DNA of 64,000 bases, from positions 150,406,875-150,470,874 of the forward strand of contig CP136062.1 of NCBI GenBank assembly GCA_032622095.1. The letters are read 5' to 3'. This stretch comes from Siphonodentalium dalli. Its lineage: Eukaryota; Mollusca; Scaphopoda; Gadilida; Siphonodentaliidae. Numbering within the stretch: position 1 is the stretch's first letter; the number at the start of each line of letters is the position of its first letter. A program made the position numbers and the translations under genes. Below, piece after piece: positions 1 through 64,000 of the stretch. The notes under the pieces are model-generated. The model was not told the origin of the DNA. It did not search any database and was given only the letters and a program-made list of their open reading frames with translations.

Positions 1-24
1 GATTAATAAAATTGCATTTCCCTT
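1..24 (+). repeat. Block B, right-end fragment at window edge
   Basis: The last 24 bases of a B copy (GATTAATAAA to CCCTT), matching the right end of every other B. It shows that the array extends leftwards out of the window. Confidence 0.95.
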
Positions 25-45
25 AAGGTGACACTCCACAGTTTC
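25..45. repeat. Left terminal inverted repeat of element A
   Basis: Twenty-one bases beginning AAGGTGACACTCC, the exact reverse complement of 655-675. The 19-base core GGTGACACTCCACAGTTTC is kept perfectly even in the diverged copy A36. Confidence 0.93.
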
Positions 46-191
46 GAATGATCAGTAGGGGTAAATTTCTTAGAATAGAGTACCAGTGTTTTCTGTCACC
101 GTGGGTGTGGTATGTTTATTGAGAGAAGGTTAGTTATGAATTTGTGGATTTTTAGAGGATGTCTTTGAGTTTTGAAAAATATTGTTTCAGG

Positions 192-200
192 TGACCTTGA
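192..200 (-). promoter_or_regulatory. ERR/NR5A-type nuclear-receptor motif in element A
   Basis: TGACCTTGA here reads TCAAGGTCA on the minus strand, the consensus for monomeric receptors of the ERR and NR5A (SF-1/FTZ-F1) groups. With flanking bases it is GGGTCAAGGTCA, two half-sites in direct repeat with no spacer. The same motif recurs in the A copies of the array and in diverged A36 (63236-63244). Sequence match only; no evidence of binding. Confidence 0.45.
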
Positions 201-654
201 CCCCACCAGTATGAAGTAGTAGCGATTTCTGCGAAACAGTGGCTCCAGACACCAGCGTGACTTTTTAGCACCTAAAATTTGTCATCTGCATGAAAAATAT
301 TTTTTTTAAACTTACAGTGGTGAGAAGTTTGAAATTTTTTGATATTATTGTGAGGAAACAGTGTTCTTCCAGACAACATAGGCGGCTATACCATAGATTT
401 TCTGGTTTTTGTGTCCCACGGGCCTGAAAATCGCTTATTTTGGCCATTTTTGCATCAAAATTTCATTTTTCAGGCACACAATCCAGGGGCATAACTCTTG
501 CTACCCCCATTAAAATGACAATTCTGTACCAAAATCTTTAAGCCTAGTATGTGCTCAACCCAGGTATATATACATTGTATATGTGTTGTGGGATAACATT
601 TCAGTTATTTTTCATTGAATTGATGCCCCCCTTAGTTTTGCACCAATCCCTGCA

Positions 655-675
655 GAAACTGTGGAGTGTCACCTT
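655..675. repeat. Right terminal inverted repeat of element A
   Basis: Twenty-one bases ending GGAGTGTCACCTT, the exact reverse complement of 25-45. It is followed directly by block B (CAAGACCAG). Confidence 0.93.
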
Positions 676-1187
676 CAAGACCAGCAAATAGCACTATTTT
701 CATCTGTCAACTTGACAAATATTGTTACTGAAAATCATTTTTTAGCAAATCTGTTCAGTTAGAAGGAACATTTTATGGTAGATACACCATTCTTCTATGG
801 AAATTCCAATACAGGTTGTCTTTAGTCATATAAATTGGTGGGCATATGGAGTCTTGGAGCAGTGGGGGGGGGGTGGTGGTTCATGTATATGGTTATTGGT
901 GATTTTTCAGATGATGGGTACTTCTTCGTGACATCATATGCTCCTTGAATCTTAGCTGAAAAGGCTGATATTGTGACATTACACAGTATACAACAAGATT
1001 TTTTTTTTTAGATATTCAGTCTTTCTTATTCACAAGTGTGAAATATAATAATTCAGGTTTCCTTGGTCATATTTCACTTGACAACATATTGTTCATGTGA
1101 TGTCATAACCTTGTAAAGCTTTCCCTTAATGCAAAATAAGACTTGGAATTTTTTAACCCATAGTTTTGGGAGAGTATTAAAGATAGT

Positions 1188-1260
1188 TGTTGTATGAAAT
1201 ATTATGTTTTATTTTGATATCTGAGGAAAATATGCATCTCATAATATATTTTATACAACA
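1188..1260. repeat. AT-rich imperfect hairpin in block B
   Basis: The left arm TGTTGTATGAAATATTATG and the right arm CATAATATATTTTATACAAC (plus A) are near-perfect complements around a loop of about 33 nt. A hairpin or cruciform would form from each B copy. Seen in all full copies. Confidence 0.6.
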
Positions 1261-1322
1261 TTTTAGCATTTCAGACCTTTTTCAAGCCATAGATGATGGT
1301 TGAATATATCCATTTTGTCACT

Positions 1323-1360
1323 ACGTCAAGCATAACGTCATTGGGTTCTGAAAGACCCAA
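1323..1360. other. Paired ACGTCA sites and small stem in block B
   Basis: Two ACGTCA half-sites (CRE/bZIP-like, TGACGT on the other strand) lie 12 bp apart at 1323-1328 and 1335-1340. They are followed at once by a 6-bp stem TTGGGT/ACCCAA with an 8-nt loop (1341-1360). Function unknown. Confidence 0.35.
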
Positions 1361-1518
1361 AAGGGGTGAAATCATGGGGGTGCATGTAAATCCCCACCCA
1401 ATCTTGCTGCCTGTGATTGCAATAACGCATGGGGTGTAATATATCATTTTAAGCGGTATAATGCAGAGAATATGGAGGTGTGGTCCCTATTAAAGATTAA
1501 TAAAATTGCATTTCCCTT

Positions 1519-2362
1519 CAAGACCAGCAAATAGCACTATTTTCATCTGTCAACTTGACAAATATTGTTACTGAAAATCATTTTTTAGCAAATCTGTTCA
1601 GTTAGAAGGAACATTTTATGGTAGATACACCATTCTTCTATGGAAATTCCAATACAGGTTGTCTTTAGTCATATAAATTGGTGGGCATATGGAGTCTTGG
1701 AGCAGTGGGGGGGGGGGTGGTGGTTCATGTATATGGTTATTGGTGATTTTTCAGATGATGGGTACTTCTTCGTGACATCATATGCTCCTTGAATCTTAGC
1801 TGAAAAGGCTGATATTGTGACATTACACAGTATACAACAAGATTTTTTTTTTTAGATATTCAGTCTTTCTTATTCACAAGTGTGAAATATAATAATTCAG
1901 GTTTCCTTGGTCATATTTCACTTGACAACATATTGTTCATGTGATGTCATAACCTTGTAAAGCTTTCCCTTAATGCAAAATAAGACTTGGAATTTTTTAA
2001 CCCATAGTTTTGGGAGAGTATTAAAGATAGTTGTTGTATGAAATATTATGTTTTATTTTGATATCTGAGGAAAATATGCATCTCATAATATATTTTATAC
2101 AACATTTTAGCATTTCAGACCTTTTTCAAGCCATAGATGATGGTTGAATATATCCATTTTGTCACTACGTCAAGCATAACGTCATTGGGTTCTGAAAGAC
2201 CCAAAAGGGGTGAAATCATGGGGGTGCATGTAAATCCCCACCCAATCTTGCTGCCTGTGATTGCAATAACGCATGGGGTGTAATATATCATTTTAAGCAG
2301 TATAATGCAGAGAATATGGAGGTGTGGTCCCTATTAAAGATTAATAAAATTGCATTTCCCTT
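1519..2362 (+). repeat. Block B copy 2 (no A before it)
   Basis: G11, T11. Private change AAGCAGTATAA where others have AAGCGGTATAA. The B1-B2 junction reads CCCTTCAAG, the form without A. Confidence 0.95.
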
Positions 2363-3012
2363 AAGGTGACACTCCACAGTTTCGAATGATCAGTAGGGGT
2401 AAATTTCTTAGAATAGAGTACCAGTGTTTTCTGTCACCGTGGGTGTGGTATGTTTATTGAGAGAAGGTTAGTTATGAATTTGTGGATTTTTAGAGGATGT
2501 CTTTGAGTTTTGAAAAATATTGTTCAGGTGACCTTGACCCCACCAGTATGAAGTAGTAGCGATTTCTGCGAAACAGTGGCTCCAGACACCAGCGTGACTT
2601 TTTAGCACCTAAAATTTGTCATCTGCATGAAAAATATTTTTTTTAAACTTACAGTGGTGAGAAGTTTGAAATTTTTTGATATTATTGTGAGGAAACAGTG
2701 TTCTTCCAGACAACATAGGCGGCTATACCATAGATTTTCTGGTTTTTGTGTCCCACGGGCCTGAAAATCGCTTATTTTGGCCATTTTTGCATCAAAATTT
2801 CATTTTTCAGGCACACAATCCAGGGGCATAACTCTTGCTACCCCCATTAAAATGACAATTCTGTACCAAAATCTTTAAGCCTAGTATGTGCTCAACCCAG
2901 GTATATATACATTGTATATGTGTTGTGGGATAACATTTCAGTTATTTTTCATTGAATTGATGCCCCCCTTAGTTTTGCACCAATCCCTGCAGAAACTGTG
3001 GAGTGTCACCTT
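2363..3012 (+). mobile_element. Element A copy 2
   Basis: 650 bp: one T is lost just before the nuclear-receptor motif (TGTTCAGG for TGTTTCAGG). Confidence 0.93.
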
Positions 3013-3856
3013 CAAGACCAGCAAATAGCACTATTTTCATCTGTCAACTTGACAAATATTGTTACTGAAAATCATTTTTTAGCAAATCTGTTCAGTTAGA
3101 AGGAACATTTTATGGTAGATACACCATTCTTCTATGGAAATTCCAATACAGGTTGTCTTTAGTCATATAAATTGGTGGGCATATGGAGTCTTGGAGCAGT
3201 GGGGGGGTGGTGGTTCATGTATATGGTTATTGGTGATTTTTCAGATGATGGGTACTTCTTCGTGACATCATATGCTCCTTGAATCTTAGCTGAAAAGGCT
3301 GATATTGTGACATTACACAGTATACAACAAGAATTTTTTTTTTAGATATTCAGTCTTTCTTATTCACAAGTGTGAAATATAATAATTCAGGTTTCCTTGG
3401 TCATATTTCACTTGACAACATATTGTTCATGTGATGTCATAACCTTGTAAAGCTTTCCCTTAATGCAAAATAAGACTTGGAATTTTTTAACCCATAGTTT
3501 TGGGAGAGTATTAAAGATAGTTGTTGTATGAAATATTATGTTTTATATTGATATCTGAGGAAAATATGCATCTCATAATATATTTTATACAACATTTTAG
3601 CATTTCAGACCTTTTTCAAGCCATAGATGATGGTTGAATATATCCATTTTGTCACTACGTCAAGCATAACGTCATTGGGTTCTGAAAGACCCAAAAGGGG
3701 TGAAATCATGGGGGTGCATGTAAATCCCCACCCAATCTTGCTGCCTGTGATTGCAATAACGCATGGGGTGTAATATATCATTTTAAGCGGTATAATGCAG
3801 AGAATATGGAGGTGTGGTCCCTATTAAAGATTAATAAAATTGCATTTCCCTTAATT
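3013..3856 (+). repeat. Block B copy 3, ends TTAATT
   Basis: G7; T tract GAA then T10. Private TTTATATTGAT. The right end carries an extra TTAA, so the join to A3 reads CCCTTAATTAAGG. Confidence 0.94.
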
Positions 3857-4507
3857 AAGGTGACACTCCACAGTTTCGAATGATCAGTAGGGGTAAATTT
3901 CTTAGAATAGAGTACCAGTGTTTTCTGTCACCGTGGGTGTGGTATGTTTATTGAGAGAAGGTTAGTTATGAATTTGTGGATTTTTAGAGGATGTCTTTGA
4001 GTTTTGAAAAATATTGTTTCAGGTGACCTTGACCCCACCAGTATGAAGTAGTAGCGATTTCTGCGAAACAGTGGCTCCAGACACCAGCGTGACTTTTTAG
4101 CACCTAAAATTTGTCATCTGCATGAAAAATATTTTTTTTAAACTTACAGTGGTGAGAAGTTTGAAATTTTTTGATATTATTGTGAGGAAACAGTGTTCTT
4201 CCAGACAACATAGGCGGCTATACCATAGATTTTCTGGTTTTTGTGTCCCACGGGCCTGAAAATCGCTTATTTTGGCCATTTTTGCATCAAAATTTCATTT
4301 TTCAGGCACACAATCCAGGGGCATAACTCTTGCTACCCCCATTAAAATGACAATTCTGTACCAAAATCTTTAAGCCTAGTATGTGCTCAACCCAGGTATA
4401 TATACATTGTATATGTGTTGTGGGATAACATTTCAGTTATTTTTCATTGAATTGATGCCCCCCTTAGTTTTGCACCAATCCCTGCAGAAACTGTGGAGTG
4501 TCACCTT
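3857..4507 (+). mobile_element. Element A copy 3 (TTAATTAA left junction)
   Basis: 651 bp, interior like the consensus; one of six copies with a doubled TTAA at the left end. Confidence 0.93.
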
Positions 4508-5350
4508 CAAGACCAGCAAATAGCACTATTTTCATCTGTCAACTTGACAAATATTGTTATTGAAAATCATTTTTTAGCAAATCTGTTCAGTTAGAAGGAA
4601 CATTTTATGGTAGATACACCATTCTTCTATGGAAATTCCAATACAGGTTGTCTTTAGTCATATAAATTGGTGGGCATATGGAGTCTTGGAGCAGTGGGGG
4701 GGGGTGGTGGTTCATGTATATGGTTATTGGTGATTTTTCAGATGATGGGTACTTCTTCGTGACATCATATGCTCCTTGAATCTTAGCTGAAAAGGCTGAT
4801 ATTGTGACATTACACAGTATACAACAAGATTTTTTTTTTTTAGATATTCAGTCTTTCTTATTCACAAGTGTGAAATATAACAATTCAGGTTTCCTTGGTC
4901 ATATTTCACTTGACAACATATTGTTCATGTGATGTCATAACCTTGTAAAGCTTTCCCTTAATGCAAAATAAGACTTGGAATTTTTTAACCCATAGTTTTG
5001 GGAGAGTATTAAAGATAGTTGTTGTATGAAATATTATGTTTTATTTTGATATCTGAGGAAAATATGCATCTCATAATATATTTTATACAACATTTTAGCA
5101 TTTCAGACCTTTTTCAAGCGATAGATGATGGTTGAATATATCCATTTTGTCACTACGTCAAGCATAACGTCATTGGGTTCTGAAAGACCCAAAAGGGGTG
5201 AAATCATGGGGGTGCATGTAAATCCCCACCCAATCTTGCTGCCTGTGATTGCAATAACGCATGGGGTGTAATATATCATTTTAAGCGGTATAATGCAGAG
5301 AATTTGGAGGTGTGGTCCCTATTAAAGATTAATAAAATTGCATTTCCCTT
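4508..5350 (+). repeat. Block B copy 4
   Basis: G9, T12. Four private changes: ATTGTTATTG, ATAACAATTC, CAAGCGATAG and GAGAATTTGG. Followed directly by another B. Confidence 0.94.
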
Positions 5351-6192
5351 CAAGACCAGCAAATAGCACTATTTTTATCTGTCAACTTGACAAATATTGT
5401 TACTGAAAATCATTTTTTAGCAAATCTGTTCAGTTAGAAGGAACATTTTATGGTAGATACACCATTCTTCTATGGAAATTCCAATACAGGTTGTCTTTAG
5501 TCATATAAATTGGTGGGCATATGGAGTCTTGGAGCAGTGGGGGGGGTGGTGGTTCATGTATATGGTTATTGGTGATTTTTCAGATGATGGGTACTTCTTC
5601 GTGACATCATATGCTCCTTGAATCTTAGCTGAAAAGGCTGATATTGTGACATTACACAGTATACAACAAGATTTTTTTTTTTTAGATATTCAGTCTTTCT
5701 TATTCACAAGTGTGAAATATAATAATTCAGGTTTCCTTGGTCATATTTCACTTGACAACATATTGTTCATGTGATGTCATAACCTTGTAAAGCTTTCCCT
5801 TAATGCAAAATAAGACTTGGAATTTTTTAACCCATAGTTTTGGGAGAGTATTAAAGATAGTTGTTGTATGAAATATTATGTTTTATTTTGATATCTGAGG
5901 AAAATATGCATCTCATAATATATTTTATACAACATTTTAGCATTTCAGACCTTTTTCAAGCCATAGATGATGGTTGAATATATCCATTTTGTCACTACGT
6001 CAAGCATAACGTCATTGGGTTCTGAAAGACCCAAAAGGGGTGAAATCATGGGGGTGCATGTAAATCCCCACCCAATCTTGCTGCCTGTGATTGCAATAAC
6101 GCATGGGGTGTAATATATTATTTTAAGCGGTATAATGCAGAGAATATGGAGGTGTGGTCCCTATTAAAGATTAATAAAATTGCATTTCCCTT
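5351..6192 (+). repeat. Block B copy 5 (no A before it)
   Basis: G8, T12. Private TTTTTATCTG near the left end. Carries the common variant ATATATTATTTT (others ATATATCATTTT). Confidence 0.94.
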
Positions 6193-6843
6193 AAGGTGAC
6201 ACTCCACAGTTTCGAATGATCAGTAGGGGTAAATTTCTTAGAATAGAGTACCAGTGTTTTCTGTCACCGTGGGTGTGGAATGTTTATTGAGAGAAGGTTA
6301 GTTATGAATTTGTGGATTTTTAGAGGATGTCTTTGAGTTTTGAAAAATATTGTTTCAGGTGACCTTGACCCCACCAGTATGAAGTAGTAGCGATTTCTGC
6401 GAAACAGTGGCTCCAGACACCAGCGTGACTTTTTAGCACCTAAAATTTGTCATCTGCATGAAAAATATTTTTTTTAAACTTACAGTGGTGAGAAGTTTGA
6501 AATTTTTTGATATTATTGTGAGGAAACAGTGTTCTTCCAGACAACATAGGCGGCTATACCATAGATTTTCTGGTTTTTGTGTCCCACGGGCCTGAAAATC
6601 GCTTATTTTGGCCATTTTTGCATCAAAATTTAATTTTTCAGGCACACAATCCAGGGGCATAACTCTTGCTACCCCCATTAAAATGACAATTCTGTACCAA
6701 AATCTTTAAGCCTAGTATGTGCTCAACCCAGGTATATATACATTGTATATGTGTTGTGGGATAACATTTCAGTTATTTTTCATTGAATTGATGCCCCCCT
6801 TAGTTTTGCACCAATCCCTGCAGAAACTGTGGAGTGTCACCTT
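6193..6843 (+). mobile_element. Element A copy 4
   Basis: Private changes GTGTGGAATG and AATTTAATTTTTC. The second removes a stop and lengthens the antisense frame to 81 codons in this copy only, which argues against that frame being constrained. Confidence 0.93.
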
Positions 6844-7684
6844 CAAGACCAGCAAATAGCACTATTTTCATCTGTCAACTTGACAAATATTGTTACTGAA
6901 AATCATTTTTTAGCAAATCTGTTCAGTTAGAAGGAACATTTTATGGTAGATACACCATTCTTCTATGGAAATTCCAATACAGGTTGTCTTTAGTCATATA
7001 AATTGGTGGGCATATGGAGTCTTGGAGCAGTGGGGGGGGTGGTGGTTCATGTATATGGTTATTGGTGATTTTTCAGATGATGGGTACTTCTTCGTGACAT
7101 CATATGCTTCTTGAATCTTAGCTGAAAAGGCTGATATTGTGACATTACACAGTATACAACAAGATTTTTTTTTTTAGATATTCAGTCTTTCTTATTCACA
7201 AGTGTGAAATATAATAATTCAGGTTTCCTTGGTCATATTTCACTTGACAACATATTGTTCATGTGATGTCATAACCTTGTAAAGCTTTCCCTTAATGCAA
7301 AATAAGACTTGGAATTTTTTAACCCATAGTTTTGGGAGAGTATTAAAGATAGTTGTTGTATGAAATATTATGTTTTATTTTGATATCTGAGGAAAATATG
7401 CATCTCATAATATATTTTATACAACATTTTAGCATTTCAGACCTTTTTCAAGCCATAGATGATGGTTGAATATATCCATTTTGTCACTACGTCAAGCATA
7501 ACGTCATTGGGTTCTGAAAGACCCAAAAGGGGTGAAATCATGGGGGTGCATGTAAATCCCCACCCAATCTTGCTGCCTGTGATTGCAATAACGCATGGGG
7601 TGTAATATATCATTTTAAGCGTTATAATGCAGAGAATATGGAGGTGTGGTCCCTATTAAAGATTAATAAAATTGCATTTCCCTT
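6844..7684 (+). repeat. Block B copy 6
   Basis: G8, T11. Private ATGCTTCTTG and AAGCGTTATAA. Confidence 0.94.
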
Positions 7685-8335
7685 AAGGTGACACTCCACA
7701 GTTTCGAATGATCAGTAGGGGTAAATTTCTTAGAATAGAGTACCAGTGTTTTCTGTCACCGTGGGTGTGGTATGTTTATTGAGAGAAGGTTAGTTATGAA
7801 TTTGAGGATTTTTAGAGGATGTCTTTGAGTTTTGAAAAATATTGTTTCAGGTGACCTTGACCCCACCAGTATGAAGTAGTAGCGATTTCTGCGAAACAGT
7901 GGCTCCAGACACCAGCGTGACTTTTTAGCACCTAAAATTTGTCATCTGCATGAAAAATATTTTTTTTAAACTTACAGTGGTGAGAAGTTTGAAATTTTTT
8001 GATATTATTGTGAGGAAACAGTGTTCTTCCAGACAACATAGGCGGCTATACCATAGATTTTCTGGTTTTTGTGTCCCACGGGCCTGAAAATCGCTTATTT
8101 TGGCCATTTTTGCATCAAAATTTCATTTTTCAGGCACACAATCCAGGGGCATAACTCTTGCTACCCCCATTAAAATGACAATTCTGTACCAAAATCTTTA
8201 AGCCTAGTATGTGCTCAACCCAGGTATATATACATTGTATATGTGTTGTGGGATAACATTTTAGTTATTTTTCATTGAATTGATGCCCCCCTTAGTTTTG
8301 CACCAATCCCTGCAGAAACTGTGGAGTGTCACCTT
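7685..8335 (+). mobile_element. Element A copy 5
   Basis: Private AATTTGAGGATT and ACATTTTAGTT; otherwise consensus. Confidence 0.93.
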
Positions 8336-9178
8336 CAAGACCAGCAAATAGCACTATTTTCATCTGTCAACTTGACAAATATTGTTACTGAAAATCATTT
8401 TTTAGCAAATCTGTTCAGTTAGAAGGAACATTTTATGGTAGATACACCATTCTTCTATGGAAATTCCAATACAGGTTGTCTTTAGTCATATAAATTGGTG
8501 GGCATATGGAGTCTTGGAGCAGTGGGGGGGGGTGGTGGTTCATGTATATGGTTATTGGTGATTTTTCAGATGATGGGTACTTCTTCGTGACATCATATGC
8601 TCCTTGAATCTTAGCTGAAAAGGCTGATATTGTGACATTACACAGTATACAACAAGATTTTTTTTTTTTAGATATTCAGTCTTTCTTATTCACAAGTGTG
8701 AAATATAATAATTCAGGTTTCCTTGGTCATATTTCACTTGACAACATATTGTTCATGTGATGTCATAACCTTGTAAAGCTTTCCCTTAATGCAAAATAAG
8801 ACTTGGAATTTTTTAACCCATAGTTTTGGGAGAGTATTAAAGATAGTTGTTGTATGAAATATTATGTTTTATTTTGATATCTGAGGAAAATATGCATCTC
8901 ATAATATATTTTATACAACATTTTAGCATTTCAGACCTTTTTCAAGCCATAGATGATGGTTGAATATATCCATTTTGTCACTACGTCAAGCATAACGTCA
9001 TTGGGTTCTGAAAGACCCAAAAGGGGTGAAATCATGGGGGTGCATGTAAATCCCCACCCAATCTTGCTGCCTGTGATTGCAATAACGCATGGGGTGTAAT
9101 ATATTATTTTAAGCGGTATAATGCAGAGAATATGGAGGTGTGGTCCCTATTAAAGATTAATAAAACTGCATTTCCCTT
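8336..9178 (+). repeat. Block B copy 7
   Basis: G9, T12; ATATATTATTTT variant; private AAAACTGCATT at the right end. Confidence 0.94.
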
Positions 9179-9829
9179 AAGGTGACACTCCACAGTTTCG
9201 AATGATCAGTAGGGGTAAATTTCTTAGAATAGAGTACCAGTGTTTTCTGTCACCGTGGGTGTGGTATGTTTATTGAGAGAAGGTTAGTTATGAATTTGTG
9301 GATTTTTAGAGGATGTCTTTGAGTTTTGAAAAATATTGTTTCAGGTGACCTTGACCCCACCAGTATGAAGTAGTAGCGATTTCTGCGAAACAGTGGCTCC
9401 AGACACCAGCGTGACTTTTTAGCACCTAAAATTTGTCATCTGCATGAAAAATATTTTTTTTAAACTTACAGTGGTGAGAAGTTTGAAATTTTTTGATATT
9501 ATTGTGAGGAAACAGTGTTCTTCCAGACAACATAGGCGGCTATACCATAGATTTTCTGGTTTTTGTGTCCCACGGGCCTGAAAATCGCTTATTTTGGCCA
9601 TTTTTGCATCAAAATTTCATTTTTCAGGCACACAATCCAGGGGCATAACTCTTGCTACCCCCATTAAAATGACAATTCTGTACCAAAATCTTTAAGCCTA
9701 GTATGTGCTCAACCCAGGTATATATACATTGTATATGTGTTGTGGGATAACATTTCAGTTATTTTTCATTGAATTGATGCCCCCCTTAGTTTTGCACCAA
9801 TCCCTGCAGAAACTGTGGAGTGTCACCTT
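9179..9829 (+). mobile_element. Element A copy 6
   Basis: 651 bp; no difference from the consensus noticed. Confidence 0.93.
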
Positions 9830-10669
9830 CAAGACCAGCAAATAGCACTATTTTCATCTGTCAACTTGACAAATATTGTTACTGAAAATCATTTTTTAGC
9901 AAATCTGTTCAGTTAGAAGGAACATTTTATGGTAGATACACCATTCTTCTATGGAAATTCCAATACAGGTTGTCTTTAGTCATATAAATTGGTGGGCATA
10001 TGGAGTCTTGGAGCAGTGGGGGGGGTGGTGGTTCATGTATATGGTTATTGGTGATTTTTCAGATGATGGGTACTTCTTCGTGACATCATATGCTCCTTGA
10101 ATCTTAGCTGAAAAGGCTGATATTGTGACATTACACAGTATACAACAAGATTTTTTTTTTTAGATATTCAGTCTTTCTTATTCACAAGTGTGAAATATAA
10201 TAATTCAGGTTTCCTTGGTCATATTTCACTTGACAACATATTGTTCATGTGATGTCATAACCTTGTAAAGCTTTCCCTTAATGCAAAATAAGACTTGGAA
10301 TTTTTTAACCCATAGTTTTGGGAGAGTATTAAAGATAGTTGTTGTATGAAATATTATGTTTTATTTTGATATCTGAGGAAAATATGCATCTCATAATATA
10401 TTTTATACAACATTTTAGCATTTCAGACCTTTTTCAAGCCATAGATGATTGTTGAATATATCCATTTTGTCACTACGTCAAGCATAACGTCATTGGGTTC
10501 TGAAAGACCCAAAAGGGGTGAAATCATGGGGGTGCATGTAAATCCCCACCAATCTTGCTGCCTGTGATTGCAATAACGCATGGGGTGTAATATATCATTT
10601 TAAGCGGTATAATGCAGAGAATATGGAGGTGTGGTCCCTATTAAAGATTAATAAAATTGCATTTCCCTT
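9830..10669 (+). repeat. Block B copy 8
   Basis: G8, T11. Private GATGATTGTTG and loss of one C (CCCCACCAATC). Confidence 0.94.
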
Positions 10670-11320
10670 AAGGTGACACTCCACAGTTTCGAATGATCAG
10701 TAGGAGTAAATTTCTTAGAATAGAGTACCAGTGTTTTCTGTCACCGTGGGTGTGGTATGTTTATTGAGAGAAGGTTAGTTATGAATTTGTGGATTTTTAG
10801 AGGATGTCTTTGAGTTTTGAAAAATATTGTTTCAGGTGACCTTGACCCCACCAGTATGAAGTAGTAGCGATTTCTGCGAAACAGTGGCTCCAGACACCAG
10901 CGTGACTTTTTAGCACCTAAAATTTGTCATCTGCATGAAAAATATTTTTTTTAAACTTACAGTGGTGAGAAGTTTGAAATTTTTTGATATTATTGTGAGG
11001 AAACAGTGTTCTTCCAGACAACATAGGCGGCTATACCATAGATTTTCTGGTTTTTGTGTCCCACGGGCCTGAAAATCGCTTATTTTGGCCATTTTTGCAT
11101 CAATATTTCATTTTTCAGGCACACAATCCAGGGGCATAACTCTTGCTACCCCCATTAAAATGACAATTCTGTACCAAAATCTTTAAGCCTAGTATGTGCT
11201 CAACCCAGGTATATATACATTGCATATGTGTTGTGGGATAACATTTCAGTTATTTTTCATTGAATTGATGCCCCCCTTAGATTTGCACCAATCCCTGCAG
11301 AAACTGTGGAGTGTCACCTT
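10670..11320 (+). mobile_element. Element A copy 7 (one of the more diverged)
   Basis: Four private changes: GTAGGAGTAAA, CATCAATATTTC, CATTGCATATG and TTAGATTTGC. Ends intact. Confidence 0.93.
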
Positions 11321-12163
11321 CAAGACCAGCAAATAGCACTATTTTCATCTGTCAACTTGACAAATATTGTTACTGAAAATCATTATTTAGCAAATCTGTT
11401 CAGTTAGAAGGAACATTTTATGGTAGATACACCATTCTTCTATGGAAATTCCAATACAGGTTGTCTTTAGTCATATAAATTGGTGGGCATATGGAGTCTT
11501 GGAGCAGTGGGGGGGGGGTGGTGGTTCATGTATATGGTTATTGGTGATTTTTCAGATGATGGGTACTTCTTCGTGACATCATATGCTCCTTGAATCTTAG
11601 CTGAAAAGGCTGATATTGTGACATTACACAGTATACAACAAGATTTTTTTTTTTAGATATTCAGTCTTTCTTATTCACAAGTGTGAAATATAATAATTCA
11701 GGTTTCCTTGGTCATATTTCACTTGACAACATATTGTTCATGTGATGTCATAACCTTGTAAAGCTTTCCCTTAATGCAAAATAAGACTTGGAATTTTTTA
11801 ACCCATAGTTTTGGGAGAGTATTAAAGATAGTTGTTGTATGAAATATTATGTTTTATTTTGATATCTGAGGAAAATATGCATCTCATAATATATTTTATA
11901 CAACATTTTAGCATTTCAGACCTTTTTCAAGCCATAGATGATGGTTGAATATATCCATTTTGTCACTACGTCAAGCATAACGTCATTGGGTTCTGAAAGA
12001 CCCAAAAGGGGTGAAATCATGGGGGTGCATGTAAATCCCCACCCAATCTTGCTGCCTGTGATTGCAATAACGCATGGGGTGTAATATATTATTTTAAGCG
12101 GTATAATGCAGAGAATATGGAGGTGTGGTCCCTATTAAAGATTAATAAAATTGCATTTCCCTT
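11321..12163 (+). repeat. Block B copy 9
   Basis: G10, T11; private TCATTATTTAGC; ATATATTATTTT variant. Confidence 0.94.
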
Positions 12164-12814
12164 AAGGTGACACTCCACAGTTTCGAATGATCAGTAGGGG
12201 TAAATTTCTTAGAATAGAGTACCAGTGTTTTCTGTCACCGTGGGTGTGGTATGTTTATTGAGAGAAGGTTAGTTATGAATTTGTGGATTTTTAGAGGATG
12301 TCTTTGAGTTTTGAAAAATATTGTTTCAGGTGACCTTGACCCCACCAGTATGAAGTAGTAGCGATTTCTGCGAAACAGTGGCTCCAGACACCAGCGTGAC
12401 TTTTTAGCACCTAAAATTTGTCATCTGCATGAAAAATATTTTTTTTAAACTTACAGTGGTGAGAAGTTTGAAATTTTTTGATATTATTGTGAGGAAACAG
12501 TGTTCTTCCAGACAACATAGGCGGCTATACCATAGATTTTCTGGTTTTTGTGTCCCACGGGCCTGAAAATCGCTTATTTTGGCCATTTTTGCATCAAAAT
12601 TTCATTTTTCAGGCACACAATCCAGGGGCATAACTCTTGCTACCCCCATTAAAATGACAATTCTGTACCAAAATCTTTAAGCCTAGTATGTGCTCAACCC
12701 AGGTATATATACATTGTATATGTGTTGTGGGATAACATTTCAGTTATTTTTCATTGAATTGATGCCCCCCTTAGTTTTGCACCAATCCCTGCAGAAACTG
12801 TGGAGTGTCACCTT
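12164..12814 (+). mobile_element. Element A copy 8
   Basis: 651 bp; no difference from the consensus noticed. Confidence 0.93.
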
Positions 12815-13659
12815 CAAGACCAGCAAATAGCACTATTTTCATCTGTCAACTTGACAAATATTGTTACTGAAAATCATTTTTTAGCAAATCTGTTCAGTTA
12901 GAAGGAACATTTTATGGTAGATACACCATTCTTCTATGGAAATTCCAATACAGGTTGTCTTTAGTCATATAAATTGGTGGGCATATGGAGTCTTGGAGCA
13001 GTGGGGGGGGGGGGTGGTGGTTCATGTATATGGTTATTGGTGATTTTTCAGATGATGGGTACTTCTTCGTGACATCATATGCTCCTTGAATCTTAGCTGA
13101 AAAGGCTGATATTGTGACATTACACAGTATACAACAAGATTTTTTTTTTTAGATATTCAGTCTTTCTTATTCACAAGTGTGAAATATAATAATTCAGGTT
13201 TCCTTGGTCATATTTCACTTGACAACATATTGTTCATGTGATGTCATAACCTTGTAAAGCTTTCCCTTAATGCAAAATAAGACTTGGAATTTTTTAACCC
13301 ATAGTTTTGGGAGAGTATTAAAGATAGTTGTTGTATGAAATATTATGTTTTATTTTGATATCTGAGGAAAATATGCATCTCATAATATATTTTATACAAC
13401 ATTTTAGCATTTCAGACCTTTTTCAAGCCATAGATGATGGTTGAATATATCCATTTTGTCACTACGTCAAGCATAACGTCATTGGGTTCTGAAAGACCCA
13501 AAAGGGGTGAAATCATGGGGGTGCATGTAAATCCCCACCCAATCTTGCTGCCTGTGATTGCAATAACGCATGGGGTGTAATATATCATTTTAAGCGGTAT
13601 AATGCAGAGAATATGGAGGTGTGGTCCCTATTAAAGATTAATAAAATTGCATTTCCCTT
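12815..13659 (+). repeat. Block B copy 10
   Basis: G12, T11. Followed directly by another B through CCCTTCAAG. Confidence 0.94.
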
Positions 13660-14501
13660 CAAGACCAGCAAATAGCACTATTTTCATCTGTCAACTTGAC
13701 AAATATTGTTACTGAAAATCATTTTTTAGCAAATCTGTTCAGTTAGAAGGAACATTTTATGGTAGATACACCATTCTTCTATGGAAATTCCAATACAGGT
13801 TGTCTTTAGTCATATAAATTGGTGGGCATATGGAGTCTTGGAGCAGTGGGGGGGGGGGTGGTGGTTCATGTATATGGTTATTGGTGATTTTTCAGATGAT
13901 GGGTACTTCTTCGTGACATCATATGCTCCTTGAATCTTAGCTGAAAAGGCTGATATTGTGACATTACACAGTATACAACAAGATTTTTTTTTAGATATTC
14001 AGTCTTTCTTATTCACAAGTGTGAAATATAATAATTCAGGTTTCCTTGGTCATATTTCACTTGACAACATATTGTTCATGTGATGTCATAACCTTGTAAA
14101 GCTTTCCCTTAATGCAAAATAAGACTTGGAATTTTTTAACCCATAGTTTTGGGAGAGTATTAAAGATAGTTGTTGTATGAAATATTATGTTTTATTTTGA
14201 TATCTGAGGAAAATATGCATCTCATAATATATTTTATACAACATTTTAGCATTTCAGACCTTTTTAAAGCCATAGATGATGGTTGAATATATCCATTTTG
14301 TCACTACGTCAAGCATAACGTCATTGGGTTCTGAAAGACCCAAAAGGGGTGAAATCATGGGGGTGCATGTAAATCCCCACCCAATCTTGCTGCCTGTGAT
14401 TGCAATAACGCATGGGGTGTAATATATTATTTTAAGCGGTATAATGCAGAAGATATGGAGGTGTGGTCCCTATTAAAGATTAATAAAATTGCATTTCCCT
14501 T
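13660..14501 (+). repeat. Block B copy 11 (no A before it)
   Basis: G11, T9 (shortest uninterrupted T tract). Private CTTTTTAAAGCC. Carries GCAGAAGATATGG, shared only with B12. Confidence 0.94.
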
Positions 14502-15152
14502 AAGGTGACACTCCACAGTTTCGAATGATCAGTAGGGGTAAATTTCTTAGAATAGAGTACCAGTGTTTTCTGTCACCGTGGGTGTGGTATGTTTATTGAG
14601 AGAAGGTTAGTTATGAATTTGTGGATTTTTAGAGGATGTCTTTGAGTTTTGAAAAATATTGTTTCAGGTGACCTTGACCCCACCAGTATGAAGTAGTAGC
14701 GATTTCTGCGAAACAGTGGCTCCAGACACCAGCGTGACTTTTTAGCACCTAAAATTTGTCATCTGCATGAAAAATATTTTTTTTAAACTTACAGTGGTGA
14801 GAAGTTTGAAATTTTTTGATATTATTGTGAGGAAACAGTGTTCTTCCAGACAACATAGGCGGCTATACCATAGATTTTCTGGTTTTTGTGTCCCACGGGC
14901 CTGAAAATCGCTTATTTTGGCCATTTTTGCATCAAAATTTCATTTTTCAGGCACACAATCCAGGGGCATAACTCTTGCTACCCCCATTAAAATGACAATT
15001 CTGTACCAAAATCTTTAAGCCTAGTATGTGCTCAACCCAGGTATATATACATTGTATATGTGTTGTGGGATAACATTTCAGTTATTTTTCATTGAATTGA
15101 TGCCCCCCTTAGTTTTGCACCAATCCCTGCAGAAACTGTGGAGTGTCACCTT
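14502..15152 (+). mobile_element. Element A copy 9
   Basis: 651 bp; no difference from the consensus noticed. Confidence 0.93.
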
Positions 15153-15996
15153 CAAGACCAGCAAATAGCACTATTTTCATCTGTCAACTTGACAAATATT
15201 GTTACTGAAAATCATTTTTTAGCAAATCTGTTCAGTTAGAAGGAACATTTTATGGTAGATACACCATTCTTCTATGGAAATTCCAATACAGGTTGTCTTT
15301 AGTCATATAAATTGGTGGGCATATGGAGTCTTGGAGCAGTGGGGGGGGGGGGTGGTGGTTCATGTATATGGTTATTGGTGATTTTTCAGATGATGGGTAC
15401 TTCTTCGTGACATCATATGCTCCTTGAATCTTAGCTGAAAAGGCTGATATTGTGACATTACACAGTATACAACAAGATTTTTTTTTTAGATATTCAGTCT
15501 TTCTTATTCACAAGTGTGAAATATAATAATTCAGGTTTCCTTGGTCATATTTCACTTGACAACATATTGTTCATGTGATGTCATAACCTTGTAAAGCTTT
15601 CCCTTAATGCAAAATAAGACTTGGAATTTTTTAACCCATAGTTTTGGGAGAGTATTAAAGATAGTTGTTGTATGAAATATTATGTTTTATTTTGATATCT
15701 GAGGAAAATATGCATCTCATAATATATTTTATACAACATTTTAGCATTTCAGACCTTTTTCAAGCCATAGATGATGGTTGAATATATCCATTTTGTCACT
15801 ACGTCAAGCATAACGTCATTGGGTTCTGAAAGACCCAAAAGGGGTGAAATCATGGGGGTGCATGTAAATCCCCACCCAATCTTGCTGCCTGTGATTGCAA
15901 TAACGCATGGGGTGTAATATATTATTTTAAGCGGTATAATGCAGAAGATATGGAGGTGTGGTCCCTATTAAAGATTAATAAAATTGCATTTCCCTT
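15153..15996 (+). repeat. Block B copy 12
   Basis: G12, T10. Shares GCAGAAGATATGG and the ATATATTATTTT variant with B11, showing local copying between neighbours. Confidence 0.94.
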
Positions 15997-16647
15997 AAGG
16001 TGACACTCCACAGTTTCGAATGATCAGTAGGGGTAAATTTCTTAGAATAGAGTACCAGTGTTTTCTGTCACCGTGGGTGTGGTATGTTTATTGAGAGAAG
16101 GTTAGTTATGAATTTGTGGATTTTTAGAGGATGTCTTTGAGTTTTGAAAAATATTGTTTCAGGTGACCTTGACCCCACCAGTATGAAGTAGTAGCGATTT
16201 CTGCGAAACAGTGGCTCCAGACACCAGCGTGACTTTTTAGCACCTAAAATTTGTCATCTGCATGAAAAATATTTTTTTTAAACTTACAGTGGTGAGAAGT
16301 TTGAAATTTTTTGATATTATTGTGAGGAAACAGTGTTCTTCCAGACAACATAGGCGGCTATACCATAGATTTTCTGGTTTTTGTGTCCCACGGGCCTGAA
16401 AATCGCTTATTTTGGCCATTTTTGCATCAAAATTTCATTTTTCAGGCACACAATCCAGGGGCATAACTCTTGCTACCCCCATTAAAATGACAATTCTGTA
16501 CCAAAATCTTTAAGCCTAGTATGTGCTCAACCCAGGTATATATACATTGTATATGTGTTGTGGGATAACATTTCAGTTATTTTTCATTGAATTGATGCCC
16601 CCCTTAGTTTTGCACCAATCCCTGCAGAAACTGTGGAGTGTCACCTT
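15997..16647 (+). mobile_element. Element A copy 10
   Basis: 651 bp; no difference from the consensus noticed. Followed by four B copies, the last truncated. Confidence 0.93.
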
Positions 16648-17490
16648 CAAGACCAGCAAATAGCACTATTTTCATCTGTCAACTTGACAAATATTGTTAC
16701 TGAAAATCATTTTTTAGCAAATCTGTTCAGTTAGAAGGAACATTTTATGGTAGATACACCATTCTTCTATGGAAATTCCAATACAGGTTGTCTTTAGTCA
16801 TATAAATTGGTGGGCATATGGAGTCTTGGAGCAGTGGGGGGGGGTGGTGGTTCATGTATATGGTTATTGGTGATTTTTCAGATGATGGGTACTTCTTCGT
16901 GACATCATATGCTCCTTGAATCTTAGCTGAAAAGGCTGATATTGTGACATTACACAGTATACAACAAGATTTTTTTTTTAGATATTCAGTCTTTCTTATT
17001 CACAAGTGTGAAATATAATAATTCAGGTTTCCTTGGTCATATTTCACTTGACAACATATTGTTCATGTGATGTCATAACCTTGTAAAGCTTTCCCTTAAT
17101 GCAAAATAAGACTTGGAATTTTTTAACCCATAGTTTTGGGAGAGTATTAAAGATAGTTGTTGTATGAAATATTATGTTTTATTTTGATATCTGAGGAAAA
17201 TATGCATCTCATAATATATTTTATACAACATTTTAGCATTTCAGACCTTTTTCAAGCCATAGATGATGGTTGAATATATCCATTTTGTCACTACGTCAAG
17301 CATAACGTCATTGGGTTCTGAAAGACCCAAAAGGGGTGAAATCATGGGGGTGCATGTAAATCCCCACCCAATCTTGCTGCCTGTGATTGCAATAACGCAT
17401 GGGGTGTAATATATCATTTTAAGCGGTATAATGCAGAGAATATGGAGGTGTGGTCCCTATTAAAGATTAATAAAATTGCATTTCCCTTTT
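16648..17490 (+). repeat. Block B copy 13, ends TTTT
   Basis: G9, T10. The B13-B14 junction is CCCTTTTCAAG, with two extra T compared with every other B-B junction. This is the form expected if an A copy had been lost leaving both flanking TT. Confidence 0.94.
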
Positions 17491-18333
17491 CAAGACCAGC
17501 AAATAGCACTATTTTCATCTGTCAACTTGACAAATATTGTTACTGAAAATCATTTTTTAGCAAATCTGTTCAGTTAGAAGGAACATTTTATGGTAGATAC
17601 ACCATTCTTCTATGGAAATTCCAATACAGGTTGTCTTTAGTCATATAAATTGGTGGGCATATGGAGTCTTGGAGCAGTGGGGGGGGGGTGGTGGTTCATG
17701 TATATGGTTATTGGTGATTTTTCAGATGATGGGTACTTCTTCGTGACATCATATGCTCCTTGAATCTTAGCTGAAAAGGCTGATATTGTGACATTACACA
17801 GTATACAACAAGATTTTTTTTTTCAGATATTCAGTCTTTCTTATTCACAAGTGTGAAATATAATAATTCAGGTTTCCTTGGTCATATTTCACTTGACAAC
17901 ATATTGTTCATGTGATGTCATAACCTTGTAAAGCTTTCCCTTAATGCAAAATAAGACTTGGAATTTTTTAACCCATAGTTTTGGGAGAGTATTAAAGATA
18001 GTTGTTGTATGAAATATTATGTTTTATTTTGATATCTGAGGAAAATATGCATCTCATAATATATTTTATACAACATTTTAGCATTTCAGACCTTTTTCAA
18101 GCCATAGATGATGGTTGAATATATCCATTTTGTCACTACGTCAAGCATAACGTCATTGGGTTCTGAAAGACCCAAAAGGGGTGAAATCATGGGGGTGCAT
18201 GTAAATCCCCACCCAATCTTGCTGCCTGTGATTGGAATAACGCATGGGGTGTAATATATCATTTTAAGCGGTATAATGCAGAGAATATGGAGGTGTGGTC
18301 CCTATTAAAGATTAATAAAATTGCATTTCCCTT
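17491..18333 (+). repeat. Block B copy 14 (no A before it)
   Basis: G10; T10 followed by CAG rather than AG (shared with B21 and B23). Private-type change GATTGGAATAA, also in B30. Confidence 0.94.
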
Positions 18334-19174
18334 CAAGACCAGCAAATAGCACTATTTTCATCTGTCAACTTGACAAATATTGTTACTGTAAATCATTTTT
18401 TAGCAAATCTGTTCAGTTAGAAGGAACATTTTATGGTAGATACACCATTCTTCTATGGAAATTCCAATACAGGTTGTCTTTAGTCATATAAATTGGTGGG
18501 CATATGGAGTCTTGGAGCAGTGGGGGGGGTGGTGGTTCATGTATATGGTTATTGGTGATTTTTCAGATGATGGGTACTTCTTCGTGACATCATATGCTCC
18601 TTGAATCTTAGCTGAAAAGGCTGATATTGTGACATTACACAGTATACAACAAGATTTTTTTTTTTAGATATTCAGTCTTTCTTATTCACAAGTGTGAAAT
18701 ATAATAATTCAGGTTTCCTTGGTCATATTTCACTTGACAACATATTGTTCATGTGATGTCATAACCTTGTAAAGCTTTCCCTTAATGCAAAATAAGACTT
18801 GGAATTTTTTAACCCATAGTTTTGGGAGAGTATTAAAGATAGTTGTTGTATGAAATATTATGTTTTATTTTGATATCTGAGGAAAATATGCATCTCATAA
18901 TATATTTTATACAACATTTTAGCATTTCAGACCTTTTTCAAGCCATAGATGATGGTTGAATATATCCATTTTGTCACTACGTCAAGCATAACGTCATTGG
19001 GTTCTGAAAGACCCAAAAGGGGTGAAATCATGGGGGTGCATGTAAATCCCCACCCAATCTTGCTGCCTGTGATTGCAATAACGCATGGGGTGTAATATAT
19101 TATTTTAAGCGGTATAATGCAGAGAATATGGAGGTGTGGTCCCTATTAAAGATTAATAAAATTGCATTTCCCTT
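18334..19174 (+). repeat. Block B copy 15 (no A before it)
   Basis: G8, T11; private TACTGTAAATC; ATATATTATTTT variant. Confidence 0.94.
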
Positions 19175-19790
19175 CAAGACCAGCAAATAGCACTATTTTC
19201 ATCTGTCAACTTGACAAATATTGTTACTGAAAATCATTTTTTAGCAAATCTGTTCAGTTAGAAGGAACATTTTATGGTAGATACACCATTCTTCTATGGA
19301 AATTCCAATACAGGTTGTCTTTAGTCATATAAATTGGTGGGCATATGGAGTCTTGGAGCAGTGGGGGGGGGGGGGTGGTGGTTCATGTATATGGTTATTG
19401 GTGATTTTTCAGATGATGGGTACTTCTTCGTGACATCATATGCTCCTTGAATCTTAGCTGAAAAGGCTGATATTGTGACATTACACAGTATACAACAAGA
19501 TTATTTTTTTTAGGTATTCAGTCTTTCTTATTCACAAGTGTGAAATATAATAATTCAGGTTTCCTTGGTCATATTTCACTTGACAACATATTGTTCATGT
19601 GATGTCATAACCTTGTAAAGCTTTCCCTTAATGCAAAATAAGACTTGGAATTTTTTAACCCATAGTTTTGGGAGAGTATTAAAGATAGTTGTTGTATGAA
19701 ATATTATGATTTATTTTGATATCTGAGGAAAATATGCATCTCATAATATATTTTATACAACATTTTAGCATTTCAGACCTTTTTCAAGCC
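19175..19790 (+). repeat. Block B copy 16, truncated at its right end
   Basis: 616 bp. The last 230 bp of B (equivalent to 1289-1518 in B1) are missing, and CTTTTTCAAGCC joins straight to the first base of A11. G13; the T tract is interrupted (GATTAT). Private TAGGTATTC and TTATGATTTA. Confidence 0.95.
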
Positions 19791-20441
19791 AAGGTGACAC
19801 TCCACAGTTTCGAATGATCAGTAGGTGTAAATTTCTTAGAATAGAGTACCAGTGTTTTCTGTCACCGTGGGTGTGGTATGTTTATTGAGAGAAGGTTAGT
19901 TATGAATTTGTGGATTTTTAGAGGATGTCTTTGAGTTTTGAAAAATATTGTTTCAGGTGACCTTGACCCCACCAGTATGAAGTAGTAGCGATTTCTGCGA
20001 AACAGTGGCTCCAGACACCAGCGTGACTTTTTAGCACCTAAAATTTGTCATCTGCATGAAAAATATTTTTTTTAAACTTACAGTGGTGAGAAGTTTGAAA
20101 TTTTTTGATATTATTGTGAGGAAACAGTGTTCTTCCAGACAACATAGGCGGCTATACCATAGATTTTCTGGTTTTTGTGTCCCACGGGCCTGAAAATCGC
20201 TTATTTTGGCCATTTTTGCATCAAAATTTCATTTTTCAGGCACACAATCCAGGGGCATAACTCTTGCTACCCCCATTAAAATGACAATTCTGTACCAAAA
20301 TCTTTAAGCCTAGTATGTGCTCAACCCAGGTATATATACATTGTATATGTGTTGTAGGATAACATTTCAGTTATTTTTCATTGAATTGATGCCCCCCTTA
20401 GTTTTGCACCAATCCCTGCAGAAACTGTGGAGTGTCACCTT
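19791..20441 (+). mobile_element. Element A copy 11 at an atypical junction
   Basis: A full 651-bp element with an intact left end, but its left neighbour is mid-B sequence rather than GCATTTCCCTT. Private GTAGGTGTAAA and GTTGTAGGAT. Confidence 0.94.
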
Positions 20442-21281
20442 CAAGACCAGCAAATAGCACTATTTTCATCTGTCAACTTGACAAATATTGTTACTGAAAA
20501 TCATTTTTTAGCAAATCTGTTCAGTTAGAAGGAACATTTTATGGTAGATACACCATTCTTCTATGGAAATTCCAATACAGGTTGTCTTTAGTCATATAAA
20601 TTGGTGGGCATATGGAGTCTTGGAGCAGTGGGGGGGTGGTGGTTCATGTATATGGTTATTGGTGATTTTTCAGATGATGGGTACTTCTTCGTGACATCAT
20701 ATGCTCCTTGAATCTTAGCTGAAAAGGCTGATATTGTGACATTACACAGTATACAACAAGATTTTTTTTTTTAGATATTCAGTCTTTCTTATTCACAAGT
20801 GTGAAATATAATAATTCAGGTTTCCTTGGTCATATTTCACTTGACAACATATTGTTCATGTGATGTCATAACCTTGTAAAGCTTTCCCTTAATGCAAAAT
20901 AAGACTTGGAATTTTTTAACCCATAGTTTTGGGAGAGTATTAAAGATAGTTGTTGTATGAAATATTATGTTTTATTTTGATATCTGAGGAAAATATGCAT
21001 CTCATAATATATTTTATACAACATTTTAGCATTTCAGACCTTTTTCAAGCCATAGATGATGGTTGAATATATCCATTTTGTCACTACGTCAAGCATAACG
21101 TCATTGGGTTCTGAAAGACCCAAAAGGGGTGAAATCATGGGGGTGCATGTAAATCCCCACCCAATCTTGCTGCCTGTGATTGCAATAACGCATGGGGTGT
21201 AATATATCATTTTAAGCGGTATAATGCAGAGAATATGGAGGTGTGGTCCCTATTAAAGATTAATAAAATTGCATTTCCCTT
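20442..21281 (+). repeat. Block B copy 17
   Basis: G7, T11; otherwise consensus. Confidence 0.94.
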
Positions 21282-21932
21282 AAGGTGACACTCCACAGTT
21301 TCGAATGATCAGTAGGGGTAAATTTCTTAGAATAGAGTACCAGTGTTTTCTGTCACCGTGGGTGTGGTATGTTTATTGAGAGAAGGTTAGTTATGAATTT
21401 GTGGATTTTTAGAGGATGTCTTTGAGTTTTGAAAAATATTGTTTCAGGTGACCTTGACCCCACCAGTATGAAGTAGTAGCGATTTCTGCGAAACAGTGGC
21501 TCCAGACACCAGCGTGACTTTTTAGCACCTAAAATTTGTCATCTGCATGAAAAATATTTTTTTTAAACTTACAGTGGTGAGAAGTTTGAAATTTTTTGAT
21601 ATTATTGTGAGGAAACAGTGTTCTTCCAGACAACATAGGCGGCTATACCATAGATTTTCTGGTTTTTGTGTCCCACGGGCCTGAAAATCGCTTATTTTGG
21701 CCATTTTTGCATCAAAATTTCATTTTTCAGGCACACAATCCAGGGGCATAACTCTTGCTACCCCCATTAAAATGACAATTCTGTACCAAAATCTTTAAGC
21801 CTAGTATGTGCTCAACCCAGGTATATATACATTGTATATGTGTTGTGGGATAACATTTCAGTTATTTTTCATTGAATTGATGCCCCCCTTAGTTTTGCAC
21901 CAATCCCTGCAGAAACTGTGGAGTGTCACCTT
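21282..21932 (+). mobile_element. Element A copy 12
   Basis: 651 bp; no difference from the consensus noticed. Confidence 0.93.
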
Positions 21933-22774
21933 CAAGACCAGCAAATAGCACTATTTTCATCTGTCAACTTGACAAATATTGTTACTGAAAATCATTTTTT
22001 AGCAAATCTGTTCAGTTAGAAGGAACATTTTATGGTAGATACACCATTCTTCTATGGAAATTCCAATACAGGTTGTCTTTAGTCATATAAATTGGTGGGC
22101 ATATGGAGTCTTGGAGCAGTGGGGGGGGTGGTGGTTCATGTATATGGTTATTGGTGATTTTTCAGATGATGGGTACTTCTTCGTGACATCATATGCTCCT
22201 TGAATCTTAGCTGAAAAGGCTGATATTGTGACATTACACAGTATACAACAAGATTATTTTTTTTTAGATATTCAGTCTTTCTTATTCACAAGTGTGAAAT
22301 ATAATAATTCAGGTTTCCTTGGTCATATTTCACTTGACAACATATTGTTCATGTGATGTCATAACCTTGTAAAGCTTTCCCTTAATGCAAAATAAGACTT
22401 GGAATTTTTTAACCCATAGTTTTGGGAGAGTATTAAAGATAGTTGTTGTATGAAATATTATGTTTTATTTTGATATCTGAGGAAAATATGCATCTCATAA
22501 TATATTTTATACAACATTTTAGCATTTCAGACCTTTTTCAAGCCATAGATGATGGTTGAATATATCCATTTTGTCACTACGTCAAGCATAACGTCATTGG
22601 GTTCTGAAAGACCCAAAAGGGGTGAAATCATGGGGGTGCATGTAAATCCCCACCCAATCTTGCTGCCTGTGATTGCAATAACGCATGGGGTGTAATATAT
22701 CATTTTAAGCGGTATAATGCAGAGAATATGGAGGTGTGGTCCCTATTAAAGATTAATAAAATTGCATTTCCCTT
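21933..22774 (+). repeat. Block B copy 18
   Basis: G8; interrupted T tract (GATTA then T9). Confidence 0.94.
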
Positions 22775-23425
22775 AAGGTGACACTCCACAGTTTCGAATG
22801 ATCAGTAGGGGTAAATTTCTTAGAATAGAGTACCAGTGTTTTCTGTCACCGTGGGTGTGGTATGTTTATTGAGAGAAGGTTAGTTATGAATTTGTGGATT
22901 TTTAGAGGATGTCTTTGAGTTTTGAAAAATATTGTTTCAGGTGACCTTGACCCCACCAGTATGAAGTAGTAGCGATTTCTGCGAAACAGTGGCTCCAGAC
23001 ACCAGCGTGACTTTTTAGCACCTAAAATTTGTCATCTGCATGAAAAATATTTTTTTAAAACTTACAGTGGTGAGAAGTTTGAAATTTTTTGATATTATTG
23101 TGAGGAAACAGTGTTCTTCCAGACAACATAGGCGGCTATACCATAGATTTTCTGGTTTTTGTGTCCCACGGGCCTGAAAATCGCTTATTTTGGCCATTTT
23201 TGCATCAAAATTTCATTTTTCAGGCACACAATCCAGGGGCATAACTCTTGCTACCCCCATTAAAATGACAATTCTGTACCAAAATCTTTAAGCCTAGTAT
23301 GTGCTCAACCCAGGTATATATACATTGTATATGTGTTGTGGGATAACATTTCAGTTATTTTTCATTGAATTGATGCCCCCCTTAGTTTTGCACCAATCCC
23401 TGCAGAAACTGTGGAGTGTCACCTT
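22775..23425 (+). mobile_element. Element A copy 13
   Basis: Private TTTTTTTAAAACTT (T to A). Confidence 0.93.
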
Positions 23426-24267
23426 CAAGACCAGCAAATAGCACTATTTTCATCTGTCAACTTGACAAATATTGTTACTGAAAATCATTTTTTAGCAAAT
23501 CTGTTCAGTTAGAAGGAACATTTTATGGTAGATACACCATTCTTCTATGGAAATTCCAATACAGGTTGTCTTTAGTCATATAAATTGGTGGGCATATGGA
23601 GTCTTGGAGCAGTGGGGGGGGGTGGTGGTTCATGTATATGGTTATTGGTGATTTTTCAGATGATGGGTACTTCTTCGTGACATCATATGCTCCTTGAATC
23701 TTAGCTGAAAAGGCTGATATTGTGACATTACACAGTATACAACAAGATTTTTTTTTTTAGATATTCAGTCTTTCTTATTCACAAGTGTGAAATATAATAA
23801 TTCAGGTTTCCTTGGTCATATTTCACTTGACAACATATTGTTCATGTGATGTCATAACCTTGTAAAGCTTTCCCTTAATGCAAAATAAGACTTGGAATTT
23901 TTTAACCCATAGTTTTGGGAGAGTATTAAAGATAGTTGTTGTATGAAATATTATGTTTTATTTTGATATCTGAGGAAAATATGCATCTCATAATATATTT
24001 TATACAACATTTTAGCATTTCAGACCTTTTTCAAGCCATAGATGATGGTTGAATATATCCATTTTGTCACTACGTCAAGCATAACGTCATTGGGTTCTGA
24101 AAGACCCAAAAGGGGTGAAATCATGGGGGTGCATGTAAATCCCCACCCAATCTTGCTGCCTGTGATTGCAATAACGCATGGGGTGTAATATATTATTTTA
24201 AGCGGTATAATGCAGAGAATATGGAGGTGTGGTCCCTATTAAAGATTAATAAAATTGCATTTCCCTT
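23426..24267 (+). repeat. Block B copy 19
   Basis: G9, T11; ATATATTATTTT variant. Confidence 0.94.
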
Positions 24268-24918
24268 AAGGTGACACTCCACAGTTTCGAATGATCAGTA
24301 GGGGTAAATTTCTTAGAATAGAGTACCAGTGTTTTCTGTCACCGTGGGTGTGGTATGTTTATTGAGAGAAGGTTAGTTATGAATTTGTGGATTTTTAGAG
24401 GATGTCTTTGAGTTTTAAAAAATATTGTTTCAGGTGACCTTGACCCCACCAGTATGAAGTAGTAGCGATTTCTGCGAAACAGTGGCTCCAGACACCAGCG
24501 TGACTTTTTAGCACCTAAAATTTGTCATCTGCATGAAAAATATTTTTTTTAAACTTACAGTGGTGAGAAGTTTGAAATTTTTTGATATTATTGTGAGGAA
24601 ACAGTGTTCTTCCAGACAACATAGGCGGCTATACCATAGATTTTCTGGTTTTTGTGTCCCACGGGCCTGAAAATCGCTTATTTTGGCCATTTTTGCATCA
24701 AAATTTCATTTTTCAGGCACACAATCCAGGGGCATAACTCTTGCTACCCCCATTAAAATGACAATTCTGTACCAAAATCTTTAAGCCTAGTATGTGCTCA
24801 ACCCAGGTATATATACATTGTATATGTGTTGTGGGATAACATTTCAGTTATTTTTCATTGAATTGATGCCCCCCTTAGTTTTGCACCAATCCCTGCAGAA
24901 ACTGTGGAGTGTCACCTT
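24268..24918 (+). mobile_element. Element A copy 14
   Basis: Private GAGTTTTAAAAAAT (G to A). Confidence 0.93.
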
Positions 24919-25764
24919 CAAGACCAGCAAATAGCACTATTTTCATCTGTCAACTTGACAAATATTGTTACTGAAAATCATTTTTTAGCAAATCTGTTCA
25001 GTTAGAAGGAACATTTTATGGTAGATACACCATTCTTCTATGGAAATTCCAATACAGGTTGTCTTTAGTCATATAAATTGGTGGGCATATGGAGTCTTGG
25101 AGCAGTGGGGGGGGGGGGGTGGTGGTTCATGTATATGGTTATTGGTGATTTTTCAGATGATGGGTACTTCTTCGTGACATCATATGCTCCTTGAATCTTA
25201 GCTGAAAAGGCTGATATTGTGACATTACACAGTATACAACAAGATTTTTTTTTTTAGATATTCAGTCTTTCTTATTCACAAGTGTGAAATATAATAATTC
25301 AGGTTTCCTTGGTCATATTTCACTTGACAACATATTGTTCATGTGATGTCATAACCTTGTAAAGCTTTCCCTTAATGCAAAATAAGACTTGGAATTTTTT
25401 AACCCATAGTTTTGGGAGAGTATTAAAGATAGTTGTTGTATGAAATATTATGTTTTATTTTGATATCTGAGGAAAATATGCATCTCATAATATATTTTAT
25501 ACAACATTTTAGCATTTCAGACCTTTTTCAAGCCATAGATGATGGTTGAATATATCCATTTTGTCACTACGTCAAGCATAACGTCATTGGGTTCTGAAAG
25601 ACCCAAAAGGGGTGAAATCATGGGGGTGCATGTAAATCCCCACCCAATCTTGCTGCCTGTGATTGCAATAACGCATGGGGTGTAATATATTATTTTAAGC
25701 GGTATAATGCAGAGAATATGGAGGTGTGGTCCCTATTAAAGATTAATAAAATTGCATTTCCCTT
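24919..25764 (+). repeat. Block B copy 20
   Basis: G13, T11; ATATATTATTTT variant. Confidence 0.94.
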
Positions 25765-26422
25765 AAGGTGACACTCCACAGTTTCGAATGATCAGTAGGG
25801 GTAAATTTCTTAGAATAGAGTACCAGTGTTTTCTGTCACCGTGGGTGTGGTATGTTTATTGAGAGAAGGTTAGTTATGAATTTGTGGATTTTTAGAGGAT
25901 GTCTTTGAGTTTTGAAAAATATTGTTTCAGGTGACCTTGACCCCACCAGTATGAAGTAGTAGCGATTTCTGCGAAACAGTGGCTCCAGACACCAGCGTGA
26001 CTTTTTAGCACCTAAAATTTGTCATCTGCATGAAAAATATTTTTTTTAAACTTACAGTGGTGAGAAGTTTGAAATTTTTTGATATTATTGTGAGGAAACA
26101 GTGTTCTTCCAGACAACATACATGTAGGCGGCTATACCATAGATTTTCTGGTTTTTGTGTCCCACGGGCCTGAAAATCGCTTATTTTGGCCATTTTTGCA
26201 TCAAAATTTCATTTTTCAGGCACACAATCCAGGGGCATAACTCTTGCTACCCCCATTAAAATGACAATTCTGTACCAAAATCTTTAAGCCTAGTATGTGC
26301 TCAACCCAGGTATATATACATTGTATATGTGTTGTGGGATAACATTTCAGTTATTTTTCATTGAATTGATGCCCCCCCTTAGTTTTGCACCAATCCCTGC
26401 AGAAACTGTGGAGTGTCACCTT
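25765..26422 (+). mobile_element. Element A copy 15 with 6-bp insertion
   Basis: 658 bp, the longest A. CATGTA is inserted at 26121-26126 and one extra C lies in the run before TTAGTTTTG. Confidence 0.94.
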
Positions 26423-27262
26423 CAAGACCAGCAAATAGCACTATTTTCATCTGTCAACTTGACAAATATTGTTACTGAAAATCATTTTTTAGCAAATCTG
26501 TTCAGTTAGAAGGAACATTTTATGGTAGATACACCATTCTTCTATGGAAATTCCAATACAGGTTGTCTTTAGTCATATAAATTGGTGGGCATATGGAGTC
26601 TTGGAGCAGTGGGGGGGTGGTGGTTCATGTATATGGTTATTGGTGATTTTTCAGATGATGGGTACTTCTTCGTGACATCATATGCTCCTTGAATCTTAGC
26701 TGAAAAGGCTGATATTGTGACATTACACAGTATACAACAAGATTTTTTTTTTCAGATATTCAGTCTTTCTTATTCACAAGTGTGAAATATAATAATTCAG
26801 GTTTCCTTGGTCATATTTCACTTGACAACATATTGTTCATGTGATGTCATAACCTTGTAAAGCTTTCCCTTAATGCAAAATAAGATTTGGAATTTTTTAA
26901 CCCATAGTTTTGGGAGAGTATTAAAGATAGTTGTTGTATGAAATATTATGTTTTATTTTGATATCTGAGGAAAATATGCATCTCATAATATATTTTATAC
27001 AACATTTTAGCATTTCAGACCTTTTTCAAGCCATAGATGATGGTTGAATATATCCATTTTGTCACTACGTCAAGCATAACGTCATTGGGTTCTGAAAGAC
27101 CCAAAAGGGGTGAAATCATGGGGGTGCATGTAAATCCCCACCCAATCTTGCTGCCTGTGATTGCAATAACGCATGGGGTGTAATATATCATTTTAAGCGG
27201 TATAATGCAGAGAATATGGAGGTGTGGTCCCTATTAAAGATTAATAAAATTGCATTTCCCTT
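26423..27262 (+). repeat. Block B copy 21
   Basis: G7; T10 followed by CAG; private TAAGATTTGG. First block of a duplicated pair of units (26423-29408). Confidence 0.94.
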
Positions 27263-27913
27263 AAGGTGACACTCCACAGTTTCGAATGATCAGTAGGGGT
27301 AAATTTCTTAGAATAGAGTACCAGTGTTTTCTGTCACCGTGGGTGTGGTATGTTTATTGAGAGAAGGTTAGTTATGAATTTGTGGATTTTTAGAGGAAGT
27401 CTTTGAGTTTTGAAAAATATTGTTTCAGGTGACCTTGACCCCACCAGTATGAAGTAGTAGCGATTTCTGCGAAACAGTGGCTCCAGACACCAGCGTGACT
27501 TTTTAGCACCTAAAATTTGTCATCTGCATGAAAAATATTTTTTTTAAACTTACAGTGGTGAGAAGTTTGAAATGTTTTGATATTATTGTGAGGAAACAGT
27601 GTTCTTCCAGACAACATAGGCGGCTATACCATAGATTTTCTGGTTTTTGTGTCCCACGGGCCAGAAAATCGCTTATTTTGGCCATTTTTGCATCAAAATT
27701 TCATTTTTCAGGCACACAATCCAGGGGCATAACTCTTGCTACCCCCATTAAAATGACAATTCTGTACCAAAATCTTTAAGCCTAGTATGTGCTCAACCCA
27801 GGTATATATACATTGTATATGTGTTGTGGGATAACATTTCAGTTATTTTTCATTGAATTGATGCCCCCCTTAGTTTTGCACCAATCCCTGCAGAAACTGT
27901 GGAGTGTCACCTT
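27263..27913 (+). mobile_element. Element A copy 16
   Basis: GAGGAAGTC and GGGCCAGAAAA, both shared only with A18; private GAAATGTTTTG. The second change removes a plus-strand stop and opens a chance 83-codon frame. Confidence 0.93.
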
Positions 27914-28757
27914 CAAGACCAGCAAATAGCACTATTTTCATCTGTCAACTTGACAAATATTGTTACTGAAAATCATTTTTTAGCAAATCTGTTCAGTTAG
28001 AAGGAACATTTTATGGTAGATACACCATTCTTCTATGGAAATTCCAATACAGGTTGTCTTTAGTCATATAAATTGGTGGGCATATGGAGTCTTGGAGCAG
28101 TGGGGGGGGGGGTGGTGGTTCATGTATATGGTTATTGGTGATTTTTCAGATGATGGGTTCTTCTTCGTGACATCATATGCTCCTTGAATCTTAGCTGAAA
28201 AGGCTGATATTGTGACATTACACAGTATACAACAAGATTTTTTTTTTTAGATATTTAGTCTTTCTTATTCACAAGTGTGAAATATAATAATTCAGGTTTC
28301 CTTGGTCATATTTCACTTGACAACATATTGTTCATGTGATGTCATAACCTTGTAAAGCTTTCCCTTAATGCAAAATAAGACTTGGAATTTTTTAACCCAT
28401 AGTTTTGGGAGAGTATTAAAGATAGTTGTTGTATGAAATATTATGTTTTATTTTGATATCTGAGGAAAATATGCATCTCATAATATATTTTATACAACAT
28501 TTTAGCATTTCAGACCTTTTTCAAGCCATAGATGATGGTTGAATATATCCATTTTGTCACTACGTCAAGCATAACGTCATTGGGTTCTGAAAGACCCAAA
28601 AGGGGTGAAATCATGGGGGTGCATGTAAATCCCCACCCAATCTTGCTGCCTGTGATTGCAATAACGCATGGGGTGTAATATATTATTTTAAGCGGTATAA
28701 TGCAGAGAATATGGAGGTGTGGTCCCTATTAAAGATTAATAAAATTGCATTTCCCTT
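27914..28757 (+). repeat. Block B copy 22
   Basis: G11, T11; GATGGGTTCTTC and GATATTTAGTC, both shared only with B24; ATATATTATTTT variant. Confidence 0.94.
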
Positions 28758-29408
28758 AAGGTGACACTCCACAGTTTCGAATGATCAGTAGGGGTAAATT
28801 TCTTAGAATAGAGTACCAGTGTTTTCTGTCACCGTGGGTGTGGTATGTTTATTGAGAGAAGGTTAGTTATGAATTTGTGGATTTTTAGAGGATGTCTTTG
28901 AGTTTTGAAAAATATTGTTTCAGGTGACCTTGACCCCACCAGTATGAAGTAGTAGCGATTTCTGCGAAACAGTGGCTCCAGACACCAGCGTGACTTTTTA
29001 GCACCTAAAATTTGTCATCTGCATGAAAAATATTTTTTTTAAACTTACAGTGGTGAGAAGTTTGAAATTTTTTGATATTATTGTGAGGAAACAGTGTTCT
29101 TCCAGACAACATAGGCGGCTATACCATAGATTTTCTGGTTTTTGTGTCCCACGGGCCTGAAAATCGCTTATTTTGGCCATTTTTGCATCAAAATTTCATT
29201 TTTCAGGCACACAATCCAGGGGCATAACTCTTGCTACCCCCATTAAAATGACAATTCTGTACCAAAATCTTTAAGCCTAGTATGTGCTCAACCCAGGTAT
29301 ATATACATTGTATATGTGTTGTGGGATAACATTTCAGTTATTTTTCATTGAATTGATGCCCCCCTTAGTTTTGCACCAATCCCTGCAGAAACTGTGGAGT
29401 GTCACCTT
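28758..29408 (+). mobile_element. Element A copy 17
   Basis: 651 bp; no difference from the consensus noticed. Last block of the first 2986-bp duplicate. Confidence 0.93.
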
Positions 29409-30248
29409 CAAGACCAGCAAATAGCACTATTTTCATCTGTCAACTTGACAAATATTGTTACTGAAAATCATTTTTTAGCAAATCTGTTCAGTTAGAAGGA
29501 ACATTTTATGGTAGATACACCATTCTTCTATGGAAATTCCAATACAGGTTGTCTTTAGTCATATAAATTGGTGGGCATATGGAGTCTTGGAGCAGTGGGG
29601 GGGTGGTGGTTCATGTATATGGTTATTGGTGATTTTTCAGATGATGGGTACTTCTTCGTGACATCATATGCTCCTTGAATCTTAGCTGAAAAGGCTGATA
29701 TTGTGACATTACACAGTATACAACAAGATTTTTTTTTTCAGATATTCAGTCTTTCTTATTCACAAGTGTGAAATATAATAATTCAGGTTTCCTTGGTCAT
29801 ATTTCACTTGACAACATATTGTTCATGTGATGTCATAACCTTGTAAAGCTTTCCCTTAATGCAAAATAAGACTTGGAATTTTTTAACCCATAGTTTTGGG
29901 AGAGTATTAAAGATAGTTGTTGTATGAAATATTATGTTTTATTTTGATATCTGAGGAAAATATGCATCTCATAATATATTTTATACAACATTTTAGCATT
30001 TCAGACCTTTTTCAAGCCATAGATGATGGTTGAATATATCCATTTTGTCACTACGTCAAGCATAACGTCATTGGGTTCTGAAAGACCCAAAAGGGGTGAA
30101 ATCATGGGGGTGCATGTAAATCCCCACCCAATCTTGCTGCCTGTGATTGCAATAACGCATGGGGTGTAATATATCATTTTAAGCGGTATAATGCAGAGAA
30201 TATGGAGGTGTGGTCCCTATTAAAGATTAATAAAATTGCATTTCCCTT
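29409..30248 (+). repeat. Block B copy 23
   Basis: G7; T10 followed by CAG, as in B21. Starts the second 2986-bp duplicate. Confidence 0.94.
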
Positions 30249-30899
30249 AAGGTGACACTCCACAGTTTCGAATGATCAGTAGGGGTAAATTTCTTAGAAT
30301 AGAGTACCAGTGTTTTCTGTCACCGTGGGTGTGGTATGTTTATTGAGAGAAGGTTAGTTATGAATTTGTGGATTTTTAGAGGAAGTCTTTGAGTTTTGAA
30401 AAATATTGTTTCAGGTGACCTTGACCCCACCAGTATGAAGTAGTAGCGATTTCTGCGAAACAGTGGCTCCAGACACCAGCGTGACTTTTTAGCACCTAAA
30501 ATTTGTCATCTGCATGAAAAATATTTTTTTTAAACTTACAGTGGTGAGAAGTTTGAAATTTTTTGATATTATTGTGAGGAAACAGTGTTCTTCCAGACAA
30601 CATAGGCGGCTATACCATAGATTTTCTGGTTTTTGTGTCCCACGGGCCAGAAAATCGCTTATTTTGGCCATTTTTGCATCAAAATTTCATTTTTCAGGCA
30701 CACAATCCAGGGGCATAACTCTTGCTACCCCCATTAAAATGACAATTCTGTACCAAAATCTTTAAGCCTAGTATGTGCTCAACCCAGGTATATATACATT
30801 GTATATGTGTTGTGGGATAACATTTCAGTTATTTTTCATTGAATTGATGCCCCCCTTAGTTTTGCACCAATCCCTGCAGAAACTGTGGAGTGTCACCTT
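30249..30899 (+). mobile_element. Element A copy 18
   Basis: Shares GAGGAAGTC and GGGCCAGAAAA with A16 but lacks its GAAATGTTTTG change. Confidence 0.93.
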
Positions 30900-31743
30900 C
30901 AAGACCAGCAAATAGCACTATTTTCATCTGTCAACTTGACAAATATTGTTACTGAAAATCATTTTTTAGCAAATCTGTTCAGTTAGAAGGAACATTTTAT
31001 GGTAGATACACCATTCTTCTATGGAAATTCCAATACAGGTTGTCTTTAGTCATATAAATTGGTGGGCATATGGAGTCTTGGAGCAGTGGGGGGGGGGGTG
31101 GTGGTTCATGTATATGGTTATTGGTGATTTTTCAGATGATGGGTTCTTCTTCGTGACATCATATGCTCCTTGAATCTTAGCTGAAAAGGCTGATATTGTG
31201 ACATTACACAGTATACAACAAGATTTTTTTTTTTAGATATTTAGTCTTTCTTATTCACAAGTGTGAAATATAATAATTCAGGTTTCCTTGGTCATATTTC
31301 ACTTGACAACATATTGTTCATGTGATGTCATAACCTTGTAAAGCTTTCCCTTAATGCAAAATAAGACTTGGAATTTTTTAACCCATAGTTTTGGGAGAGT
31401 ATTAAAGATAGTTGTTGTATGAAATATTATGTTTTATTTTGATATCTGAGGAAAATATGCATCTCATAATATATTTTATACAACATTTTAGCATTTCAGA
31501 CCTTTTTCAAGCCATAGATGATGGTTGAATATATCCATTTTGTCACTACGTCAAGCATAACGTCATTGGGTTCTGAAAGACCCAAAAGGGGTGAAATCAT
31601 GGGGGTGCATGTAAATCCCCACCCAATCTTGCTGCCTGTGATTGCAATAACGCATGGGGTGTAATATATTATTTTAAGCGGTATAATGCAGAGAATATGG
31701 AGGTGTGGTCCCTATTAAAGATTAATAAAATTGCATTTCCCTT
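30900..31743 (+). repeat. Block B copy 24
   Basis: G11, T11; GATGGGTTCTTC and GATATTTAGTC as in B22; ATATATTATTTT variant. Confidence 0.94.
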
Positions 31744-32394
31744 AAGGTGACACTCCACAGTTTCGAATGATCAGTAGGGGTAAATTTCTTAGAATAGAGT
31801 ACCAGTGTTTTCTGTCACCGTGGGTGTGGTATGTTTATTGAGAGAAGGTTAGTTATGAATTTGTGGATTTTTAGAGGATGTCTTTGAGTTTTGAAAAATA
31901 TTGTTTCAGGTGACCTTGACCCCACCAGTATGAAGTAGTAGCGATTTCTGCGAAACAGTGGCTCCAGACACCAGCGTGACTTTTTAGCACCTAAAATTTG
32001 TCATCTGCATGAAAAATATTTTTTTTAAACTTACAGTGGTGAGAAGTTTGAAATTTTTTGATATTATTGTGAGGAAACAGTGTTCTTCCAGACAACATAG
32101 GCGGCTATACCATAGATTTTCTGGTTTTTGTGTCCCACGGGCCTGAAAATCGCTTATTTTGGCCATTTTTGCATCAAAATTTCATTTTTCAGGCACACAA
32201 TCCAGGGGCATAACTCTTGCTACCCCCATTAAAATGACAATTCTGTACCAAAATCTTTAAGCCTAGTATGTGCTCAACCCAGGTATATATACATTGTATA
32301 TGTGTTGTGGGATAACATTTCAGTTATTTTTCATTGAATTGATGCCCCCCTTAGTTTTGCACCAATCCCTGCAGAAACTGTGGAGTGTCACCTT
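31744..32394 (+). mobile_element. Element A copy 19
   Basis: 651 bp; no difference from the consensus noticed. Ends the second 2986-bp duplicate. Confidence 0.93.
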
Positions 32395-33242
32395 CAAGAC
32401 CAGCAAATAGCACTATTTTCATCTGTCAACTTGACAAATATTGTTACTGAAAATCATTTTTTAGCAAATCTGTTCAGTTAGAAGGAACATTTTATGGTAG
32501 ATACACCATTCTTCTATGGAAATTCCAATACAGGTTGTCTTTAGTCATATAAATTGGTGGGCATATGGAGTCTTGGAGCAGTGGGGGGGGGGGTGGTGGT
32601 TCATGTATATGGTTATTGGTGATTTTTCAGATGATGGGTACTTCTTCGTGACATCATATGCTCCTTGAATCTTAGCTGAAAAGGCTGATATTGTGACATT
32701 ACACAGTATACAACAAGATTTTTTTTTTTAGATATTCAGTCTTTCTTATTCACAAGTGTGAAATATAATAATTCAGGTTTCCTTGGTCATATTTCACTTG
32801 ACAACATATTGTTCATGTGATGTCATAACCTTGTAAAGCTTTCCCTTAATGCAAAATAAGACTTGGAATTTTTTAACCCATAGTTTTGGGAGAGTATTAA
32901 AGATAGTTGTTGTATGAAATATTATGTTTTATTTTGATATCTGAGGAAAATATGCATCTCATAATATATTTTATACAACATTTTAGCATTTCAGACCTTT
33001 TTCAAGCCATAGATGATGGTTGAATATATCCATTTTGTCACTACGTCAAGCATAACGTCATTGGGTTCTGAAAGACCCAAAAGGGGTGAAATCATGGGGG
33101 TGCATGTAAATCCCCACCCAATCTTGCTGCCTGTGATTGCAATAACGCATGGGGTGTAATATATTATTTTAAGCGGTATAATGCAGAGAATATGGAGGTG
33201 TGGTCCCTATTAAAGATTAATAAAATTGCATTTCCCTTAATT
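32395..33242 (+). repeat. Block B copy 25, ends TTAATT
   Basis: G11, T11; ATATATTATTTT variant; extra TTAA at the right end. Confidence 0.94.
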
Positions 33243-33893
33243 AAGGTGACACTCCACAGTTTCGAATGATCAGTAGGGGTAAATTTCTTAGAATAGAGTA
33301 CCAGTGTTTTCTGTCACCGTAGGTGTGGTATGTTTATTGAGAGAAGGTTAGTTATGAATTTGTGGATTTTTAGAGGATGTCTTTGAGTTTTGAAAAATAT
33401 TGTTTCAGGTGACCTTGACCCCACCAGTATGAAGTAGTAGCGATTTCTGCGAAACAGTGGCTCCAGACACCAGCGTGACTTTTTAGCACCTAAAATTTGT
33501 CATCTGCATGAAAAATTTTTTTTTTAAACTTACAGTGGTGAGAAGTTTGAAATTTTTTGATATTATTGTGAGGAAACAGTGTTCTTCCAGACAACATAGG
33601 CGGCTATACCATAGATTTTCTGGTTTTTGTGTCCCACGGGCCTGAAAATCGCTTATTTTGGCCATTTTTGCATCAAAATTTCATTTTTCAGGCACACAAT
33701 CCAGGGGCATAACTCTTGCTACCCCCATTAAAATGACAATTCTGTACCAAAATCTTTAAGCCTAGTATGTGCTCAACCCAGGTATATATACATTGTATAT
33801 GTGTTGTGGGATAACATTTCAGTTATTTTTCATTGAATTGATGCCCCCCTTAGTTTTGCACCAATCCCTGCAGAAACTGTGGAGTGTCACCTT
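33243..33893 (+). mobile_element. Element A copy 20 (TTAATTAA left junction)
   Basis: Private CACCGTAGGTG and AAAAATTTTTTTTT (A to T). Confidence 0.93.
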
Positions 33894-34739
33894 CAAGACC
33901 AGCAAATAGCACTATTTTCCTCTGTCAACTTGACAAATATTGTTACTGAAAATCATTTTTTAGCAAATCTGTTCAGTTAGAAGGAACATTTTATGGTAGA
34001 TACACCATTCTTCTATGGAAATTCCAATACAGGTTGTCTTTAGTCATATAAATTGGTGGGCATATGGAGTCTTGGAGCAGTGGGGGGGGGTGGTGGTTCA
34101 TGTATATGGTTATTGGTGATTTTTCAGATGATGGGTACTTCTTCGTGACATCATATGCTCCTTGAATCTTAGCTGAAAAGGCTGATATTGTGACATTACA
34201 CAGTATACAACAAGATTTTTTTTTTTAGATATTCAGTCTTTCTTATTCACAAGTGTGAAATATAATAATTCAGGTTTCCTTGGTCATATTTCACTTGACA
34301 ACATATTGTTCATGTGATGTCATAACCTTGTAAAGCTTTCCCTTAATGCAAAATAAGACTTGGAATTTTTTAACCCATAGTTTTGGGAGAGTATTAAAGA
34401 TAGTTGTTGTATGAAATATTATGTTTTATTTTGATATCTGAGGAAAATATGCATCTCATAATATATTTTATACAACATTTTAGCATTTCAGACCTTTTTC
34501 AAGCCATAGATGATGGTTGAATATATCCATTTTGTCACTACGTCAAGCATAACGTCATTGGGTTCTGAAAGACCCAAAAGGGGTGAAATCATGGGGGTGC
34601 ATGTAAATCCCCACCCAATCTTGCTGCCTGTGATTGCAATAACGCATGGGGTGTAATATATCATTTTAAGCGGTATAATGCAGAGAATATGGAGGTGTGG
34701 TCCCTATTAAAGATTAATAAAATTGCATTTCCCTTAATT
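33894..34739 (+). repeat. Block B copy 26, ends TTAATT
   Basis: G9, T11; private ATTTTCCTCTG. Confidence 0.94.
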
Positions 34740-35390
34740 AAGGTGACACTCCACAGTTTCGAATGATCAGTAGGGGTAAATTTCTTAGAATAGAGTACCA
34801 GTGTTTTCTGTCACCGTGGGTGTGGTATGTTTATTGAGAGAAGGTTAGTTATGAATTTGTGGATTTTTAGAGGATGTCTTTGAGTTTTGAAAAATATTGT
34901 TTCAGGTGACCTTGACCCCACCAGTATGAAGTAGTAGCGATTTCTGCGAAACAGTGGCTCCAGACACCAGCGTGACTTTTTAGCACCTAAAATTTGTCAT
35001 CTGCATGAAAAATATTTTTTTTAAACTTACAGTGGTGAGAAGTTTGAAATTTTTTGATATTATTGTGAGGAAACAGTGTTCTTCCAGACAACATAGGCGG
35101 CTATACCATAGATTTTCTGGTTTTTGTGTCCCACGGGCCTGAAAATCGCTTATTTTGGCCATTTTTGCATCAAAATTTCATTTTTCAGGCACACAATCCA
35201 GGGGCATAACTCTTGCTACCCCCATTAAAATGACAATTCTGTACCAAAATCTTTAAGCCTAGTATGTGCTCAACCCAGGTATATATACATTGTATATGTG
35301 TTGTGGGATAACATTTCAGTTATTTTTCATTGAATTGATGCCCCCCTTAGTTTTGCACCAATCCCTGCAGAAACTGTGGAGTGTCACCTT
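34740..35390 (+). mobile_element. Element A copy 21 (TTAATTAA left junction)
   Basis: 651 bp, consensus interior. It neighbours A20 with the same junction, so the two probably arose by copying one unit. Confidence 0.93.
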
Positions 35391-36236
35391 CAAGACCAGC
35401 AAATAGCACTATTTTCATCTGTCAACTTGACAAATATTGTTACTGAAAATCATTTTTTAGCAAATCTGTTCAGTTAGAAGGAACATTTTATGGTAGATAC
35501 ACCATTCTTCTATGGAAATTCCAATACAGGTTGTCTTTAGTCATATAAATTGGTGGGCATATGGAGTCTTGGAGCAGTGGGGGGGGGGGGGTGGTGGTTC
35601 ATGTATATGGTTATTGGTGATTTTTCAGATGATGGGTACTTCTTCGTGACATCATATGCTCCTTGAATCTTAGCTGAAAAGGCTGATATTGTGACATTAC
35701 ACAGTATACAACAAGATTATTTTTTTTAGATATTCAGTCTTTCTTATTCACAAGTGTGAAATATAATAATTCAGGTTTCCTTGGTCATATTTCACTTGAC
35801 AACATATTGTTCATGTGATGTCATAACCTTGTAAAGCTTTCCCTTAATGCAAAATAAGACTTGGAATTTTTTAACCCATAGTTTTGGGAGAGTATTAAAG
35901 ATAGTTGTTGTATGAAATATTATGTTTTATTTTGATATCTGAGGAAAATATGCATCTCATAATATATTTTATACAACATTTTAGCATTTCAGACCTTTTT
36001 CAAGCCATAGATGATGGTTGAATATATCCATTTTGTCACTACGTCAAGCATAACGTCATTGGGTTCTGAAAGACCCAAAAGGGGTGAAATCATGGGGGTG
36101 CATGTAAATCCCCACCCAATCTTGCTGCCTGTGATTGCAATAACGCATGGGGTGTAATATATTATTTTAAGCGGTATAATGCAGAGAATATGGAGGTGTG
36201 GTCCCTATTAAAGATTAATAAAATTGCATTTCCCTT
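35391..36236 (+). repeat. Block B copy 27
   Basis: G13; T tract GATTA then T8; ATATATTATTTT variant. Confidence 0.94.
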
Positions 36237-36887
36237 AAGGTGACACTCCACAGTTTCGAATGATCAGTAGGGGTAAATTTCTTAGAATAGAGTACCAGTG
36301 TTTTCTGTCACCGTGGGTGTGGTATGTTTATTGAGAGAAGGTTAGTTATGAATTTGTGGATTTTTAGAGGATGTCTTTGAGTTTTGAAAAATATTGTTTC
36401 AGGTGACCTTGACCCCACCAGTATGAAGTAGTAGCGATTTCTGCGAAACAGTGGCTCCAGACACCAGCGTGACTTTTTAGCACCTAAAATTTGTCATCTG
36501 CATGAAAAATATTTTTTTTAAACTTACAGTGGTGAGAAGTTTGAAATTTTTTGATATTATTGTGAGGAAACAGTGTTCTTCCAGACAACATAGGCGGCTA
36601 TACCATAGATTTTCTGGTTTTTGTGTCCCACGGGCCTGAAAATCGCTTATTTTGGCCATTTTTGCATCAAAATTTCATTTTTCAGGCACACAATCCAGGG
36701 GCATAACTCTTGCTACCCCCATTAAAATGACAATTCTGTACCAAAATCTTTAAGCCTAGTATGTGCTCAACCCAGGTATATATACATTGTATATGTGTTG
36801 TGGGATAACATTTCAGTTATTTTTCATTGAATTGATGCCCCCCTTAGTTTTGCACCAATCCCTGCAGAAACTGTGGAGTGTCACCTT
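36237..36887 (+). mobile_element. Element A copy 22
   Basis: 651 bp; no difference from the consensus noticed. Confidence 0.93.
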
Positions 36888-37730
36888 CAAGACCAGCAAA
36901 TAGCACTATTTTCATCTGTCAACTTGACAAATATTGTTACTGAAAATCATTTTTTAGCAAATCTGTTCAGTTAGAAGGAACGTTTTATGGTAGATACACC
37001 ATTCTTCTATGGAAATTCCAATACAGGTTGTCTTTAGTCATATAAATTGGTGGGCATATGGAGTCTTGGAGCAGTGGGGGGGGGTGGTGGTTCATGTATA
37101 TGGTTATTGGTGATTTTTCAGATGATGGGTACTTCTTCGTGACATCATATGCTCCTTGAATCTTAGCTGAAAAGGCTGATATTGTGACATTACACAGTAT
37201 ACAACAAGATTTTTTTTTTTTAGATATTCAGTCTTTCTTATTCACAAGTGTGAAATATAATAATTCAGGTTTCCTTGGTCATATTTCACTTGACAACATA
37301 TTGTTCATGTGATGTCATAACCTTGTAAAGCTTTCCCTTAATGCAAAATAAGACTTGGAATTTTTTAACCCATAGTTTTGGGAGAGTATTAAAGATAGTT
37401 GTTGTATGAAATATTATGTTTTATTTTGATATCTGAGGAAAATATGCATCTCATAATATATTTTATACAACATTTTAGCATTTCAGACCTTTTTCAAGCC
37501 ATAGATGATGGTTGAATATATCCATTTTGTCACTACGTCAAGCATAACGTCATTGGGTTCTGAAAGACCCAAAAGGGGTGAAATCATGGGGGTGCATGTA
37601 AATCCCCACCCAATCTTGCTGCCTGTGATTGCAATAACGCATGGGGTGTAATATATTATTTTAAGCGGTATAATGCAGAGAATATGGAGGTGTGGTCCCT
37701 ATTAAAGATTAATAAAATTGCATTTCCCTT
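36888..37730 (+). repeat. Block B copy 28
   Basis: G9, T12; GGAACGTTTTATG shared only with B29; ATATATTATTTT variant. Confidence 0.94.
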
Positions 37731-38381
37731 AAGGTGACACTCCACAGTTTCGAATGATCAGTAGGGGTAAATTTCTTAGAATAGAGTACCAGTGTTTTCT
37801 GTCACCGTGGGTGTGGTATGTTTATTGAGAGAAGGTTAGTTATGAATTTGTGGATTTTTAGAGGATGTCTTTGAGTTTTGAAAAATATTGTTTCAGGTGA
37901 CCTTGACCCCACCAGTATGAAGTAGTAGCGATTTCTGCGAAACAGTGGCTCCAGACACCAGCGTGACTTTTTAGCACCTAAAATTTGTCATCTGCATGAA
38001 AAATATTTTTTTTAAACTTACAGTGGTGAGAAGTTTGAAATTTTTTGATATTATTGTGAGGAAACAGTGTTCTTCCAGACAACATAGGCGGCTATACCAT
38101 AGATTTTCTGGTTTTTGTGTCCCACGGGCCTGAAAATCGCTTATTTTGGCCATTTTTGCATCAAAATTTCATTTTTCAGGCACACAATCCAGGGGCATAA
38201 CTCTTGCTACCCCCATTAAAATGACAATTCTGTACCAAAATCTTTAAGCCTAGTATGTGCTCAACCCAGGTATATATACATTGTATATGTGTTGTGGGAT
38301 AACATTTCAGTTATTTTTCATTGAATTGATGCCCCCCTTAGTTTTGCACCAATCCCTGCAGAAACTGTGGAGTGTCACCTT
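37731..38381 (+). mobile_element. Element A copy 23
   Basis: 651 bp; no difference from the consensus noticed. Confidence 0.93.
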
Positions 38382-39224
38382 CAAGACCAGCAAATAGCAC
38401 TATTTTCATCTGTCAACTTGACAAATATTGTTACTGAAAATCATTTTTTAGCAAATCTGTTCAGTTAGAAGGAACGTTTTATGGTAGATACACCATTCTT
38501 CTATGGAAATTCCAATACAGGTTGTCTTTAGTCATATAAATTGGTGGGCATATGGAGTCTTGGAGCAGTGGGGGGGGGTGGTGGTTCATGTATATGGTTA
38601 TTGGTGATTTTTCAGATGATGGGTACTTCTTCGTGACATCATATGCTCCTTGAATCTTAGCTGAAAAGGCTGATATTGTGACATTACACAGTATACAACA
38701 AGATTTTTTTTTTTAGATATTCAGTCTTTCTTATTCACAAGTGTGAAATATAATAATTCAGGTTTCCTTGGTCATATTTCACTTGACAACATATTGTTCA
38801 TGTGATGTCATAACCTTGTAAAGCTTTTGCCTTAATGCAAAATAAGACTTGGAATTTTTTAACCCATAGTTTTGGGAGAGTATTAAAGATAGTTGTTGTA
38901 TGAAATATTATGTTTTATTTTGATATCTGAGGAAAATATGCATCTCATAATATATTTTATACAACATTTTAGCATTTCAGACCTTTTTCAAGCCATAGAT
39001 CATGGTTGAATATATCCATTTTGTCACTACGTCAAGCATAACGTCATTGGGTTCTGAAAGACCCAAAAGGGGTGAAATCATGGGGGTGCATGTAAATCCC
39101 CACCCAATCTTGCTGCCTGTGATTGCAATAACGCATGGGGTGTAATATATTATTTTAAGCGGTATAATGCAGAGAATATGGAGGTGTGGTCCCTATTAAA
39201 GATTAATAAAATTGCATTTCCCTT
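38382..39224 (+). repeat. Block B copy 29
   Basis: G9, T11; GGAACGTTTTATG as in B28; private AAGCTTTTGCCTT and ATAGATCATGG. Confidence 0.94.
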
Positions 39225-39875
39225 AAGGTGACACTCCACAGTTTCGAATGATCAGTAGGGGTAAATTTCTTAGAATAGAGTACCAGTGTTTTCTGTCACC
39301 GTGGGTGTGGTATGTTTATTGAGAGAAGGTTAGTTATGAATTTGTGGATTTTTAGAGGATGTCTTTGAGTTTTGAAAAATATTGTTTCAGGTGACCTTGA
39401 CCCCACCAGTATGAAGTAGTAGCGATTTCTGCGAAACAGTGGCTCCAGACACCAGCGTGACTTTTTAGCACCTAAAATTTGTCATCTGCATGAAAAATAT
39501 TTTTTTTAAACTTACAGTGGTGAGAAGTTTGAAATTTTTTGATATTATTGTGAGGAAACAGTGTTCTTCCAGACAACATAGGCGGCTATACCATAGATTT
39601 TCTGGTTTTTGTGTCCCACGGGCCTGAAAATCGCTTATTTTGGCCATTTTTGCATCAAAATTTCATTTTTCAGGCACACAATCCAGGGGCATAACTCTTG
39701 CTACCCCCATTAAAATGACAATTCTGTACCAAAATCTTTAAGCCTAGTATGTGCTCAACCCAGGTATATATACATTGTATATGTGTTGTGGGATAACATT
39801 TCAGTTATTTTTCATTGAATTGATGCCCCCCTTAGTTTTGCACCAATCCCTGCAGAAACTGTGGAGTGTCACCTT
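39225..39875 (+). mobile_element. Element A copy 24
   Basis: 651 bp; no difference from the consensus noticed. Last of a run of 14 regular A+B units that begins at A11. Confidence 0.93.
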
Positions 39876-40720
39876 CAAGACCAGCAAATAGCACTATTTT
39901 CATCTGTCAACTTGACAAATATTGTTACTGAAAATCATTTTTTAGCAAATCTGTTCAGTTAGAAGGAACATTTTATGGTAGATACACCATTCTTCTATGG
40001 AAATTCCAATACAGGTTGTCTTTAGTCATATAAATTGGTGGGCATATGGAGTCTTGGAGCAGTGGGGGGGGGGGGTGGTGGTTCATGTATATGGTTATTG
40101 GTGATTTTTCAGATGATGGGTACTTCTTCGTGACATCATATGCTCCTTGAATCTTAGCTGAAAAGGCTGATATTGTGACATTACACAGTATACAACAAGA
40201 TTTTTTTTTTTAGATATTCAGTCTTTCTTATTCACAAGTGTGAAATATAATAATTCAGGTTTCCTTGGTCATATTTCACTTGACAACATATTGTTCATGT
40301 GATGTCATAACCTTGTAAAGCTTTCCCTTAATGCAAAATAAGACTTGGAATTTTTTAACCCATAGTTTTGGGAGAGTATTAAAGATAGTTGTTGTATGAA
40401 ATATTATGTTTTATTTTGATATCTGAGGAAAATATGCATCTCATAATATATTTTATACAACATTTTAGCATTTCAGACCTTTTTCAAGCCATAGATGATG
40501 GTTGAATATATCCATTTTGTCACTACGTCAAGCATAACGTCATTGGGTTCTGAAAGACCCAAAAGGGGTGAAATCATGGGGGTGCATGTAAATCCCCACC
40601 CAATCTTGCTGCCTGTGATTGGAATAACGCATGGGGTGTAATATATCATTTTAAGCGGTATAATGCAGAGAATATGGAGGTGTGGTCCATATTAAAGATT
40701 AATAAAATTGCATTTCCCTT
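39876..40720 (+). repeat. Block B copy 30
   Basis: G12, T11; GATTGGAATAA as in B14; private GGTCCATATT. Followed directly by another B. Confidence 0.94.
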
Positions 40721-41567
40721 CAAGACCAGCAAATAGCACTATTTTCATCTGTCAACTTGACAAATATTGTTACTGAAAATCATTTTTTAGCAAATCTGTT
40801 CAGTTAGAAGGAACATTTTATGGTAGATACACCATTCTTCTATGGAAATTCCAATACAGGTTGTCTTTAGTCATATAAATTGGTGGGCATATGGAGTCTT
40901 GGAGCAGTGGGGGGGGGGGGGGTGGTGGTTCATGTATATGGTTATTGGTGATTTTTCAGATGATGGGTACTTCTTCGTGACATCATATGCTCCTTGAATC
41001 TTAGCTGAAAAGGCTGATATTGTGACATTACACAGTATACAACAAGATTTTTTTTTTTAGATATTCAGTCTTTCTTATTCACAAGTGTGAAATATAATAA
41101 TTCAGGTTTCCTTGGTCATATTTCACTTGACAACATATTGTTCATGTGATGTCATAACCTTGTAAAGCTTTCCCTTAATGCAAAATAAGACTTGGAATTT
41201 TTTAACCCATAGTTTTGGGAGAGTATTAAAGATAGTTGTTGTATGAAATATTATGTTTTATTTTGATATCTGAGGAAAATATGCATCTCATAATATATTT
41301 TATACAACATTTTAGCAATTCAGACCTTTTTCAAGCCATAGATGATGGTTGAATATATCCATTTTGTCACTACGTCAAGCATAACGTCATTGGGTTCTGA
41401 AAGACCCAAAAGGGGTGAAATCATGGGGGTGCATGTAAATCCCCACCCAATCTTGCTGCCTGTGATTGCATTAACGCATGGGGTGTAATATATCATTTTA
41501 AGCGGTATAATGCAGAGAATATGGAGGTGTGGTCCCTATTAAAGATTAATAAAATTGCATTTCCCTT
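40721..41567 (+). repeat. Block B copy 31 (no A before it)
   Basis: G14, the longest G tract; T11. Private TTAGCAATTCAG and GCATTAACGC. Confidence 0.94.
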
Positions 41568-42218
41568 AAGGTGACACTCCACAGTTTCGAATGATCAGTA
41601 GGGGTAAATTTCTTAGAATAGAGTACCAGTGTTTTCTGTCACCGTGGGTGTGGTTTGTTTATTGAGAGAAGGTTAGTTATGAATTTGTGGATTTTTAGAG
41701 GATGTCTTTGAGTTTTGAAAAATATTGTTTCAGGTGACCTTGACCCCACCAGTATGAAGTAGTAGCGATTTCTGCGAAACAGTGGCTCCAGACACCAGCG
41801 TGACTTTTTAGCACCTAAAATTTGTCATCTGCATGAAAAATATTTTTTTTAAACTTACAGTGGTGAGAAGTTTGAAATTTTTTGATATTATTGTGAGGAA
41901 ACAGTGTTCTTCCAGACAACATAGGCGGCTATACCATAGATTTTCTGGTTTTTGTGTCCCACGGGCCTGAAAATCGCTTATTTTGGCCATTTTTGCATCA
42001 AAATTTCATTTTTCAGGCACACAATCCAGGGGCATAACTCTTGCTACCCCCATTAAAATGACAATTCTGTACCAAAATCTTTAAGCCTAGTATGTGCTCA
42101 ACCCAGGTATATATACATTGTATATGTGTTGTGGGATAACATTTCAGTTATTTTTCATTGAATTGATGCCCCCCTTAGTTTTGCACCAATCCCTGCAGAA
42201 ACTGTGGAGTGTCACCTT
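41568..42218 (+). mobile_element. Element A copy 25
   Basis: Private GTGTGGTTTG. Confidence 0.93.
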
Positions 42219-43061
42219 CAAGACCAGCAAATAGCACTATTTTCATCTGTCAACTTGACAAATATTGTTACTGAAAATCATTTTTTAGCAAATCTGTTCA
42301 GTTAGAAGGAACATTTTATGGTAGATACACCATTCATCTATCGAAATTCCAATACAGGTTGTCTTTAGTCATATAAATTGGTGGGCATATGGAGTCTTGG
42401 AGCAGTGGGGGGTGGGTGGTGGTTCATGTATATGGTTATTGGTGATTTTTCAGATGATGGGTACTTCTTCGTGACATCATATGCTCCTTGAATCTTAGCT
42501 GAAAAGGCTGATATTGTGACATTACACAGTATACAACAAGATTATTTTTTTTAGATATTCAGTCTTTCTTATTCACAAGTGTGAAATATAATAATTCAGG
42601 TTTCCTTGGTCATATTTCACTTGACAACATATTGTTCATGTGATGTCATAACCTTGTAAAGCTTTCCCTTAATGCAAAATAAGACTTGGAATTTTTTAAC
42701 CCATAGTTTTGGGAGAGTATTAAAGATAGTTGTTGTATGAAATATTATGTTTTATTTTGATATCTGAGGAAAATATGCATCTCATAATATATTTTATACA
42801 ACATTTTAGCATTTCAGACCTTTTTCAAGCCATAGATGATGGTTGAATATATCCATTTTGTCACTACGTCAAGCATAACGTCATTGGGTTCTGAAAGACC
42901 CAAAAGGGGTGAAATCATGGGGGTGCATGTAAATCCCCACCCAATCTTGCTGCCTGTGATTGCAATAACGCATGGGGTGTAATATATCATTTTAAGCGGT
43001 ATAATGCAGAGAATATGGAGGTGTGGTCCCTATTAAAGATTAATAAAATTGCATTTCCCTT
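42219..43061 (+). repeat. Block B copy 32
   Basis: The G tract is interrupted (G6-T-G3). T tract GATTA then T8. Private CATTCATCTATCG. Confidence 0.94.
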
Positions 43062-43712
43062 AAGGTGACACTCCACAGTTTCGAATGATCAGTAGGGGTA
43101 AATTTCTTAGAATAGAGTACCAGTGTTTTCTGTCACCGTGGGTGTGGTATGTTTATTGAGAGAAGGTTAGTTATGAATTTGTGGATTTTTAGAGGATGTC
43201 TTTGAGTTTTGAAAAATATTGTTTCAGGTGACCTTGACCCCACCAGTATGAAGTAGTAGCGATTTCTGCGAAACAGTGGCTCCAGACACCAGCGTGACTT
43301 TTTAGCACCTAAAATTTGTCATCTGCATGAAAAATATTTTTTTTAAACTTACAGTGGTGAGAAGTTTGAAATTTTTTGATATTATTGTGAGGAAACAGTG
43401 TTCTTCCAGACAACATAGGCGGCTATACCATAGATTTTCTGGTTTTTGTGTCCCACGGGCCTGAAAATCGCTTATTTTGGCCATTTTTGCATCAAAATTT
43501 CATTTTTCAGGCACACAATCCAGGGGCATAACTCTTGCTACCCCCATTAAAATGACAATTCTGTACCAAAATCTTTAAGCCTAGTATGTGCTCAACCCAG
43601 GTATATATACATTGTATATGTGTTGTGGGATAACATTTCAGTTATTTTTCATTGAATTGATGCCCCCCTTAGTTTTGCACCAATCCCTGCAGAAACTGTG
43701 GAGTGTCACCTT
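43062..43712 (+). mobile_element. Element A copy 26
   Basis: 651 bp; no difference from the consensus noticed. Followed by the longest run of B copies (five). Confidence 0.93.
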
Positions 43713-44555
43713 CAAGACCAGCAAATAGCACTATTTTCATCTGTCAACTTGACAAATATTGTTACTGAAAATCATTTTTTAGCAAATCTGTTCAGTTAGA
43801 AGGAACATTTTATGGTAGATACACCATTCTTCTATGGAAATTCCAATACAGGTTGTCTTTAGTCATATAAATTGGTGGGCATATGGAGTCTTGGAGCAGT
43901 GGGGGGGGGGTGGTGGTTCATGTATATGGTTATTGGTGATTTTTCAGATGATGGGTACTTCTTCGTGACATCATATGCTCCTTGAATCTTAGCTGAAAAG
44001 GCTGATATTGTGACATTACACAGTATGCAACAAGATTTTTTTTTTTAGATATTCAGTCTTTCTTATTCACAAGTGTGAAATATAATAATTCAGGTTTCCT
44101 TGGTCATATTTCACTTGACAACATATTGTTCATGTGATGTCATAACCTTGTAAAGCTTTCCCTTAATGCAAAATAAGACTTGGAATTTTTTAACCCATAG
44201 TTTTGGGAGAGTATTAAAGATAGTTGTTGTATGAAATATTATGTTTTATTTTGATATCTGAGGAAAATATGCATCTCATAATATATTTTATACAACATTT
44301 TAGCATTTCAGACCTTTTTCAAGCCATAGATGATGGTTGAATATATCCATTTTGTCACTACGTCAAGCATAACGTCATTGGGTTCTGAAAGACCCAAAAG
44401 GGGTGAAATCATGGGGGTGCATGTAAATCCCCACCCAATCTTGCTGCCTGTGATTGCAATAACGCATGGGGTGTAATATATCATTTTAAGCGGTATAATG
44501 CAGAGAATATGGAGGTGTGGTCCCTATTAAAGATTAATAAAATTGCATTTCCCTT
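43713..44555 (+). repeat. Block B copy 33
   Basis: G10, T11; private CAGTATGCAAC. First of five B in a row. Confidence 0.94.
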
Positions 44556-45397
44556 CAAGACCAGCAAATAGCACTATTTTCATCTGTCAACTTGACAAAT
44601 ATTGTTACTGAAAATCATTTTTTAGCAAATCTGTTCAGTTAGAAGGAACATTTTATGGTAGATACACCATTCTTCTATGGAAATTCCAATACAGGTTGTC
44701 TTTAGTCATATAAATTGGTGGGCATATGGAGTCTTGGAGCAGTGGGGGGGGGTGGTGGTTCATGTATATGGTTATTGGTGATTTTTCAGATGATGGGTAC
44801 TTCTTCGTGACATCATATGCTCCTTGAATCTTAGCTGAAAAGGCTGATATTGTGACATTACACAGTATACAACAAGATTATTTTTTTTAGATATTCAGTC
44901 TTTCTTATTCACAAGTGTGAAATATAATAATTCAGGTTTCCTTGGTCATATTTCACTTGACAACATATTGTTCATGTGATGTCATAACCTTGTAAAGCTT
45001 TCCCTTAATGCAAAATAAGACTTGGAATTTTTTAACCCATAGTTTTGGGAGAGTATTAAAGATAGTTGTTGTATGAAATATTATGTTTTATTTTGATATC
45101 TGAGGAAAATATGCATCTCATAATATATTTTATACAACATTTTAGCATTTCAGACCTTTTTCAAGCCATAGATGATGGTTGAATATATCCATTTTGTCAC
45201 TACGTCAAGCATAACGTCATTGGGTTCTGAAAGACCCAAAAGGGGTGAAATCATGGGGGTGCATGTAAATCCCCACCCAATCTTGCTGCCTGTGATTGCA
45301 ATAACGCATGGGGTGTAATATATCATTTTAAGCGGTATAATGCAGAGAATATGGAGGTGTGGTCCCTATTAAAGATTAATAAAATTGCATTTCCCTT
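44556..45397 (+). repeat. Block B copy 34 (no A before it)
   Basis: G9; GATTA then T8. Confidence 0.94.
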
Positions 45398-46239
45398 CAA
45401 GACCAGCAAATAGCACTATTTTCATCTGTCAACTTGACAAATATTGTTACTGAAAATCATTTTTTAGCAAATCTGTTCAGTTAGAAGGAACATTTTATGG
45501 TAGATACACCATTCTTCTATGGAAATTCCAATACAGGTTGTCTTTAGTCATATAAATTGGTGGGCATATGGAGTCTTGGAGCAGTGGGGGGGGGTGGTGG
45601 TTCATGTATATGGTTATTGGTGATTTTTCAGATGATGGGTACTTCTTCGTGACATCATATGCTCCTTGAATCTTAGCTGAAAAGGCTGATATTGTGACAT
45701 TACACAGTATACAACAAGATTTTTTTTTTTAGATATTCAGTCTTTCTTATTCACAAGTGTGAAATATAATAATTCAGGTTTCCTTGGTCATATTTCACTT
45801 GACAACATATTGTTCATGTGATGTCATAACCTTGTAAAGCTTTCCCTTAATGCAAAATAAGACTTGGAATTTTTTAACCCATAGTTTTGGGAGAGTATTA
45901 AAGATAGTTGTTGTATGAAATATTATGTTTTATTTTGATATCTGAGGAAAATATGCATCTCATAATATATTTTATACAACATTTTAGCATTTCAGACCTT
46001 TTTCAAGCCATAGAGGATGGTTGAATATATCCATTTTGTCACTACGTCAAGCATAACGTCATTGGGTTCTGAAAGACCCAAAAGGGGTGAAATCATGGGG
46101 GTGCATGTAAATCCCCACCCAATCTTGCTGCCTGTGATTGCAATAACGCATGGGGTGTAATATATCATTTTAAGCGGTATAATGCAGAGAATATGGAGGT
46201 GTGGTCCCTATTAAAGATTAATAAAATTGCATTTCCCTT
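45398..46239 (+). repeat. Block B copy 35 (no A before it)
   Basis: G9, T11; private CATAGAGGATGG. Confidence 0.94.
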
Positions 46240-47083
46240 CAAGACCAGCAAATAGCACTATTTTCATCTGTCAACTTGACAAATATTGTTACTGAAAATC
46301 ATTTTTTAGCAAATCTGTTCAGTTAGAAGGAACATTTTATGGTAGATACACCATTCTTCTATGGAAATTCCAATACAGGTTGTCTTTAGTCATATAAATT
46401 GGTGGGCATATGGAGTCTTGGAGCAGTGGGGGGGGGGGTGGTGGTTCATGTATATGGTTATTGGTGATTTTTCAGATGATGGGTACTTCTTCGTGACATC
46501 ATATGCTCCTTGAATCTTAGCTGAAAAGGCTGATATTGTGACATTACACAGTATACAACAAGATTATTTTTTTTAGATATTCAGTCTTTCTTATTCACAA
46601 GTGTGAAATATAATAATTCAGGTTTCCTTGGTCATATTTCACTTGACAACATATTGTTCATGTGATGTCATAACCTTGTAAAGCTTTCCCTTAATGCAAA
46701 ATAAGACTTGGAATTTTTTAACCCATAGTTTTGGGAGAGTATTAAAGATAGTTGTTGTATGAAATATTATGTTTTATTTTGATATCTGAGGAAAATATGC
46801 ATCTCATAATATATTTTATACAACATTTTAGCATTTCAGACCTTTTTCAAGCCATAGATGATGGTTGAATATATCCATTTTGTCACTACGTCAAGCATAA
46901 CGTCATTGGGTTCTGAAAGACCCAAAAGGGGTGAAATCATGGGGGTGCATGTAAATCCCCACCCAATCTTGCTGCCTGTGATTGCAATAACGCATGGGGT
47001 GTAATATATCATTTTAAGCGGTATAATGCAGAGAATATGGAGGTGTGGTCCCTATTAAAGATTAATAAAATTGCATTTCCCTT
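46240..47083 (+). repeat. Block B copy 36 (no A before it)
   Basis: G11; GATTA then T8. Confidence 0.94.
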
Positions 47084-47929
47084 CAAGACCAGCAAATAGC
47101 ACTATTTTCATCTGTCAACTTGACAAATATTGTTACTGAAAATCATTTTTTAGCAAATCTGTTCAGTTAGAAGGAACATTTTATGGTAGATACACCATTC
47201 TTCTATGGAAATTCCAATACAGGTTGTCTTTAGTCATATAAATTGGTGGGCATATGGAGTCTTGGAGCAGTGGGGGGGGGTGGTGGTTCATGTATATGGT
47301 TATTGGTGATTTTTCAGATGATGGGTACTTCTTCGTGACATCATATGCTCCTTGAATCTTAGCTGAAAAGGCTGATATTGTGACATTACACAGTATACAA
47401 CAAGATTATTTTTTTTAGATATTCAGTCTTTCTTATTCACAAGTGTGAAATATAATAATTCAGGTTTCCTTGGTCATATTTCACTTGACAACATATTGTT
47501 CATGTGATGTCATAACCTTGTAAAGCTTTCCCTTAATGCAAAATAAGACTTGGAATTTTTTAACCCATAGTTTTGGGAGAGTATTAAAGATAGTTGTTGT
47601 ATGAAATATTATGTTTTATTTTGATATCTGAGGAAAATATGCATCTCATAATATATTTTATACAACATTTTAGCATTTCAGACCTTTTTCAAGCCATAGA
47701 TGATGGTTGAATATATCCATTTTGTCACTACGTCAAGCATAACGTCATTGGGTTCTGAAAGACCCAAAAGGGGTGAAATCATGGGGGTGCATGTAAATCC
47801 CCACCCAATCTTGCTGCCTGTGATTGCAATAACGCATGGGGTGTAATATATCATTTTAAGCGGTATAATGCAGAGAATATGGAGGTGTGGTCCCTATTAA
47901 AGATTAATAAAATTGCATTTCCCTTAATT
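47084..47929 (+). repeat. Block B copy 37 (no A before it), ends TTAATT
   Basis: G9; GATTA then T8; extra TTAA before A27. Confidence 0.94.
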
Positions 47930-48580
47930 AAGGTGACACTCCACAGTTTCGAATGATCAGTAGGGGTAAATTTCTTAGAATAGAGTACCAGTGTTTTCTG
48001 TCACCGTGGGTGTGGTATGTTTATTGAGAGAAGGTTAGTTATGAATTTGTGGATTTTTAGAGGATGTCTTTGAGTTTTGAAAAATATTGTTTCAGGTGAC
48101 CTTGACCCCACCAGTATGAAGTAGTAGCGATTTCTGCGAAACAGTGGCTCCAGACACCAGCGTGACTTTTTAGCACCTAAAATTTGTCATCTGCATGAAA
48201 AATATTTTTTTTAAACTTACAGTGGTGAGAAGTTTGAAATTTTTTGATATTATTGTGAGGAAACAGTGTTCTTCCAGACAACATAGGCGGCTATACCATA
48301 GATTTTCTGGTTTTTGTGTCCTACGGGCCTGAAAATCGCTTATTTTGGCCATTTTTGCATCAAAATTTCATTTTTCAGGCACACAATCCAGGGGCATAAC
48401 TCTTGCTACCCCCATTAGAATGACAATTCTGTACCAAAATCTTTAAGCCTAGTATGTGCTCAACCCAGGTATATATACATTGTATATGTGTTGTTGGATA
48501 ACATTTCAGTTATTTTTCATTGAATTGATGCCCCCCTTAGTGTTGCACCAATCCCTGCAGAAACTGTGGAGTGTCACCTT
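47930..48580 (+). mobile_element. Element A copy 27 (most diverged in the array)
   Basis: Private TGTCCTACGGG, CCATTAGAATG, GTTGTTGGAT and TTAGTGTTGC. TTAATTAA left junction. Ends intact. Confidence 0.93.
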
Positions 48581-49423
48581 CAAGACCAGCAAATAGCACT
48601 ATTTTCATCTGTCAACTTGACAAATATTGTTACTGAAAATCATTTTTTAGCAAATCTGTTCAGTTAGAAGGAACATTTTATGGTAGATACACCATTCTTC
48701 TATGGAAATTCCAATACAAGTTGTCTTTAGTCATATAAATTGGTGGGCATATGGAGTCTTGGAGCAGTGGGGGGGGGTGGTGGTTCATGTATATGGTTAT
48801 TGGTGATTTTTCAGATGATGGGTACTTCTTCGTGACATCATATGCTCCTTGAATCTCAGCTGAAAAGGCTGATATTGTGACATTACACAGTATACAACAA
48901 GATTTTTTTTTTTAGATATTCAGTCTTTCTTATTCACAAGTGTGAAATATAATAATTCAGGTTTCCTTGGTCATATTTCACTTGACAACATATTGTTCAT
49001 GTGATGTCATAACCTTGTAAAGCTTTCCCTTAATGCAAAATAAGACTTGGAATTTTTTAACCCATAGTTTTGGGAGAGTATTAAAGATAGTTGTTGTATG
49101 AAATATTATGTTTTATTTTGATATCTGAGGAAAATATGCATCTCATAATATATTTTATACAACATTTTAGCATTTCAGACCTTTTTCAAGCCATAGATGA
49201 TGGTTGAATATATCCATTTTGTCACTACGTCAAGCATAACGTCATTGGGTTCTGAAAGACCCAAAAGGGGTGAAATCATGGGGGTGCATGTAAATCCCCA
49301 CCCAATCTTGCTGCCTGTGATTGCAATAACGCATGGGGTGTAATATATCATTTTAAGCGGTATAATGCAGATAATATGGAGGTGTGGTCCCTATTAAAGA
49401 TTAATAAAATTGCATTTCCCCTT
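48581..49423 (+). repeat. Block B copy 38
   Basis: G9, T11. Private AATACAAGTTG, AATCTCAGCTG, GCAGATAATATGG and an extra C at the right end (TTTCCCCTT). Confidence 0.94.
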
Positions 49424-50074
49424 AAGGTGACACTCCACAGTTTCGAATGATCAGTAGGGGTAAATTTCTTAGAATAGAGTACCAGTGTTTTCTGTCACCG
49501 TGGGTGTGGTATGTTTATTGAGAGAAGGTTAGTTATGAATTTGTGGATTTTTAGAGGATGTCTTTGAGTTTTGAAAAATATTGTTTCAGGTGACCTTGAC
49601 CCCACCAGTATGAAGTAGTAGCGATTTCTGCGAAACAGTGGCTCCAGACACCAGCGTGACTTTTTAGCACCTAAAATTTGTCATCTGCATGAAAAATATT
49701 TTTTTTAAACTTACAGTGGTGAGAAGTTTGAAATTTTTTGATATTATTGTGAGGAAACAGTGTTCTTCCAGACAACATAGGCGGCTATACCATAGATTTT
49801 CTGGTTTTTGTGTCCCACGGGCCTGAAAATCGCTTATTTTGGCCATTTTTGCATCAAAATTTCATTTTTCAGGCACACAATCCAGGGGCATAACTCTTGC
49901 TACCCCCATTAAAATGACAATTCTGTACCAAAATCTTTAAGCCTAGTATGTGCTCAACCCAGGTATATATACATTGTATATGTGTTGTGGGATAACATTT
50001 CAGTTATTTTTCATTGAATTGATGCCCCCCTTAGTTTTGCACCAATCTCTGCAGAAACTGTGGAGTGTCACCTT
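49424..50074 (+). mobile_element. Element A copy 28
   Basis: CCAATCTCTGC, shared only with A29. Confidence 0.93.
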
Positions 50075-50916
50075 CAAGACCAGCAAATAGCACTATTTTC
50101 ATCTGTCAACTTGACAAATATTGTTACTGAAAATCATTTTTTAGCAAATCTGTTCAGTTAGAAGGAACATTTTATGGTAGATACACCATTCTTCTATGGA
50201 AATTCCAATACAGGTTGTCTTTAGTCATATAAATTGGTGGGCATATGGAGTCTTGGAGCAGTGGGGGGGGGTGGTGGTTCATGTATATGGTTATTGGTGA
50301 TTTTTCAGATGATGGGTACTTCTTCGTGACATCATATGCTCCTTGAATCTTAGCTGAAAAGGCTGATATTGTGACATTACACAGTATACAACAAGATTAT
50401 TTTTTTTAGATATTCAGTCTTTCTTATTCACAAGTGTGAAATATAATAATTCAGGTTTCCTTGGTCATATTTCACTTGACAACATATTGTTCATGTGATG
50501 TCATAACCTTGTAAAGCTTTCCCTTAATGCAAAATAAGACTTGGAATTTTTTAACCCATAGTTTTGGGAGAGTATTAAAGATAGTTGTTGTATGAAATAT
50601 TATGTTTTATTTTGATATCTGAGGAAAATATGCATCTCATAATATATTTTATACAACATTTTAGCATTTCAGACCTTTTTCAAGCCATAGATGATGGTTG
50701 AATATATCCATTTTGTCACTACGTCAAGCATAACGTCATTGGGTTCTGAAAGACCCAAAAGGGGTGAAATCATGGGGGTGCATGTAAATCCCCACCCAAT
50801 CTTGCTGCCTGTGATTGCAATAACGCATGGGGTGTAATATATCATTTTAAGCGGTATAATGCAGAGAATATGGAGGTGTGGTCCCTATTAAAGATTAATA
50901 AAATTGCATTTCCCTT
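50075..50916 (+). repeat. Block B copy 39
   Basis: G9; GATTA then T8. Followed directly by another B. Confidence 0.94.
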
Positions 50917-51763
50917 CAAGACCAGCAAATAGCACTATTTTCATCTGTCAACTTGACAAATATTGTTACTGAAAATCATTTTTTAGCAAATCTGTTCAGT
51001 TAGAATGAACATTTTATGGTAGATACACCATTCTTCTATGGAAATTCCAATACAGGTTGTCTTTAGTCATATAAATTGGTGGGCATATGGAGTCTTGGAG
51101 CAGTGGGGGGGGGGTGGTGGTTCATGTATATGGTTATTGGTGATTTTTCAGATGATGGGTACTTCTTCGTGACATCATATGCTCCTTGAATCTTAGCTGA
51201 AAAGGCTGATATTGTGACATTACACAGTATACAACAAGATTTTTTTTTTTAGATATTCAGTCTTTCTTATTCACAAGTGTGAAATATAATAATTCAGGTT
51301 TCCTTGGTCATATTTCACTTGACAACATATTGTTCATGTGATGTCATAACCTTGTAAAGCTTTCCCTTAATGCAAAATAAGACTTGGAATTTTTTAACCC
51401 ATAGTTTTGGGAGAGTATTAAAGATAGTTGTTGTATGAAATATTATGTTTTATTTTGATATCTGAGGAAAATATGCATCTCATAATATATTTTATACAAC
51501 ATTTTAGCATTTCAGACCTTTTTCAAGCCATAGATGATGGTTGAATATATCCATTTTGTCACTACGTCAAGCATAACGTCATTGGGTTCTGAAAGACCCA
51601 AAAGGGGTGAAATCATGGGGGTGCATGTAAATCCCCACCCAATCTTGCTGCCTGTGATTGCAATAACGCATGGGGTGTAATATATCATTTTAAGCGGTAT
51701 AATGCAGAGAATATGGAGGTGTGGTCCCTATTAAAGATTAATAAAATTGCATTTCCCTTAATT
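50917..51763 (+). repeat. Block B copy 40 (no A before it), ends TTAATT
   Basis: G10, T11; TTAGAATGAAC shared with B42 and B45. Confidence 0.94.
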
Positions 51764-52414
51764 AAGGTGACACTCCACAGTTTCGAATGATCAGTAGGGG
51801 TAAATTTCTTAGAATAGAGTACCAGTGTTTTCTGTCACCGTGGGTGTGGTATGTTTATTGAGAGAAGGTTAGTTATGAATTTGTGGATTTTTAGAGGATG
51901 TCTTTGAGTTTTGAAAAATATTGTTTCAGGTGACCTTGACCCCACCAGTATGAAGTAGTAGCGATTTCTGCGAAACAGTGGCTCCAGACACCAGCGTGAC
52001 TTTTTAGCACCTAAAATTTGTCATCTGCATGAAAAATATTTTTTTTAAACTTACAGTGGTGAGAAGTTTGAAATTTTTTGATATTATTGTGAGGAAACAG
52101 TGTTCTTCCAGACAACATAGGCGGCTATACCATAGATTTTCTGGTTTTTGTGTCCCACGGGCCTGAAAATCGCTTATTTTGGCCATTTTTGCATCAAAAT
52201 TTCATTTTTCAGGCACACAATCCAGGGGCATAACTCTTGCTACCCCCATTAAAATGACAATTCTGTACCAAAATCTTTAAGCCTAGTATGTGCTCAACCC
52301 AGGTATATATACATTGTATATGTGTTGTGGGATAACATTTCAGTTATTTTTCATTGAATTGATGCCCCCCTTAGTTTTGCACCAATCTCTGCAGAAACTG
52401 TGGAGTGTCACCTT
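51764..52414 (+). mobile_element. Element A copy 29 (TTAATTAA left junction)
   Basis: CCAATCTCTGC as in A28. Confidence 0.93.
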
Positions 52415-53259
52415 CAAGACCAGCAAATAGCACTATTTTCATCTGTCAACTTGACAAATATTGTTACTGAAAATCATTTTTTAGCAAATCTGTTCAGTTA
52501 GAAGGAACATTTTATGGTAGATACACCATTCTTCTATGGAAATTCCAATACAGGTTGTCTTTAGTCATATAAATTGGTGGGCATATGGAGTCTTGGAGCA
52601 GTGGGGGGGGGGGGTGGTGGTTCATGTATATGGTTATTGGTGATTTTTCAGATGATGGGTACTTCTTCGTGACATCATATGCTCCTTGAATCTTAGCTGA
52701 AAAGGCTGATATTGTGACATTACACAGTATACAACAAGATTATTTTTTTTAGATATTCAGTCTTTCTTATTCACAAGTGTGAAATATAATAATTCAGGTT
52801 TCCTTGGTCATATTTCACTTGACAACATATTGTTCATGTGATGTCATAACCTTGTAAAGCTTTCCCTTAATGCAAAATAAGACTTGGAATTTTTTAACCC
52901 ATAGTTTTGGGAGAGTATTAAAGATAGTTGTTGTATGAAATATTATGTTTTATTTTGATATCTGAGGAAAATATGCATCTCATAATATATTTTATACAAC
53001 ATTTTAGCATTTCAGACCTTTTTCAAGCCATAGATGATGGTTGAATATATCCATTTTGTCACTACGTCAAGCATAACGTCATTGGGTTCTGAAAGACCCA
53101 AAAGGGGTGAAATCATGGGGGTGCATGTAAATCCCCACCCAATCTTGCTGCCTGTGATTGCAATAACGCATGGGGTGTAATATATCATTTTAAGCGGTAT
53201 AATGCAGAGAATATGGAGGTGTGGTCCCTATTAAAGATTAATAAAATTGCATTTCCCTT
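52415..53259 (+). repeat. Block B copy 41
   Basis: G12; GATTA then T8, as in B39. Confidence 0.94.
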
Positions 53260-54106
53260 CAAGACCAGCAAATAGCACTATTTTCATCTGTCAACTTGAC
53301 AAATATTGTTACTGAAAATCATTTTTTAGCAAATCTGTTCAGTTAGAATGAACATTTTATGGTAGATACACCATTCTTCTATGGAAATTCCAATACAGGT
53401 TGTCTTTAGTCATATAAATTGGTGGGCATATGGAGTCTTGGAGCAGTGGGGGGGGGGTGGTGGTTCATGTATATGGTTATTGGTGATTTTTCAGATGATG
53501 GGTACTTCTTCGTGACATCATATGCTCCTTGAATCTTAGCTGAAAAGGCTGATATTGTGACATTACACAGTATACAACAAGATTTTTTTTTTTAGATATT
53601 CAGTCTTTCTTATTCACAAGTGTGAAATATAATAATTCAGGTTTCCTTGGTCATATTTCACTTGACAACATATTGTTCATGTGATGTCATAACCTTGTAA
53701 AGCTTTCCCTTAATGCAAAATAAGACTTGGAATTTTTTAACCCATAGTTTTGGGAGAGTATTAAAGATAGTTGTTGTATGAAATATTATGTTTTATTTTG
53801 ATATCTGAGGAAAATATGCATCTCATAATATATTTTATACAACATTTTAGCATTTCAGACCTTTTTCAAGCCATAGATGATGGTTGAATATATCCATTTT
53901 GTCACTACGTCAAGCATAACGTCATTGGGTTCTGAAAGACCCAAAAGGGGTGAAATCATGGGGGTGCATGTAAATCCCCACCCAATCTTGCTGCCTGTGA
54001 TTGCAATAACGCATGGGGTGTAATATATCATTTTAAGCGGTATAATGCAGAGAATATGGAGGTGTGGTCCCTATTAAAGATTAATAAAATTGCATTTCCC
54101 TTAATT
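53260..54106 (+). repeat. Block B copy 42 (no A before it), ends TTAATT
   Basis: G10, T11; TTAGAATGAAC and the TTAATT end as in B40. Confidence 0.94.
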
Positions 54107-54757
54107 AAGGTGACACTCCACAGTTTCGAATGATCAGTAGGGGTAAATTTCTTAGAATAGAGTACCAGTGTTTTCTGTCACCGTGGGTGTGGTATGTTTA
54201 TTGAGAGAAGGTTAGTTATGAATTTGTGGATTTTTAGAGGATGTCTTTGAGTTTTGAAAAATATTGTTTCAGGTGACCTTGACCCCACCAGTATGAAGTA
54301 GTAGCGATTTCTGCGAAACAGTGGCTCCAGACACCAGCGTGACTTTTTAGCACCTAAAATTTGTCATCTGCATGAAAAATATTTTTTTTAAACTTACAGT
54401 GGTGAGAAGTTTGAAATTTTTTGATATTATTGTGAGGAAACAGTGTTCTTCCAGACAACATAGGCGGCTATACCATAGATTTTCTGGTTTTTGTGTCCCA
54501 CGGGCCTGAAAATCGCTTATTTTGGCCATTTTTGCATCAAAATTTCATTTTTCAGGCACACAATCCAGGGGCATAACTCTTGCTACCCCCATTAAAATGA
54601 CAATTCTGTACCAAAATCTTTAAGCCTAGTATGTGCTCAACCCAGGTATATATACATTGTATATGTGTTGTGGGATAACATTTCAGTTATTTTTCATTGA
54701 ATTGATGCCCCCCTTAGTTTTGCACCAATCCCTGCAGAAACTGTGGAGTGTCACCTT
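54107..54757 (+). mobile_element. Element A copy 30 (TTAATTAA left junction)
   Basis: 651 bp; interior like the consensus, without the CCAATCTCTGC change of A28 and A29. Confidence 0.93.
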
Positions 54758-55601
54758 CAAGACCAGCAAATAGCACTATTTTCATCTGTCAACTTGACAA
54801 ATATTGTTACTGAAAATCATTTTTTAGCAAATCTGTTCAGTTAGAAGGAACATTTTATGGTAGATACACCATTCTTCTATGGAAATTCCAATACAGGTTG
54901 TCTTTAGTCATATAAATTGGTGTGCATATGGATGGAGTCTTGGAGCAGTGGGGGGGGTGGTGGTTCATGTATATGGTTATTGGTGATTTTTCAGATGATG
55001 GGTACTTCTTCGTGACATCATATGCTCCTTGAATCTTAGCTGAAAAGGCTGATATTGTGACATTACACAGTATACAACAAGATTTTTTTTTTAGATATTC
55101 AGTCTTTCTTATTCACAAGTGTGAAATATAATAATTCAGGTTTCCTTGGTCATATTTCACTTGACAACATATTGTTCATGTGATGTCATAACCTTGTAAA
55201 GCTTTCCCTTAATGCAAAATAAGACTTGGAATTTTTTAACCCATAGTTTTGGGAGAGTATTAAAGATAGTTGTTGTATGAAATATTATGTTTTATTTTGA
55301 TATCTGAGGAAAATATGCATCTCATAATATATTTTATACAACATTTTAGCATTTCAGACCTTTTTCAAGCCATAGATGATGGTTGAATATATCCATTTTG
55401 TCACTACGTCAAGCATAACGTCATTGGGTTCTGAAAGACCCAAAAGGGGTGAAATCATGGGGGTGCATGTAAATCCCCACCCAATCTTGCTGCCTGTGAT
55501 TGCAATAACGCATGGGGTGTAATATATCATTTTAAGCGGTATAATGCAGAGAATATGGAGGTGTGGTCCCTATTAAAGATTAATAAAATTGCATTTCCCT
55601 T
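54758..55601 (+). repeat. Block B copy 43
   Basis: G8, T10; private GGTGTGCATATGG followed by a 4-bp duplication (ATGGATGGAG). Confidence 0.94.
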
Positions 55602-56252
55602 AAGGTGACACTCCACAGTTTCGAATGATCAGTAGGGGTAAATTTCTTAGAATAGAGTACCAGTGTTTTCTGTCACCGTGGGTGTGGTATGTTTATTGAG
55701 AGAAGGTTAGTTATGAATTTGTGGATTTTTAGAGGATGTCTTTGAGTTTTGAAAAATATTGTTTCAGGTGACCTTGACCCCACCAGTATGAAGTAGTAGC
55801 GATTTCTGCGAAATAGTGGCTCCAGACACCAGCGTGACTTTTTAGCACCTAAAATTTGTCATCTGCATGAAAAATATTTTTTTTAAACTTACAGTGGTGA
55901 GAAGTTTGAATTTTTTTGATATTATTGTGAGGAAACAGTGTTCTTCCAGACAACATAGGCGGCTATACCATAGATTTTCTGGTTTTTGTGTCCCACGGGC
56001 CTGAAAATCGCTTATTTTGGCCATTTTTGCATCAAAATTTCATTTTTCAGGCACACAATCCAGGGGCATAACTCTTGCTACCCCCATTAAAATGACAATT
56101 CTGTACCAAAATCTTTAAGCCTAGTATGTGCTCAACCCAGGTATATATACATTGTATATGTGTTGTGGGATAACATTTCAGTTATTTTTCATTGAATTGA
56201 TGCCCCCCTTAGTTTTGCACCAATCCCTGCAGAAACTGTGGAGTGTCACCTT
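55602..56252 (+). mobile_element. Element A copy 31
   Basis: GCGAAATAGTGG and GTTTGAATTTTTTTG, both shared only with A35, 6.8 kb away. Confidence 0.93.
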
Positions 56253-57096
56253 CAAGACCAGCAAATAGCACTATTTTCATCTGTCAACTTGACAAATATT
56301 GTTACTGAAAATCATTTTTTAGCAAATCTGTTCAGTTAGAAGGAACATTTTATGGTAGATACACCATTCTTCTATGGAAATTCCAATACAGGTTGTCTTT
56401 AGTCATATAAATTGGTGGGCATATGGAGTCTTGGAGCAGTGGGGGGGGGGGTGGTGGTTCATGTATATGGTTATTGGTGATTTTTCAGATGATGGGTACT
56501 TCTTCGTGACATCATATGCTCCTTGAATCTTAGCTGAAAAGGCTGATATTGTGACATTACACAGTATACAACAAGATTTTTTTTTTTAGATATTCAGTCT
56601 TTCTTATTCACAAGTGTGAAATATAATAATTCAGGTTTCCTTGGTCATATTTCACTTGACAACATATTGTTCATGTGATGTCATAACCTTGTAAAGCTTT
56701 CCCTTAATGCAAAATAAGACTTGGAATTTTTTAACCCATAGTTTTGGGAGAGTATTAAAGATAGTTGTTGTATGAAATATTATGTTTTATTTTGATATCT
56801 GAGGAAAATATGCATCTCATAATATATTTTATACAACATTTTAGCATTTCAGACCTTTTTCAAGCCATAGATGATGGTTGAATATATCCATTTTGTCACT
56901 ACGTCAAGCATAACGTCATTGGGTTCTGAAAGACCCAAAAGGGGTGAAATCATGGGGGTGCATGTAAATCCCCACCCAATCTTGCTACCTGTGATTGCAA
57001 TAACGCATGGGGTGTAATATATCATTTTAAGCGGTATAATGCAGAGAATATGGAGGTGTGGTCCCTATTAAAGATTAATAAAATTGCATTTCCCTT
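56253..57096 (+). repeat. Block B copy 44
   Basis: G11, T11; TTGCTACCTG shared only with B46. Confidence 0.94.
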
Positions 57097-57747
57097 AAGG
57101 TGACACTCCACAGTTTCGAATGATCAGTAGGGGTAAATTTCTTAGAATAGAGTACCAGTGTTTTCTGTCACCGTGGGTGTGGTATGTTTATTGAGAGAAG
57201 GTTAGTTATGAATTTGTGGATTTTTAGAGGATGTCTTTGAGTTTTGAAAAATATTGTTTCAGGTGACCTTGACCCCACCAGTATGAAGTAGTAGCGATTT
57301 CTGCGAAACAGTGGCTCCAGACACCAGCGTGACTTTTTAGCACCTAAAATTTGTCATCTGCATGAAAAATATTTTTTTTAAACTTACAGTGGTGAGAAGT
57401 TTGAAATTTTTTGATATTATTGTGAGGAAACAGTGTTCTTCCAGACAACATAGGCGGCTATACCATAGATTTTCTGGTTTTTGTGTCCCACGGGCCTGAA
57501 AATCGCTTATTTTGGCCATTTTTGCATCAAAATTTCATTTTTCAGGCACACAATCCAGGGGCATAACTCTTGCTACCCCCATTAAAATGACAATTCTGTA
57601 CCAAAATCTTTAAGCCTAGTATGTGCTCAACCCAGGTATATATACATTGTATATGTGTTGTGGGATAACATTTCAGTTATTTTTCATTGAATTGATGCCC
57701 CCCTTAGTTTTGCACCAATCCCTGCAGAAACTGTGGAGTGTCACCTT
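57097..57747 (+). mobile_element. Element A copy 32
   Basis: 651 bp; no difference from the consensus noticed. Confidence 0.93.
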
Positions 57748-58593
57748 CAAGATCAGCAAATAGCACTATTTTCATCTGTCAACTTGACAAATATTGTTAC
57801 TGAAAATCATTTTTTAGCAAATCTGTTCAGTTAGAATGAACATTTTATGGTAGATACACCATTCTTCTATGGAAATTCCAATACAGGTTGTCTTTAGTCA
57901 TATAAATTGGTGGGCATATGGAGTCTTGGAGCAGTGGGGGGGGGGGGGTGGTGGTTCATGTATATGGTTATTGGTGATTTTTCAGATGATGGGTACTTCT
58001 TCGTGACATCATATGCTCCTTGAATCTTAGCTGAAAAGGCTGATATTGTGACATTACACAGTATACAACAAGATTATTTTTTTTAGATATTCAGTCTTTC
58101 TTATTCACAAGTGTGAAATATAATAATTCAGGTTTCCTTGGTCATATTTCACTTGACAACATATTGTTCATGTGATGTCATAACCTTGTAAAGCTTTCCC
58201 TTAATGCAAAATAAGACTTGGAATTTTTTAACCCATAGTTTTGGGAGAGTATTAAAGATAGTTGTTGTATGAAATATTATGTTTTATTTTGATATCTGAG
58301 GAAAATATGCATCTCATAATATATTTTATACAACATTTTAGCATTTCAGACCTTTTTCAAGCCATAGATGATGGTTGAATATATCCATTTTGTCACTACG
58401 TCAAGCATAACGTCATTGGGTTCTGAAAGACCCAAAAGGGGTGAAATCATGGGGGTGCATGTAAATCCCCACCCAATCTTGCTGCCTGTGATTGCAATAA
58501 CGCATGGGGTGTAATATATCATTTTAAGCGGTATAATGCAGAGAATATGGAGGTGTGGTCCCTATTAAAGATTAATAAAATTGCATTTCCCTT
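57748..58593 (+). repeat. Block B copy 45
   Basis: G13; GATTA then T8; private CAAGATCAGC; TTAGAATGAAC as in B40 and B42. Confidence 0.94.
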
Positions 58594-59435
58594 CAAGACC
58601 AGCAAATAGCACTATTTTCATCTGTCAACTTGACAAATATTGTTACTGAAAATCATTTTTTAGCAAATCTGTTCAGTTAGAAGGAACATTTTATGGTAGA
58701 TACACCATTCTTCTATGGAAATTCCAATACAGGTTGTCTTTAGTCATATAAATTGGTGGGCATATGGAGTCTTGGAGCAGTGGGGGGGGGTGGTGGTTCA
58801 TGTATATGGTTATTGGTGATTTTTCAGATGATGGGTACTTCTTCGTGACATCATATGCTCCTTGAATCTTAGCTGAAAAGGCTGATATTGTGACATTACA
58901 CAGTATACAACAAGATTTTTTTTTTTAGATATTCAGTCTTTCTTATTCACAAGTGTGAAATATAATAATTCAGGTTTCCTTGGTCATATTTCACTTGACA
59001 ACATATTGTTCATGTGATGTCATAACCTTGTAAAGCTTTCCCTTAATGCAAAATAAGACTTGGAATTTTTTAACCCATAGTTTTGGGAGAGTATTAAAGA
59101 TAGTTGTTGTATGAAATATTATGTTTTATTTTGATATCTGAGGAAAATATGCATCTCATAATATATTTTATACAACATTTTAGCATTTCAGACCTTTTTC
59201 AAGCCATAGATGATGGTTGAATATATCCATTTTGTCACTACGTCAAGCATAACGTCATTGGGTTCTGAAAGACCCAAAAGGGGTGAAATCATGGGGGTGC
59301 ATGTAAATCCCCACCCAATCTTGCTACCTGTGATTGCAATAACGCATGGGGTGTAATATATCATTTTAAGCGGTATAATGCAGAGAATATGGAGGTGTGG
59401 TCCCTATTAAAGATTAATAAAATTGCATTTCCCTT
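58594..59435 (+). repeat. Block B copy 46 (no A before it)
   Basis: G9, T11; TTGCTACCTG as in B44. Confidence 0.94.
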
Positions 59436-60086
59436 AAGGTGACACTCCACAGTTTCGAATGATCAGTAGGGGTAAATTTCTTAGAATAGAGTACCAGTGT
59501 TTTCTGTCACCGTGGGTGTGGTATGTTTATTGAGAGAAGGTTAGTTATGAATTTGTGGATTTTTAGAGGATGTCTTTGAGTTTTGAAAAATATTGTTTCA
59601 GGTGACCTTGACCCCACCAGTATGAAGTAGTAGCGATTTCTGCGAAACAGTGGCTCCAGACACCAGCGTGACTTTTTAGCACCTAAAATTTGTCATCTGC
59701 ATGAAAAATATTTTTTTTAAACTTACAGTGGTGAGAAGTTTGAAATTTTTTGATATTATTGTGAGGAAACAGTGTTCTTCCAGACAACATAGGCGGCTAT
59801 ACCATAGATTTTCTGGTTTTTGTGTCCCACGGGCCTGAAAATCGCTTATTTTGGCCATTTTTGCATCAAAATTTCATTTTTCAGGCACACAATCCAGGGG
59901 CATAACTCTTGCTACCCCCATTAAAATGACAATTCTGTACCAAAATCTTTAAGCCTAGTATGTGCTCAACCCAGGTATATATACATTGTATATGTGTTGT
60001 GGGATAACATTTCAGTTATTTTTCATTGAATTGATGCCCCCCTTAGTTTTGCACCAATCCCTGCAGAAACTGTGGAGTGTCACCTT
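59436..60086 (+). mobile_element. Element A copy 33
   Basis: 651 bp; no difference from the consensus noticed. Confidence 0.93.
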
Positions 60087-60925
60087 CAAGACCAGCAAAT
60101 AGCACTATTTTCATCTGTCAACTTGACAAATATTGTTACTGAAAATCATTTTTTAGCAAATCTGTTCAGTTAGAATGTACATTTTATGGTAGATACACCA
60201 TTCTTCTATGGAAATTCCAATACAGGTTGTCTTTAGTCATATAAATTGGTGGGCATATGGAGTCTTGGAGCAGTGGGGGGGTGGTGGTTCATGTATATGG
60301 TTATTGGTGATTTTTCAGATGATGGGTACTTCTTCGTGACATCATATGCTCCTTGAATCTTAGCTGAAAAGGCTGATATTGTGACATTACACAGTATACA
60401 ACAAGATTTTTTTTTTAGATATTCAGTCTTTCTTATTCACAAGTGTGAAATATAATAATTCAGGTTTCCTTGGTCATATTTCACTTGACAACATATTGTT
60501 CATGTGATGTCATAACCTTGTAAAGCTTTCCCTTAATGCAAAATAAGACTTGGAATTTTTTAACCCATAGTTTTGGGAGAGTATTAAAGATAGTTGTTGT
60601 ATGAAATATTATGTTTTATTTTGATATCTGAGGAAAATATGCATCTCATAATATATTTTATACAACATTTTAGCATTTCAGACCTTTTTCAAGCCATAGA
60701 TGATGGTTGAATATATCCATTTTGTCACTACGTCAAGCATAACGTCATTGGGTTCTGAAAGACCCAAAAGGGGTGAAATCATGGGGGTGCATGTAAATCC
60801 CCACCCAATCTTGCTGCCTGTGATTGCAATAACGCATGGGGTGTAATATATCATTTTAAGCGGTATAATGCAGAGAATATGGAGGTGTGGTCCCTATTAA
60901 AGATTAATAAAATTGCATTTCCCTT
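60087..60925 (+). repeat. Block B copy 47
   Basis: G7, T10; TTAGAATGTAC, one step beyond the TTAGAATGAAC variant of B40, B42 and B45. Confidence 0.94.
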
Positions 60926-61576
60926 AAGGTGACACTCCACAGTTTCGAATGATCAGTAGGGGTAAATTTCTTAGAATAGAGTACCAGTGTTTTCTGTCAC
61001 CGTGGGTGTGGTATGTTTATTGAGAGAAGGTTAGTTATGAATTTGTGGATTTTTAGAGGATGTCTTTGAGTTTTGAAAAATATTGTTTCAGGTGACCTTG
61101 ACCCCACCAGTATGAAGTAGTAGCGATTTCTGCGAAACAGTGGCTCCAGACACCAGCGTGACTTTTTAGCACCTAAAATTTGTCATCTGCATGAAAAATA
61201 TTTTTTTTAAACTTACAGTGGTGAGAAGTTTGAAATTTTTTGATATTATTGTGAGGAAACAGTGTTCTTCCAGACAACATAGGCGGCTATACCATAGATT
61301 TTCTGGTTTTTGTGTCCCACGGGCCTGAAAATCGCTTATTTTGGCCATTTTTGCATCAAAATTTCATTTTTCAGGCACACAATCCAGGGGCATAACTCTT
61401 GCTACCCCCATTAAAATGACAATTCTGTACCAAAATCTTTAAGCCTAGTATGTGCTCAACCCAGGTATATATACATTGTATATGTGTTGTGGGATAACAT
61501 TTCAGTTATTTTTCATTGAATTGATGCCCCCCTTAGTTTTGCACCAATCCCTGCAGAAACTGTGGAGTGTCACCTT
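60926..61576 (+). mobile_element. Element A copy 34
   Basis: 651 bp; no difference from the consensus noticed. Confidence 0.93.
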
Positions 61577-62418
61577 CAAGACCAGCAAATAGCACTATTT
61601 TCATCTGTCAACTTGACAAATATTGTTACTGAAAATCATTTTTTAGCAAATCTGTTCAGTTAGAAGGAACATTTTATGGTAGATACACCATTCTTCTATG
61701 GAAATTCCAATACAGGTTGTCTTTAGTCATATAAATTGGTGGGCATATGGAGTCTTGGAGCAGTGGGGGGGGGGTGGTGGTTCATGTATATGGTTATTGG
61801 TGATTTTTCAGATGATGGGTACTTCTTCGTGACATCATATGCTCCTTGAATCTTAGCTGAAAAGGCTGATATTGTGACATTACACAGTATACAACAAGAT
61901 TTTTTTTTTAGATATTCAGTCTTTCTTATTCACAAGTGTGAAATATAATAATTCAGGTTTCCTTGGTCATATTTCACTTGACAACATATTGTTCATGTGA
62001 TGTCATAACCTTGTAAAGCTTTCCCTTAATGCAAAATAAGACTTGGAATTTTTTAACCCATAGTTTTGGGAGAGTATTAAAGATAGTTGTTGTATGAAAT
62101 ATTATGTTTTATTTTGATATCTGAGGAAAATATGCATCTCATAATATATTTTATACAACATTTTAGCATTTCAGACCTTTTTCAAGCCATAGATGATGGT
62201 TGAATATATCCATTTTGTCACTACGTCAAGCATAACGTCATTGGGTTCTGAAAGACCCAAAAGGGGTGAAATCATGGGGGTGCATGTAAATCCCCACCCA
62301 ATCTTGCTGCCTGTGATTGCAATAACGCATGGGGTGTAATATATCATTTTAAGCGGTATAATGCAGAGAATATGGAGGTGTGGTCCCTATTAAAGATTAA
62401 TAAAATTGCATTTCCCTT
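61577..62418 (+). repeat. Block B copy 48 (last B)
   Basis: G10, T10. No B sequence was found to the right of this copy. Confidence 0.94.
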
Positions 62419-63067
62419 AAGGTGACACTCCACAGTTTCGAATGATCAGTAGGGGTAAATTTCTTAGAATAGAGTACCAGTGTTTTCTGTCACCGTGGGT
62501 GTGGTATGTTTATTGAGAGAAGGTTAGTTATGAATTTGTGGATTTTTAGAGGATGTCTTTGAGTTTTGAAAAATATTGTTTCAGGTGACCTTGACCCCAC
62601 CAGTATGAAGTAGTAGCGATTTCTGCGAAATAGTGGCTCCAGACACCAGCGTGACTTTTTAGCACCTAAAATTTGTCATCTGCATGAAAAATATTTTTTT
62701 TAAACTTACAGTGGTGAGAAGTTTGAATTTTTTTGATATTATTGTGAGGAAACAGTGTTCTTCCAGACAACATAGGCGGCTATACCATAGATTTTCTGGT
62801 TTTTGTGTCCCACGGGCCTGAAAATCGCTTATATTGGCCATTTTTGCATCAAAATTTCATTTTTCAGGCACACAATCCAGGGGCATAACTCTTGCTACCC
62901 CCATTAAAATGACAATTCTGTACCAAAATCTTTAAGCCTAGTATGTGCTCAACCCAGGTATATATACATTGTATATGTGTTGTGGGATAACATTTCAGTT
63001 ATTTTTCATTGAATTGATGCCCCCCTTAGTTTTGCACCAATCCCTGCAGAAACTGTGGAGTGTCACC
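62419..63067 (+). mobile_element. Element A copy 35, last in the array
   Basis: Ends at GTGTCACC; the usual TTCAAG is replaced by AGA and a second element. Shares GCGAAATAGTGG and GTTTGAATTTTTTTG with A31; private CTTATATTGGCC. Confidence 0.94.
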
Positions 63068-63089
63068 AGAGGTGACACTCCACAGTTTC
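63049..63089. repeat. Perfect 41-bp hairpin at the array edge
   Basis: The right inverted repeat of A35 (63049-63067) and the left inverted repeat of A36 (63071-63089) are exact complements over 19 bp, separated only by AGA. This is the only place in the window where two A ends abut. Confidence 0.95.
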
Positions 63090-63718
63090 GAATGATCAGT
63101 AGGGGTGATTTTATAGATATAAAGTGCTAGTGGTTTCTGGCACCATTAATGTGGTATGTATATTAAGACAAGGTGGGATATGAATTTGTGTAATTTTAGA
63201 AGGTGTTCTCGACTGATGAAAAAATTAAGTGCAAGTGACCTTGACCCCACCCATAGACAGCAGTAGCGTTTTCTGCGAAACAGTGGCTCTAGATACTGGG
63301 TCAATTTTTTAGCACCCAAAATTTGTCATCTGCATTAAAAATTGATTTTCTGGAAAATTTAACGGCGAAAGTTTGAATTTTTTTTCACATTGATGTTGGA
63401 AGCCAGAGGCCTCTAAACCAACATAGGTGACCATGCTTGAAACAATCTGGTATTCGTGCCTCTTGGGTATGAAAATTCAATATTTTGGTCATTTTTTGAA
63501 TAAAAATCACATTTTCGATCAAAAGATCAAGGGCCATAACTCTTGATAGCCCATATATTATGGAAATTATGTATCAAATTCTGAATGCCTATTCTGTACT
63601 AATTTCAGGCATATATATATTGTCTATATGGTTTGGGATCATAATCCAGATAAATTTCAATGAATCTATGGGCCCCCTATTTATGGGCCCATACCTGTTG
63701 AAACTGTGGAGTGTCACC
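63071..63718 (+). mobile_element. Element A copy 36, old diverged copy outside the array
   Basis: 648 bp from GGTGACAC to GTGTCACC, flanked on both sides by AGA (63068-63070 and 63719-63721). The first 36 bases and the 19-base ends match the array copies exactly, but the interior is only about three-quarters identical by eye. Conserved interior blocks are the TGACCTTGACCCCACC region (63236 onward), a block around AGTAGCG and TCTGCGAAACAGTGGCTC (63262-63289), AAAATTTGTCATCTGCAT, and CATAACTCTTG (63528-63545 region). The antisense frame of the array copies stops here after 35 codons (63385-63492), with most residues changed. The AGA pair may be a 3-bp target duplication or a spacer from an older tandem arrangement. 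Confidence 0.88.
63236..63244 (-). promoter_or_regulatory. Nuclear-receptor motif kept in diverged A36
   Basis: TGACCTTGA (TCAAGGTCA on the minus strand) inside a run identical to the array copies, although flanking sequence has diverged. Sequence match only. Confidence 0.4.
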
Positions 63719-63721
63719 AGA

Positions 63722-63790
63722 ACCAGTCCTTGTGAGTCTTGGAAATGTTTGTATATAAAATTTGGTTGAGAATTTTTTTAAAGAAAAAAA
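63722..63790. other. Unique spacer between element A36 and the kinase stop codon
   Basis: About 69 AT-rich bases with no repeat from the array. It is presumably the 3' untranslated region of the minus-strand kinase gene. No AATAAA or ATTAAA is seen on the minus strand here, so the transcript may run on into A36 for its polyadenylation site. Confidence 0.5.
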
Positions 63791-64000
63791 TTATTGTAAC
63801 CACTTATGTTCGCGGATTTCAGAGAGGGTTATGCGTTTATTCACATCTGGTTCCAGAAGTCTCAATACTAAATCGACACAGTCATTCCCAACTTCGAGCG
63901 ATTTTGGCAGCAGTGTTTCTCCGGGGGTTTGATTCTTCACAATTTTCTGGATATATGAGTTGCTGAATGGCATTCTTCCAAACACCAATGAGTACATAAT
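63791..64000 (-). CDS. TSSK-like serine/threonine protein kinase, C-terminal end (partial)
   Basis: The open frame enters from beyond the right edge (codon 63998-64000 is Ile) and stops at TAA (63791-63793). The 69 visible residues are the end of a kinase domain. GRMPF, residues 7-11 counting from Met at 63997, matches the subdomain IX/X region. ECD-like spacing is followed by DLVLRLLEPDVNKRITLSEI with the invariant subdomain XI arginine (residue 55), then the closing HKWL. The protein ends one residue later, with no tail. LLEPDVNKRIT and the short C-terminus are most like testis-specific serine kinases (TSSK), which phosphorylate proteins during sperm formation; other CAMK-group kinases are possible. 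The catalytic HRD and DFG motifs lie outside the window, so activity cannot be judged. The Met at 63997 is internal, not the start. No intron is seen in this part. The gene is transcribed towards the satellite array. Confidence 0.85.
   Translation of the reverse strand: MMYSLVFGRMPFSNSYIQKIVKNQTPGETLLPKSLEVGNDCVDLVLRLLEPDVNKRITLSEIREHKWLQ

Follow-up and report, generated by a model that had tools for sequence, protein, structure and literature searches.

The tandem array that occupies nearly all of the 64,000-nt stretch analysed here (the window) raises the question of whether it is a host satellite invaded by a transposon or a transposon that has itself grown to satellite size. Two sequences make up the array: A, which reads GGTGACACTCC...GGAGTGTCACC with termini GG...CC, and B, of ~843 bp. 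Window positions 1-63067 contain 35 copies of A and 48 copies of B, preceded by the last 26 bases of one further B (Table 1). The initial annotation had described 34 A+B units mixed with 14 B copies lacking A, and this arrangement and its coordinates are confirmed: 34 of the 48 B copies directly follow an A, and 14 directly follow another B. It had also described A as a 651-bp element with perfect inverted ends. The ends are indeed perfect 19-bp terminal inverted repeats (TIRs), but the 651 bp include a 4-bp TTAA, A itself measuring 647 bp in 33 of the 35 window copies and 646 and 654 bp in the other two. In the window array, copies of A average 99.7% pairwise identity and copies of B 99.6%, which excludes chance as the source of the repetition. 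Tandem Repeats Finder, with a longest period of 500, returned no rows, and a scan against Rfam gave no matches.

Table 1. Features of the window (positions in the 64,000-nt stretch)
Feature	Position	Strand	Remark
Window part of the multimer (LTDR-INT)n-LTDR, non-autonomous, KolobokP type by structural fit	1..63067	+	Part of the 89,255-bp array
LTDR (A), 647 bp, perfect 19-bp TIR	27..673	+	First of 35 in the window
INT (B), short, with TTCA head	674..1516	+	Putatively non-autonomous, judged from size
INT abutting the preceding INT, junction CCC-TTCA-AG	1517..2364	+	No LTDR in between; 14 such cases in the window
Left junction, TTAATTAA doubled ahead of the LTDR	3851..3858	+	One of 6 such in the array
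Variant INT-INT junction CCCTTTTCAAG	17484..17494	+	LTDR absent; two bases more than the common junction
INT of 620 bp, 3' end deleted	19173..19792	+	LTDR joined directly
Last LTDR	62421..63067	+	Outer end closes the whole insertion on the right
AGA, right target-site duplication of the array	63068..63070	+	Common to the left side of A'
A', 648 bp, solo LTDR from a second family	63071..63718	+	Flanked AGA/AGA
AGA, right target-site duplication of A'	63719..63721	+	Single AGA and no insertion in host paralogues
Protein kinase ORF, C-terminal part (Pfam Pkinase, E 7e-07)	63791..64000	-	Host context only

The array extends past the window edge, its true start lying 26,188 bp upstream at C2:150380687. 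Complete, it spans 89,255 bp (C2:150380687-150469941) and comprises 52 A and 66 B, with A at both ends; the last A is followed by AGA and then by a diverged relative, A', with no B. The array is flanked by AGA on both sides, the left copy being at C2:150380684-150380686. A search for its empty site, which covered ~61 kb of C2 flanks, found the two flanks joined by one AGA at seven other places (six exact, one with one mismatch), and these host paralogues contain neither A nor B. The outer target duplications together with the empty site therefore identify the long array as one insertion. Its surroundings are a repeated kinase-gene region, the kinase ORF recurring across the neighbourhood, and one-copy empty sites were found for all four insertions tested in this cluster. 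An inverted composite in the same cluster has seven exact empty sites, an A'-type element has 57, and a coding relative, described below, has 51 in a local 252-bp repeat (one exact, 50 with one or two mismatches). We are highly confident that one non-autonomous DNA transposon of KolobokP type inserted here and grew in place to form the array.

The A-(B)n-A form recurs elsewhere, in composites on C3, C4, C5, C6 and C2. Exact TIR matches number 1150 and 1176 in the genome (reversed control, 0), and the TIR pattern had no matches in the viral_contigs and genome_contigs collections. All 31 insertions tested (21 longer than one A and 10 of solo length) have matching 3-bp duplications on their outer sides, and in none do these extend to 4 bp; in a control that combined flanks from different loci, 100 of 930 pairs match, and the best of 20,000 shuffles reached 13 of 31. 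TTAA on both sides of an LTDR was seen only at inner junctions. The transposon ends assigned to A by the initial annotation are upheld by dispersed, independent solo-length copies of A type, all of which carry 3-bp target duplications (10 of 10 tested), so that A is not a sequence without dispersed, target-duplicated copies.

A single insertion of a MITE (A) into a satellite monomer (B) that already existed, with the pair then amplified among empty monomers, would also explain the TIRs, dispersed copies and target duplications of A, as well as the presence together of filled and empty junctions. However, blocks start and end in A, and outer duplications flank all 31 insertions, including every one of the 21 elements that exceed one A in length; among the loci read, no block of B lacked terminal A copies. 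Moreover, the host paralogues of the array site lack both sequences, the A/B junction recurs at the identical position with another LTDR family (A'), and the coding relative is built on the same architecture. Nesting of A in a separate monomer, as first proposed, was rejected on the A-bounded blocks, outer duplications and empty host sites, and is highly improbable. The pattern resembles that of a satellite in being a long homogenised tandem array (89 kb, with ~99.7% identity among the units in the window), but a satellite has no transposon ends, whereas TIRs and an AGA duplication bound this array; by origin and ends it is a transposon, and B is no host satellite invaded by A. In a Messor ant, a short TIR element (MITE) reportedly sits in an independent satellite DNA, as Palomeque is said to have described in 2006; the combination of a TIR element with satellite monomers is similar, but in the present array the two parts are pieces of a single transposon.

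By structural fit to KolobokP, a group with 228 published families described by Kojima and Bao (2022, Mob DNA 13:24; PMC9587614), A corresponds to the terminal repeat (LTDR) and B to the internal region (INT) of one composite-like transposon. KolobokP elements are described with LTDRs of ~450 or ~660 bp that carry their own short TIRs of up to 18 bp and RR...YY termini; solos, monomers and multimers alike are flanked by target duplications of 3-4 or 4-5 bp (PMC9587614). The present elements show an LTDR of the ~660-bp class with its own TIRs, RR...YY termini and 3-bp duplications on 31 of 31 insertions, and they share with that description the LTDR-INT-LTDR order, solo LTDRs, multimers and INT-INT junctions with a loss of 3-4 bp. 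The combination of a transposase with an opposite-strand His-Me nuclease is also shared, being present here in the coding relative, while B itself is non-autonomous. They differ in the TIR length (19 bp), in the disagreement between LTDR and INT histories, and in size, the array having 52 LTDRs and 66 INTs whereas the examples in the text of that paper, which gives no maximum there, reach LTDR-(INT)4-LTDR (PMC9587614). The Kolobok superfamily has 4-bp TTAA duplications, in contrast to the 3 bp found here, where none of the 31 outer flanks is a 4-bp repeat; KolobokP itself is described as lacking strong target specificity (PMC9587614).

An INT between two long terminal direct repeats was found in the window array, in the C2-C6 composites and in the coding relative (L018:1261-7063), in which two A-like repeats of 647 and 648 bp, without mismatch to each other in aligned columns, surround 4,508 bp, with TGA/TGA on the outside. 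Its internal region harbors a PF20700 transposase on the minus strand (E 4e-34) and a zf-His_Me_endon nuclease on the plus strand (E 1e-12). The coding relative is located 17-23 kb upstream. Its LTDRs are only ~70% identical to A, which counts against the assignment, and a clear alignment of its INT to B is limited to the tail (45 bp, score 40; maximum of 20 shuffles 30, opposite strand 33). The 115 matches listed by the PF20700 search, which scored 114 of 668 candidates, do not include the L018 transposase. This transposase is 25% identical to that of a second locus, L097. KolobokP transposases are characterized by a CCHC finger and a C/DxxH motif; here CxxH- and C-rich motifs were recognized by eye only. 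Queries with A, A', the A-like repeats, B and the coding INT gave no match to the L097 unit. If A were instead an LTR, the elements would be TRIM-like retrotransposons forming tandem arrays, and TRIMs also typically show direct terminal repeats, solo copies and tandem multimers (comparison in PMC9587614). Nevertheless, each repeat carries 19-bp TIRs at both ends and termini GG...CC, not TG...CA, and the linked relative encodes a transposase and a homing-type nuclease. An LTR/TRIM identity was rejected on these features, and its probability is practically nil.

For the KolobokP-type insertion, the following course can be proposed. A short LTDR-INT-LTDR element, near the ABA copy on C4, would have entered an AGA through a KolobokP transposase acting in trans. 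Unequal crossover or break-induced repair between direct repeats may then have multiplied the LTDR-INT units, the same process also homogenizing them; single LTDRs would at times have been lost with 2-4 adjacent bases, and the resulting INT-INT junctions could have spread along with surrounding units. B-unit similarity declines with distance along the array, which speaks for growth of this kind; some long exact repeats are 16-58 kb apart and non-adjacent, which speaks against it. In a subsampled tree the two C4 A copies do not group together, and support for a clade of window A copies is weak; some loci have no A clade of their own. Array length depends on the assembly, and units of ~99.7% identity are hard to assemble. 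That the length is in part an assembly artefact is nonetheless unlikely, as the units carry individual variants, their similarity drops with distance, and runs of B-B junctions spanning 18-53 kb exist at other genomic places. These runs, of which C6 has two on opposite strands, suggest similar arrays.

The 15 INT-INT junctions of the array comprise 14 with TTCA and one with TTTTCA; 14 retain one of the two 4-bp flanks, one retains two extra bases, and each can be described as the loss of an LTDR together with bases of the left flank alone. A one-sided footprint is reported for KolobokP (PMC9587614). Genome-wide, the B-B junction pattern, which admits TTCA or TTAA only, has 116 exact matches; the first 100 listed include 97 TTCA and three TTAA (C6), and an ATCA variant was seen at C5. 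Since B-B junctions recur in other copies and can be written as A loss with left-flank bases, they do not appear to be pre-insertion sites, and from their sequence they are probably scars of LTDR loss. There is an appreciable, though less than even, chance that they are ancestral or arose by rearrangement between B units only, with no LTDR excision: one junction type dominates both the genome matches and the array, and homogenization could spread a single junction. However, INT-INT crossover requires a pre-existing INT-INT junction, and the variants TTTTCA (this array), TTAA (C6) and ATCA (C5) suggest several origins, although simple mutation could also produce them. Window B units beside empty junctions form no separate group. 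Together with the like diversity of A (0.0027) and B (0.0031) in the window array, this favours the presence of A before amplification.

A' is 73% identical to A, the 19-bp ends and the first 36 bp being identical; an element of structure A'-INT-A'-INT-A' at C2:150366032-150369645 has LTDRs 97% identical to it. The two LTDR families differ by 29%, their INTs by 7%, and this discordance, which is possibly new, suggests LTDR exchange. It bears on, and makes testable, a question left open by Kojima and Bao, namely composite restoration after LTDR excision (PMC9587614). A more speculative and rather doubtful extension is that KolobokP LTDRs and INTs are exchangeable modules: a TTAA-type INT-INT scar from LTDR loss would dock an LTDR of another family, one INT lineage would thus have swapped LTDRs differing by 29% at an identical junction, and the composite would then regrow to satellite size by unequal crossover.

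One chromosome-level genome contains solo repeats and monomers as well as short multimers and an 89-kb array, illustrating a route from a composite-like transposon to satellite-like DNA; the satellite-scale length is possibly new. Such arrays may be listed as ordinary satellites. The oyster satellites CgiSat13 and CgiSat16, 2,414-bp tandem repeats, carry the annotation DNA/Kolobok, which means that satellites related to Kolobok had been catalogued before; they are likened here by annotation, the passages on them in PMC8268682 giving neither an LTDR/INT structure nor bounding duplications. MITE-borne tandem repeats such as miDNA4 are carried and spread by TIR elements (PMC12628747), whereas here the terminal element itself belongs to the repeat unit. 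Double insertion of transposons with a common target duplication has also been described (McGurk & Barbash 2018, via PMC12628747). The order AGA-[array]-AGA-[A']-AGA, with a single AGA in the empty host site, fits two insertions into one target, and the solo A' would have inserted at the same AGA in either order relative to the array founder; such a double insertion places the second family beside the array, but did not give rise to the repeat unit.

The tandem array of terminal repeats (LTDR A) and internal regions (INT B) covers C2:150380687-150469941 (89,255 bp) in a genome of 2.23 Gb and nine contigs, in which the window lies at C2:150406875-150470874. It comprises 52 A and 66 B copies (51 and 64 of full length) with 15 B-B junctions, and has A at both ends and an AGA flank on either side. 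The part within the window (1-63067) contains 35 A and 48 B copies; B directly follows A in 34 of the 48 cases and another B in 14, and is absent after the last A. These counts bear out the 34 A+B units and 14 B copies without A described in the initial annotation, whose perfect inverted ends of A also stand (19 bp), but its length of 651 bp gives way to 647 bp in 33 of 35 window copies. Junctions usually read CCC-TTCA-AG when empty and CCC-TTAA-[A]-TTCA-AG when filled. Within the window, A copies share a mean pairwise identity of 99.7% and B copies one of 99.6%, with nucleotide diversities of 0.0027 (35 copies) and 0.0031 (47 copies; truncated B at 19173, homopolymer columns and junction columns omitted), respectively. 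Filled and empty units differ by 0.0030 in the B after the junction (0.0032 and 0.0030 inside the classes) and by 0.0030 in the B before it (0.0034 and 0.0023 inside). The empty units, for which it had been asked whether they form one clade or many, therefore do not group as a clear clade, and the age of A in the array seems to match that of B.

The available text of Kojima and Bao (2022; PMC9587614) describes KolobokP elements as LTDR-INT-LTDR, each LTDR (~450 or ~660 bp) having TIRs of its own. Target duplications there measure 3-4 or 4-5 bp, the elements also occur as solo LTDRs and as multimers, INT-INT junctions have lost 3-4 bp, and the proteins encoded are a DDD/E transposase and, on the opposite strand, a His-Me nuclease. 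The LTDR-INT-LTDR form, ~660-bp-class LTDRs with TIRs, duplications, solo LTDRs, multimers, INT-INT junctions and the transposase-nuclease pair (the last in a coding relative nearby on C2) are all found here, and the window array is therefore read as a non-autonomous KolobokP-type multimer, assigned by shared features rather than by placement in a Kolobok tree. In contrast to the Kolobok superfamily, the outer ends lack a TTAA duplication.

To the right of the array lies a solo LTDR of a second family, A', and beyond it a kinase ORF; the 282-bp stretch containing this ORF has eight further copies in the flanks read (98.9-100% identity, two of eight shortened), a context that suggests a eukaryotic host, most likely an animal. 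AGA occurs three times around the array and A' and once in the host paralogues, the pattern that two insertions into a single target would leave. Seven of the eight host copies have both sides of the insertion point as ...CGAC-AGA-ACCAG..., with a single AGA and no insertion, while the eighth differs there; a search with the flanks joined by one AGA returned the same seven places (six exact, one with one mismatch). The array and A' are thus insertions at one AGA. Likewise, empty sites with a single duplication copy were found for the coding relative at 51 places (one exact, the rest with 1-2 mismatches), for the neighbouring A'-type element at 57 and for the inverted composite at seven. In the kinase gene cluster (stretches L019, L018, L017 and L016, and window 63719-64000), the 282-bp stretch recurs partly at 2,889-bp intervals, and the region carries several KolobokP-type insertions. 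A host tandem repeat of ~252 bp in the C2 flanks (e.g., 150347068-150358079 and 150477024-150479236) is the target of two KolobokP-type elements.

The exact TIR matched the genome at 1150 forward and 1176 reverse positions (reversed control, 0). The first 100 places listed formed 40 clusters, 24 of them with exact TIRs at both ends (11 of solo length, 13 longer), and outer flanks were read for all 24. Two were dropped, one at 12.58 Mb (same event as at 11.55 Mb) and one at 108.755 Mb (INT head as flank), and nine insertions from elsewhere were added. The resulting set of 31, in which the array and A' have one AGA in common, contains 10 solo-length and 21 longer insertions (11 read through, one partly, nine classed by TIR spacing only). 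A 3-bp target duplication matched in 31/31 and a 4-bp one in 0/31; flank pairings across different loci matched in 100/930, and 20,000 shuffles produced at most 13 matches. Dispersed A-type copies with target duplications, on which the initial annotation had made its transposon reading depend, are thereby found, ten of them solo-length. The solo LTDRs at C1:11549705-11550313 and C1:12583402-12584009 have identical flanks, inverted and 1 Mb apart, which suggests an inverted segmental duplication.

Among the 15 empty junctions, 14 read TTCA and one TTTTCA, and each can be described as removal of the LTDR and of four or two bases, all from the left flank, the same one-sided footprint that the available text of PMC9587614 describes. 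Exact B-B junctions of the TTCA or TTAA forms number 116 genome-wide (97 TTCA and three TTAA among the first 100 listed). Runs on C3, C5 and C6, traced by junction positions alone, each have their own spacing pattern, many spacings being sums of A and B lengths. Recurrent excision may have produced the B-B junctions, or a few old junctions may have spread; both are compatible with the data. Filled left junctions in the array are mostly TTAA, with six TTAATTAA and a few others; doubled TTAATTAA stands ahead of the LTDR at six (e.g., window 3851-3858), and TTAACTTAA does so once in the inverted composite.

A-(B)n-A blocks occur on four other chromosomes: ABBBBA on C3, ABA on C4, and blocks with internal A and deletions on C5 and C6. 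In subsampled trees, the A copies of C3, C5, C6 and the inverted C2 composite cluster by locus, as do the B copies of these four; support for the window clusters is lower (A 85/92, B 80/80), and no clade unites the two C4 copies of A. The nearest relative of the array is the C4 ABA (distance 0.5% for B, 1.0% for A). Within the array, B units differ more the further apart they are, from 7.1 differences at lag 1 to 9.5 at lags 33-70. Of the exact repeats, the top three in length (2,125, 2,029 and 1,784 bp) are spaced by 1.5-3.0 kb, and others of 1.3-1.6 kb are separated by 16-58 kb. This pattern fits a model in which a short element would insert and mostly local unequal exchange would then enlarge the array; the available text of PMC9587614 proposes the nuclease as inducer of such exchange in KolobokP.

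B-type INTs are paired with A' LTDRs, with the junction unchanged, in an A'-INT-A'-INT-A' element on C2 (AAT/AAT; junction TTAA-[A']-TTAA) and in C1 copies. Between the A and A' families, LTDRs diverge by 29.1% (112 pairs) and INTs by 7.1% (60 pairs); inside the families, same-locus pairs left out, the values are 3.4% and 3.7% for LTDRs and 2.6% and 5.1% for INTs (rows picked by availability: 14 LTDRs and 12 INTs of the A family, 8 and 5 of the A' family). The LTDR:INT ratio is therefore 4.1 between families (bootstrap over columns, 3.3-5.2) against ~1.3 and 0.7 inside. Because co-inheritance at one rate does not yield this mismatch, exchange of LTDR or INT is its likeliest cause. A midpoint-rooted INT tree, rooted for drawing only, places A-type INTs among A'-type ones, and no mixed-LTDR element was seen among those read. 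We infer that an LTDR would re-enter at an INT-INT scar; gene conversion via the identical TIRs is an alternative to such re-insertion. The words satellite, swap, chimer and exchange are absent from the main text of PMC9587614, and the name KolobokP was not found elsewhere in the literature searched. For the oyster, 2,414-bp satellites annotated as Kolobok have been catalogued before (available text of PMC8268682). The kind is already known; what is new, as far as our searches show, is a KolobokP-type member whose array reaches 89 kb, together with evidence of module exchange.

Coordinates of KolobokP-type and KolobokP-like features in the window and on the contigs
Feature	Position	Remarks
Solo A' LTDR	window 63071-63718	right of array after one AGA, then AGA again; family other than A
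B-B junction run	C3:78416304-78469651	53 kb; one end dominated by 2,335-bp A+2B period
B-B junction run	C5:73634725-73662169	27 kb, one 16-kb gap
B-B junction run	C5:196514025-196539018	25 kb
B-B junction runs	C6:128184267-128202438 and 128220906-128246710	opposite strands; ~18 and 26 kb
A-like repeats of coding relative	L018:1261-1907 and 6416-7063	17-23 kb upstream of array
Tandem PF20700 set	C2:178172508-178205115	8 matches among those listed; exact 4,495-bp spacing; 603-aa open frames

The two A-like repeats of the coding relative show no mismatch in aligned columns, ~70% identity to A and TGA/TGA flanks, and enclose 4,508 bp. This interior holds a frame of 534 aa with a match to PF20700 (Mutator-like transposase, E 4e-34) and, on the opposite strand, one with a match to zf-His_Me_endon (E 1e-12); its tail aligns with that of B over 45 bp (score 40; 20 shuffles ≤30, opposite strand 33). 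In the tandem PF20700 set on C2, the one unit read (L097) carries an opposite-strand His-Me nuclease frame as well and gave no match to A, A', the A-like repeats, B or the coding INT; judged from these frames and their spacing, the set resembles a KolobokP-like autonomous tandem array belonging to a different family. Regular transposase spacing, of ~6.2 or 4.5 kb apart from a single 9.0-kb step, was also seen at C9:23151209-23164745, C3:99313395-99323517, C6:79177920-79192543 and C6:135958331-135968456, possibly reflecting autonomous multimers.
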